Source of the DNA: an uncultured Eubacteriales bacterium
GTDB taxonomy: Bacteria; Bacillota; Clostridia; Christensenellales; Aristaeellaceae
Reading direction: 5' to 3'
NCBI GenBank assembly: GCA_902790525.1
Contig: CADASI010000005.1
Span: 1-41,924 of the forward strand
DNA length: 41,924 bases
The stretch's first letter is position 1. Each line of letters opens with the position of its first letter. The translations under genes were made by a program, and so were the position numbers. The notes beneath the pieces were generated by a model. That model did no database searches, had not been told where the DNA came from, and saw only the letters and a list, made by a program, of their open reading frames with translations. Of this stretch, positions 1-41,924 are shown one piece after another.

Positions 1-87
1 TCTCCTCCAGTATATCCCCGTTCGACTTGCATGTGTTAAGCACGCCGCCAGCGTTCGTCCTGAGCCAGGATCAAACTCTGATGTTTA
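1..87 (-). rRNA. rrs: 16S rRNA, 5' end (partial)
   Basis: Read on the minus strand, this is the conserved 5' end of bacterial 16S rRNA: AGAGTTTGATCCTGGCTCAG (positions 79 down to 60), followed by the usual ACGAACGCTGGCGGCGTGC and the ACACATGCAAGTCGAACG helix. The gene runs leftward out of the window, so only about the first 87 bases are present. The mature 5' end is placed about seven bases before AGAGTTTG by analogy with other 16S genes and is uncertain by a few bases. Its own promoter and leader lie at 88-299. Confidence 0.97.
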
Positions 88-264
88 ATCCTTCTCCGTT
101 CAATGCGCCCTACTCCCTTCGGCTCGCCAAAGCCTCCGCTTTCAACCCCATCTCACGGCGTTTAACTCTTCGAAATCTGACTGTTTTCTTCTCTCTTCTC
201 TGTATCGTTTTCAAGGTTCGCGCCGCCCCGACCGCCGCCCCGCAGGGCGTCTCTCGCTGACAGC
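88..264 (-). other. 16S rRNA leader (rrn 5' transcribed spacer)
   Basis: This is the sequence between the rrn promoter and mature 16S. On the minus strand it includes CCTTGAAAACGATACAGA, which resembles the spacer motif found before 16S in many Bacillota, then a purine-rich run. No convincing protein can be read in it. It probably carries antitermination and RNase III processing signals, but I could not assign these base by base. Confidence 0.6.
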
Positions 265-270
265 TTGATC

Positions 271-299
271 AGTATATCAAACCGCTTTTTATTTGTCAA
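271..299 (-). promoter_or_regulatory. rRNA operon promoter
   Basis: On the minus strand a perfect TTGACA (299-294) and TATACT (276-271) are separated by exactly 17 bases, with an AT-rich stretch upstream that could act as an UP element. The start point would be near 264. Further upstream on the same strand (about 390-397) there is another TATAAT with no good -35, which might be a second tandem promoter. Confidence 0.85.
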
Positions 300-429
300 T
301 ACACTTTTCTGTAAACAACAAACACATAACTTTTTCTGGACTTTTCATACCTCAATCCCCCTGTTTTTCCGTAGATTCCCGGTTTCTTCCATTATAAATG
401 TTCGGAAAACACAAATAACCGAAAATGAC

Positions 430-458
430 TTGTGAAACAGTCGCTTTTCTATTATAAT
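430..458 (+). promoter_or_regulatory. Promoter of the malQ-glgP fusion gene
   Basis: TTGTGA (430-435) and TATAAT (453-458) are separated by 17 bases. They lie about 35 bases before the ATG at 494, which has a GAGGAG ribosome binding site (479-484). This promoter diverges from the rrn promoter in the same intergenic region. Confidence 0.75.
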
Positions 459-493
459 ATCCGCATATTCCCAACCGTGAGGAGTGAATTGAC

Positions 494-3400
494 ATGAGAA
501 AGAGCGGCGTACTGCTGCACATCACCTCCCTGCCCGGCCGCGGCGGCATCGGCACGCTGGGCCAGGCCGCCTATGATTTCGTGGATTTCATCGTGGCATC
601 GGGCATGAACATCTGGCAGATGCTGCCCATCGGGCCCACCGGCTACGCGGAATCCCCGTACCAGAGCGTCTCGACCTACGCCGGCAACCCGCTGATGATC
701 GACTTCGATCTGCTCGAACAGGACGGCATACTGCCCGCCGGCAGCTACGCGCCCCTGCCCGCCGGGGACAAAGTGGACTTCGAGGCCGTGAAGGCCCAGA
801 AATCCGAGCTGCTTGAGAAGGCGTTCGAGGCGAGCTTCGACAAACTCGCCGATGAGATCGCCGCCTTTGAGCAGACCCACCCCTGGGCGCGGGACTACGC
901 CCTCTTCCGCGCGGTGAAGGCCCACTTCGGCGAGGCGTCCTGGATGGCCTGGCCGGACAACGACATCCGCCTGCGCAAGCCGGAGGCCGTGGCCGCCTAC
1001 GCCGAAAAGCTGGCCGATCGTATCAACTACTACATCTTTGAACAGTATCTCTTCTTCGACCAGTGGGACCGCCTGCACGACTACGCCCGCAAAAACGGCG
1101 TGGACATCATGGGCGACCTGCCGATCTACGTGGCGGAGGACTCCGCCGACGTGTGGCTCAACCCGGACCTGTTTGAGCTGGACGAGGACTGCAAGCCCAT
1201 CCGCATCGCGGGCGTGCCGCCGGACTACTTCCAGGCGGACGGCCAGCGCTGGGGCAATCCCCTCTACGACTGGAAGAAGCATCAGGAAACCAAATACGCC
1301 TGGTGGGTGGGCCGTCTGCGCGCGCTGAGCGCACTGTTCGACATACTGCGCATCGACCACTTCATAGGCTTCGCCAACTACTACGCCATTCCCGCCACCG
1401 AAGAGACCGCCCGCAACGGCAAGTACGAGCTGGGCCCGGGGCGGAAGCTGTTCGCCCGCATCCGCAAGGAGCTGCCCGGGCTGCGCATCGTGGCGGAGGA
1501 CCTGGGCGTGGTCAGCAAACGCGTGCGCAAGCTGCTGGACTACTGCGGCTATCCGGGCATGAAGGTGATGCAGTTCGCCTACGACAGCGAGGAGAACGTG
1601 GACCTGCCGGAGCATCACGTCGCCAACTGCGTGGTCTACACCGGCACCCACGACAACAACACCACCCTCGGCTGGTGGAACGCCGCCTCCGAGGAGACGA
1701 AGGCCCGCGCCCGCCGAAAGCTGGGCATGGCCGAGCACGGCGAGGACATACTCCCCTACATCATCAAGGCCGCCTTTGAATCCGTGGCGGACACGGTCAT
1801 CGTGCCCATGCAGGACTGGCTGGGCCTGGGCAGTGAGGCGCGCATGAACTTCCCCGGCACCGTGGGCGGCAACTGGCAGTGGCACATGGCCCCCTGCGAC
1901 TATGAAGCCCTCGCCCGCCGGGTGCGCCGCATGAACCGGCTGGGCCATCGCGGCACGCTGAAGCCCATGACCGCCGCCGAGCTCATCGCCTGCGCGGAAC
2001 AGATCGCCATGTGCGACTACCACACCACGCTGCGAAGCGCCGACCCCGACATGCTGCATGACGCCATTGCCAAGGCCGCCATGCTGGACATCGCGCCCCA
2101 GTGGGCCGACGACTTCTCCGGCCACATGGACGTGCGCCACGCAGCGTATCTGTCCGCCGAGTACCTGGTCGGCCGCGCGGTGTACAACAATCTGCTGAGC
2201 ATGGGCGTGCTGGAGGAGGTCAACGACCTGCTCTCCGCAAAGGGCGTGAACCTGGCCGACATGGAGGACGTGGAGGACGCCGCCCTGGGCAACGGCGGCC
2301 TGGGCCGCCTGGCCGCGTGCTTCCTGGACAGCGCCGCCACCCACGACATCCCGCTGGACGGCTACGGCCTGCGCTACAGGTACGGCCTGTTCAAGCAGAG
2401 CTTCGACGAGAACGGCGCGCAGGTGGAGACGCCCGACGACTGGACCTGCCTGGGCGACCCGTGGAGCGTGCGCCGGGACGACCTGGCCCAGCCGGTGTTC
2501 ATGAAGGACCTGACGGTGTGGGCCATCCCCTACGACATGCCCGTGATCGGCTACGGCCGGAAGAGCATCGGCACCCTGCGCCTGTGGCAGTGCGAGAGCA
2601 TGAACGAGTTCGACTTCGATGCCTTCAACGATCAGGACTACGCCGCCGCCTGCCGCGACAAGAACACCGCCGAGGACATCACCAAGGTGCTCTACCCCAA
2701 CGATACCCTCACGGCGGGCAAGCTGATGCGCCTGCGCCAGCAGTACGTGCTGGTCAGCGCGTCGCTGCAGGACATGCTGGACCAGTACGCCGAGCACCAT
2801 CCCGAGGACTACGCGGAGCACGGCTTTGAGCGCTTTGCCGAGCTGCACGCCATACAGCTCAACGACACCCATCCCACGATGGCCATCCCCGAGCTGATCC
2901 GCCTGCTGATGCTGGACGACATGGACTTCAATCATGCCTTCGACATCGCGCGTAAGACCTTCCGCTACACCAACCACACCGTCATGCGCGAGGCGCTGGA
3001 GTGCTGGGACCTCAAGCTGATGAACATGCTGTCGCCGGAGCTGGTGAAGATCATCAGGCGCATCCAGTCGAAGCTGGCGCGGGAGCTCAAGAAGGCGAAG
3101 GTGGAAGCGCCGGAGTCCATGTACATCATCGACGCAGACAAGCGCGTGCACATGGCGAACCTGGCGGTCTACGGCTCCAGCTACACCAACGGCGTGGCGG
3201 CCATCCACAGCCAGATTTTGAAGGACGACGTGTTCAAAGAGTGGTACGCCCTGTATCCCGAGCGCTTCAACAACAAGACCAACGGCATCACCCAGCGCCG
3301 CTGGCTGGGGCTGTGCAACCCCGAGCTGACGACCCTGCTGCGGGACCGCCTGGGCGGCGGCGGCTTCATGACCGACCTGTTTGAGCTGGCGGAGCTCAAG

Positions 3401-4342
3401 CCCATGATCGACGACGACCTGGCGAAGGACTTCATCGAGGTCAAGCGCGAGAAGAAGGCGCAGCTCGCCCAGCTGATCTACGCGCGCGAGGGCGTGCTGA
3501 TCCCGGAGCACTTCGTGTTCGACGTGCAGGTCAAGCGGCTGCACGAGTACAAGCGGCAGCTGATGAACGCGCTGTCCATACTGGACATCTATAACCGCAT
3601 GAAGGACGGCGAGCTTAAAGACCTGCCGCCGGTGGCGTTCATATTCGGCGCGAAGTCGGCCCCGGGCTATCGCCGCGCCAAGGCGGTGATCCGGTTCATC
3701 AACCACATCGCCCGGCTGGTCAACAACGACCCCGAGGTCAGCGACCGGCTCAAGGTGGTGTTCGTGCAGAACTACAACTGCTCCTACGCCGAGCACATCA
3801 TCCCGGCGGCGGACATCTCCGAGCAGATCTCCCCTGCGGGCACCGAGGCCAGCGGCACCGGCAACATGAAGCTGATGCTCAACGGCGCGGTGACCCTGGG
3901 CACCTACGACGGCGCGAACATCGAGATCTTCGAGCAGGCTGGGATCAAAAACAACTACGTGTTCGGCGCGACCGTCGAGGAGATCAACGCCATCAAGGCC
4001 GACTACGACCCCGTGGCCATTTACGAGGCCGACCCGAGGCTCAGGCGCGTGATCGACGCCCTGGGCGACGGCACCTTCGAGCCCGCCGACGCGCCGATGG
4101 AGGAGGGCCAGCTTGTGGAGCTCAAGAAGGCCCTGCTGGAGGGCGCGAGCTGGCACCAGCCGGACCACTACTTCCTGCTCAAGGACTACGCCTCCTACAT
4201 CGAGGCCAAGCTGACCGCCATCCGCGACACCCGGGACGAACTCGCCTTCGCCAAAAAGTGCCTGCACAACATCGCCGGCGCGGGCAAGTTCTCCTCCGAC
4301 CGCACCATCCGGGAATACTGGGACGACCTGTGGCGGCAGTGA
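494..4342 (+). CDS. malQ-glgP: Fused 4-alpha-glucanotransferase / glycogen phosphorylase
   Basis: One uninterrupted frame of 1282 residues joins two enzymes of glycogen and maltodextrin breakdown. Residues 1 to about 485 are a GH77 amylomaltase, which rearranges alpha-1,4-glucans. It has the nucleophile Asp288 in LRIDHFIGF, the acid/base Glu335 in VAEDLG and the third acid Asp387 in GTHDNNT. Residues from about 490 to the end are a GT35 phosphorylase of about 795 residues, which releases glucose-1-phosphate. It has GNGGLGRLAACFLDS near the start of its conserved core and the pyridoxal-phosphate lysine Lys1126 in EASGTGNMKLMLNG. Each part is about the normal length of the free enzyme, and no stop, start or linker repeat is seen at the junction. 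Fusion would let the transferase lengthen short dextrins and hand them to the phosphorylase. The start is set by GAGGAG eight to nine bases upstream. The gene is monocistronic and ends at a strong terminator. Confidence 0.96.
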   Translation: MRKSGVLLHITSLPGRGGIGTLGQAAYDFVDFIVASGMNIWQMLPIGPTGYAESPYQSVSTYAGNPLMIDFDLLEQDGILPAGSYAPLPAGDKVDFEAVKAQKSELLEKAFEASFDKLADEIAAFEQTHPWARDYALFRAVKAHFGEASWMAWPDNDIRLRKPEAVAAYAEKLADRINYYIFEQYLFFDQWDRLHDYARKNGVDIMGDLPIYVAEDSADVWLNPDLFELDEDCKPIRIAGVPPDYFQADGQRWGNPLYDWKKHQETKYAWWVGRLRALSALFDILRIDHFIGFANYYAIPATEETARNGKYELGPGRKLFARIRKELPGLRIVAEDLGVVSKRVRKLLDYCGYPGMKVMQFAYDSEENVDLPEHHVANCVVYTGTHDNNTTLGWWNAASEETKARARRKLGMAEHGEDILPYIIKAAFESVADTVIVPMQDWLGLGSEARMNFPGTVGGNWQWHMAPCDYEALARRVRRMNRLGHRGTLKPMTAAELIACAEQIAMCDYHTTLRSADPDMLHDAIAKAAMLDIAPQWADDFSGHMDVRHAAYLSAEYLVGRAVYNNLLSMGVLEEVNDLLSAKGVNLADMEDVEDAALGNGGLGRLAACFLDSAATHDIPLDGYGLRYRYGLFKQSFDENGAQVETPDDWTCLGDPWSVRRDDLAQPVFMKDLTVWAIPYDMPVIGYGRKSIGTLRLWQCESMNEFDFDAFNDQDYAAACRDKNTAEDITKVLYPNDTLTAGKLMRLRQQYVLVSASLQDMLDQYAEHHPEDYAEHGFERFAELHAIQLNDTHPTMAIPELIRLLMLDDMDFNHAFDIARKTFRYTNHTVMREALECWDLKLMNMLSPELVKIIRRIQSKLARELKKAKVEAPESMYIIDADKRVHMANLAVYGSSYTNGVAAIHSQILKDDVFKEWYALYPERFNNKTNGITQRRWLGLCNPELTTLLRDRLGGGGFMTDLFELAELKPMIDDDLAKDFIEVKREKKAQLAQLIYAREGVLIPEHFVFDVQVKRLHEYKRQLMNALSILDIYNRMKDGELKDLPPVAFIFGAKSAPGYRRAKAVIRFINHIARLVNNDPEVSDRLKVVFVQNYNCSYAEHIIPAADISEQISPAGTEASGTGNMKLMLNGAVTLGTYDGANIEIFEQAGIKNNYVFGATVEEINAIKADYDPVAIYEADPRLRRVIDALGDGTFEPADAPMEEGQLVELKKALLEGASWHQPDHYFLLKDYASYIEAKLTAIRDTRDELAFAKKCLHNIAGAGKFSSDRTIREYWDDLWRQ

Positions 4343-4349
4343 CCCCGCC

Positions 4350-4397
4350 AAAAACCGGCCCCTCCGATCCGCCATCGGATCGGAGGGGCCGGTTTTT
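4350..4397. terminator. Bidirectional terminator between convergent genes
   Basis: A 22-bp perfect stem (4350-4371 with 4376-4397) has a 4-base loop, with AAAAA on the left arm and TTTTT on the right. It starts 8 bases after the malQ-glgP stop and lies 13 bases beyond the stop of the convergent LRR protein gene, so it should serve both. Confidence 0.93.
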
Positions 4398-4409
4398 GTG
4401 TGCAGTACC

Positions 4410-5960
4410 TTACTTGGACACCGCGAACGTCACGCGGGCCTTCTTCTTGCCGCGCTTGGTGGTGCAGGTGATGGTGACCTTGCCCTTCTTCTTGAACTTC
4501 ACCACGCCGTTTTTGACGGTGGCGACTTTCTTGTTTGAAGACTTCCACTTATACCCGCCCGGGTTCGCGCCTTCGTTCACGGAGGGCGTCAGGGTCACGC
4601 TCTCGCCCTTCTTGACCTCGGTGTTGACCTCGGAAATCGCCACCGCGGTGGGCAGCGTCGGGTCGGTGACGGTCAGCGTGACTTTCCGGGTCTTCTTGCC
4701 GACCTTGTAGGTGATCTTGACCTTGCCGCCCTTCTTGAAGGTCACGACGCCGCTCTTGCTGACCTTCGCCACCTTCTTGTTGGAGGACTTGAACTTCTTC
4801 GCCCCCGCGGCGATGGTGAGCTGCACCGAGGTCCCCGGCGCGGCGACGACGCTTGCCTTCGTGTTCTTCGCGGTCGAGCCGGGATTTACGGTGATGGTCA
4901 CGCCCGGCGTCTCCGAAAATCCGGTGGGATCGTTGGTGACACCGTCTGAGCCGTTGGCCCCTATGACCTTTGTGCCCTTATCGACTTCCAATTGCTTCGT
5001 TCCATCTGTCATTTTACAAGAATATACTTTTAAGTCTTTAGTATAAGGCCCGTAGGCTTTGACCTTTTTGCATTTGAAGCCCTTTGGGAAGGCCGCAAAA
5101 GGGGCACAGTTTGAAACATCCAGGGTGTCCAGTTGATTGCCGCAGCAGAAAATTGTCAACAGTGAGTCGCATCCGCTGATGTTCAGAGATGTCATATTGC
5201 AAAAATTACAATTCAGATTTACCAGGTTTTTCAGCATACTGACATCCAGGCTGGCAATGGGATTGTAGAGGCAATGCAATTGTTGCAGATTCGGGAAGTA
5301 TTCTATGCCCTTCAATGAAGTGATGCCCAGTGTCCAAAGCAGTTTTCCAGTACGACCGTCCATCTCGTAAAATGCGTAAGGATTACCCGGAGCGCCTAAA
5401 CCTAAAGAGGTTATGTTTTCTACCTCCCCTTGGGTGAGATAGCCCACATTCTGTGGGTCTTTATCAATTTTTTCGGCAACAAACTGTCTGAAAGCAGGAT
5501 CGGGAAAGTGCGCCTCGTCGATGGGGATGTCGCCCGCCCCCTCCGCCAGCACCTTCGCGGCGGCTTCGGGTTCTTCGACGACGACCTGCTGCGCGGGCGC
5601 TTCCGCCTGTGCCGCGGGTTCCTCGGTCACGACTTCCTCCGGGCTCTCAAGCAGGACCTCTTCGACGCTCTCGGGCTCGAGCTCAACGTCCTCCGAAAGC
5701 TCCACGTCCGCGGCCTCCTCCACGACAGCTTCCACGGCCTCCGACGCCACAGCCTCGACGATTTCCTCGACGGGTTCCCCGGGGACTTCCTCGACGGGTT
5801 CCTCGGGGATTTCCTCGACGGGTTCCTCGACGGATTCCTCGACGGATTCCTCGACGATCACGGGTTCCTCCGCGATGATATCCTCCTCCGCCAATCCGGC
5901 GGGCGCCAGCAGCGCCCCGATCAGCAGGACGCTAAGATACTTAGCAAACATGTGTTTCAT
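4410..5960 (-). CDS. Secreted Glu/Val-rich LRR protein with two lysine-rich Ig-like domains
   Basis: A predicted exported surface protein of about 516 residues. The first 25 residues are a signal peptide ending in an LAPAGLA-type cleavage region. Next comes an acidic spacer of about 120 residues made of VEEP/VEES-type repeats. A leucine-rich-repeat region covers about residues 150 to 315, with LxxLDVSxxxxLxxLxC-like units (SLDVSMLKNLVNLNC, TLDVSNC). Two tandem Big2-like domains follow, each containing KSSNKKVA and a strand pattern ending in lysine-rich GKVTIT or GKVKIT. There is no LPXTG motif, so anchoring may rely on charge. The start is taken at the second ATG (5960), because GGGAGG lies seven bases before it but only one base before the upstream ATG at 5966. 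It is the last gene of a leftward operon. The LRR part is clearly more AT-rich than the rest. The ligand is unknown. Confidence 0.85.
   Translation of the reverse strand: MKHMFAKYLSVLLIGALLAPAGLAEEDIIAEEPVIVEESVEESVEEPVEEIPEEPVEEVPGEPVEEIVEAVASEAVEAVVEEAADVELSEDVELEPESVEEVLLESPEEVVTEEPAAQAEAPAQQVVVEEPEAAAKVLAEGAGDIPIDEAHFPDPAFRQFVAEKIDKDPQNVGYLTQGEVENITSLGLGAPGNPYAFYEMDGRTGKLLWTLGITSLKGIEYFPNLQQLHCLYNPIASLDVSMLKNLVNLNCNFCNMTSLNISGCDSLLTIFCCGNQLDTLDVSNCAPFAAFPKGFKCKKVKAYGPYTKDLKVYSCKMTDGTKQLEVDKGTKVIGANGSDGVTNDPTGFSETPGVTITVNPGSTAKNTKASVVAAPGTSVQLTIAAGAKKFKSSNKKVAKVSKSGVVTFKKGGKVKITYKVGKKTRKVTLTVTDPTLPTAVAISEVNTEVKKGESVTLTPSVNEGANPGGYKWKSSNKKVATVKNGVVKFKKKGKVTITCTTKRGKKKARVTFAVSK
5745..5855 (-). 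repeat. 12-bp-type tandem repeats encoding VEEP/VEES units
   Basis: On the minus strand, GTCGAGGAATCC and close variants recur head to tail, giving VEES, VEEP, PEEP and similar four-residue units just after the signal peptide. Near-identical 12-base units of this kind are prone to slippage in multiples of 12, which would change the spacer length without breaking the frame. Confidence 0.75.
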
Positions 5961-5995
5961 GTTCATACCTCCCGATATTCACTCACGTTTCAGTT

Positions 5996-6904
5996 TCACA
6001 GCTTCTCCGGGTACTTCCCCGCAGCCTTCATGTCGGCTACGGCGGCCCTGACGGCGTCGACGTCCTCGCGGTAGGTCATGCCGTACCAGCGCTCGTCGGT
6101 GTCCAGCACTTTGACGCGCGCCCGGCCCGCGGCGATCATGGCCTTGGGCACGTAGGGCAGGTAGTATTCGACCTTCATGGGATTGCCGGGTACGGTGTTT
6201 TTGAGGAAGTCCTCAAAGCCCTGCTCAAAGGCGGGCACGATGCCCCGTCGGAAGGCCCACAGGTTCATGGACACCGGCGTCCCGGCGGGGATGAACGTCC
6301 AGGTCGCCCCGTCGTCCTCGGTGTAGGCGGCCCCGCCCGCGCGGGGCTCGATCTTCGTGCGCTCGTCGATGCTGACCAGATACCCCTGATCGTCGGTGGC
6401 GCACACGCCGCGGGAGACGGCGCCGTTCTCCGTGAGCGTGTTCTCCACGCGGTAGCCCACCATGGCGTGCTCGTTCTCGTCGCCCGGGGCCGTCAGGAAG
6501 TCCGCCGCGGCCCTGAACGCGCCGGCGCCGTAGAAGTCGTCGGCGTTGATGACGGCAAAGGGGCCCTCCACCTGGTCAAGCGCGCACAGCACGGCGTGGG
6601 CGGTGCCCCAGGGCTTGACCCGGCCCTCCGGTACGGTATAGCCCTCCGGCAGGCGGTCGACGGCCTGGAAGGCGTAGCGCAACTCCACCTTCTCGGCGAT
6701 GCGGTCCCCGATGGCGGCGCGGAAGCCCGCCTCCATCTCCGGCTTGATGACGCAGATCACCCGGCCGAACCCGGCGCGGACGGCGTCGAATATGGAAAAA
6801 TCAATGATGATGTGCCCGGCGTCGTCCACGGGCGTGGTCTGCTTGCTGCCCCCGAAGCGGCTGCCCATGCCGGCGGCCATGATGATCAATGTGGGTTTGT
6901 TCAC
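5996..6904 (-). CDS. Nucleotidyltransferase family protein (sugar nucleotide synthesis)
   Basis: A 302-residue protein of the NTP-transferase fold that makes NDP-sugars or similar activated compounds. The N-terminus has the nucleotide-binding loop MAAGMGSRFGG followed by KQ, and FAVINADDF near residue 120 supplies metal-binding acids. The C-terminus has WYGMTYREDV, as in related enzymes. The start is GTG at 6904, with AAAGGTG about nine bases upstream. It lies 15 bases after the DUF2148 gene and 35 bases before the LRR protein gene, so all appear co-transcribed. The sugar and nucleotide cannot be read from the sequence. Confidence 0.85.
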   Translation of the reverse strand: MNKPTLIIMAAGMGSRFGGSKQTTPVDDAGHIIIDFSIFDAVRAGFGRVICVIKPEMEAGFRAAIGDRIAEKVELRYAFQAVDRLPEGYTVPEGRVKPWGTAHAVLCALDQVEGPFAVINADDFYGAGAFRAAADFLTAPGDENEHAMVGYRVENTLTENGAVSRGVCATDDQGYLVSIDERTKIEPRAGGAAYTEDDGATWTFIPAGTPVSMNLWAFRRGIVPAFEQGFEDFLKNTVPGNPMKVEYYLPYVPKAMIAAGRARVKVLDTDERWYGMTYREDVDAVRAAVADMKAAGKYPEKL

Positions 6905-6919
6905 GGTTCAAAACACCTT

Positions 6920-7453
6920 TCATTTCCGGTCAAAGAACGGATTCTTGCCCTTTACGGACAGCGGGATGGCCATCACCATGCGGACGTCCTCGCCCATCAG
7001 GCCCAGGGACATGGCGGCGCGGCCCGCGGAGAACAGCACGCGGTTGTCCACCCGGCCGTCCGCGGCGGCGGCCACGGCGGAGCCGATGGCGATGCCCAGG
7101 TCCATGGGGTCGTATACGCACACGCCGCCCTTGGCGGCGCAGTCCGCGCAGTTGTTGAAGTGACAGTGGCGGCAGCCCTCGTTCAGCCCCCGCTGCCCCT
7201 CCTTGACGCCGATGAGCACCAGCGCCTGGGCGGCGCGGACGTTCCCGGCGTCCCGCAGGAAGAACTGGTAGTGAAGCGGCTCCGCGAGGCGCTCCAGCTC
7301 GGCGGCGATTTTGTCCTTGTCCCCGCCCACCAATACCATGGTCTCGATGTGGTCGACGCCCTTGGCCTTCGGCGCGGTGCGGGCGGCGGCGCACATGCGC
7401 CACGCGGTGTCCAGCACGGCCTCCATCTCGGCGGCGTCGGAATGATAGATCAT
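6920..7453 (-). CDS. DUF2148 ferredoxin-like domain protein
   Basis: A 177-residue soluble protein that I match to the DUF2148 family, which is found in anaerobes and described as ferredoxin-domain-like. The main mark is a cysteine cluster GCRHCHFNNCADC with a further GGVC shortly after (residues about 108 to 127), enough to bind an Fe-S cluster. The N-terminus MIYHSDAAE and the C-terminal GRAAMSLGLMGEDV region fit the family. AGGAGG lies nine bases before the ATG. It is the second gene of the leftward operon, between two nucleotidyltransferases, 19 bases after the first. No function is known to me; a redox role linked to the transferases is only a guess. Confidence 0.82.
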   Translation of the reverse strand: MIYHSDAAEMEAVLDTAWRMCAAARTAPKAKGVDHIETMVLVGGDKDKIAAELERLAEPLHYQFFLRDAGNVRAAQALVLIGVKEGQRGLNEGCRHCHFNNCADCAAKGGVCVYDPMDLGIAIGSAVAAAADGRVDNRVLFSAGRAAMSLGLMGEDVRMVMAIPLSVKGKNPFFDRK

Positions 7454-7472
7454 AATTATACCTCCTCCGGTG

Positions 7473-8183
7473 TCACTCGTCCGCGAATATGCGCTCGGCG
7501 GCGGCCAGGTCGTCGTGGTTGTCGATCTCGAACCAGCGCCCGTTCAGCGGGCAGGCCTCGAAGGCCACCTCGTCCAGTATGGCGTCCAGGGCCACCTCGC
7601 TCCACAGCTTCTTCTCGCCCTTCTCCTCGATGAACTCGGCGCACTTGCGGAAGAACGCCGCGCCGCCCTCGGCGGAGAACCTGTACACGTCGATGGACGC
7701 GCCCAGGGCCTCCGCCTGGGGGATCTGCTTGGAGATGTGGGTGATGCGGCCATCCTTTTCGATGACCTTCATGGATTCCTCCAGGTAGAAACCGATGTCG
7801 GTGACGATGGCGTTCTCGCCCGAGAAGTGCAGAAGCGACTCGATCACGCTGGCGTCCATGAACACGTCCGCGTTCATCATCAAAAAGGGCTCCCCCGCCA
7901 TGGCCTCGCGGGCCAGGTAAGCGGAGTACATGTTGTTGGTGTCGCGGTAGTCCACGCTCTCGATGATGTTCACATCCCGGAAGCAGTCGTGCACGGCGGC
8001 CTCCAGCATGTTGGCGCGGTAGCCGGAGATCACGGTGATGTCGGTGATGCCGTTCTCGTACAGGTTCTCGATCTGCTTGAACAGTATGGGCTTGCCGTTG
8101 ACCGGCACGAGGCTCTTGGGGATGGTATCCGTCAGCGGCGCTAGCCGGGAGCCGAACCCCGCCGCCAGTATCAGTGCTTTCAT
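7473..8183 (-). CDS. LicC-like nucleotidyltransferase (phosphocholine cytidylyltransferase type)
   Basis: A 236-residue NTP transferase. The N-terminus MKALILAAGFGSRL followed by TIPKSLVPVNGKPIL is the nucleotide-binding and catalytic loop, and DYRDTNNMYSAYLA, FLMMNADVF and RWFEIDNHDDL are typical of LicC-type cytidylyltransferases and related sugar-phosphate enzymes. The product could be CDP-choline for decorating surface polymers, but another alcohol or sugar phosphate is possible. The reading frame extends upstream of 8183, but AGGAGG six bases before this ATG and the conserved MKALILAAG start settle it. It is the first gene of a four-gene leftward operon driven from 8215-8243. Confidence 0.85.
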   Translation of the reverse strand: MKALILAAGFGSRLAPLTDTIPKSLVPVNGKPILFKQIENLYENGITDITVISGYRANMLEAAVHDCFRDVNIIESVDYRDTNNMYSAYLAREAMAGEPFLMMNADVFMDASVIESLLHFSGENAIVTDIGFYLEESMKVIEKDGRITHISKQIPQAEALGASIDVYRFSAEGGAAFFRKCAEFIEEKGEKKLWSEVALDAILDEVAFEACPLNGRWFEIDNHDDLAAAERIFADE

Positions 8184-8214
8184 ATTGATCCTCCTAATCA
8201 GATTGCTGTGTTCT

Positions 8215-8243
8215 ATTCTATCATATTTCCCCGCAAATGGCAC
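8215..8243 (-). promoter_or_regulatory. Promoter of the nucleotidyltransferase-LRR operon
   Basis: On the minus strand GTGCCA (8243-8238) and TAGAAT (8220-8215) are spaced by 17 bases, about 30 bases before the AGGAGG and ATG at 8183. Confidence 0.6.
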
Positions 8244-8271
8244 GCATTTAACATTTTGTTTATATAATAAT

Positions 8272-8303
8272 CGCCCCTGACGGCCGCTTCGCCATCAGGG
8301 GCG
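8272..8303 (-). terminator. Terminator after prs
   Basis: CGCCCCTGA (8272-8280) pairs with TCAGGGGCG (8295-8303) around a 14-base loop that can itself fold. On the minus strand it is followed by ATTATTATAT, a weak U-rich tract. It sits 11 bases after the prs stop and before the next operon's promoter. Confidence 0.65.
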
Positions 8304-8314
8304 CGTATAATCGC

Positions 8315-9319
8315 TCAGATCTCCAGTCCGGTAAAGCGGAATCCCGCCTCCACCACCTTGTCGGGCAGCTTGTTGAACATGGCGTTGATGGATTCGTAGT
8401 TGTAATAGCGCATGATGGTCTCCGCGAACATCGGCGCGACGGACACGGTGCGGAACTTCTCCTCGCCGATGATGTTGGGGTTGTACACGGTGTCGGTGGA
8501 ATAGACCATCCTGATGGGGCTGTTGTTGATCTTCTCGATGCCCCGCCGGGAGATGATGTTGTGGCTGAGCATGGCGGTGATCTCCTTCGCGCCGCGGGCC
8601 TTGAGCGATTCTGCCAGGTTCACCAGCGTGCCGCCGGAGATGGTGAAGTCGTCCACGATCAGGCAGTTCTTGCCGTCCACATTGCCGATGACCTCCAAAA
8701 CGGCGGCGTTCTCGGTGTGGTCGGAGCGGGTCTTGTCGCCGATGGCGATGGGCAGCCCCAGTATGTCGGCGAACTTGCGGGCCTGCTTGGCGTAGCCCGC
8801 GTCCGGGGAGACGACCACCATGTTGTCGATGCCCACGTGCCGCCTGACCACCTCGGTCAGCATCGGCAGGGCGTAGAGGTGATCCATGGGCTTTTTGAAG
8901 AAGCCCTGGAGCTGCTGGGCGTGCAGGTCCATGGTGGCGAAGCGGTCCGCCCCGGCCAGCTCCATGCACTCCGCGCACACCCTGGCGCGGATGGAGACGC
9001 GGGGCTCGTCCTTTTTGTCTCCCTTGCCGTAGCCGAAGTACGGCATGACCAGCGTGACGGTGTTGGCGTTGGCGCGCTTGAAGGCGTCCATCCAGAACAG
9101 AATCTCGACGAACTCGTCATTGGAGCGCATGCCGATGGGCTGCACCAGTATGACGTCGCGGTCGCGCACGGATTCGTTCACGCGCACGAAGGTGTTGCCC
9201 TCGGAGAAGGTGATGATCTCGCAGGAACCCAGAGGCTTGCCCATGTAGCTGCACATCCGCTCGGCAAACACGCGCCCGCCGCTGCCGGCGAATATGGATA
9301 CGTTCGCAGTTTCAAACAT
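8315..9319 (-). CDS. prs: Ribose-phosphate pyrophosphokinase
   Basis: A 334-residue PRPP synthase, which makes 5-phosphoribosyl 1-pyrophosphate from ribose 5-phosphate and ATP for nucleotide, His and Trp synthesis. The fold is complete: IFAGSGGRVFAERM at the N-terminus, RSNDEFVEILFWMDAFKRA, MPYFGYGKGDKK, DLHAQQLQGFF with the metal-binding His, and the PRPP loop IVDDFTISGGTL. Two motifs differ from the classical enzyme: the usual SPDHGG is SPDAGY, and the PRPP loop is DDFTISGGT rather than the DDMIDTGGT type. It may therefore belong to a less studied subgroup with different regulation. The ATG at 9319 is preferred because the upstream GTG at 9331 touches the AAAGGAG site. A TATACT at 9394-9389 may be its -10 element; I found no clear -35. 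Confidence 0.92.
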   Translation of the reverse strand: MFETANVSIFAGSGGRVFAERMCSYMGKPLGSCEIITFSEGNTFVRVNESVRDRDVILVQPIGMRSNDEFVEILFWMDAFKRANANTVTLVMPYFGYGKGDKKDEPRVSIRARVCAECMELAGADRFATMDLHAQQLQGFFKKPMDHLYALPMLTEVVRRHVGIDNMVVVSPDAGYAKQARKFADILGLPIAIGDKTRSDHTENAAVLEVIGNVDGKNCLIVDDFTISGGTLVNLAESLKARGAKEITAMLSHNIISRRGIEKINNSPIRMVYSTDTVYNPNIIGEEKFRTVSVAPMFAETIMRYYNYESINAMFNKLPDKVVEAGFRFTGLEI

Positions 9320-9468
9320 AACCCCAAACACTCCTTTTCTTTGGTGGACAAAGTCCGGCCCGTCGCCCTCATTACAGCCGTTGCTATCAGTATAACCGAT
9401 TTCCTGTTAACGTGCATGCTTTATGGCATGAAAATACCGTTATTTCTGCAAATGATCGGGGAAACGGG

Positions 9469-9502
9469 CAAAAAAACAGCCGCCTCGTCATGAGACGGCT
9501 GT
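9469..9502 (-). terminator. Terminator after the VanW gene
   Basis: ACAGCCGCCTC (9476-9486) pairs with GAGACGGCTGT (9492-9502) with one G-T pair and a 5-base loop. On the minus strand the stem is followed by seven T residues. It begins 8 bases after the stop at 9511. Confidence 0.9.
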
Positions 9503-9510
9503 CGGAATGA

Positions 9511-11184
9511 TTACGACCATTCCACGGGTTCGGCGGTGGTCTCGACGCTGCCGTCCAGGTTGTGGACGCCGCGCCAGTAGACGTTGACGCCGGGCGAATA
9601 CACATCGTGGTTGACCTGCACGCGGCTGACCTCCTGCTTGGTGTCCCAGTCGTAGGACACGATCCAGCCCTCGCTCTCGCAGCTGCCGTGGCCCTCCTTG
9701 TACAGCACCGGCGGATCGGTGGTGTAGTAGACGTACTTGCCCTCTTCGTCGTCCTGATAGCCCACCCGCTCGGAGGGCTCCTCGTGGATGATGACGCTCT
9801 CCAGCCGGCTGAAGTACTCGGGGCGCGTGCCGTAGATGGTCACGCTGGCCAGCTCCTTGGTCACGTTGGTGTAGATGTAGATGGCGTGGCCGGTGTCGTT
9901 GCGGAACACCAGGTCCTTCTTGCCGTAGTTGACGGCGGCGTCCTGGCTGGGCTCGACGTAGGAGACGGTCATGGTGTGGCGGTTGCGCTCGATGATGGTC
10001 ATGCCCGCCTGTATGATGGCGTCGTAGAGCGTGGTGGACGCCTGGCACACGCCGCCGCCGATGCCCATTTCCTCGTTGCTGCCGGCGTATTCCGGGGCCT
10101 TCATGAAGCCCGCGGCCTCGGTGCGCGGCCCGACGACGTCGTTGAAGCTGATGGTGTCCCCCGGGTACACCGCGAACAGGTTGAAGTGCTCCAGCGCCAC
10201 CCGCACGTTGGTGCGGCTGGGACGCCCGCGGAAGGTGACATCGGTCTCGCACTTGGCGATCACGCGCATCTCCATGTCCTCGGAGGTGATGGTGGGCTGC
10301 ACCTCCTTCACCGGCAGGTTGAAATCGGTGTTGCCCGTCTCGATGAGCTGCACCAGGTTGTCCTTGAGCTGCGCCTGGTCCAGCTTCCAGCCGTTGACGG
10401 ACGCCCGGGTGATCACCGGCTTCAACTCCGTCAGCGTGACCTCGGCGTCGATGGGCTCCACGTCCACCTGAGATGCGATGTCGGCCACGAATTTGTCGAG
10501 CGCGGCCTCGTCGTAGGTGGGGTTGCTGACGAACTCCGCCGGGGCGAGCTTCAGGCCCTCCACGATCATCCTGCGGTCCGCGCGGCTGCCCACGTGGCCC
10601 AGGCTCCAGGCCTTTTCGAGCGGGTCGTCGAAGTTCAGATCCGCCTTGACCTGCGCCGGGGAGAAGTCCCAGGTCTTGCCGTTGAATGAAAGCGTGCTGG
10701 TCTGGTTGAGCCACTTGTCCCTCAGCGTCAGCATGTAGTTGATGCCCTCGTCCTTCGTCATGCCGGTGAGCTTGACGCCGTTGACGTACACGTTGTCCGC
10801 GAAGCGCTCCACGCCCGCGTTGCCGAGGCCGCCGATCAGCTTCACGCCCAGGAAGATCACCAGCGCCGCCGCCAGCAGCGCCGCGCCCAGTCTCACCCCC
10901 GCGGGGAGGCCCCTGCGACGGCGGGGAGATGCGACCCTGCGCCCCTGGGACTGCGGGCCCCGGCGCTGCCCGTAGGCGTTGCGCGGCTCGGGCCGGTAGC
11001 CGCCCTGCCCGTTCCGCTGGATCGTCGCGCGAGCCGGGTTTGCGCCCGCGCGGCGCGGCGCGTTCCCGCGCGGCGCGTCGCCCTGCGCCCGGTGCATCGT
11101 GCCGCCGTACCGGCCCCGCGGCGCGTAGGCCGACTGGCCGCTGTAATAATATCGTTCACTCGTCAATGAAGATCCCGCCTTCAT
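9511..11184 (-). CDS. VanW-domain membrane-anchored cell-wall protein
   Basis: About 557 residues. The first 95 are a very basic Arg/Gly/Gln/Pro-rich tail predicted to be inside the cell. One membrane helix follows (about 96-117, AALLAAALVIFLGVKL), then an outer region with a repeated peptidoglycan-binding-like fold (about 125-300) and a VanW domain (about 315-435). The VanW domain has the conserved GGGVCQASTTLYDA and FNDVVGPRT. VanW proteins occur in vancomycin-resistance clusters and widely in Gram-positive genomes, but their biochemical role is not settled. The start is hard to fix. The frame is open upstream, but the promoter at 11251-11279 implies a start after about 11244, leaving the ATG at 11184. 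It has no good ribosome site but overlaps a short upstream frame by ATGA. Confidence 0.82.
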   Translation of the reverse strand: MKAGSSLTSERYYYSGQSAYAPRGRYGGTMHRAQGDAPRGNAPRRAGANPARATIQRNGQGGYRPEPRNAYGQRRGPQSQGRRVASPRRRRGLPAGVRLGAALLAAALVIFLGVKLIGGLGNAGVERFADNVYVNGVKLTGMTKDEGINYMLTLRDKWLNQTSTLSFNGKTWDFSPAQVKADLNFDDPLEKAWSLGHVGSRADRRMIVEGLKLAPAEFVSNPTYDEAALDKFVADIASQVDVEPIDAEVTLTELKPVITRASVNGWKLDQAQLKDNLVQLIETGNTDFNLPVKEVQPTITSEDMEMRVIAKCETDVTFRGRPSRTNVRVALEHFNLFAVYPGDTISFNDVVGPRTEAAGFMKAPEYAGSNEEMGIGGGVCQASTTLYDAIIQAGMTIIERNRHTMTVSYVEPSQDAAVNYGKKDLVFRNDTGHAIYIYTNVTKELASVTIYGTRPEYFSRLESVIIHEEPSERVGYQDDEEGKYVYYTTDPPVLYKEGHGSCESEGWIVSYDWDTKQEVSRVQVNHDVYSPGVNVYWRGVHNLDGSVETTAEPVEWS

Positions 11185-11240
11185 GCCGTAATCTGCAATT
11201 TGGTTCCAATTTCGGTAAACCAGACGCTTGGGCGTCTCAT
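11181..11240 (-). CDS. Possible 19-codon leader ORF coupled to the VanW gene
   Basis: Just after the promoter, on the minus strand, ATG at 11240 opens a 19-codon frame (MRRPSVWFTEIGTKLQITA). Its TGA overlaps the proposed VanW ATG as ATGA. The main start lacks a ribosome site, so translation could pass from the small frame to the large one. The frame also contains AGACGC-CCAA-GCGTCT (11237-11222), a short hairpin. The first ATG would be only a few bases from the 5' end of the RNA, so it would be nearly leaderless. This is a hypothesis from spacing alone. Confidence 0.35.
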   Translation of the reverse strand: MRRPSVWFTEIGTKLQITA

Positions 11241-11250
11241 TCGTGCCAAT

Positions 11251-11279
11251 ATTATAGCACACCTTTGCCAAATTGAGAA
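11251..11279 (-). promoter_or_regulatory. Promoter of the VanW gene
   Basis: On the minus strand TTCTCA (11279-11274) and TATAAT (11256-11251) are 17 bases apart, and the -10 is extended (TGCTATAAT). The transcript would start near 11244. Confidence 0.72.
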
Positions 11280-11391
11280 GAGGCGTTGGCATAAAATTTG
11301 TAAAAATATTTAAAACTTTTTTCATATTTCGGGGTTGTTCGGCCCCCTCGCCCCGCCGCATCCGTTAATTATATGTAAATATATTAAGATA

Positions 11392-11468
11392 TGCCACAGC
11401 GCATAACATTTGTGGCAGCCGTTCGACACAAGCAAAACCGATGGATAACGGCATCTTCCATCAGTTTT
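11392..11468. other. Unassigned structured intergenic segment before dapA
   Basis: Within the 390-base gap between the divergent VanW and dapA genes two hairpins can be drawn. TGCCACA (11392-11398) pairs with TGTGGCA (11411-11417). AAAACcGATGGA (11434-11445) pairs with TCCATCaGTTTT (11457-11468). The segment lies upstream of both predicted promoters, so it may be a protein-binding region or a small RNA rather than a leader. I recognise no lysine riboswitch or T-box motif. A 63-codon frame on the minus strand here looks spurious. Confidence 0.35.
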
Positions 11469-11507
11469 CCTCATGCTCAGTATCACATATTCCACGCCGG
11501 GGAAGCC

Positions 11508-11536
11508 TTGCAAACATAATATTGGTCTGCTACCAT
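11508..11536 (+). promoter_or_regulatory. Probable promoter of the dap operon
   Basis: TTGCAA (11508-11513) and TACCAT (11531-11536) are separated by 17 bases and lie about 30 bases before the AGGTGA ribosome site of dapA. The match to consensus is moderate. Confidence 0.5.
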
Positions 11537-11574
11537 AAGAGCATCATTATATGAATCGAGGACAGGTGATAGTC

Positions 11575-12447
11575 ATGTTCAAGGGAAGCTATGTCGCGCT
11601 GGTCACGCCCTTTCACGCGGACGGTACGGTCAATTTTGAAAAGCTGAAGGAGCTTTGCCGCTGGCACATCGAAAACGGCACCGACGGCCTGGTGGTCCTG
11701 GGCACCACCGGCGAGTCCAGCACCACGGAGCACGCCGAGGACGCCGCCATCGTGCGCTGCGTGGTGGACTGCGTGGGCGGGGCGATCCCGGTCATCGCGG
11801 GCGGCGGCTCCAACTCCACGGAGACCTCATTGATGAAGAGCCGCACCTTCCGCGACTGCGGCGTGGACGGCCTTTTGCTGATCACGCCCTACTACAACAA
11901 GGCCAACCAAAAGGGCATGTACCGCCACTTCGCCACCGTGGCCGAGCAGGTGAAGCTGCCGATACTGCTGTACAACGTGCCCTCCCGCACGGGCTGCAGC
12001 CTGTCGCTGGACTGCATCGAGGCGCTGTCGAAGATCGACAACATCAAGGGCATCAAGGAGGCCAGCGGCAACATCTCCTTTGACGCCAAGGTGGCCCGGC
12101 TGTGCAACGACGACTTCTGCATGATGTCCGGCAACGACGACATGATCGTGCCCATCCTCTCGCTGGGCGGCACCGGCGTGGTGAGCGTGTGGGCCAACCT
12201 GTGCCCGCGCGAGGTGCACGACCTGTGTGCGGCCTGGTTCGCCGGCGACGCGGAGAAGGCGCGGCAGATGCAGCTCAAGTACCTGGAGCTCATCAACGCG
12301 CTGTTCATCGAGGTCAACCCGATCCCGATCAAGGAGGCCATGAACCTGCGCGGCATGGACGTGGGCGGCTACCGCCTGCCGCTTTGCGAGATGGACCCGG
12401 CCAACAAGGCGAAGCTCATCGAGGCCATGAAGGTATTGGAGGCATAA
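11575..12447 (+). CDS. dapA: 4-hydroxy-tetrahydrodipicolinate synthase
   Basis: A 290-residue DapA aldolase, which condenses pyruvate with aspartate semialdehyde in the first committed step of lysine and diaminopimelate synthesis. The Schiff-base lysine is Lys161 in GIKEASG and the catalytic tyrosine is Tyr133 in LLYNVPS, both at the same numbers as in well-studied DapA enzymes. GTTGESSTT is the TTGE carboxylate-binding motif. An upstream in-frame ATG at 11551 exists, but AGGTGA five bases before 11575 and the conserved MFKGSYVALVTPF start favour this one. It is the first gene of dapA-dapB-dapH. Confidence 0.96.
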   Translation: MFKGSYVALVTPFHADGTVNFEKLKELCRWHIENGTDGLVVLGTTGESSTTEHAEDAAIVRCVVDCVGGAIPVIAGGGSNSTETSLMKSRTFRDCGVDGLLLITPYYNKANQKGMYRHFATVAEQVKLPILLYNVPSRTGCSLSLDCIEALSKIDNIKGIKEASGNISFDAKVARLCNDDFCMMSGNDDMIVPILSLGGTGVVSVWANLCPREVHDLCAAWFAGDAEKARQMQLKYLELINALFIEVNPIPIKEAMNLRGMDVGGYRLPLCEMDPANKAKLIEAMKVLEA

Positions 12448-13161
12448 ATGAACGTCATACTTTGCGGCTACGGCCGAATGGGGCTGATGATCGAGCAGAT
12501 CGCGCTCCAGTCGGAGGATATGGACATCATCGGCGTGGTGCACCCGGGGCTCTATGATTCCCCGCTGGACGTGCCCGGCCGCGCCGACGTCATCATTGAT
12601 TTCTCCTACCCCGGCAACCTGGACGGCATACTCGCGCGCGCCCGCCGGGACAATAGCGCCGTGGTGATCGGCACCACGGGCTTCACCGAGGAACAGCTTG
12701 CGCAGATCCGCGAGGCGTCGAAGACCCTGCGGGTGATGCACTCCTCAAACTACTCCGTGGGCGTGGCGGTATTGAAGCGCGCGGTGGCGATGGTCGCCCC
12801 GGCACTTAAAGACAGCTTCGACATCGAGATCGTGGAGACCCACCACAACCAGAAGGTGGACGCCCCCAGCGGCACGGCGAAGATGCTGCTCAAGGCCGTG
12901 GACCCGGACGACGGCTTCGACCACGTCTACGGGCGCGAGGGCGTGCCCGGGGCCCGGGGCCACGAGATCGGCATCCACGCGCTGCGGGGCGGCACCGTGG
13001 CCGGGGAGCACAGCGTGTTCTTCTTCGGCGTCGACGAGACGCTGGAGTTCAAGCACAGCGCCACCAGCCGCCGCATATTCGCCGCCGGGGCCATGCGGGC
13101 CGCGCGCTTCGTGGTCAATCAGCCCGCCGGGCTCTACAACATGGACGACGTTTTATCGTAA
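12448..13161 (+). CDS. dapB: 4-hydroxy-tetrahydrodipicolinate reductase
   Basis: A 237-residue reductase that uses NAD(P)H on the DapA product. The N-terminus has a short Rossmann loop, CGYGRMG. The active-site motif [15 protein letters not shown] supplies His132 and Lys136, and GTTGF is the substrate-side loop. The [12 protein letters not shown] region fits the C-terminal domain. Its ATG follows the dapA stop directly with no gap, and its GGAGG site lies inside the end of dapA, so translation is coupled. It is slightly shorter than the E. coli enzyme, as is usual for the Bacillota forms. Confidence 0.95.
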
Positions 13162-13175
13162 GAAAGGATGTTCCC

Positions 13176-13868
13176 ATGAACGCGGAGGAAATCATTCGCT
13201 TCATCCATGACGCCGAGAAGAAGACCCCGGTGAAGGTGTACGTGAAGGCCGCCGAACCCGTTGCCTTCCCGAACTGCAAGGTGTTCGGCGGGAAGGACTG
13301 CGTGGTGTTCGGCGAGTGGGCCGACATCGAGCCGGTGCTGAAGGCCAGCGCCGACGTCATTCAGGATTACGTGGTCGAGGCCGACCGCCGCAACAGCGCG
13401 GTGCCGCTGTTGGACGTGAAGCCCGTCAATGCCCGCATCGAGCCCGGCGCGATCATCCGCGACCGGGTGGAGATCGGCGAGCGCGCGGTGATCATGATGG
13501 GCGCGGTGATCAACATCGGCGCGGTGATCGGCGCGGACACCATGATCGACATGGGCGCGGTGCTGGGCGGCCGGGCCACCGTGGGCAGCCGCTGCCACAT
13601 CGGGGCCGGCGCGGTGCTGGCCGGGGTGGTGGAGCCCGCCAGCGCGACGCCCGTGATCGTCGAGGACGGCGTGCTGATCGGCGCCAACGCCGTGGTCATC
13701 GAGGGCGTGCACATCGGCAAAAACGCCGTGGTCGCCGCGGGCAGCGTGGTCATCTCGGACGTGCCGGACAACGCCGTCGTGGCGGGCGTCCCCGCGAAGG
13801 TCATCAAGATGAAGGACGACAAGACCGCCGGCAAGACCGCCCTGATCGACGCCCTGCGCACGCTGTGA
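13176..13868 (+). CDS. dapH: Tetrahydrodipicolinate N-acetyltransferase
   Basis: A 230-residue left-handed beta-helix acetyltransferase. It has an N-terminal DapH domain (about 1-85, with [11 protein letters not shown]) and then hexapeptide turns such as [24 protein letters not shown] and [18 protein letters not shown]. The length and N-terminal domain point to DapH (acetyl-CoA) rather than DapD (succinyl-CoA), so diaminopimelate is made by the acetylase route. It starts 14 bases after dapB with GAAAGGA upstream. The deacetylase (dapL) and aminotransferase genes are not in the window. Confidence 0.93.
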
Positions 13869-13899
13869 CGCGGGAATGATTAAACAAGGAGGCACCCCC

Positions 13900-14295
13900 A
13901 TGCGCATTGCGATCCCCTTTTACGAGGGACTGATATTCCAGCACTTCGGCCACGCGAAGCACTTCAAAATCTATGAGATCGAGAACCACCAGGTGCTGAT
14001 GGAGTTCATCGCGGAGGCGGAGGCCACCGGCCACCAGGCGGTCGCCGAGATGCTTCAATCGCTGGACGTCAAGGCGGTGATCTGCGGCAACATCGGCGAG
14101 GACGCGATGCAGGCGCTCAACGACGCGGGCATACTGTTCTACGGCGGCGTGGCCGGTCAGGCGGACGACGCCATCACCGACCTGGTCAATGGCGCGCTGG
14201 CCTACGACCCCGACATCCGCTGCACCCGGCACGACGACTGCGACTGCGGCGGCAACTGCTCAAGCTGCGCCGGCGACTGCGGCCACTGCGGCTGA
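13900..14295 (+). CDS. NifX/NifB-domain protein with Cys-rich tail
   Basis: A 131-residue protein of the dinitrogenase Fe-Mo cofactor-binding (NifX/NifY/NifB C-terminal) fold: MRIAIPFYEG, FQHFGHAKHFKIYEI and AVICGNIGEDAMQALNDAGI. In non-fixing anaerobes such proteins are thought to handle metal-sulfur cofactors. The last 24 residues hold seven cysteines and one histidine (CTRHDDCDCGGNC and on), a likely metal site. AAGGAGG lies seven bases before the ATG at 13900. It sits 31 bases after dapH and before a terminator, so it is the last gene of that transcript, although no functional link to lysine synthesis is known. Confidence 0.85.
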   Translation: MRIAIPFYEGLIFQHFGHAKHFKIYEIENHQVLMEFIAEAEATGHQAVAEMLQSLDVKAVICGNIGEDAMQALNDAGILFYGGVAGQADDAITDLVNGALAYDPDIRCTRHDDCDCGGNCSSCAGDCGHCG

Positions 14296-14304
14296 GACGC
14301 AATA

Positions 14305-14349
14305 CATAAAGCGGAGGCTGTTCCAATTCGGAACAGCCTCCGCCTTATG
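14305..14349. terminator. Bidirectional terminator
   Basis: A 14-bp perfect stem, GCGGAGGCTGTTCC (14311-14324) with GGAACAGCCTCCGC (14330-14343), is extended by CATAA and TTATG outside. It lies between the convergent NifX-like and isomerase genes, 10 bases after the first stop and 12 from the second. Confidence 0.85.
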
Positions 14350-14360
14350 TCGTCAAGTGA

Positions 14361-15848
14361 TCAAGCGAAGGGATTCTCGCTCTTGTAGTAGCAGCCCTTG
14401 GGCTGGTTGAAGCTGATCTTCTCCACGCCCAGGTACTTGAACACCTCGTAGAGCGCCTTGCCCGCATGGCCGAAGGCCACCGCGCCATGGTGCGGATAGC
14501 CGTCCTCGATCAGCACATGGCGATAGAAGCGGTTCATCTCGGGGATGGCGAACACGCCGATGCCGCCGAAGGACTGGGTCGCCACGGGCAGGATCTCGCC
14601 CTGGGCGATGTAGGACTGCAGCACGCTGTCCTTGTTGCCCTGGAGGCGATAGAAGGTGATCTCACCGGGAGCGATGTCGCCCTCGAGGGTGCCGCGGGTG
14701 ATGTCGGGCTCGGAGTCGGGTTCAAGGGAGCGCTTCATGATCAGCTGATACTTCATGGTGCCCTTGGTCAGTCGGCACATGGGGGTGTTGCCGCAGTGGA
14801 AGCCCATGAAGGTCTCGGTGAAGCCGTAGTCGTAGCAGCCCTTGATGCTCTTGTCGTACATGTCGGCGGGCACGCTGTTGTTGATGTCCAAAAGCGTCAC
14901 GGGCGCGCCGGTCACGCAGGTGCCGATGTACTCGGACAGCGCGCCGTAGATGTCCACCTCGCAGGCCACCGGGATGCCCATGGCGGTCAGGCGGGAGTTG
15001 ACATAGCAGGGCACGAAGCCGAACTCGGTCTGGAAGGCGGGCCAGCACTTGTTGGCCATGGCCACATACTTGGCGGTGCCCTTGTTGGCCTCGATCCAGT
15101 CGAGCAGGGTCAGTTCATACTGCGCAAGCCTGGGCAGGATGCCGGGCATCTTGTTGCCCTCGCCGAGCTCCTCCTCCATCTCCTTGATCTTGGCGGGGAT
15201 GCGGGGGTCGTTGGCATGCTCCCTGTAAGCCTTCAGCAGGTCCAGCTCGCTGTTCTCCTGCACGTTCACGCCCAGCTTGAAGATCGGGGCGATGGGGGCG
15301 TTGCAGGCCAGGAAGTCGAACGGACGGGGGCCGAAGGTGATGATCTTGAGATCCTGCAGGCCGAGGATCGCGCGGGCGATGGGCTCGAAGTCGATGATCT
15401 CGTTGGCGCAGTACTCGGCGTCGCCCACGGGATACTCGGGAATATAGGCCTTGATGCCGCTGAGCTTCAGGTTGTAGGAAGCGTTCAGCATGCCGCAGTA
15501 GGCGTCGCCACGGTCGGACGACAAAACGCCGATATTCTCCTCGGCTGCCGCGATGTACATCACCGGGCCGCCGAACTTCTTGGCGATCAGGGTCTCCGGG
15601 CCCTCGGGGCCGAAGTTGCCCAGGAACACGACCAGCGCGTTCACGCCGGACTTCACGATCTCGTCATAGGCCTCGTTCACATTGGCGTCGATGCCGCCCT
15701 CAATGATGGTCTGACACTCGTAGATGTCAAACTTCTTCTCCTGCAGCTTCGCCACGATGGCCTTGCGGCGCTTTTCGGAAAGCGTGATCGGGAAGCAGTC
15801 GCGGCTGACCGCGATAATGCCCATCTTGACCTGCGGAATGTTGTTCAT
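14361..15848 (-). CDS. L-fucose/L-arabinose isomerase-family protein
   Basis: A 495-residue cytosolic protein of the FucI/AraA isomerase superfamily (COG2407 type), which interconverts an aldose and its ketose using a metal ion. The expected metal ligands are visible: Glu297 in CEVDIYG, Asp321 in LLDINN and a C-terminal His at about 453 in GYPHHGAVAFGHAG. It is monocistronic with a strong promoter and an AAGGAGGAGAT ribosome site. No kinase or transporter is next to it, so the substrate is open. A second, more distant member of the family is at 25768. Confidence 0.87.
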   Translation of the reverse strand: MNNIPQVKMGIIAVSRDCFPITLSEKRRKAIVAKLQEKKFDIYECQTIIEGGIDANVNEAYDEIVKSGVNALVVFLGNFGPEGPETLIAKKFGGPVMYIAAAEENIGVLSSDRGDAYCGMLNASYNLKLSGIKAYIPEYPVGDAEYCANEIIDFEPIARAILGLQDLKIITFGPRPFDFLACNAPIAPIFKLGVNVQENSELDLLKAYREHANDPRIPAKIKEMEEELGEGNKMPGILPRLAQYELTLLDWIEANKGTAKYVAMANKCWPAFQTEFGFVPCYVNSRLTAMGIPVACEVDIYGALSEYIGTCVTGAPVTLLDINNSVPADMYDKSIKGCYDYGFTETFMGFHCGNTPMCRLTKGTMKYQLIMKRSLEPDSEPDITRGTLEGDIAPGEITFYRLQGNKDSVLQSYIAQGEILPVATQSFGGIGVFAIPEMNRFYRHVLIEDGYPHHGAVAFGHAGKALYEVFKYLGVEKISFNQPKGCYYKSENPFA

Positions 15849-15913
15849 AGGTATCTCCTCCTTTGATATGTAGGTTTTGCGTCGTTTAACTTGCGCATAA
15901 CTTTCCCTCTATA

Positions 15914-15942
15914 ATATTAGCAGGAAAACCCGAAAACGTCAA
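15914..15942 (-). promoter_or_regulatory. Promoter of the isomerase gene
   Basis: On the minus strand TTGACG (15942-15937) and TAATAT (15919-15914) are spaced by 17 bases, with an extended -10 (TGCTAATAT). The leader is about 60 bases long. Confidence 0.8.
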
Positions 15943-15978
15943 GAGTTTTTGTTCATAAACGCTGCGCATTTGTTGCGC

Positions 15979-16007
15979 TTGCTTTTCGCGGCGATATCCA
16001 TTATAAT
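15979..16007 (+). promoter_or_regulatory. Promoter of the sortase gene
   Basis: TTGCTT (15979-15984) and TATAAT (16002-16007) are spaced by 17 bases. The ATG at 16040 follows after a GGAGG site. Confidence 0.65.
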
Positions 16008-16039
16008 AGATGAGAAAAAACAACCTCCCGGAGGCTTCA

Positions 16040-17062
16040 ATGTCCCGAAAAAAGCGAAATTCATCCGACAGCCTTTATCGTCGTCTCCAGCGCCGCGCGC
16101 TGACGGTGGTGTGCGTGCTGCTCCTGCTCGTCATCGTGGGGCTGGGCGGCTACGCGGCGGGCTGGTTTGCCAACCGCGCGCGCATACAGGGCGACGCGGA
16201 CCGCTACCGCGCCATGTACAGCCCCGCGCCCACCGCCATCGTGCTCCTGACCCTGGAGCCGGTCAAGACGCCCGATACCGACGCCCCGCCGCAGGAGGAC
16301 GCCGCGCCGACCCCCGGACCCACGGACGCCCCTGGACCCACGGACGCCCCCGGGCCCGACAGCACCGAGCGCGCCGTGCCCCTGGACGAGCCCATCGGCA
16401 CCCGCGGCCCGCAGACGCAGGTCTACGCGCTGCCCACCGCCCCGCCGGTGCAGCAGGCGTTCAGCCAGCTCATACAGTACAACCCCGACACCGTGGGCTA
16501 CCTGGACATCCCGGGGTTTCTGTCCCTGCCGGTCACCCAGCGGGAAAACGACAACGAATACTACCTCACCCACAACTTCGACGGCGAGGAAAGCCGGGAG
16601 GGCTGCCTGTTCCTGGACGGCGTGAACCGCCTGACGCCGGAGGACGACTGCCTGATCGTCTACGGCCACAACATGAAAAACGGCGCCATGTTCGGGCGCC
16701 TGGACAGCTTCGCCGCCCTCAATTTCATGAAGATGCACCCGCTGGCGCGCTTTGACACGATCTATGAAAACCGGCTGTACGTGCCCTTCGCGGCCTTCAC
16801 CGCCAGCATGAAGCCCAACGACAGCCACTACTTCGACGTGCGCCAGTTCGTGTTCGACGAGACGCGCTTCGAGCTCTTCACCCTCAAGATGCAGAGCAAG
16901 AGCGCCCTCAAGCTGCCCGTGGACGTGCGCTACGACGATAAGCTGCTGTTGCTGGTCACCTGCGACTATACCAACCGCGAGGGGCGGTTCATACTCGCCC
17001 TGCGCAAGCTCCGCCCCGATGAGGACGAGCAGAGCATCCGGGCGCTGTTTGCGGGAATGTAG
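16040..17062 (+). CDS. srtB: Class B sortase
   Basis: A 340-residue membrane-anchored transpeptidase that would link sorting-signal proteins to peptidoglycan. A basic N-terminus precedes one membrane helix (about 22-43), then a Pro/Thr/Ala-rich spacer with repeated GPTDAP units (about 85-115), then the sortase barrel. Catalytic residues are His210 in YGHNMKNGAMFG, Cys308 in LLVTCDY and Arg316 in GRFILAL; the YGHNM and TCDY pattern fits class B. The frame extends ten codons upstream, but GGAGG five bases before 16040 marks the start. No LPXTG or NPQTN substrate is encoded nearby, so it is probably a housekeeping enzyme. Confidence 0.92.
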   Translation: MSRKKRNSSDSLYRRLQRRALTVVCVLLLLVIVGLGGYAAGWFANRARIQGDADRYRAMYSPAPTAIVLLTLEPVKTPDTDAPPQEDAAPTPGPTDAPGPTDAPGPDSTERAVPLDEPIGTRGPQTQVYALPTAPPVQQAFSQLIQYNPDTVGYLDIPGFLSLPVTQRENDNEYYLTHNFDGEESREGCLFLDGVNRLTPEDDCLIVYGHNMKNGAMFGRLDSFAALNFMKMHPLARFDTIYENRLYVPFAAFTASMKPNDSHYFDVRQFVFDETRFELFTLKMQSKSALKLPVDVRYDDKLLLLVTCDYTNREGRFILALRKLRPDEDEQSIRALFAGM

Positions 17063-17070
17063 TCATCAGA

Positions 17071-17892
17071 TTACTTCGTCAGTTCCACGCCCCCCGTCCG
17101 GGCGGCGTGGAACAGGAACTGCTGCATCAGCCCGGCGTGCTCGCCGAGCAGCGCCCGCGCCTGGCGGGCCAGGGCGCTTCGGGATCTGCACTCGAGGCCG
17201 AACCAGTCCGTCAAAAGCCGCGCCACCCACACGTCCACCGGGAAGGCCGCGGTCTGTCCGCAGCCGAACAGCAGCACGCAGTCGGCCACCTTCTCCCCCA
17301 CCCCGGGCAGGGTGACCAGCCGCGCCCGGGCTTCGTCGCAGGGCATGCGCCGAAGGTCGTCGAGGGGAAAGCCGTCGCACACCCGCCGCGCCGTGTCGAT
17401 CAGGTACCGCGCGCGATACCCCACCTTCAGCGCCCGCAGATCATCCTCGTCGGCGTTGGCGAGGGCCTCCGGGGTCGGAAAGCCATGCAGATCGCCGCAA
17501 TCCTCGCCGTAGCGCGCGCTCAGCGCCGCCACCAGCCCCCGGATGCGCGGCACGTTGTTGTTGGCCGACAGTATGAAGCAGATCAGCGCCTCCCAGGCCG
17601 GCTGGTTCAAAACCCGCAGGCCGGGGTACAGCTCGATCGCCCGCCGCGCCTGCGGGATGTGGCCGTACTCCGCCGCAATCGCCGCGTAGTCCCGGTCCAG
17701 GTCCAGGTAGCGGCGCAGGGTCTCGCGGTCCACGTCGCCCTCGGCGTGGATGCCGTCGCCGTCCCGGTAAAGCCACACGGCCCTGCCGTCCAGCACGCAC
17801 CCGAACCGCCCGTCCTTTTCCACCCAGCGAAAGCACTGGGCGGAGTCGATCAGCGTCAGTCCGAGGTCCAGCGCCTCGTCACCCACCAGCAT
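17071..17892 (-). CDS. ogg: 8-oxoguanine DNA glycosylase / AP lyase
   Basis: A 273-residue DNA repair enzyme of the OGG1 type that removes oxidised guanine. The N-terminal OGG domain (about 1-100) includes SAQCFRW, and the helix-hairpin-helix GPD domain follows. The catalytic lysine is Lys201 in LPGVGEKVADC and the essential aspartate is Asp220 in FPVDVWV. ANNNVPRI is the conserved DNA-contact loop. AAGGAGG lies eight bases before the ATG at 17892; an upstream TTG is less likely. It starts 75 bases after rpmA, behind a strong terminator, and its stop is 8 bases from the convergent sortase stop. Confidence 0.92.
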   Translation of the reverse strand: MLVGDEALDLGLTLIDSAQCFRWVEKDGRFGCVLDGRAVWLYRDGDGIHAEGDVDRETLRRYLDLDRDYAAIAAEYGHIPQARRAIELYPGLRVLNQPAWEALICFILSANNNVPRIRGLVAALSARYGEDCGDLHGFPTPEALANADEDDLRALKVGYRARYLIDTARRVCDGFPLDDLRRMPCDEARARLVTLPGVGEKVADCVLLFGCGQTAAFPVDVWVARLLTDWFGLECRSRSALARQARALLGEHAGLMQQFLFHAARTGGVELTK

Positions 17893-17913
17893 TTGTACGT
17901 CCTCCTTCAAAGC

Positions 17914-17957
17914 ACGAAAAAACGCGCCCGGGTTTCCCGCTTGGCGCGCTTTTTCGT
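17914..17957 (-). terminator. Terminator after rpmA
   Basis: On the minus strand, ACGAAAAAGCGCGCC (17957-17943) pairs with the 17929-17914 arm, which contains GGGCGCGTTTTTTCGT, leaving one mismatch. It starts 10 bases after the rpmA stop and ends just before the ogg ribosome site, so ogg probably depends on readthrough or its own unseen promoter. Confidence 0.85.
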
Positions 17958-17967
17958 TCCTATGCGA

Positions 17968-18267
17968 TTATTCCGCCGCGACAGCCTCCGTCTTGGGATA
18001 GATGCTGACCTGCTTGCGGGTCTTGCCCAGGCGCTCGAACTTTACGACGCCATCCAGCTTCGCGTACAGGGTATCGTCGTCGCCGATGCCCACGTTGTGG
18101 CCGGGATGGAACTTGGTTCCGCGCTGACGAACGAGAATGTTGCCCGCGAGCACGAACTGACCGTCCGCGCGCTTCACGCCGAGGCGCTGCGCATGGCTGT
18201 CACGGCCGTTGCGGGAGGAACCCATTCCCTTCTTATGAGCGAAGAGCTGAAGATTCATCATGAACAT
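17968..18267 (-). CDS. rpmA: 50S ribosomal protein L27 (with Prp-cleaved leader)
   Basis: A 99-residue L27. The mature protein begins at [23 protein letters not shown], and [17 protein letters not shown] is the conserved middle. The first residues [10 protein letters not shown] form the N-terminal extension found in Bacillota and some relatives, cut by the protease Prp before AHKKG so that the L27 tail can reach the peptidyl-transferase centre. GGAGGT lies seven bases before the ATG. The last gene of rplU-prp-rpmA. Confidence 0.98.
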
Positions 18268-18272
18268 GTGCT

Positions 18273-18626
18273 TTACCTCCGTTCTTCGAAGAATATGCGT
18301 ACATTTCGAGGATAACTCCTCTCCATGGCCTGAAGGCCCTGCAAGAGCGTCTCGAGCAGCAGCTGCGCCCGATCCACCTGCTCCGTTGTCGCCTCAGGCC
18401 TGAGCTCGGCCTCCAGGGAAGCCGTGCGTTCGTCGATATCGGACCGAACCGGCGCCTTCAGGATGTTCTGAAGGCCGTTCAACGTGCTCTGGGTCAGGGC
18501 CGAAACCCCGGCGCAAACGATGTCCTCGCCCGCCGCCGCGTAACCCGAGTGCCCGTTCGCCCGATAGCCGATGAGCGCGCCGTCTGACCGTTTAAAGAAT
18601 GTAACGGTCGTACCGTGGAATCTCAT
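18273..18626 (-). CDS. prp: Ribosomal-processing cysteine protease Prp
   Basis: A 117-residue protease that removes the L27 leader. The catalytic pair sits in [20 protein letters not shown]: His at about 26 and Cys at about 38. It lies between rplU and rpmA, the standard order. Its ATG overlaps the rplU stop (TGATG), and no ribosome site is visible, which implies translational coupling to L21. Confidence 0.95.
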
Positions 18627-18937
18627 CAGGCGTTGACGGCCGTGATTTCAACCTTGGTGTAGGGCTGACGGTGGCCCTGCTTTTTGCGCTCGTTCTTCTT
18701 GGCCTTGTACTTATAGACGACGATCTTGCGGCTCTTCACCTGAGCGAGAACCTTGCCCTCGACCTTCGCGCCTTCCACGACGGGCGTGCCAACCTTGGCC
18801 TGGTCCGCGTCGCCGACGAGCAGCACCTCGTCGAAAGTAACCGCTTCATCCGCCTGCGCGTCGAGCTTCTCAACGAAGATCACGTCGCCCTGCTGAACAC
18901 GGTACTGCTTGCCACCGGTCTTAATGACTGCGTACAC
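18626..18937 (-). CDS. rplU: 50S ribosomal protein L21
   Basis: A 103-residue L21 beginning [19 protein letters not shown], with a GTG start at 18937. AGGAGG lies eight bases upstream; a further GTG three codons earlier overlaps that site and is rejected. The C-terminal [18 protein letters not shown] is the RNA-binding part. First gene of the operon, behind a consensus promoter and a structured leader. Confidence 0.98.
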
Positions 18938-18952
18938 GCGTTGCACCTCCTA

Positions 18953-19025
18953 TTTAAAAATCTCGCCGAAACTGGGCACCACGCTCATAAAAGCATGAAT
19001 TTCAAGCCGGTTTCGAGCGGCTTAC
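18953..19025 (-). ncRNA. L21-type ribosomal leader RNA
   Basis: Between the promoter and the rplU ribosome site, the minus strand reads CTCGAAACCGGCTTGAA, then ATGAGCGTGGTGCCCAG, then TTTCGGCGAG and a T-run. This resembles the L21 leader of Bacillota, where the RNA is thought to mediate feedback by L21. CGCTCGAAACCGG and TTTCGGCGAG can pair through GAAAC/GTTTC-type complementarity. The family assignment is from memory, not from a covariance search. Confidence 0.6.
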
Positions 19026-19031
19026 CGAATG

Positions 19032-19060
19032 ATTATAACTGTTTTAAAGTGAAATGTCAA
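19032..19060 (-). promoter_or_regulatory. Promoter of rplU-prp-rpmA
   Basis: On the minus strand a perfect TTGACA (19060-19055) and a perfect TATAAT (19037-19032) are separated by 17 bases, as expected for a strong ribosomal-protein promoter. Confidence 0.92.
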
Positions 19061-19193
19061 TTGAGCGCGGGTGAAGAAAGGCGAAAATCCAAAATATAAC
19101 ATTCCTTTTTCGGCCATAGAATACCGTTTTTGCAGGATTTTGCCCCCGCCCGTCGAATATTTGACCATCCTGTCAAACCGGAGGCGACGCGGC

Positions 19194-19739
19194 GTGAGCG
19201 ATCAGAACATCATCGAGAGGCCGGTGGATTCCAAGCGAGTCTTCGACGGCATCATACTCCACATCGACCACATGACCTACGAGCTGCCCAACGGCCACCT
19301 GGCCAAGCGGGAGTGCGCCCGGCACATCGGCGCGTCCGCGGTGATCCCCGTGGATGACGCGGGCAACGTGTGGCTGGTCAGGCAGTTCCGCGCCTGCGTC
19401 GACCGGGTGCTCCTGGAGATCCCGGCGGGCAAGCTGGACGCAAAAAACGAGGACCGTCTGGAGGCCGCGAAGCGGGAGCTTCGGGAGGAGACGGGCCTGA
19501 CCGCCGGAACGTGGACCCACCTGACCGACATACTCACCACGCCGGGCTTCTCGAACGAAAAGATCTCCCTCTACCTGGCCCGAGACCTTCACGCCGGCTT
19601 AAGCCACCCCGACGACGACGAGTTCCTGAACCTCGTCAAGCTGCCGCTTGACGAGGTCGTCGCGCGGATCATGCGGGGCGAAATCAGCGATTCCAAGACC
19701 ATCTGCGCCGCGCTCATGGCCGCCAACCTACTCAAATAG
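19194..19739 (+). CDS. Nudix hydrolase, ADP-ribose pyrophosphatase type
   Basis: A 181-residue Nudix enzyme, likely cleaving ADP-ribose or related NDP-sugars to AMP and a sugar phosphate. The Nudix box spans about residues 81-104: AGKLDAK, then REELRE-type helix AAKRELREETGL. There are six rather than five residues between the first Gly and the Glu. ASAVIPVDDAGNVWLVRQFR and LLEIPAGK are typical of the ADP-ribose group. The start is GTG at 19194, with GGAGG nine bases upstream; the frame is open further upstream but without conserved sequence. It diverges from rplU and is followed after 16 bases by a GNAT gene. Confidence 0.88.
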   Translation: MSDQNIIERPVDSKRVFDGIILHIDHMTYELPNGHLAKRECARHIGASAVIPVDDAGNVWLVRQFRACVDRVLLEIPAGKLDAKNEDRLEAAKRELREETGLTAGTWTHLTDILTTPGFSNEKISLYLARDLHAGLSHPDDDEFLNLVKLPLDEVVARIMRGEISDSKTICAALMAANLLK

Positions 19740-19755
19740 ACCGAGGTCCTCACCC

Positions 19756-20337
19756 ATGCTGAAAGCAGAAATGCTGATCTACATGCCCGATCTGCGCACC
19801 CCGCGGCTCCGACTTCGGAAGCTGACCATGCGGGACGCGCCGGACATCTACCGCTACAGCCGCGACCCGGAGGTCGCCCGCCACGTGCTGTGGGACGCCC
19901 ACCGATCCATCGGCGACAGCCGCGCCTACCTGCGCTACATGCTCAGGCGGTACCGGACCCACGAGTGCGGAAGCTGGGGCATCGAGCTTCTCGAGACCGG
20001 GCGCGTCATCGGCACCATCGGCTTTATGTGGGTGCAGGAGGACAACGCCGCCGCCGAGGTGGGCTATTCCCTCGCCCGCGAGTACTGGGGCCGCGGCCTC
20101 ATGACCGAGGCGCTCCGCGCGGTGATTCAGTACGGCTTCGACCACATGCAATTAAACCGCATCGAGGCCCAGCACGAGACCACCAACCCCGCCTCCGGCG
20201 CGGTCATGCGCAAGTGCCACATGCAGCACGAGGGCACCCTCCGAAGCCGCCTGTTCAATAAGGGCAGGTATGTTGATGTGGAGCTGTACGCGATATTGAG
20301 GAAGGATTATAATAGAACAGGGATGAGAAGAATTTAG
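19756..20337 (+). CDS. GNAT N-acetyltransferase, RimJ/RimL-like
   Basis: A 193-residue acetyltransferase. LRTPRLRLRKLTMRDAPDIYRYSRDPEV is the typical RimJ-like N-terminus, and YWGRGLMTEALRAVI is the acetyl-CoA pyrophosphate loop. The target may be a protein N-terminus, an antibiotic or a small amine. GAGG lies nine bases before the ATG. Its stop TAG and final Ile codon (AATTTAG) lie inside repeat copy 1, so the insertion set or preserved its end. A TATAAT at 20308-20313 lies within its last codons. Confidence 0.87.
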   Translation: MLKAEMLIYMPDLRTPRLRLRKLTMRDAPDIYRYSRDPEVARHVLWDAHRSIGDSRAYLRYMLRRYRTHECGSWGIELLETGRVIGTIGFMWVQEDNAAAEVGYSLAREYWGRGLMTEALRAVIQYGFDHMQLNRIEAQHETTNPASGAVMRKCHMQHEGTLRSRLFNKGRYVDVELYAILRKDYNRTGMRRI

Positions 20338-20483
20338 AATTTAGAATTGAGAATTGAGAGTTAATGTGGAAATCCTTCCGGATTTCTTTGATTACAGCAT
20401 CCCGACGCGACCCATTTCAGTCAAACAAATCCGAAGGATTTGCACCGCCATTCTCAATTCTCAATTTTCAATTCTCAATTTCC
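20331..20483 (+). repeat. AATT-arm repeat element, copy 1
   Basis: The left arm has AATTTAG and GAATTGAGA units; the right arm has the inverse CTCAATTCTCAATTTTCAATT. The core has AAATCCTTCCGGATTTCTT on the left and CAAATCCGAAGGATTTGCAC then CGCCATT on the right, each able to fold as a small hairpin. The same right core occurs at 27222-27252 and 39774-39803. The element begins at the stop codon of the GNAT gene and ends about 57 bases before the DUF362 start. Confidence 0.85.
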
Positions 20484-20539
20484 ATTACCGCCAATCCCCC
20501 GCCTCATCACAACCCAACACCACCCCAAAGGAGGTTCTT

Positions 20540-21667
20540 ATGGAAAAAGCCAAGGTTTACTTCACCGACTTCCGCACGCACGTGGGGGTCAGCCAGGGCG
20601 TGAAGCTGCAAAAGCTGTGCCGCGCCGCGGGCATCGAGGGCATCGACTTCGAGGGCAAGTTCGTGGCGATCAAGATGCACTTCGGCGAGCTGGGCAACTT
20701 CGCCTACCTGCGGCCGAACTACGTCAAGGCCGTGGCCGACCTGATCCGCGAGTTGGGCGGCAAGCCCTTCCTGACCGACTGCAACACGCTCTACCCCGGC
20801 TCCCGCAAGAACGCCGTCGACCACCTGGCCTGCGCGGAGATCAACGGCTTCAACTCCGTCACCACCGGCTGTCAGATCATCATCGCCGACGGCCTGCGGG
20901 GCACCGACGACGTCGAGGTCCCGGTGGTTAATGGCGAGTGCTGTCAGACGGCGCTGGTGGGCCAGGCGCTGATGGACGCCGACGTGCTGATCTCCCTGAC
21001 CCACTTCAAGGGCCACGAGATGACCGGCTTCGGCGGCGCGATCAAAAACATCGGCATGGGCGGCGGCAGCCGCGCCGGCAAGATGCACCAGCACAACGAG
21101 GGCACGCCCATCGTCGATCCCGCCCTCTGCCGGGGCTGCAAGCGCTGCGCCCGGGAGTGTGGCAGCGACGCCATCACCTACGGCGCGGACCGCAAGGCGT
21201 TCATCGACCCCGCGATCTGCAAGGGCTGCGGCCGCTGCATCGGGGCCTGCGCCTTCGACGCCATCAGCAACGTAAACGGCAGCGCCACCGAGATGCTCTG
21301 CCGCAAGATGGCGGAGTACACCCAGGCCATCTGCCACGGCAGGCCCTGCTTCCACATCAGCCTGATCATGGACGTGTCCCCCAACTGCGACTGCCACGAC
21401 GAGAACGACGCGCCGATACTGCCCAACATCGGCATGCTGGCGTCCTTCGATCCCGTCGCACTGGACCAGGCCTGCGCCGACCTGTGCCAGCAGGCCACGC
21501 CCATCCGCAACAGCCAGCTGGGCGACAACCTGGCCAAACCGGACTGGCACCACCACCACGACCACTTCATGGACTCCAACCCCAACGTGCGCTGGAAGGA
21601 GACCCTCGCCCACGGCGAAAAGATCGGCCTGGGCACCCGGGAATACGAATTGTGCGTCATTAAATGA
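20540..21667 (+). CDS. DUF362 protein with two [4Fe-4S] ferredoxin sites
   Basis: A 375-residue soluble protein. The first 190 residues are DUF362, with MHFGELGN, LTDCNTLYPGSR and SLTHFKGHEMTGFGGAIKNIGMG. Two bacterial ferredoxin motifs follow at about 197-208 (CRGCKRCARECG) and 227-237 (CKGCGRCIGAC). The C-terminus has HHHHDHF and NPNVRW. Such proteins are common in anaerobes and are presumed electron carriers or redox enzymes, but I know of no proven reaction. AAAGGAGG precedes the ATG at 20540; upstream in-frame codons lie in the repeat and are not coding. It ends at a terminator. Confidence 0.9.
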   Translation: MEKAKVYFTDFRTHVGVSQGVKLQKLCRAAGIEGIDFEGKFVAIKMHFGELGNFAYLRPNYVKAVADLIRELGGKPFLTDCNTLYPGSRKNAVDHLACAEINGFNSVTTGCQIIIADGLRGTDDVEVPVVNGECCQTALVGQALMDADVLISLTHFKGHEMTGFGGAIKNIGMGGGSRAGKMHQHNEGTPIVDPALCRGCKRCARECGSDAITYGADRKAFIDPAICKGCGRCIGACAFDAISNVNGSATEMLCRKMAEYTQAICHGRPCFHISLIMDVSPNCDCHDENDAPILPNIGMLASFDPVALDQACADLCQQATPIRNSQLGDNLAKPDWHHHHDHFMDSNPNVRWKETLAHGEKIGLGTREYELCVIK

Positions 21668-21680
21668 CCTCTTCCCACAC

Positions 21681-21707
21681 CCGCCGCCGAAAGGCGGCGG
21701 ATTTTTT
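21681..21707 (+). terminator. Terminator after the DUF362 gene
   Basis: An 8-bp GC stem CCGCCGCC-GAAA-GGCGGCGG (21681-21700) is followed by ATTTTTT. It begins 13 bases after the stop. Confidence 0.95.
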
Positions 21708-21740
21708 GCATAAAAATCCACCGAACCCGCCGTCCGCACA

Positions 21741-21769
21741 TTGACAAACAACCGATAAATATATATAAT
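21741..21769 (+). promoter_or_regulatory. Promoter of the sugar ABC operon
   Basis: A perfect TTGACA (21741-21746) and a perfect TATAAT (21764-21769) are separated by 17 bases. The transcript would start near 21776 and have a leader of about 75 bases. Confidence 0.92.
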
Positions 21770-21809
21770 AACATCATGGTGAGTCTGAACAGAATGTCAG
21801 GCTGATTAT

Positions 21810-21824
21810 ATGCCGTATCGGCAT
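21810..21824 (+). promoter_or_regulatory. Palindrome in the sugar operon leader
   Basis: ATGCCG-TAT-CGGCAT forms a perfect 6-bp inverted repeat about 25 bases before the binding-protein start and 12 bases before its AAAAGGAGG. It could be a repressor operator or an RNA hairpin near the ribosome site. No regulator gene is nearby. Confidence 0.45.
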
Positions 21825-21849
21825 GTTATATTAAAAGGAGGTTATCACC

Positions 21850-22764
21850 ATGAAGAAAGCGCTTGCGCTCGTACTCGTCCTGCTCATCGCCCTGACCTCT
21901 TCGGCGTTCGCCGCCGACAAGCTGGGCTTCCTGCCCCCGGCCATGACCAGCCCCTTCTATGCCAGCTGCATCGAAGGCGCGACCCCCGTTGCGGACGCGC
22001 TCGGCTATGAGCTGGAGATCCTTGCGCCCCCGTCGGAGGATGACTACGCCACCCAGACGTCCATGATGGAGGACTTCATCACCCAGGGCGTCAAGGGCAT
22101 CGCGGTTTGCGGCATCAACCTGGACGCGCTGATCCCCGCCATCAAGAAGGCCAACGAGGCCGGCATCCCGGTGGTCATGTTCAACACCATCACCGAGCTG
22201 GAGGGCGCGGACGTATACGCCTATTCCGGATACAACCAGTACAACGGCGGCGCCAAGATCGCCGACTGGGTCAATGAGAAGATGAACGGCGAAGCCGTCG
22301 TGGCCATTATCGAGGGCCTGCCGTCCGACTACACCACCCAGCGCATGGGCGGCTTCGTCGACAAGTGCAAGGAATCCTATCCCGGCATCACCGTGGTTGC
22401 CACTCAGCCCGGCGACTGGGTACGTGAGAAGGGCATGAACGCCGCGATGGACATGATCCAGGCGCATCCCGAAATCAACGTGATCTACGGCCTGTCCGAT
22501 GAGATGGCTCTGGGCGCCGTGCAGGCGTGCAAGCAGCTCAACCGCGACGACATCATCTGCGTCGGCCTCGACGGCAACCCCAACGCGAAGGAAGCCGTGA
22601 AGTCCGGCGAGCTGGACGGCACCCTGGACTGCGGCCCCGTCGCCATCGGCGCGAACGCCATCAAGGCGCTGGCCGACGCCATCGACGGCGTTGAGCGCAC
22701 CGACAAGATCATCGAGGCTGAGACCACCGTCGTGGACAGCACCAACGTCGATCAGTTCCTTTAA
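21850..22764 (+). CDS. Sugar ABC transporter substrate-binding protein
   Basis: A 304-residue periplasmic-binding protein of the ribose/galactose class. A signal peptide of about 21 residues ends in SAFA|AD. The mature protein has FLPPAMTSPFYASCIEGA at the sugar-binding start, GIAVCGINLDALIPAIKKANEAGIPVVMFN and IICVGLDGNPNAKEAV. There is no cysteine after the signal peptide, so it is not a lipoprotein, which is unusual for a single-membrane Gram-positive. AAAAGGAGG lies seven bases or so upstream. First gene of the transport and catabolism operon. The bound sugar cannot be told from sequence. Confidence 0.92.
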   Translation: MKKALALVLVLLIALTSSAFAADKLGFLPPAMTSPFYASCIEGATPVADALGYELEILAPPSEDDYATQTSMMEDFITQGVKGIAVCGINLDALIPAIKKANEAGIPVVMFNTITELEGADVYAYSGYNQYNGGAKIADWVNEKMNGEAVVAIIEGLPSDYTTQRMGGFVDKCKESYPGITVVATQPGDWVREKGMNAAMDMIQAHPEINVIYGLSDEMALGAVQACKQLNRDDIICVGLDGNPNAKEAVKSGELDGTLDCGPVAIGANAIKALADAIDGVERTDKIIEAETTVVDSTNVDQFL

Positions 22765-22789
22765 TCCTTCAATCGGCAAGCGAACCCGT

Positions 22790-22813
22790 GCGGCGGCGCA
22801 TACGCGCCGCCGC
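22790..22813 (+). other. Intercistronic hairpin after the binding-protein gene
   Basis: A 10-bp perfect GC stem, GCGGCGGCGC-ATAC-GCGCCGCCGC, lies 25 bases after the stop and has no strong T-run. Such hairpins often leave the binding-protein part of an ABC mRNA more stable and abundant than the part downstream. Confidence 0.75.
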
Positions 22814-22854
22814 GTTTCAATGAAATACAGACTCTGACAGGGGGTGAATCACCG

Positions 22855-24357
22855 GTGGCAGAATTCCTCGAAATGCGCGGCATCGTCAAGCGCTTTCCCG
22901 GCGTGCTGGCGCTGGATCATGTCAACCTCTCCGTGCGCAAGGGCGAGGTGCATGCACTGCTGGGCGAGAACGGCGCCGGCAAATCGACCTTGATGAAGAT
23001 ACTGTCCGGCGCGTACCAGAAGGACGAGGGCGACATCTTCTTCGACGGGCAGAAGGTGGAGATCAATTCCGCCCAGGACGCGCAGGCGCTGAACATATCC
23101 ACCATCTACCAGGAGCTGAACCTGACCGAACAGCTCACGGTGGCCGAAAACATATTCATGGGCCGCCAGCTGATGAAAAACCGCTTCCAGGTGGATTGGC
23201 GCAGGATGTACGACGAGGCCCAGAAGCTGCTGGACGACCTGGGCGTGGCGGTAAACGCCCACCAGCTCGTGCGCGATCTGGGCGTCGCGCAAAAGCAGAT
23301 GGTGGAGGTCGCCAAGGCGCTGAGCATCAATTCCAAGGTGCTGATACTGGACGAGCCCACCGCCCCGCTGACCAACCGCGAGATCGACACGCTGTTCGAC
23401 ACCATCCGGATGCTCAAGTCCAGGGGCGTCTCCATGATCTACATCTCCCACCGCCTCGAGGAGGTCATGGAGATCTGCGACCGCGCGACGATCATGCGCG
23501 ACGGCGCGAACGTGACCGCGCTGAACGTGGCCGACACCAACCTGGACGAAATCATCCGCTACATGGTGGGCCGCGAGCTGAAGGAAAAGTTCCCGAAGAT
23601 CCAGACCACGCCCGGCAAGGAGCGCCTGCGCGTCGAGGACATCCATGCGGGCAAGCAGGTCAACGGCGTGTCGCTGTCCGCCCGGGGCGGCGAGATACTG
23701 GGCATCGCGGGCCTGGTCGGCGCGGGCCGCACCGAGACCGCCCGCGCGATATTCGGCATGGACCCGAAGGAGTCCGGCGAGATCTACGTGGACGGCCAGA
23801 AGGTGTCCATCCAGCAGCCGCTGGACGCCATCAAGGCAGGCATCGGCTTCGTCACCGAGGACCGCAAGGGCGAGGGCCTGGTGCTGCCGCTGCCCATCAG
23901 CCAGAACATGACGCTGGCGACGCTTGACAAGTTCGGCGCGTCGCTTCACCTGAACCTTGGGCAGGAGAAGGCCACCGTCAACGAGTACATCGGAAAGCTG
24001 AACATCAAAACGCCCTCCATGCAGCAGCTGGCGCGGAACCTCTCCGGCGGCAACCAGCAGAAGGTGGTGCTGGCCAAGTGGCTGCTGAGCGATTCCAAGG
24101 TCATCATATTCGACGAGCCCACCCGCGGCATCGACGTCGGTGCGAAGATCGAGGTCTACAACATCATCAACGACCTGATCCGCCAGGGCGTCGCGGTCAT
24201 CATGATCTCCTCGGAGCTTCCGGAGATACTGGGCATGTCCGACCGGGTCGCCGTCATGCACCAGGGCGAGATCACCGGCGTATTCGACAACGACGGCACG
24301 CTGACCCAGGAGAAGATACTCTACTACGCCACCGGCGGCGACAAGCACACCGCATAG
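22855..24357 (+). CDS. Sugar ABC transporter ATP-binding protein (two ATPase domains)
   Basis: A 500-residue RbsA/MglA-type ATPase that powers sugar import. The first domain has Walker A GENGAGKST, the signature-position DLGVAQKQMVEVAKAL and Walker B LILDEPTAPL. The second has a degenerate Walker A, GLVGAGRTE, a good signature LSGGNQQKVVLAKWL and Walker B VIIFDEPTRGIDVG. The degenerate second loop is normal for this family. The start is GTG at 22855 with GGGGGTG about nine bases upstream. Second gene of the operon. Confidence 0.95.
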   Translation: MAEFLEMRGIVKRFPGVLALDHVNLSVRKGEVHALLGENGAGKSTLMKILSGAYQKDEGDIFFDGQKVEINSAQDAQALNISTIYQELNLTEQLTVAENIFMGRQLMKNRFQVDWRRMYDEAQKLLDDLGVAVNAHQLVRDLGVAQKQMVEVAKALSINSKVLILDEPTAPLTNREIDTLFDTIRMLKSRGVSMIYISHRLEEVMEICDRATIMRDGANVTALNVADTNLDEIIRYMVGRELKEKFPKIQTTPGKERLRVEDIHAGKQVNGVSLSARGGEILGIAGLVGAGRTETARAIFGMDPKESGEIYVDGQKVSIQQPLDAIKAGIGFVTEDRKGEGLVLPLPISQNMTLATLDKFGASLHLNLGQEKATVNEYIGKLNIKTPSMQQLARNLSGGNQQKVVLAKWLLSDSKVIIFDEPTRGIDVGAKIEVYNIINDLIRQGVAVIMISSELPEILGMSDRVAVMHQGEITGVFDNDGTLTQEKILYYATGGDKHTA

Positions 24358-24390
24358 TCCCGCACCAATAACATTGAAGAAGGTATCGCT

Positions 24391-25689
24391 ATGAAGAAAA
24401 ATCTGAAGATCGTATTCATCGTCTGCCTGGTGCTGGGCATTGCGCTGGGTGCGCTGAACCTGTACGCGGCGTCTCAGCGGGGCCATCTGGCCGAGCTGGA
24501 GGAGCAGCAGGCCGCCCGCAAGAAGGCGCTGGGCCAGATCGCCGCCGCCGACATCCTCGGCATCAACCCGGACGACGTGGTGGTGCCGGACGAGGTGGAG
24601 TTCACCAGCGCCGACCGCTTCGTCATCGCCGTCAACAGCGTCTCCTCCATCCTCTGGGTGTGCGCCATCGACCTGATCATCGTGGGCGCCGGCGGCCTCT
24701 TGTACACGATGTTCAAGAACCGCCGGAAGGAGAAGGGCGTCAAGAAGCTGAGCTCCTCCAACAACGTGCTGGGCATCGTGATCGCGCTGGCGGCGCTGTG
24801 CCTGGATTTGGCCATCGCCTCCCCGGTGTTTTTGACCTCGTCGAACTTCCTGAACGTTTTCCAGCAGATCTCCATCAACTTCGTGGTGGCCGTGGGCATG
24901 ACCTTCGTCATCATCTCCGGCGGCATCGACCTGTCGGTCGGCTCGAACATCGCGCTGTCCGGCCTGCTGATGGGCATACTGATGAAGAACTACCACGTGC
25001 CGGTGTTCGTGACGATACTGGTCTGCATACTGTTCTCTGGCGTCATCGGCCTGATCAACGGCATGCTGATCTCCTTCTTGAGCCTGCCGCCGTTCATCGC
25101 GACGCTGGGCACCATGTCCATCGTGCGCGGCGCGGCCTACACCGTCACCGCGGGCCAGCCCATCTACACCTTCCCCGCCGGCTTCACCGCGGTGTCCGGC
25201 CGCGTGGCGGGCATCCCGGTGTGGTCCACGCTGATCATGCTGGCGGTCATACTGCTGGGCTGGTACATCCTCAAGTACACCCGCATCGGCCGCTTCACCT
25301 ACGCCATCGGCGGCAATGAGAGCTGCGCCAAGCTGTCGGGCATCAACCTGCGCAAGGTCAAGTGCTTCGTGTACGTGGTCAGCGGCCTGTGCTGCGGCGT
25401 GGCGGCGCTCTTGCTGTCCTCGCGCCTCGACTCCGCCGTGCCCACCAACGCCGACGGCCAGGAGATGGACGCCATCGCCGCGGTCGTCATCGGCGGCACC
25501 TCCATGTCCGGCGGCGAGGGCTCCATGATCGGCACCCTCATCGGCATACTGATCATCGGCATCATCGCCAACGGGCTTAACCTGCTGGGCGTGGCCCAGG
25601 GCCCCCAGAAGATGGTCAAGGGCCTGATCATCGTGGTCGCCGTCATCATCGACGTCATCCGCAGGAAGGCCTCGCAGTCCGCGAAGTAA
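24391..25689 (+). CDS. Sugar ABC transporter permease with N-terminal extension
   Basis: A 432-residue membrane protein. Residues from about 120 are an RbsC-like permease with FVIISGGIDLSVGSNIALSG and the C-terminal AVVIGGTSMSGGEGSMIGTL, both standard. The first 115 residues are extra: a membrane helix (about 5-25), a Glu/Arg/Ala-rich probable coiled coil (about 28-55), a loop and a second helix (about 80-108), then a basic KNRRKEKGVKK stretch. RbsC proteins are usually about 320 residues, so this adds two helices and an outward or inward loop of unknown role. Confidence 0.93.
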   Translation: MKKNLKIVFIVCLVLGIALGALNLYAASQRGHLAELEEQQAARKKALGQIAAADILGINPDDVVVPDEVEFTSADRFVIAVNSVSSILWVCAIDLIIVGAGGLLYTMFKNRRKEKGVKKLSSSNNVLGIVIALAALCLDLAIASPVFLTSSNFLNVFQQISINFVVAVGMTFVIISGGIDLSVGSNIALSGLLMGILMKNYHVPVFVTILVCILFSGVIGLINGMLISFLSLPPFIATLGTMSIVRGAAYTVTAGQPIYTFPAGFTAVSGRVAGIPVWSTLIMLAVILLGWYILKYTRIGRFTYAIGGNESCAKLSGINLRKVKCFVYVVSGLCCGVAALLLSSRLDSAVPTNADGQEMDAIAAVVIGGTSMSGGEGSMIGTLIGILIIGIIANGLNLLGVAQGPQKMVKGLIIVVAVIIDVIRRKASQSAK

Positions 25690-25703
25690 TCGCGGCGGAC
25701 AAT

Positions 25704-25733
25704 CGCCGGACGGCGCGGAAGCCCCGTCCGGCG
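25704..25733 (+). other. Intercistronic hairpin after the permease gene
   Basis: CGCCGGACGG (25704-25713) pairs with CCGTCCGGCG (25724-25733) around 10 bases, with no T-run. It separates the transport genes from the catabolic genes and may tune the mRNA. Confidence 0.7.
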
Positions 25734-25767
25734 GCAGATTGTATCACACTGACCGGAGGATAACACT

Positions 25768-27171
25768 ATGGGAAAGAAAATGACATTTGCGCTGGCGTTC
25801 GCCAACCGCGGCTTCATGCCGGGCGAATTGATCTACGGCGCGCGGGAGGACATGATCAAGGCCGTGACCAACGCCGGCTACGGCTACATCGCCATGGACG
25901 CCGAGCTCACGCGCTACGGCGGTATCGAGACCCGGGACGAGGGCCTCATGTACGCCAAATGGCTCAAGGAGCACGAGGGCCAGTTTGACGGCGTGATCTT
26001 CTCAATGCCGATATTTGCCGACGAAAACGGCGCGATCACGGCGCTGCAGGACGCCGGCGTGCCGATCCTCATGCAGGCGTACCCCGACGAGATCGGCAAG
26101 ATGGACTTCAAGCACCGCCGCGACGCCTTCTGCGGCAAGTTCTCCGTGACCGACGTGTTCACGCAGTACGGCGTGCCGTTCACGGTGTTGAAGCCCCACG
26201 TCGTGCACCCCCTGACCCCGGCGTTTGCGCAGAACCTTCGTGACTTCGCGGCGGTCTGTCGCGTGGTCAACGGCATGAAGCGCTTCAACGTGGGCTGCAT
26301 CGGCGCGCGCACCACGGCGTTCAAGACCGTGCGCTTCGACGAGCTGACGCTTCAAAAGTACGGCATCAACGTGGAGTCCTTCGACCTGTCGGAGCTGGTC
26401 TACAAGGTCGGAAAGCTCGGCGAGGACGACCCGAAGGTCATCGCGAAGATGGCGGCGCTTGAAAAGTACACCGACTTCTCCGGCGTGCCGCAGAAGAACA
26501 TGGTGACGCTTTCAAAGATCGGCGTGGTGATCGACCAATACATCGAGGAGTACCGCCTCGACGCGCTGACCCTCAGGTGCTGGAACGAGATGGAGACGAT
26601 CCTGCGCGTGTGCCCGTGCGTGCTGCTGTCCGAATTGAACGACCGCGGCATCCCGGCAAGCTGCGAGATCGACATGTGCTCCGCGCTCACCATGCGCGCC
26701 ATGGCGCTGGCCAGCGAGATGCCCACCGCGGTCCTCGACTGGAACAACAACTACGGCGACGACGAGAACAAGGTGATACTGTTCCACTGCGGCCCGGTGG
26801 CCCAGCAGCTCATGACCGGACGCGGCACCGTGACCGAGCACAAGATGTTCGCCAAGGGCGACCCCGGCAGCGGCTGGGGCACCAACGAGGGCCGCATCCG
26901 CGCCTTCCCCACCACCATTGCCAACTGCCAGACGGTGGACGGCAAGCTCATCATGTACGCCTCCGAGGCCGAGTTCACCGACGATCCCATCGAGGACGGC
27001 TACTTCGGCTGCGCGGGCGTGTGCCATGTCCCCGACATGCAGAACAAGATGATCCGCCTCGCCCGCGGCGGCTTCAAGCACCACACCTCTGTCGGCGTGG
27101 GGCACATGAAGGATGTGCTCAAGGAAGCGTTTACGACGTACCTCCATTACGACTGGGTGGAGATCGACTAA
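25768..27171 (+). CDS. Sugar isomerase, L-fucose/L-arabinose isomerase family
   Basis: A 467-residue cytosolic enzyme expected to turn the imported aldose into its ketose. Metal ligands: Glu300 in SCEIDMC, Asp324 in LDWNNNYG, and a C-terminal histidine near 447 in GGFKHHTSVGVGHMK. The fold resembles the gene at 14361, but they are distant. Its operon places it after the permease and before an FGGY kinase. The final stop TAA (27169-27171) coincides with the first bases of repeat copy 2. ACCGGAGGATAACACT precedes the ATG. Confidence 0.87.
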   Translation: MGKKMTFALAFANRGFMPGELIYGAREDMIKAVTNAGYGYIAMDAELTRYGGIETRDEGLMYAKWLKEHEGQFDGVIFSMPIFADENGAITALQDAGVPILMQAYPDEIGKMDFKHRRDAFCGKFSVTDVFTQYGVPFTVLKPHVVHPLTPAFAQNLRDFAAVCRVVNGMKRFNVGCIGARTTAFKTVRFDELTLQKYGINVESFDLSELVYKVGKLGEDDPKVIAKMAALEKYTDFSGVPQKNMVTLSKIGVVIDQYIEEYRLDALTLRCWNEMETILRVCPCVLLSELNDRGIPASCEIDMCSALTMRAMALASEMPTAVLDWNNNYGDDENKVILFHCGPVAQQLMTGRGTVTEHKMFAKGDPGSGWGTNEGRIRAFPTTIANCQTVDGKLIMYASEAEFTDDPIEDGYFGCAGVCHVPDMQNKMIRLARGGFKHHTSVGVGHMKDVLKEAFTTYLHYDWVEID

Positions 27172-27282
27172 TTAGGAATTAGGAATGAGGAATTAGGAAT
27201 TTATGAGGAACGGAATCAATCGGACAAATTCCGAAGGAATTTGCACCACCATTCCTCACTCCTAATTCCTAATTCCTCATTC
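27169..27282 (+). repeat. AATT-arm repeat element, copy 2
   Basis: The left arm is AATTAGGAATTAGGAATGAGG and the right arm the inverse CCTCACTCCTAATTCCTAATTCC. The core is shorter than in the other copies but keeps ACAAATTCCGAAGGAATTTG then CACCACCATT. It starts at the isomerase stop codon, and ends 17 bases before the kinase start, in the same operon. Confidence 0.87.
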
Positions 27283-27298
27283 AAACCGGAGGTTTATA

Positions 27299-28798
27299 AT
27301 GAAGATCGCGGGATTGGATATCGGCACCACCGGCTGCAAGTGCACGGTGTTTGACGCGGGCGGCAAGTATCTGGGCAAGGCGTACCGGGACTATCCGGTC
27401 AGGCGGCGGGTGACGGGCCACGAGATCGACGTGTCCGTCATCATGGACGCCGTGACCGGGGTCCTGCGGGAGATGGCGGGCCAGTACCCGGACATCGGCG
27501 GCATCGGCATCACCTCCTTCGGGGAGACGTTCGTCATGACCGACGGCGCGGGCAATCCGCTGCACAACGCCATGCTGTACACCGACCCCCGGGGCAGCGA
27601 CGCGGTCAAAGCCCTGTGCGAAAGGCTGGGCGAGATGCGCATCGCGAAGATCACCGGCCTTCGGCCCCACGAGATGTACAGCCTGCCGAAGCTCATGTGG
27701 ATGAAGGCCAACCGGCCCGAAGTCTACGCCGCGGCGAAGCACATCTTCCTGATGGAGGACTACGTGGTCTACCACCTGACCGGCGCTATGCAGATCGACT
27801 ACTCGCTGGCCACCCGCACCATGGCGCTGGACATCCGGAGCCTTGAATGGAGCCGGGAGATGTTCGACGCGGCGGGCATCGATATGAACCTCATGTCGAA
27901 GCCGGTGCCCACCGGCACGCCCGCGGGCACGCTGACGCCCGAGGCGGCCAGGGCCGTGGGCCTTGCGGAAGGCGTGACGGTGGTGTCCATCAGCCACGAC
28001 CAGGTGGCCGCGGCGGTGGGCGCGGGGGCCTTCGACGGTACGGTCGCCGTGGACGGCGCGGGCACGGTGGAGTGCCTGACCCCGATCTACGATTCCATGC
28101 CCGACATCGCGGAGATGTATAAAGGCTATTTCTCCGTGGTGCCCTACGTGATCCCCGGCAAGTACGTGGCCTACGCCTTCTCCTACACCGGCGGCGCGCT
28201 GATCGACTGGTGCGTCGGGAACCTGGCCAAGGACGAGAAGAAGGCCGCGAAGGATAAGGGCATATCCGTCAACGAGCTCCTCGAAACCCAGTACAAGGGC
28301 GAGCACGGCGAGACGCCCTCTGGCCTCTTGGTGCTGCCCCACTTCGCCGGGGCCGCGACCCCCTACATGGACACCGGCGCGAAGGGCGCGATACTGGGCC
28401 TGACCACCGACACCGGCGCGCCGGAGATCTACCGCGGCTGCATGGAGGGCGTGGTGTACGAAATGGTGCTGAACGCCCGGGCGCTCAAGGATTCCGGCGT
28501 GCACTTCAGGAAGCTCCACGCCACCGGCGGCGGGGCGCGAAGCGCGGAGTGGATGCAGATGAAGGCCGACATGCTGAACCTGCCCATCGTCGCCCTCAAG
28601 ACCGCCGACGCGGGCACCGTCGGCAGCGCCATGCTGACCGGCGTGGCCATCGGCGCGTTTGCCGATCTGAAGGACGCCGCCGATCACATGGTGGAGGAGA
28701 TCCACACCTACCAGCCCCGCCCGGAGATGCACGAAAAGTACATGGCGATCTATCAGCGCTATGAAAAGGTGTATCGGGCCGTCAGGCCGTTGATGTAG
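27299..28798 (+). CDS. FGGY-family sugar kinase
   Basis: A 499-residue kinase of the xylulokinase/gluconokinase group. MKIAGLDIGTTGCK is the phosphate loop, Asp234 in ISHDQVAAAVG is the expected catalytic base, and HATGGGARSAEWMQMKADML is the adenine-side motif. It should phosphorylate the ketose made by the preceding isomerase. ACCGGAGGTTTATA lies just before the ATG and just after repeat copy 2. No aldolase or epimerase follows, so the pathway must finish elsewhere. Confidence 0.92.
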   Translation: MKIAGLDIGTTGCKCTVFDAGGKYLGKAYRDYPVRRRVTGHEIDVSVIMDAVTGVLREMAGQYPDIGGIGITSFGETFVMTDGAGNPLHNAMLYTDPRGSDAVKALCERLGEMRIAKITGLRPHEMYSLPKLMWMKANRPEVYAAAKHIFLMEDYVVYHLTGAMQIDYSLATRTMALDIRSLEWSREMFDAAGIDMNLMSKPVPTGTPAGTLTPEAARAVGLAEGVTVVSISHDQVAAAVGAGAFDGTVAVDGAGTVECLTPIYDSMPDIAEMYKGYFSVVPYVIPGKYVAYAFSYTGGALIDWCVGNLAKDEKKAAKDKGISVNELLETQYKGEHGETPSGLLVLPHFAGAATPYMDTGAKGAILGLTTDTGAPEIYRGCMEGVVYEMVLNARALKDSGVHFRKLHATGGGARSAEWMQMKADMLNLPIVALKTADAGTVGSAMLTGVAIGAFADLKDAADHMVEEIHTYQPRPEMHEKYMAIYQRYEKVYRAVRPLM

Positions 28799-28804
28799 AA
28801 CACG

Positions 28805-28990
28805 GGCTGTCTCAAGGCGAACCAACGCTGAACAATTCACCGTAGGGGCGGCATTCTTGCCGCCCGCGGACGCCATGAATGGCGTCCCTACGGCTATACA
28901 TTCATACGCCATGTAGGGGCGCCGATGCGGCGCCCGCCCAATCAGAATCCATGGTTTTCTGTCGGGCGGGCGCCCATTGGGCGCCCCTAC
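28805..28990. repeat. GC-rich palindromic repeat cluster
   Basis: GGGCTGTCTCAA (28804-28815) matches the ends of the element at 35801-35963. It is followed by two palindromic units bounded by TAGGGGCG and its inverse: 28843-28890 and 28914-28990. The second shares GGCGCCGATGCGGCGCCCGC plus CAGAATCCATGGTT with 35843-35885. The 218-base gap between the kinase and the convergent endolysin gene holds these and nothing coding. No matching right end was found. Confidence 0.8.
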
Positions 28991-29016
28991 ATCGGGTTTG
29001 GCCGTATATCATTTCG

Positions 29017-30030
29017 TTATTTCAAGAGTCGGCTGTACCTCCCGGACACCCAGCCTGTCTTTCCCTTGTAGACGATCTTATTCCAGCCCGTCTGGGTGGT
29101 CTCCCCGGCGTAGTCGTACACATCGCCGTCGTTCGCCACGCCCAGCTTCGCGCCGTTTTTGTCCGGCGCGTCGCGCACATAGCACCTGCCGCCCGTGATC
29201 CTGACCCGCTTCGGGTCGGCCACGGGCTTTTCCAGCTTCGCCAGCGCCTTCTCCAGCGCCGCGCAGGTGTCCTCTCCCGCCTCGCCGTCCACGGTCAGCT
29301 TCTTGTCCCGCTGGAACTGCTTCACCGCCGCCTCGGTGGCGTCGCCGAAGTCGCCGTCCGCGCCGTAGCGGCCCAGGTCGTAGCCCAGGCGGATGAGGTC
29401 GGTCTGGAGCTCCCTGACGTCCTCCCCGCTCATGCCGTTTTTGAGGGTCCTGTCCCCCAGGTGCGGGTTTTCAGGGTGGACATCCCCCGCCCCGGCGTAG
29501 TCGAAGTACTTCGTCATCCAGCCCCAGAAGTCGGGCTTGCGGCTGAGCAATTTGGTTTTGACCACGCCGCTCATCACACCCCGGGCCTCGATCAGGTACC
29601 AGTCCCCCTGCGGATCATTCGCCTTCACGGGCGCGTACAGGAAGGCCACGTGGTGGATGTCCGAGGCGGTATCGCCCCAGAACACCGCCGCCCCCGCCGT
29701 GCGGTACTTCGGCGGGATCATCCCCGACCCCTTCGGGTCGCACCAGTGCTGATAGTTGTAGCGGGCCCTGGTGTCGATGCTGGTCCCGGTGTAGTCCCTG
29801 TAGAGCCCTTCCGCCAGGCCGTTGCAGTCCCACACCCGCTGGGCGTGGGCACGCCAGTACAGCGCCTTTTCATACTGCTTCGGATTGTTCTTGTACTGGT
29901 TGAACCAGTGGCTGTCCTTCTTCCACTTGCGCGGGTTCTGGCCCGTCGCGCCCATGATATAGCCGTCCCCGCGCCCGAGCGCCTCCCCGATCTGCTTCAC
30001 GAACAGGCTTATCGGCATCTTCTTCGCCAT
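29017..30030 (-). CDS. Endolysin-like peptidoglycan hydrolase with PG-binding and SH3 domains
   Basis: A 337-residue protein. Residues 1-180 resemble an NlpC/P60-type amidase: the cysteine is in WDCNGLAEG and the histidine in DIHHVAFLY. A peptidoglycan-binding-1 domain follows at about 198-265 (GEDVRELQTDLIRLGYDLG, DGDFGDATEAAVKQFQ), then a bacterial SH3 domain at about 280-337 (GRCYVRDAPDKNG, GKTGWVSGRYSRLL). There is no signal peptide, so it resembles a phage lysin; no holin or other phage genes are near. It is 49 bases after bioY on the same strand. Its start codon is in a hairpin with the ribosome site in the loop. Confidence 0.85.
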   Translation of the reverse strand: MAKKMPISLFVKQIGEALGRGDGYIMGATGQNPRKWKKDSHWFNQYKNNPKQYEKALYWRAHAQRVWDCNGLAEGLYRDYTGTSIDTRARYNYQHWCDPKGSGMIPPKYRTAGAAVFWGDTASDIHHVAFLYAPVKANDPQGDWYLIEARGVMSGVVKTKLLSRKPDFWGWMTKYFDYAGAGDVHPENPHLGDRTLKNGMSGEDVRELQTDLIRLGYDLGRYGADGDFGDATEAAVKQFQRDKKLTVDGEAGEDTCAALEKALAKLEKPVADPKRVRITGGRCYVRDAPDKNGAKLGVANDGDVYDYAGETTQTGWNKIVYKGKTGWVSGRYSRLLK

Positions 30031-30055
30031 AGCATCCCCTCCCGGGCATGCTATG
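30028..30055 (-). promoter_or_regulatory. Hairpin sequestering the endolysin start codon
   Basis: On the minus strand CATAGCAT (30055-30048) pairs perfectly with ATGCTATG (30035-30028). The last three bases of the right arm are the ATG of the endolysin gene, and the loop of 12 bases carries its GGGAGGGG ribosome site. Confidence 0.55.
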
Positions 30056-30079
30056 ACGCCGCCCCGCCCGGCGTCACAC

Positions 30080-30610
30080 TCAGCGGTATATCGCCCTGCG
30101 CACGGGCCCGGTGATCACGCTGGCCGCGACGATCTTGACAGCGTCCCCCGGCAGAAACGGCAGCACGCACATGCCCATGGCGGCGGAGAGCGGGTTGCCG
30201 GTCTGGCGCATGAACCAGGCCGTGCCGACGGCGTACAGCGCCGCCGTGCCCAGCGCCATGCCGACGGGCAGCCGCCACGCGGGGCGGGGCTTCTCGGCAC
30301 GAGGTTCCCCGGCGAACAGGCCGGTGATGAGGGCGCAGGCCACATAGCCTATCAGATAGCCGCCGGTGACGCCCAGCAGCTTCTGGACACCGCCGGAAAA
30401 GCCCGAGAACACCGGCACGCCCACCAGCCCGATCAGCAGGTAGACCGCCACCGCCAGGCTCCCGCGCTTCCAGCCCAGTATCGCCCCCGCCAGGTACACC
30501 GCAAAGCTGGCCAGCGACAGCGGCACGGGCCCGATAGCGATGGTCAGCGGCCCCGCCACGCAGATCAGCGCGGCCATCGCCGCGGTCAGCGTCAGATCGT
30601 TCGTCTTCAT
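30080..30610 (-). CDS. bioY: Biotin transporter BioY
   Basis: A 176-residue membrane S-component that binds biotin and works alone or with an ECF ATPase module. About six helices are visible; the conserved GGYLIGYVACALITG sits in the middle and LPGDAVKIVAA near the end. Its GAGGTGA site overlaps the end of birA, and the ATG is 6 bases after the birA stop, so the two genes are co-transcribed. Confidence 0.94.
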   Translation of the reverse strand: MKTNDLTLTAAMAALICVAGPLTIAIGPVPLSLASFAVYLAGAILGWKRGSLAVAVYLLIGLVGVPVFSGFSGGVQKLLGVTGGYLIGYVACALITGLFAGEPRAEKPRPAWRLPVGMALGTAALYAVGTAWFMRQTGNPLSAAMGMCVLPFLPGDAVKIVAASVITGPVRRAIYR

Positions 30611-30616
30611 GCGCGT

Positions 30617-31582
30617 TCACCTCAGTTTTATGCTGATCTCCCCCGAGCCGACCCGGGAGACGCCCGATTCCGTGCGGATCACCAGCCGGCCCTGATCGTC
30701 GATGTCCATGACGTGCGCGGCGAAGCGCGCATCGCCCCGGAGCACGGTCACGTCCCGGCCGATCACGTTGGAGCGCCGGCGGCTCTCGGCCATGAAGCCG
30801 CCCGTCTCCAGCTCGCCGTAAAGCTTCTCCAGCTCGTTGGAGATCTCCGCGATCAGGCGGCTTCGGGAGGGAGATGCGCCGCACTCGTTGCCGATGGAGG
30901 TGGCGATGTCCCGAAGCTCCTCGGGAAAGACCATCGGCGCCACGTTCACGCCGATGCCCAGCACCGCGTACTCCAGCATGCCGCTCTCAAAGTCCAGGCT
31001 GGCCTCGCACAGTATGCCACAGACCTTGCGGTCGTTGATGTAGAGGTCGTTGACCCACTTGATCTTCACGTCCGCGTCACACAGCTTCTCGATGGCCCGC
31101 GCCACCGCCACCGCCGCCATCGAGGTGATCATCACCGCCCGCTCGGCGGGCAGGGTCGGCCTGAGCACATAGGTGATGTACACCCCGGAGTGCTCCGGCG
31201 AGAAGAAGGACCGCCCGTAGCGCCCCCTGCCGGAGGACTGGGAGTCCGCGCACACCAGGTAGCCGTGGGGCGCGCCCTGCGCCGCGAGCTGCTTTGCCCG
31301 CAGGTTGGTGGAGTCCAGCCGGGCGTGCACCTCCAGGCGGCGGCCGATCCCGGACGCCGTGGTCCACTTCAATATCTCGATCTCCCGGATGCGATCCGGC
31401 GCGGACACGAGCCGGTAGCCCCGGTTGGTCACCGCCTCCACCACGTATCCCTCGGCCCTGAGCTGCTCGATGGCCTTCCACACCGTGTTGCGGCTTAACC
31501 CCAGCCGCCGGGCCAGCCGCTCGCCGGATATCGCCTCTTGCGCGTCCATCAGCGCGCCCAGCACGTCATTCTTTGTCGACAT
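30617..31582 (-). CDS. birA: Biotin protein ligase / biotin operon repressor
   Basis: A 321-residue bifunctional BirA. Residues 1-65 are a winged helix with ISGERLARRLGLSRNTVWKAIEQLR. The ligase domain has STNLRAKQLA, the biotinoyl-AMP loop SSGRGRYGRSF and KWVNDLYINDRKVCGILCE, followed by the C-terminal SH3-like domain. It would make biotinyl-AMP, biotinylate carboxylases and repress its own operon. The ATG at 31582 has GGAGGT five bases upstream; an upstream in-frame ATG at 31597 lacks this. First gene of birA-bioY(-endolysin). Confidence 0.96.
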   Translation of the reverse strand: MSTKNDVLGALMDAQEAISGERLARRLGLSRNTVWKAIEQLRAEGYVVEAVTNRGYRLVSAPDRIREIEILKWTTASGIGRRLEVHARLDSTNLRAKQLAAQGAPHGYLVCADSQSSGRGRYGRSFFSPEHSGVYITYVLRPTLPAERAVMITSMAAVAVARAIEKLCDADVKIKWVNDLYINDRKVCGILCEASLDFESGMLEYAVLGIGVNVAPMVFPEELRDIATSIGNECGASPSRSRLIAEISNELEKLYGELETGGFMAESRRRSNVIGRDVTVLRGDARFAAHVMDIDDQGRLVIRTESGVSRVGSGEISIKLR

Positions 31583-31608
31583 AATGTACCTCCGCATGCG
31601 TCATTCCC

Positions 31609-31637
31609 ACATTAGCACGGCGTGGGCCTCGTGTCAA
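31609..31637 (-). promoter_or_regulatory. Promoter of birA-bioY
   Basis: On the minus strand TTGACA (31637-31632) and TAATGT (31614-31609) are spaced by 17 bases, with an extended -10 TGCTAATGT. Its -35 lies inside the BirA operator. Confidence 0.82.
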
Positions 31638-31662
31638 CCGGATTGTGTAAACAGGGTGACAA
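31632..31662. promoter_or_regulatory. BirA operator
   Basis: TGTCAACC (31632-31639), 15 bases, GGTGACAA (31655-31662). This matches the known BirA half-site pattern TTGTnAACC-N14-16-GGTTnACAA with few changes, and it overlaps the -35 of the birA promoter. Binding of biotinyl-AMP-loaded BirA would shut off birA and bioY. Confidence 0.85.
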
Positions 31663-31748
31663 TTATTCTATATGTGACATGCGATGCCCATCTTTATGCC
31701 GTCTTAATGCTACCATAGGCATTTTTATATTCCCTTTTATGTTAAATG

Positions 31749-31757
31749 TGGTATAAT
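31749..31757 (+). promoter_or_regulatory. Extended -10 promoter of the kdpDE-trk operon
   Basis: TGGTATAAT (31749-31757) is an extended -10. The region upstream is AT-rich, with only a weak -35 (TTCCCT, 16 bases away). It lies about 30 bases before the ATG at 31790. Confidence 0.55.
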
Positions 31758-31789
31758 CAAAGGAAATAATACGGTGGGAGGCGAGGGTC

Positions 31790-33751
31790 ATGCAGGATCA
31801 CGAGCGCATACTGGTATGCGTGTCCGCTTCCCCCACCAACGCCGACGTGATCCGGCGGGCGGCGGCGCTGTCGAGGACGCTGGACGCGGAGCTCATCGCG
31901 CTGTACGTGGAGGACACTGAGGTCCGGGACGAGGCCCAGGCCCGCGCGGTCCACGAGCACCTGAGCCTGGCGGAGCGCCACGGGGCCATGCTGACCACCA
32001 TCTACGGCGACGACCCCGCCACGGCCATCGCGCAGTACGCCCGGGTCAGCGGCATCACGAAGATCGTGCTGGGCAAGAGCCCGGAGCGCCGCCATCCCTT
32101 CGCGCCGAAGGAGACGCTGATGTCGCGGTTGAACGAGCTGGCCCCCAGCGTGGAGATCGTCATCGTGCCCAACCAGCTCCCCGCGGAGTCCGGCTCCTTC
32201 CGGCTGTCGCGCCTGCTTCGGCGGGAGCGGCTCTCCCCCCTCGACCTCATCCGCACGGCGCTGATCCTCGCGGGCTGCACCGGCGTGGGCTTCCTGTTCG
32301 GCGCAGTGGGGCTGGCCATCACCAACGTGGTCTTGATCTACATCCTGGGCGTCATGGCGGTGGCGCTTCTGACCACCGGCTACCTGTACACGCTTCTGTC
32401 GTCGCTTCTGTCGGTACTGGTGTTCAATTTCTTCTTCACCGAGCCGTTCTACTCGCTGCGCTCCAGTCCGGACTACTTCGCCACCTTCGCGGTGATGTTC
32501 GCCGTGGCGCTGCTGTCGAGCTCCCTGACCAGCCGCATCAAGGCCCAGTCCATACAGTCGACCAACCGCGCCTACCAGACCGAGGTGCTGCTGTCCACCA
32601 GCCAGCTTCTGCAGAAGGCGGAGGACAAGCAGGCGATCCTCGAGGTGGTGCAGCGGCAGCTGAGCCGCCTGCTGGAGCACAGCGTGCTTTGCTACGACGC
32701 GACGAACGGGACCGTCGCCGACACCCCCACGATGTGCGCCGTCGAGCAGGACGGGGGCTTCGAGGGCATCGACCATGAAAGCGAGCTCGAGGTCGTCCGC
32801 TGGGTGGGCCGCAACGCCGTGCATGCGGGCAGCGCCACCCGCATGTTCCCCCAGGCGAAGTGCCTGTACATGGCCGTGCGCAGCGAGCGCACGGTGTGGG
32901 CGGTGATCGGCATACGCGCCGACTGCGCGCCCACCATCGACGAGTACCGCAAGAACCTGATGATCTCCATACTGGACCTGTGCGCGCTGGCCGTGGAAAA
33001 GGACCACATGACCCGCGAAAAGCAGCGCATGGAGGAGAGCGCCCGGCAGGAATCCCTGCGGGCGAACCTGCTTCGGTCCATCTCCCACGACCTGCGCACG
33101 CCGCTGACCAGCATCTCCGGAAACGCCGCGATCCTGATGGAGAACCTGGGCCAGCTCTCCCCGGAGAACTGCCGGCAGCTCTACGCCTCCATCTACGACG
33201 ACGCCATCTGGTTAAACGGCCTGGTGGAGAACCTGCTCACCATCACCCGCACCGAAAACGGCGTGATGAAGCTGAACCTCCAGACCGAGCTGGCGGCGGA
33301 CGCCGTGGAGGAGGCCCTGCGGCACATGGACCGCGACGCCTCGAAGCGGCGCGTGACGACGGACCTGCCGGAGGAGATGCTGATGGCGCGCATGGACGCG
33401 GGGCTGATCGTGCAGGTGCTGGTGAACCTTTTGAACAACGCGGTGAAGCACACGCCGGAGGGCTCCGGCATCACCGTCGGCGTCCGACGCAGGGGAGACA
33501 TGGTCTACCTCTGGGTGCAGGACGACGGCCCGGGCGTGCCCGCCGGGGACGAGGAGAAGGTGTTCGACATGTTCTACACCGGCGTGAAGCGCGGCCCGGA
33601 CAGCCGCCGCGGCATCGGGCTGGGGCTTGCGCTGTGCAGGTCCATCGTGCAGGCCCATGACGGCACGATCGGCGTGGAGAACATAATGCCCCACGGGGCG
33701 AAATTCTGGTTTACACTGCCCATTGCGGAGGTGGAAGGCTATGAACAATAA
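31790..33751 (+). CDS. kdpD: KdpD-like sensor histidine kinase lacking the N-terminal KdpD domain
   Basis: A 653-residue kinase. Residues 1-125 are a universal-stress-protein-like domain. Four close membrane helices (about 150-245, DUF4118) follow, then a GAF-like region (about 280-400), the phosphoacceptor His433 in ISHDLRTPLTS and an ATPase domain with NNAVKHTPEG, DDGPGVP and GIGLGLALC. Full KdpD is about 890 residues; here the first 210-residue KdpD domain with its Walker motif is missing, although the start is well defined by GGGAGG. It would sense K+ or osmotic state and phosphorylate the KdpE below. No kdpFABC genes are present; a Trk/Ktr channel follows instead. Confidence 0.93.
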   Translation: MQDHERILVCVSASPTNADVIRRAAALSRTLDAELIALYVEDTEVRDEAQARAVHEHLSLAERHGAMLTTIYGDDPATAIAQYARVSGITKIVLGKSPERRHPFAPKETLMSRLNELAPSVEIVIVPNQLPAESGSFRLSRLLRRERLSPLDLIRTALILAGCTGVGFLFGAVGLAITNVVLIYILGVMAVALLTTGYLYTLLSSLLSVLVFNFFFTEPFYSLRSSPDYFATFAVMFAVALLSSSLTSRIKAQSIQSTNRAYQTEVLLSTSQLLQKAEDKQAILEVVQRQLSRLLEHSVLCYDATNGTVADTPTMCAVEQDGGFEGIDHESELEVVRWVGRNAVHAGSATRMFPQAKCLYMAVRSERTVWAVIGIRADCAPTIDEYRKNLMISILDLCALAVEKDHMTREKQRMEESARQESLRANLLRSISHDLRTPLTSISGNAAILMENLGQLSPENCRQLYASIYDDAIWLNGLVENLLTITRTENGVMKLNLQTELAADAVEEALRHMDRDASKRRVTTDLPEEMLMARMDAGLIVQVLVNLLNNAVKHTPEGSGITVGVRRRGDMVYLWVQDDGPGVPAGDEEKVFDMFYTGVKRGPDSRRGIGLGLALCRSIVQAHDGTIGVENIMPHGAKFWFTLPIAEVEGYEQ

Positions 33752-34463
33752 ACCGTTGATACTGGTGGTCGAGGACGACGCGGCCGTGCGCAACCTGATG
33801 GCGGTGACCCTGGACACCCAGGGCTACCGCTACCACCTGGCCCGCAACGGCGCGGAGGCGCTGATCGAGGCCACCACGCACCAGCCCGCCGTGATGCTGT
33901 TGGACCTGGGTCTGCCGGACATGGAGGGCGTGGACATCATCCGCCGGGTGCGGGGCTGGACGGGCATGCCCATCATCGTGGTGTCCGCCCGGGGCGAGGA
34001 CACCGACAAGGTGGAGGCGCTGGACGCCGGCGCGGACGACTACCTCACCAAGCCCTTCTCGGTGGACGAGCTGCTGGCGCGGCTGCGAGTGGCGCTTCGG
34101 CGGGTGAACGCGGAGCCGACGCCCAACCAGGAGGACGCGGTGTATGAAAACGGCGCGCTGCGCATCGACTACGCCGCAGGCTGCGCCTTCATTGCCGAGC
34201 GGGAGATCCACCTGACCCCCATCGAGTACAAGCTGTTGTGCCTGCTGGCCCGCAACACCGGCAAGGTGCTGACCCACAACTACATCTTCAAGGAGATCTG
34301 GGGCAGCTACACCGCCTCGGACGTGGGCTCTTTGCGTGTGTTCATGGCGACGCTTCGCAAGAAGCTCCAGACCGGCGGGGGCGAGCAGCCCTACATCCAG
34401 ACCCACATCGGCATCGGCTACCGCATGCTCAAGCCGGAGGGCCGGGGAGAGGATGCGCTGTGA
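33741..34463 (+). CDS. kdpE: KdpE-like response regulator
   Basis: A 240-residue OmpR-type regulator. The receiver has Asp55 in LLDLGLPD, the EDD acid pocket at 11-13 and Lys in LTKPF. The winged-helix domain has HLTPIEYKLLCLLARNTGKVLTH and RVFMATLRKKL. Its ATG overlaps the end of kdpD by 11 bases, with GGAGG inside kdpD, and its stop overlaps the transporter start. The most likely target is this operon. Confidence 0.95.
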   Translation: MNNKPLILVVEDDAAVRNLMAVTLDTQGYRYHLARNGAEALIEATTHQPAVMLLDLGLPDMEGVDIIRRVRGWTGMPIIVVSARGEDTDKVEALDAGADDYLTKPFSVDELLARLRVALRRVNAEPTPNQEDAVYENGALRIDYAAGCAFIAEREIHLTPIEYKLLCLLARNTGKVLTHNYIFKEIWGSYTASDVGSLRVFMATLRKKLQTGGGEQPYIQTHIGIGYRMLKPEGRGEDAL

Positions 34464-35785
34464 TCGCCCGCATCAGGGCCCGGGACCGGATGGGCCAGCC
34501 CGAGGAATGGCTGGTGTTCGGCTTTCTTCTCGTGATATTGCTGGGCGCGGCGCTCTTGTCGCTGCCCGTCGCGGCGCGGGACGGCCACAGCATCGGCCTG
34601 TTCGACGGCCTGTTCACGGCGGCCTCCGCGGTGTGCGTGACCGGGCTGGTGGCGGTGGACACCGGCGCCACCTTCGCCCCCTTCGGTCAGCTCGTGCTGC
34701 TCGTGCTCATACAGGTGGGCGGGCTGGGGTTCATGGTGTTCGCCACCATGATACTGGTGATGCTGGGCCGCAAGATCTCCATCAAGGGCCGCATGCTGAT
34801 CCGCGAATCCATGAACGGCTCCTCGCTGACCGATCTGGGCGGGCTCACGCGGCTCTACCTTTTGCTGGCGCTGGGCATCGAGCTCGTCGGCGCGGCGCTG
34901 CTCGCCCTGCGGTTCGTGCCGCTGTACGGCGTCAAAAAGGGGCTGTGGTACGCGCTGTTTCACGCCGTCAGCGCTTTCTGCAACGCGGGCTTTGACCTGT
35001 TCGGGGGTTTTTCCAGCCTGACCGCCCACGCCCGCGACCCGCTGGTGCTGCTGACCGTCGCGGCACTGATCGTGCTGGGCGGGCTGGGCTTTGCCGTGAT
35101 CCTGGAAACCCTGCGCAACCGGCAGGGCTTTCGCGCCATGTCGCTGCACGCCCGCATCGTGCTGACCTTCACCCCGGCGCTGCTGCTCGCGGGCACGGCC
35201 TACTTCATGCTGGTCGAGCGCATGGACGCCTTAAACGCCCTGTTTCAGTCCGTCACGCTGCGCACGGCAGGCTTCAACACCGTGGACCTGTCCGCCATGA
35301 AGGACGGCTCCAAGCTGTTTTCCACCATGCTGATGGCCATCGGCGCGTCCCCGGCCTCCACCGGCGGCGGCATGAAGACCACCACCGTGGCGGTGGTGGC
35401 CATGCTGATACTGAGCGTCGTGAAGGGCGACAGCGAGGTCAACGCCGCCCGCCGCCGACTGTCCGGCGACGTCGTGCGCCGCGCGCTGGTGGTGGTGACG
35501 CTGTTCCTCGCCACGCTGACCCTGGGCACGCTGGCCGTGACGCTCATCGAGGACGGCCGGTTCACGCTGGCCGACCTGCTGTTCGAGTGCGCCAGCGCCA
35601 TGGGCACCGTGGGCGTCTCCGCCGTCGGCACGCCGAACCTCACCGCTGCCAGCCGCGCCGTGCTGATCCCCATGATGTTCCTCGGGCGCGTAGGCCCGCT
35701 GACGCTGGCCGTGGCCGTCGCCCGCCGACAGGGGCGGGTCCGGGGACCGTCGAAGTACCCGGAGGAGAAGATCATGATCGGGTAA
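34460..35785 (+). CDS. Trk/Ktr-type K+ transporter membrane subunit
   Basis: A 441-residue membrane protein with the four pore repeats of the TrkH/KtrB family; the filter-loop segments are SAVCVTGL, SAFCNAGF, TLRTAGFNT and AMGTVGVSA. GASPASTGGGMKTTT is the gating loop region. The length fits KtrB more than TrkH. It begins with GTG overlapping the kdpE stop (GTGA), with GGAGAGG upstream. The cytoplasmic NAD/ATP-binding partner (KtrA/TrkA) is not in the window; the repeat at 35801 begins 16 bases after the stop. Confidence 0.92.
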   Translation: MIARIRARDRMGQPEEWLVFGFLLVILLGAALLSLPVAARDGHSIGLFDGLFTAASAVCVTGLVAVDTGATFAPFGQLVLLVLIQVGGLGFMVFATMILVMLGRKISIKGRMLIRESMNGSSLTDLGGLTRLYLLLALGIELVGAALLALRFVPLYGVKKGLWYALFHAVSAFCNAGFDLFGGFSSLTAHARDPLVLLTVAALIVLGGLGFAVILETLRNRQGFRAMSLHARIVLTFTPALLLAGTAYFMLVERMDALNALFQSVTLRTAGFNTVDLSAMKDGSKLFSTMLMAIGASPASTGGGMKTTTVAVVAMLILSVVKGDSEVNAARRRLSGDVVRRALVVVTLFLATLTLGTLAVTLIEDGRFTLADLLFECASAMGTVGVSAVGTPNLTAASRAVLIPMMFLGRVGPLTLAVAVARRQGRVRGPSKYPEEKIMIG

Positions 35786-35800
35786 AAAACACAGGGACGA

Positions 35801-35963
35801 AAGGGACTGTCTCAAAACGCATATAGATACATGAGACATGCGTAGGGGCGCCGATGCGGCGCCCGCCCAAGCAGAATCCATGGTTCCGTCCGGGCGGGCG
35901 GCGCATCGCCGCCCCTACAACATGCACACACTTGTATGATTATGCGTTTTGAGACAGCCCCTT
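35801..35963. repeat. MITE-like element with GGGCTGTCTCAAAACG inverted ends
   Basis: Ends of 23 bases, 35801-35823 and 35941-35963, are inverted copies with one mismatch; their core is CTGTCTCAAAACGCATA. Nested inside is a GC-rich palindrome, 35843-35918, bounded by TAGGGGCG and CGCCCCTA and related to 28914-28990. It has no coding capacity. It supplies the last codons and stop of queH on the minus strand. I see no clear target duplication. Confidence 0.85.
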
Positions 35964-36578
35964 CTTGTAATCCCTTCTCCTGGAAAACACGCATCCGCAG
36001 TAGTCCTGCCGGTAGAGGCCGTAGAGCTCCGACAGCTCGCAGGAGCGCTTATAGCCGTTTTTCTTTTTGAAATCGCAGGGCAGCCAGGGCACGCCCGCGC
36101 CGGCGGACAGCTCCAGGCCGATAAAGTTGATCAGCTGCGCGTCCTTCAGCGGGCTGATGGTGAGGGTGGTGGTGAAGTAGTCGTCGCCCCGCGCGGCGGC
36201 CAGCTTCGCCGTCTCCGCAAGCCGGAGCCGGAAGCACCTTTCGCACCGCGCGCCGCCCTCGGGGTCGTCCTCGTGGCCGCGCACGGCGTCGTAGAACACC
36301 TGCGGGTCGTAGGCCCCCCGGATGACCTCGATGCGGCCCTCGTGGGGCAGCGCCTCTGCAAGCCGGATCTGCTCGGCCACCCGGTGCTCGAACTCCTCCG
36401 CCGGGGCGATGTTGGGGTTGTAGTAGAACACGGCGATGTCGAAGGCGCGGTTCAGGTACTCCAGCACATAGCTGGAGCACGGCGCGCAACAGCTGTGCAG
36501 CAGTAGCCGCGGCCGCCTGCCGGAATCCGCGATCTTTTTAAGCTCCCTGTCCAGTTCGATCTGATAGTTTGTCTTCAT
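35940..36578 (-). CDS. queH: Epoxyqueuosine reductase QueH
   Basis: A 212-residue Fe-S enzyme for the last step of queuosine synthesis. LLLHSCCAPCSSYVLEYL provides the Cys-Cys and CxxC ligands, GARCERCFRLRL the second pair, and QDYCGCVFS lies near the C-terminus. The family normally ends soon after YCGCVFS; here the last eight codons (KKGLSQNA) and the stop come from the repeat element, so its original end was probably replaced. The function should be unaffected. The promoter is at 36614-36642. Confidence 0.93.
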   Translation of the reverse strand: MKTNYQIELDRELKKIADSGRRPRLLLHSCCAPCSSYVLEYLNRAFDIAVFYYNPNIAPAEEFEHRVAEQIRLAEALPHEGRIEVIRGAYDPQVFYDAVRGHEDDPEGGARCERCFRLRLAETAKLAAARGDDYFTTTLTISPLKDAQLINFIGLELSAGAGVPWLPCDFKKKNGYKRSCELSELYGLYRQDYCGCVFSRRRDYKKGLSQNA

Positions 36579-36613
36579 GGCGTAAAAACCGCTCCCCTCT
36601 CGTCATCGCCCCT

Positions 36614-36642
36614 ATGATACCACATACCGTGCGGGAATGCAA
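36614..36642 (-). promoter_or_regulatory. Promoter of queH
   Basis: On the minus strand TTGCAT (36642-36637) and TATCAT (36619-36614) are spaced by 17 bases, with an extended -10 TGGTATCAT. Confidence 0.7.
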
Positions 36643-36746
36643 TTCCCCGCCCTTCCGCCGTCGTTTAAATCGGATTTAACCGTTCCTTGCTGATTCCGAC
36701 ACGCTCCCGGTCTTATAATATAGGATGGAAAAAAGGAGCTGATACC

Positions 36747-37409
36747 ATGTATAGCATCGTGGATCTCTACGACCTGGACCACACCCTGGCGAAGGACTAC
36801 CTCTCCCGGTTCACGTATCCGTGGGAGGCGCTCAAGGGCATCAAGGAGATGATCCTCAATCTGGGCAAAACCCTGGACCCCTCGGAGTACGACGAGGTCT
36901 CCGAAAACGTGTGGGTGCACAGGACCGCGAAGGTGTTCCCCTCGGCCTACCTCGGCGCGCCCTGCATCATCGGGCCCAACACGGAGGTGCGGCACTGTGC
37001 CTTCATCCGCGGCTCGGCGCTGGTGGGCGCGGACTGCGTGGTGGGCAATTCCTGTGAGCTCAAGAACGTGATACTGTTCGACCACGTGCAGACCCCCCAC
37101 TACAACTACGTGGGCGACTCCATACTGGGCTATTGCTCCCACATGGGCGCGGGGTCCATCACCTCGAACGTGCGCTCGGACAAGAAGCTGGTGGTGGTGC
37201 ACGCCCCCGAGGGCGGCATCGAGACCGGCATCAAGAAGTTCGGCGCCATGCTGGGCGACTACGTGGAGTGCGGCTGCAATTCGGTTTTGAACCCGGGCAC
37301 CGTGGTGGGCCGCCACAGCAACATCTATCCCACCTCCTGCGTGCGCGGGGTGGTGCCGGAGCACAGCATCTACAAGAACAGCGGCGAGATCGTCGCCAAA
37401 CAGGACTGA
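36747..37409 (+). CDS. Left-handed beta-helix acyltransferase, GlmU-like C-terminal type
   Basis: A 220-residue protein whose middle (about 60-200) is a hexapeptide-repeat beta helix: VFPSAYLGAPCIIGPNTEVRHCAFIRGSALVGADCVVG and AMLGDYVECGCNSVLNPGTVVG. Similar proteins are often labelled UDP-N-acetylglucosamine pyrophosphorylase, but the uridyltransferase domain is absent, so acetylation of an amino-sugar phosphate is more likely. Next to nagB and glmM it fits a UDP-GlcNAc supply unit. AAAGGAG precedes the ATG at 36747. TATAAT at 36714-36719 is a probable -10, but the -35 is poor. Confidence 0.83.
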   Translation: MYSIVDLYDLDHTLAKDYLSRFTYPWEALKGIKEMILNLGKTLDPSEYDEVSENVWVHRTAKVFPSAYLGAPCIIGPNTEVRHCAFIRGSALVGADCVVGNSCELKNVILFDHVQTPHYNYVGDSILGYCSHMGAGSITSNVRSDKKLVVVHAPEGGIETGIKKFGAMLGDYVECGCNSVLNPGTVVGRHSNIYPTSCVRGVVPEHSIYKNSGEIVAKQD

Positions 37410-37433
37410 ATCGATAAAAGGAGAGATTGGACC

Positions 37434-38173
37434 ATGCGAGTCGTCATTCAGGAAAACTACGAGAAGATGTGCAAGTGGGCCGCCAACTACATCGCGGCGA
37501 AGATCAACGCCCATCCCGCCGATAAGCCCTTCGTGCTGGGCCTGCCCACCGGCTCCTCGCCCATCGGCGTGTACAGGGAGCTGGCCAGGATGAACCACGC
37601 CGGCGAGGTATCCTTTGCCAACGTCGTCACCTTCAACATGGACGAGTACCTGGGCCTGCCCCGCGAGCATGACCAGTCCTACTGGTACTTCATGCACGAC
37701 AACTTCTTCAACCACCTGGTGGACATGAAGCCGGAGAACATCAACATCCTCAACGGCATGTGCGCGGACCCCGAGGCCGAGTGCGCGGCCTACGAGGCCA
37801 AGATCGCCTCCTACGGCGGCATCGACCTGTTCATGGGCGGCATCGGCGTGGACGGCCACCTGGCCTTCAACGAGCCCTTCACCTCCCTGACCAGCCGCAC
37901 CGGCGTGATCCCGAGAAGGTGCCCGCCAAGGCGCTGTCCGTGGGCATCGCCACCGTCACCGACTCCAAGGAGGTGCTGATCCTCATCAACGGCCACAACA
38001 AGGCCCGGGCGCTGGCGGCCTCCGTCGAGGGCGGCGTCAGCCAGAAGTGGACCTGCTCCGCGCTGCAGATGCACCCCGCCGCCATCATCGCCTGCGACGA
38101 GCCGGCCTGCGGCGAGCTGACCGTGGACACCTACAAGTATTTCCTGGACATCGAGAAGGCCGAGAGGCTGTAA
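37434..38173 (+). pseudogene. nagB: Glucosamine-6-phosphate deaminase, deletion and frameshift
   Basis: The first frame (37434 to about 37910) gives a normal NagB N-terminus: [44 protein letters not shown] and TSLTSRT. After SRTGVI the frame fails. A second frame resumes at [16 protein letters not shown] and runs to the normal C-terminus (INGHNKARALAA, DEPACGELTV, KYFLDIEKAERL) and stop at 38173. Compared with E. coli NagB, 23 residues expected between SRT and VP-AL are reduced to 17 bases, so 52 bases are missing, which accounts exactly for the shift. The missing part includes the phosphate-binding ANSRFF region. It could be a true recent deletion or an assembly error. A product read only in frame one would be 181 residues and inactive. 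Confidence 0.88.
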
Positions 38174-38185
38174 TGAGGTAACGAT

Positions 38186-39574
38186 ATGGGCAAATATTTC
38201 GGCACCGACGGCTTCCGGGGCGAGGCCAACATCAACCTGACCGCGGACCACGCCTATCAGGTGGGCCGCTTCCTGGGCTGGTATTACAGCCAGCAGCGCA
38301 AGTTCTCGGGCAACCGCGAGCGCGCGCAGATCGTCATCGGCAAGGACACCCGCCGCTCCTCCTACATGTTCGAGTACGCGCTGATCGCCGGCCTGACCGC
38401 CTCCGGCGCGGACGCCTACATGCTGCACGTCACCACCACGCCCAGCGTGGCCTGGGTGACCCATGCGGACGAGTTCGACTGCGGCATCATGATCTCCGCC
38501 TCCCACAACCCCTACTACGACAACGGCATCAAGCTGCTGAACGGCCACGGCGAGAAGATGGGCGAGGACACCATCAAGCTGATCGAGGACTACCTGGACG
38601 GCAATCTCAACGTGTTCGGCCAGCAGGTGAAGGAGCTGCCCTTCGCCACCAAGGAGAACATCGGCCAGACGGTGGACTACGTCAGCGGCCGCAACCGCTA
38701 CGTGGGCTACCTGATCAGCCACGGCCTGTACAGCTTCCGCGGCCTGCGCATCGGCCTGGACTGCGCCAACGGCGCCTCCTGGATGATCGCCAAGGCGGTG
38801 TTCGAGGCCCTGGGCGCACGCACCTACGTGATGGGCGCGGAACCCAACGGCCTGAACATCAACAACGGCGTGGGCTCCACCCACATCGAGGCGCTCCAGC
38901 AGTTCGTGCTGGACAACAAGCTGGACGCGGGCTTCGCCTACGACGGCGACGCCGACCGCTGCCTGTGCGTGGACGAGAAGGGCGACGTGCTCACCGGCGA
39001 CCACATCATGTTCGCCTACGCCTGCTACATGCAGGACCGCGGCAAGCTGGTGGACAAGCCCGTGGTGACCACCGTCATGAGCAACTTCGGCCTGTTCAAG
39101 GCGCTTAACGAGCGCGGCATCGACTGCGTGAAGACCAAGGTGGGCGACAAGTACGTCTACGAGTACATGACCACCCACGGCTGCCGCCTGGGCGGCGAGC
39201 AGTCCGGCCACATCATCTTCTCCAAGTACGCCACCACCGGCGACGGCATACTGACCTCCCTCAAGATGATGGAGTGCATGCTGGCCCGCAAGAAGAAGAT
39301 GAGCGAGCTGTGCGAGGGCTTCCAGATGTACCCGCAGGAGCTCATCAACGTCCGGGTCTACGACAAGACCGAGGCCCAGAACGACCCCGACGTGCAGGCC
39401 GCCGTCAAGGCCGTGGCCGAGCAGCTCGGCGAGACCGGCCGCATACTCGTGCGCGAGTCCGGCACCGAACCCGTGGTGCGCGTGATGGTCGAGGCCGAGT
39501 CCGACGACCTCTGCCTCGAGCTCTGTAACCGCGTCGTGGACGTCATCAAGGCCAAGGGACACGCCGTGAAGTAA
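38186..39574 (+). CDS. glmM: Phosphoglucosamine mutase
   Basis: A 462-residue mutase that turns glucosamine-6-phosphate into glucosamine-1-phosphate for UDP-GlcNAc and wall synthesis. FGTDGFRG is the N-terminal motif, the phosphoserine is Ser106 in SASHNPYYDNGIK, the metal loop is DGDADRC, the sugar loop is GEQSGH and the phosphate loop is RESGTEPVVRVM. It is 12 bases after nagB and ends at a strong terminator. Its substrate is the one a working NagB would remove. Confidence 0.96.
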   Translation: MGKYFGTDGFRGEANINLTADHAYQVGRFLGWYYSQQRKFSGNRERAQIVIGKDTRRSSYMFEYALIAGLTASGADAYMLHVTTTPSVAWVTHADEFDCGIMISASHNPYYDNGIKLLNGHGEKMGEDTIKLIEDYLDGNLNVFGQQVKELPFATKENIGQTVDYVSGRNRYVGYLISHGLYSFRGLRIGLDCANGASWMIAKAVFEALGARTYVMGAEPNGLNINNGVGSTHIEALQQFVLDNKLDAGFAYDGDADRCLCVDEKGDVLTGDHIMFAYACYMQDRGKLVDKPVVTTVMSNFGLFKALNERGIDCVKTKVGDKYVYEYMTTHGCRLGGEQSGHIIFSKYATTGDGILTSLKMMECMLARKKKMSELCEGFQMYPQELINVRVYDKTEAQNDPDVQAAVKAVAEQLGETGRILVRESGTEPVVRVMVEAESDDLCLELCNRVVDVIKAKGHAVK

Positions 39575-39583
39575 CTACCCTGC

Positions 39584-39619
39584 AAAAATCTCCGCCGCTT
39601 GTGCGCGGCGGGGATTTTT
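39584..39619 (+). terminator. Terminator after glmM
   Basis: The stem pairs AAAAATCTCCGCCGC (39584-39598) with GCGGCGGGGATTTTT (39605-39619) around TTGTGC, with one G-T pair. It starts 9 bases after the stop. Confidence 0.93.
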
Positions 39620-39633
39620 CTTTTCGGAGATGA

Positions 39634-39662
39634 GTGACAATATTTGTGAGGTATGGTATAAT
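39634..39662 (+). promoter_or_regulatory. Promoter of the HAD/TTD14-like genes
   Basis: GTGACA (39634-39639) and TATAAT (39657-39662) are spaced by 17 bases, with an extended -10 TGGTATAAT. Repeat copy 3 starts two bases downstream, so it would be transcribed as the leader. Confidence 0.75.
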
Positions 39663-39663
39663 G

Positions 39664-39840
39664 TAATTAGGAATTAGGAGTTGGGAATTGGGAATTCATG
39701 TTGAAATCCTTCGGATTTCTTCGATTTAACTGGATTTCGTGCATCGTATACTCGATGATTATTCCCTAAAATCAAGCAAATCCGTCAGGATTTGTACCGC
39801 CATTTCCAATTCCCAATTCCCAATTTCCAATTTCCAATTC
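39664..39840 (+). repeat. AATT-arm repeat element, copy 3
   Basis: The left arm is AATTAGGAATTAGGAGTTGGG and onwards; the right arm the inverse, with CCAATTCCCAATTCCCAA repeated. The core has AAATCCTTCGGATTTCTTCG on the left and CAAATCCGTCAGGATTTG then TACCGCCATT on the right, matching copy 1. The middle of the core differs. It lies in the predicted 5' leader of the HAD gene, ending 23 bases before its ATG. Confidence 0.87.
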
Positions 39841-39863
39841 AAACGTTTACAGGAGCCACCCCC

Positions 39864-40517
39864 ATGTTCTACCCCTGCCTTGTCGTGGACCACGACGACA
39901 CCGTGGTCAACAGTACCGCGACGGTACACTACCCCTGCTTCGTGCAGTACTGCGGGGAGTACTTCCCCGGGTATCACTGCACGCTGGAGCACTACTTCGT
40001 GCAGAACTTCCATCCCGGCGTGGTGTCCTTTTTCCGGGACGAGGTGGGCATGGACGAGGCCCGGATGAAGCACGAGCAGGCCTACTGGAACGCCTACGTG
40101 CAGGATCACGTCCCCCAGGTCTACCCCGGCATGGCGGAGATCCTGTGGGAGCAGAAGCGCCGCGGCGGCAGGCTGTGCGTGATCTCCCACTCCTACTCGA
40201 AGAACATACTGCGGGACTATCGTGAAAACGGCCTGCCCGAGCCGGACATGGTGTTCGGCTGGGAGATGCCCGCCGAGCGTCGAAAGCCGAAGCCCGACGC
40301 GCTCTACGAGATCATGGACGCCTACGGCTATAAGCCCTCCGAGCTTCTGATGCTGGACGACTTAAAGCCCGGCTACGACATGGCCCGCGCCTGCGGCGTG
40401 CCCTTCGCCGCGGCGGGCTGGGCCAACGACATCCCCGAGATCGAGGGCTTCATGCGTCAAAACTGCGACCGGTACTTCAAGACCGTGGCGGAGCTCGCCG
40501 CGTACCTGTTTGACTGA
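39864..40517 (+). CDS. HAD-superfamily phosphatase
   Basis: A 217-residue HAD hydrolase. Motif I is VVDHDDTVVNS (nucleophile Asp9 and Asp11), motif II is CVISHSYSK, motif III is the lysine in RKPKPDALYE, and motif IV is LLMLDDLKPG. The first two acids are D-H-D rather than the more common D-x-D-G-T, but the pattern works. The cap lies between motif I and II. AGGAG lies eight bases before the ATG at 39864; upstream codons belong to the repeat. It is followed after 16 bases by the ATPase gene, suggesting linked roles. The substrate is unknown. Confidence 0.85.
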   Translation: MFYPCLVVDHDDTVVNSTATVHYPCFVQYCGEYFPGYHCTLEHYFVQNFHPGVVSFFRDEVGMDEARMKHEQAYWNAYVQDHVPQVYPGMAEILWEQKRRGGRLCVISHSYSKNILRDYRENGLPEPDMVFGWEMPAERRKPKPDALYEIMDAYGYKPSELLMLDDLKPGYDMARACGVPFAAAGWANDIPEIEGFMRQNCDRYFKTVAELAAYLFD

Positions 40518-40533
40518 AAGGGGCGTACGATTT

Positions 40534-41646
40534 TTGAAAAGAATCATCCGCATCGTGCTCACCGGCGGCCCGGCGGCGGGCAAGACCACCCTCATCAGCC
40601 GCATACTCAACGAATTCAAGCCGGAAAACGGCTGGCGGGTCATCACCATCCCGGAGACGGCCACGGAGCTGATCTCCGGCTTCGGCATACGGCCCTTCGG
40701 CGGCTGCATGTCCATGCTGGCGTTCCAGGACTTCGTGATCGCCGACCAGCTCCACAAAGAGCAGCTGGCGCTGAAGGCCGCCGAGGTGGTGGACGAGGAG
40801 AACATACTGATCATCTACGACCGGGCGGTGCTGGACGACAAGGCCTACATCACCGACGATCAGTTCGCCGAGGTGCTCTCCCGCTTCGACGGCCGCACGG
40901 AGGCCGACGTGCTCGCGGGCTACGACGCGGTGCTGCACCTGGTCACCTGCGCCAAGGGCGCGGAGTTCGCCTACAACCTGGGCAACGCCGCCCGCACGGA
41001 GAGCATCGAGTCGGCCCGGGAGATGGACGACCGCACCCTGCGCGCCTGGAGCGGCCACCGCAACCTGCGGGTGATCGACAACTCCGTGAACTTCGACGAC
41101 AAGATGCGCCGCGCCATCCGCGAGATCTACCGCATCGTGGGCGAGCCGGTGCCAATGATGAAGAAGCGCAAGTACCTGATCGAGATGCCCGACATCCCCC
41201 TGATCACCGAGCGCTACCGCGCCGTGCCGCTGTACATGATGCAGACCTACCTGCTGCCCACCCAGCCCGACGTGGAGCGCCGCATTCGCCAGCAGAAGAA
41301 CGGCGAGGACTACCTGTACTTCTACACCGAGAAGCACACCATGCCGGACGGCTCCAAGTGGGCCACCGAGCGGTCCATTTCCGAAAAGCATTACGTGCGC
41401 TACCTGATGGAGTGCGACAGCAGCATGCACAGCGTGCGCAAGGTGAAGCACCGCTTCATCCACGAGGGGCACCGCATCGAGATCGACGTCTACCCCTTCT
41501 CCGACGACCGGGCCGTGCTGTTCGCCTATTCCGACAACGAACCCGCCGCCCTGCCGCCCGAGGTGCACATCGTCCGGGAGGTCACCGGCGACCCCGCCTA
41601 CAAAAACCGCCAGCTCGCCCACACGCAGACGCTTCGGGAGGATTGA
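40534..41646 (+). CDS. TTD14-like AAA ATPase fused to a CYTH domain
   Basis: A 370-residue protein. Residues 1-185 are a P-loop nucleotide-binding domain with Walker A TGGPAAGKTT and ILIIYDRAVLDDKAY as the probable Walker B region. Residues from about 205 form a CYTH/triphosphate-tunnel domain with alternating charged strands (KRKYLIEM, ERRIRQQKNGEDYLYFYTEK, KVKHRFIHEGHRIEIDVYPF). This pair is as in the animal protein TTD14 (TRPL translocation defect 14), which binds GTP and phosphoinositides; bacterial members are common but unstudied. The start is taken as TTG at 40534, with AAAGGGG ten bases upstream and Lys-rich MKRIIRIVLTGG after it. Confidence 0.85.
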   Translation: MKRIIRIVLTGGPAAGKTTLISRILNEFKPENGWRVITIPETATELISGFGIRPFGGCMSMLAFQDFVIADQLHKEQLALKAAEVVDEENILIIYDRAVLDDKAYITDDQFAEVLSRFDGRTEADVLAGYDAVLHLVTCAKGAEFAYNLGNAARTESIESAREMDDRTLRAWSGHRNLRVIDNSVNFDDKMRRAIREIYRIVGEPVPMMKKRKYLIEMPDIPLITERYRAVPLYMMQTYLLPTQPDVERRIRQQKNGEDYLYFYTEKHTMPDGSKWATERSISEKHYVRYLMECDSSMHSVRKVKHRFIHEGHRIEIDVYPFSDDRAVLFAYSDNEPAALPPEVHIVREVTGDPAYKNRQLAHTQTLRED

Positions 41647-41654
41647 CGGGCAAC

Positions 41655-41692
41655 ACAAACGCCGCCGGATCGCGCGATCCGGCGGCGTTTGT
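41655..41692. terminator. Bidirectional terminator
   Basis: A 17-bp perfect stem (41655-41671 with 41676-41692) around GCGC lies between convergent genes, 9 bases after the TTD14-like stop. T-runs follow on the right (GTCTATGTTTTTT) and are weak on the left. Confidence 0.8.
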
Positions 41693-41701
41693 CTATGTTT
41701 T

Positions 41702-41924
41702 TTACGCCTCAGTAATGGCGACCGGGGCGGTGAACACCACGTCGGCCTTGTCGATGGTCACGGTCAGCAGGGCGGGCTCATCTTCATCTTCCGCGCGATA
41801 GTAGACCGTGTATTCCCCCGCGTTTACGGCGGTGGGGAGCTCCGGGGAGAAGCTCTCCCCGTCGAGGGAGTACAGGAAGCCCTCGCCCGACACCAGCGCC
41901 TGGGGTTCTCCGGTGTACACCAGA
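41702..41924 (-). CDS. C-terminus of a secreted protein with MBG-type Ig-like repeat (partial)
   Basis: The last 73 or so residues of a gene that enters from the right edge. YTGEPQALVSG, SLDGESFS and PTAVNAGEYTVYYRA then LLTVTIDKADVVFTAP are the pattern of MBG/YDG-type Ig-like repeats, which occur in tandem in large surface proteins. The protein ends just as a new repeat appears to begin (KADVVFTAPVAITEA then stop), with no LPXTG or membrane anchor, so it may be truncated. The start is outside the window. Confidence 0.8.
   Translation of the reverse strand, partial: LVYTGEPQALVSGEGFLYSLDGESFSPELPTAVNAGEYTVYYRAEDEDEPALLTVTIDKADVVFTAPVAITEA

Follow-up and report, generated by a model that had tools for sequence, protein, structure and literature searches.

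Three hairpins with arms of tandem 7-base units lie beside genes in a 41,924-nucleotide stretch of DNA (hereafter, the window) from an uncultured Eubacteriales bacterium. We think it rather probable that these copies are non-autonomous mobile intergenic DNA hairpins whose arms change length by 7-nt slippage and are, as we infer, renewed together by way of the hairpin. The family to which they belong has many copies, moves, keeps a strict 7-nt period, carries matched arms, and has exchanged arm classes around one core. Also, its members differ by whole heptamers on one arm only.

Layout of the three window copies

In each window copy, a purine-strand heptamer arm at the 5' side is followed by a center and then by the opposing arm, which is made of the complementary heptamers (Table 1). 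A sequence-only reading of the window had reported three armed inverted repeats, and both the sequence and period-7 tandem-repeat calls agree with it on their places; the calls span 20329-20359 and 20450-20480 for copy 1, 27170-27201 and 27251-27282 for copy 2, and 39665-39696 and 39802-39840 for copy 3. Two small core hairpins per copy were also described, which is correct for copies 1 and 3 and incorrect for copy 2, where only the right one is left. Each copy is predicted to fold into the single long hairpin that had been anticipated, at -59.9 kcal/mol (z -9.3), -47.4 kcal/mol (z -7.6), and -64.7 kcal/mol (z -7.1) for copies 1 to 3, respectively, with every copy beating all of its dinucleotide shuffles (200/200).

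Table 1. Parts of the three heptamer-armed hairpins, in window coordinates
Feature	Position	Strand	Description
Copy 1 left arm	20329..20364	+	AATTTAG/AATTGAG heptamers, purine strand
Copy 1 core A left hairpin	20369..20386	+	GAAATCC-TTCC-GGATTTC
Copy 1 core A right hairpin	20426..20442	+	CAAATCC-GAA-GGATTTG, then CACCGCCATT
Copy 1 right arm	20446..20480	+	CTCAATT heptamers, pyrimidine strand
Copy 2 left arm	27170..27201	+	AATTAGG/AATGAGG heptamers
Copy 2 sole remaining core hairpin (right one)	27226..27242	+	AAATTCC-GAA-GGAATTT
Copy 2 right arm	27253..27282	+	CCTAATT/CCTCATT-type heptamers
Copy 3 left arm	39665..39696	+	AATTAGG/AATTGGG heptamers
Copy 3 core A left hairpin	39703..39719	+	GAAATCC-TTC-GGATTTC
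Copy 3 core A right hairpin	39777..39794	+	CAAATCC-GTCA-GGATTTG
Copy 3 right arm	39802..39840	+	CCCAATT/TCCAATT heptamers

The neighbors of copy 1 are a GNAT acetyltransferase gene and a DUF362 ferredoxin-like gene, those of copy 2 are a fucose-isomerase-like gene and an FGGY kinase gene, and those of copy 3 are a phosphosugar mutase gene and a HAD-family hydrolase gene. The left arm of copy 1 contains the TAG stop (end at 20337) of the GNAT gene upstream, that of copy 2 starts within the stop codon of the isomerase-like gene (TAA, 27169-27171), and that of copy 3 sets in 3 nt past a promoter-like TATAAT. From arm end to start codon, we measured about 59 bases for copy 1 (start at 20540), 16 for copy 2 (27299, FGGY kinase), and 23 for copy 3 (39864, HAD), close to the 17 to 57 bases given in the sequence-only reading.

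Intrinsic terminators, taken as a GC-rich stem plus a T run, were absent at copies 1 and 2, and the scoring of copy 3 returned weak matches at its AT-rich inner hairpins only. A separate terminator-like site lies upstream of copy 3, at 39595-39611.

Family size and distribution

The sequence-only reading had made its case depend on further copies in the genome, and these are plentiful. Within the 3.75 Mb of this genome (G000), the core has 8 exact matches and 36 relaxed ones, against 5 for a reversed control, and the arm pattern AATTRRGAATTRRG has 250 matches (122+128), against 0+0 for its reversed control. Across 28 genomes of the genus, the arm-pattern count ranges from 0 to 804 per genome. 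When core A was modeled by covariance from 13 copies, 27 of these 28 genomes had matches; the counts per genome are incomplete, as no more than 111 candidates were scored in each, and are not strand-free, the element being nearly palindromic. By its GlmM, the host falls among uncultured Clostridia (best identity 74%). For one genome of the genus (G016), control matches (7+3) outnumber true ones (2+0).

In the wider bacterial family, the AATTRRG pattern is patchy, occurring in 45 of 200 genomes, of which 11 belong to the genus. Several of the genomes outside the genus match at control level (e.g., G203, with 4+6 versus 4+4), and a clear excess is found mainly in G077, G144, G193, and G169.

Rfam models run over the whole window gave only the SSU rRNA at 1-86 above gathering score, and thus no repeat family; at copy 1, there were weak sub-threshold matches only. 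Plasmid and phage collections queried with copy 3 returned no match. Within Rfam and these collections, nothing tied the core to a known IS or MITE end, a match that the sequence-only reading had named as grounds for refutation. The open-access literature yielded no account of these heptamer-armed hairpins in this genus.

Period, vocabulary, and matching of the arms

Arm statistics were drawn from 730 kb of G000 and 1.107 Mb of a relative, G001. Exact runs of at least 14 number 36 and 58 at lag 7 in the two samples, respectively, and 33 and 44 at lag 14, versus 0 to 3 and 0 to 5 at lags 3 to 6 and 8 to 13. A tolerant search finds 116 and 216 arrays at lag 7, together with 63 and 110 segments at lag 6 and 78 and 98 at lag 9 that we tentatively put down to codon periodicity; the claim of period 7 rests on the strict exact-run test, not on the tolerant search. 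The arms draw on few unit types (AATTAGG, AATTGAG, AATTGGG, AGAGTGG, AGAGTGC, AACAGGG, AGGGAGT, AAATGGG, and relatives of these), with unit classes that include AATTRRG, AGAGTNN, and AACAGGG.

Polarity is nearly uniform. Among 128 relations between neighboring arrays at most 450 bp apart, 121 are inward (purine strand 5'), 6 are FF, 1 is RR, and none is outward, while 36 of the 116 arrays in G000 and 54 of the 216 in G001 have no partner within 450 bp. Both arms carry an identical consensus unit in 21 of 40 hairpins in G000 and in 45 of 81 in G001, whereas the maxima over 10,000 shuffles were 16 and 19. The unit class is equal on both sides in 103 of the 121 hairpins and is not the same in the remaining 18. 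A mixed hairpin, L023, has AATTAGG on the left and AGAGTGG on the right. The complementarity of a hairpin's own arms is 0.876 and 0.887, versus 0.717 and 0.693 for arms exchanged between hairpins, which bears out the earlier remark that the arms vary among copies yet stay self-complementary.

Movement and turnover at orthologous sites

Evidence of spread comes from genome G009, in which 12 of 14 fetched loci form one young subfamily. These 12 copies are 96 to 100% identical across 150 nt (core plus right arm), and their flanks are at most 36.5% identical. Their right arms are identical in all 12; the left arm, readable in 11, measures 14 nt in 3 copies, 21 nt in 3, and 28 nt in 5 (i.e., two, three, and four units).

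Site comparisons reveal frequent turnover. At the copy 2 site, for which 11 ortholog loci were compared, G000 and G002 hold a common core A hairpin, G001 and G004 hold AGAGT-type hairpins, G009 holds an AACAGGG hairpin with a GCTGCCGC core, and G019 holds an AATTGAG hairpin whose loop is different; the forms in G022 and G025 are decayed, G011 has a remnant, G006 is empty, and G020 has a different upstream context. At the copy 3 site, G002 has no copy and G001 has other elements instead. Copy 1 is present in G001 with one extra left heptamer and absent in G002, in a view that covers 6 of 8 fetched loci (L237 and L238 are left out).

More broadly, both flanks could be aligned between G000 and G001 for 28 of the 121 hairpins, representing 20 distinct sites. 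Of these, 7 are occupied by the same hairpin in both genomes and 6 by different ones, and 7 are empty or carry a remnant. One orthologous site has three versus seven left units with equal right arms. For the 7 hairpins common to both genomes, the unit class is unchanged and length changes are one-sided, so no arm-by-arm correction is visible at that divergence. At both G009 sites that were resolved in G027 (2/2), the outer ends are related but enclose a hairpin with AACAGGC arms and a different core; a third query aligned across neither element site.

Inspection by eye turned up no clean target duplication, either at the 7 G000/G001 sites that are empty or carry a remnant or at the G009 copies, in a comparison where the differences extend past the insert into the flanks. 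Complementarity beyond the arms and outer terminal repeats are likewise absent from the G000 and G001 hairpins, and so standard cut-and-paste transposition is not demonstrated. The G009 copies have AACTTGGAATT/AATTCCAAGTT outside their arms and the two resolved G027 sites contain a similar palindrome, for which nested insertion into older palindromes is a possible explanation. Across the sampled stretches, about 1.88 Mb in all, no matched-arm pair encloses an open frame of more than 120 codons. Distant pairing of the unpaired arrays, as a way to an autonomous parent, gave 7 F-R combinations within 6 kb, none of them convincing; two of the distant combinations share the unit AACAGGG, lying 535 and 461 bp apart with longest open frames of 120 and 111 codons.

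Exchange of arm classes around a shared core

Elements are roughly 110 to 240 bp long, each with a core between two facing heptamer arms, and there are at least two cores: core A, with its AAATCC hairpins, and one ending in GCTGCCGC/GCGGCAGC. Within the same genomes, hairpins that have core A only carry AGAGTNN on both arms in 24 cases, AATKRRG on both arms in 16, and mixed or off-class arms in 5. Across the genus, core A is also found with AATGGGG, AGTGTGG, AGTGGTT, and AGAGTTG-type arms, and the arms co-vary with the core-arm junction.

A tree of core A with 60 rows, of which 58 are classed on both sides and all concordant (58/58), needs at least seven arm-class changes on the left and at least seven on the right; it is weakly resolved (94 columns, with 35 of 52 inner branches open) and omits rows longer than 130 nt, L023 among them. 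Supported (starred) branches provide three independent pairs, and both arms changed in 3/3 of them (p 0.25), a number of pairs with which joint switching cannot reach significance.

These observations bear on a first alternative, that the copies are ordinary transposase-moved MITEs. Their heptamer arms would then be long terminal inverted repeats built from transposase-binding units, matched at the origin of each subfamily, with no copying from arm to arm. We consider this possible but doubtful. Plain inheritance fails to explain seven or more arm-class changes on one core, on both sides each time in the tree rows used, although the dispersal of defined subfamilies (as in the G009 burst) and the joint variation of arms and core-arm junction are what such elements would produce. 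Similarly, the fixed inward polarity resembles that of terminal inverted repeats, and the 7 hairpins common to G000 and G001 show no concerted change in place, but no clean target duplication was seen by eye at the G000/G001 sites and the fetched stretches contain no candidate autonomous element.

Position relative to genes and pairing in RNA

The 121 hairpins are located in 88 co-directional, 16 convergent, and 11 divergent gaps, with 6 at stretch edges; the background (865 gaps of 60 bp or more) comprises 545 co-directional, 132 convergent, and 188 divergent ones. Only 1 of the 121 overlaps a gene call by more than 40 bp, the calls being made by a simple script that passed over a number of overlapping genes, among them the GNAT gene ahead of copy 1. 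Where the gap is co-directional, the hairpin sets in at a median of 9 nt past the upstream stop (45 of 88 from 20 nt before to 9 nt after it) and ends at a median of 47 nt ahead of the next start, which leaves room for the next ribosome site. The claim that the repeats always lie just upstream of a gene therefore captures the tie to the next start and misses a tie to the preceding stop. Stops within 12 nt of a hairpin are TAA in 18 cases, TAG in 11, and TGA in 15, compared with 423, 208, and 835 among all gene calls, a mix that fits arms supplying the stop themselves, for example, the TAA in copy 2.

The common orientation relative to flanking genes that the window copies had suggested turned out to be a small-sample effect: among orientable hairpins in the G000 and G001 stretches, 7 cores run with co-directional genes and 18 run against them.

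Selection on pairing in a transcript would be expected to leave more G-U pairs than A-C mismatches on the sense strand. With that strand set by the neighboring genes, G-U pairs number 55 and A-C mismatches 60 (p 0.76), which gives no indication that pairing in RNA is selected. The idea that pairing is the selected trait finds no support on this count, nor in the terminator results for the window copies, nor in the sites that are empty or differently filled in relatives. Together, site turnover and the lack of a G-U excess favor a DNA-level cause for the matched arms. Some effect of the hairpins on neighboring genes is nonetheless likely.

We therefore regard it as unlikely that the copies are selected RNA hairpins in operons, whether as REP-like elements at stops that act on translation or mRNA stability or as leader regulators, with a stem kept by compensatory change. 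The predicted folds are strong, and 88 of the 115 placed hairpins lie between co-directional genes, but the background is already 545/865 co-directional. Onset at the upstream stop (45/88) is the position of ribosome-stalling REPs in Escherichia coli, where those at most 15 nt from the stop are reported to stall ribosomes (PMC12306157); against this, the sense strand has no G-U excess, hairpins are gained and lost at sites between close relatives, and stem and loop sequences are replaced wholesale.

Proposed mechanism

Under the reading that we favor, mobile DNA hairpins with jointly renewed arms, heptamers would be gained and lost by 7-nt replication slippage. A change of unit type would arise when, in the hairpin state, one arm serves as the template for rewriting its partner, either by template switching at a fork or by self-primed copying on a single-stranded intermediate as the element spreads. 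Rewriting of an arm from its partner in this state would make both arms switch together. Spread would need an enzyme supplied in trans; that neither a transposase nor a reverse transcriptase nor any other driver came to light in the present analysis weighs against this reading. Insertions persist mainly in the gaps between genes, in many cases directly at the stop of the gene upstream.

A bolder version, which we rate as a long shot, is that the arms are "written." A hairpin-dependent activity working in 7-nt steps would lay the same heptamer on both arms in each round of spread, such that arm type would be an acquired, swappable tag and the heptamer arrays of Xanthomonas and cyanobacteria would be traces of such writing. 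The writer may be a polymerase, a reverse transcriptase, or a templated extender acting on the single-stranded hairpin.

Finally, plain microsatellite slippage, with arrays arising independently and inverted pairs persisting by chance, has almost nothing to recommend it as a full account. Heptamers do form the most frequent class of long SSRs in bacteria, and slippage of the polymerase is the explanation put forward for them (PMC4692102, PMC4679880), but 121 inward versus 0 outward relations, unit sharing within pairs far above shuffles, and cores shared among hairpins refute it in pure form and leave slippage as the source of length change.

Significance and relationship to known systems

Several bacterial phyla are on record as having heptamer repeats, for which there is no accepted cause (PMC4692102, PMC4679880). 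With copies in the hundreds, close relatives to compare, recent bursts, and unoccupied sites, that cause becomes testable here, and the family provides a test bed for asking whether one arm is rewritten from the other, whether the 7-nt step is a property of the replication machinery, and by what means the elements move. If arms are rewritten jointly in DNA, then matched stem changes alone are not proof of a functional RNA, and this, if true, is a caution for covariation-based RNA discovery.

Among described systems, the nearest in appearance are the inverted pairs of GGGAATC heptamer arrays in Xanthomonas. These form convergent inverted pairs, 70 and 75 in two genomes; 83% of the repeats occupy the same context in two species, a link to mobile elements is generally lacking, and G-quadruplexes of four units have been discussed (PMC4692102). 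The likeness extends to an intergenic, G-rich arrangement in convergent pairs, to lengths that differ between relatives, to an unexplained role, and to the unit itself, which in this phase is AATCGGG, one base off AATTGGG. In contrast, the present family has many unit types per genome, matched within each hairpin, as well as conserved cores, movement, and turnover. The single unit type, four-unit preference, and G-tracts of at least three that characterize Xanthomonas are not found here, and several units, such as AATTGAG and AGAGTGC, have no GGG.

Cyanobacterial heptamer repeats are named STRR. Like them, the TAACTGA repeats of Beggiatoaceae are intergenic 7-base tandem units near starts, with a patchy distribution and a mechanism that is not known (PMC4679880). 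Both are direct repeats without a core or matched inverted arms, apart from one inverted case reported in the BOGUAY genome (PMC4679880).

A minisatellite inside an inverted-repeat element, the Porphyromonas gingivalis MITE, likewise combines tandem and inverted repeats; however, it is described as having one minisatellite within the element rather than heptamer arms (PMC4596501). For the proposed renewal of arms, there is precedent in template switching between imperfect inverted repeats, which homogenizes their arms, albeit in yeast genes and E. coli mutation reporters and not in heptamer-armed mobile repeats (PMC8604942, PMC7202029).

REPINs and REPs, which are moved by RAYT transposases, are also short, high-copy, intergenic, hairpin-forming, and non-autonomous, with a variable paired stem, but REPINs have conserved ends and a variable spacer, whereas the hairpins here have a conserved middle and variable ends (PMC3116915). 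Conserved REP ends in inverted pairs (e.g., GTAG-tagged palindromes) are absent from these hairpins, which end in variable heptamers. With MITEs, the family shares dispersed, near-identical non-coding copies (the 12 in G009) and terminal inverted repeats (121/128 inward arms), though the arm sequence is not fixed. In its mode, then, the family works like MITEs and REPINs, as small hairpins spread in trans.

Sequences around the heptamer hairpins

The arms of the mobile heptamer hairpins host or adjoin further dispersed intergenic repeats (see the table), and the hairpins themselves are flanked or adjoined by short palindromes, such as AACTTGGAATTTG...CAAATTCCAAGTT, in two relatives (L341 to L352 in G009; L355 and L359 in G027). 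At these same loci, the outer stems of the palindromes also differ from site to site. At another locus, L266, one right arm has units that run outward from CCTAATT through CCTAACT to CCACACT/CCACTCT, as if hairpins had been nested or the arm had changed stepwise. The DUF362 gene neighboring copy 1, a hairpin in the window, carries one in-frame TGA inside its match in two other relatives, G001 and G016 (L235 and L238).

Other features of the window

The contig starts inside a small-subunit rRNA gene, for which the Rfam match is truncated at the 3' end. A single 1,282-amino-acid open frame on the plus strand matches PF02446 (4-alpha-glucanotransferase; residues 8 to 466) and PF00343 (glycogen phosphorylase; residues 581 to 1281), an apparent fusion of the two enzymes.

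Features of the window and of the fetched loci
Feature	Location	Strand	Detail
Small-subunit rRNA gene	window 1-86	-	
1,282-aa open frame	window 494-4342	+	PF02446, PF00343
Tandem repeat	window 5753-5858		12/24/48 bp; within minus-strand gene 4410-5966
Right arm	L266 5556-5638		
Dispersed intergenic repeat	within/next to arms		GTAGGGGCGCCGATGCGGCGCCCGCCC-type palindromes; among loci L119, L120, L126, L134, L138 and others
Dispersed intergenic repeat	within/next to arms		CCTTCCCCTTCAGGGGAAGG-type; among the same set of loci
Dispersed intergenic element	within/next to arms		first bases TAGAGTGTGTTTCTAAATGCC; among the same set of loci
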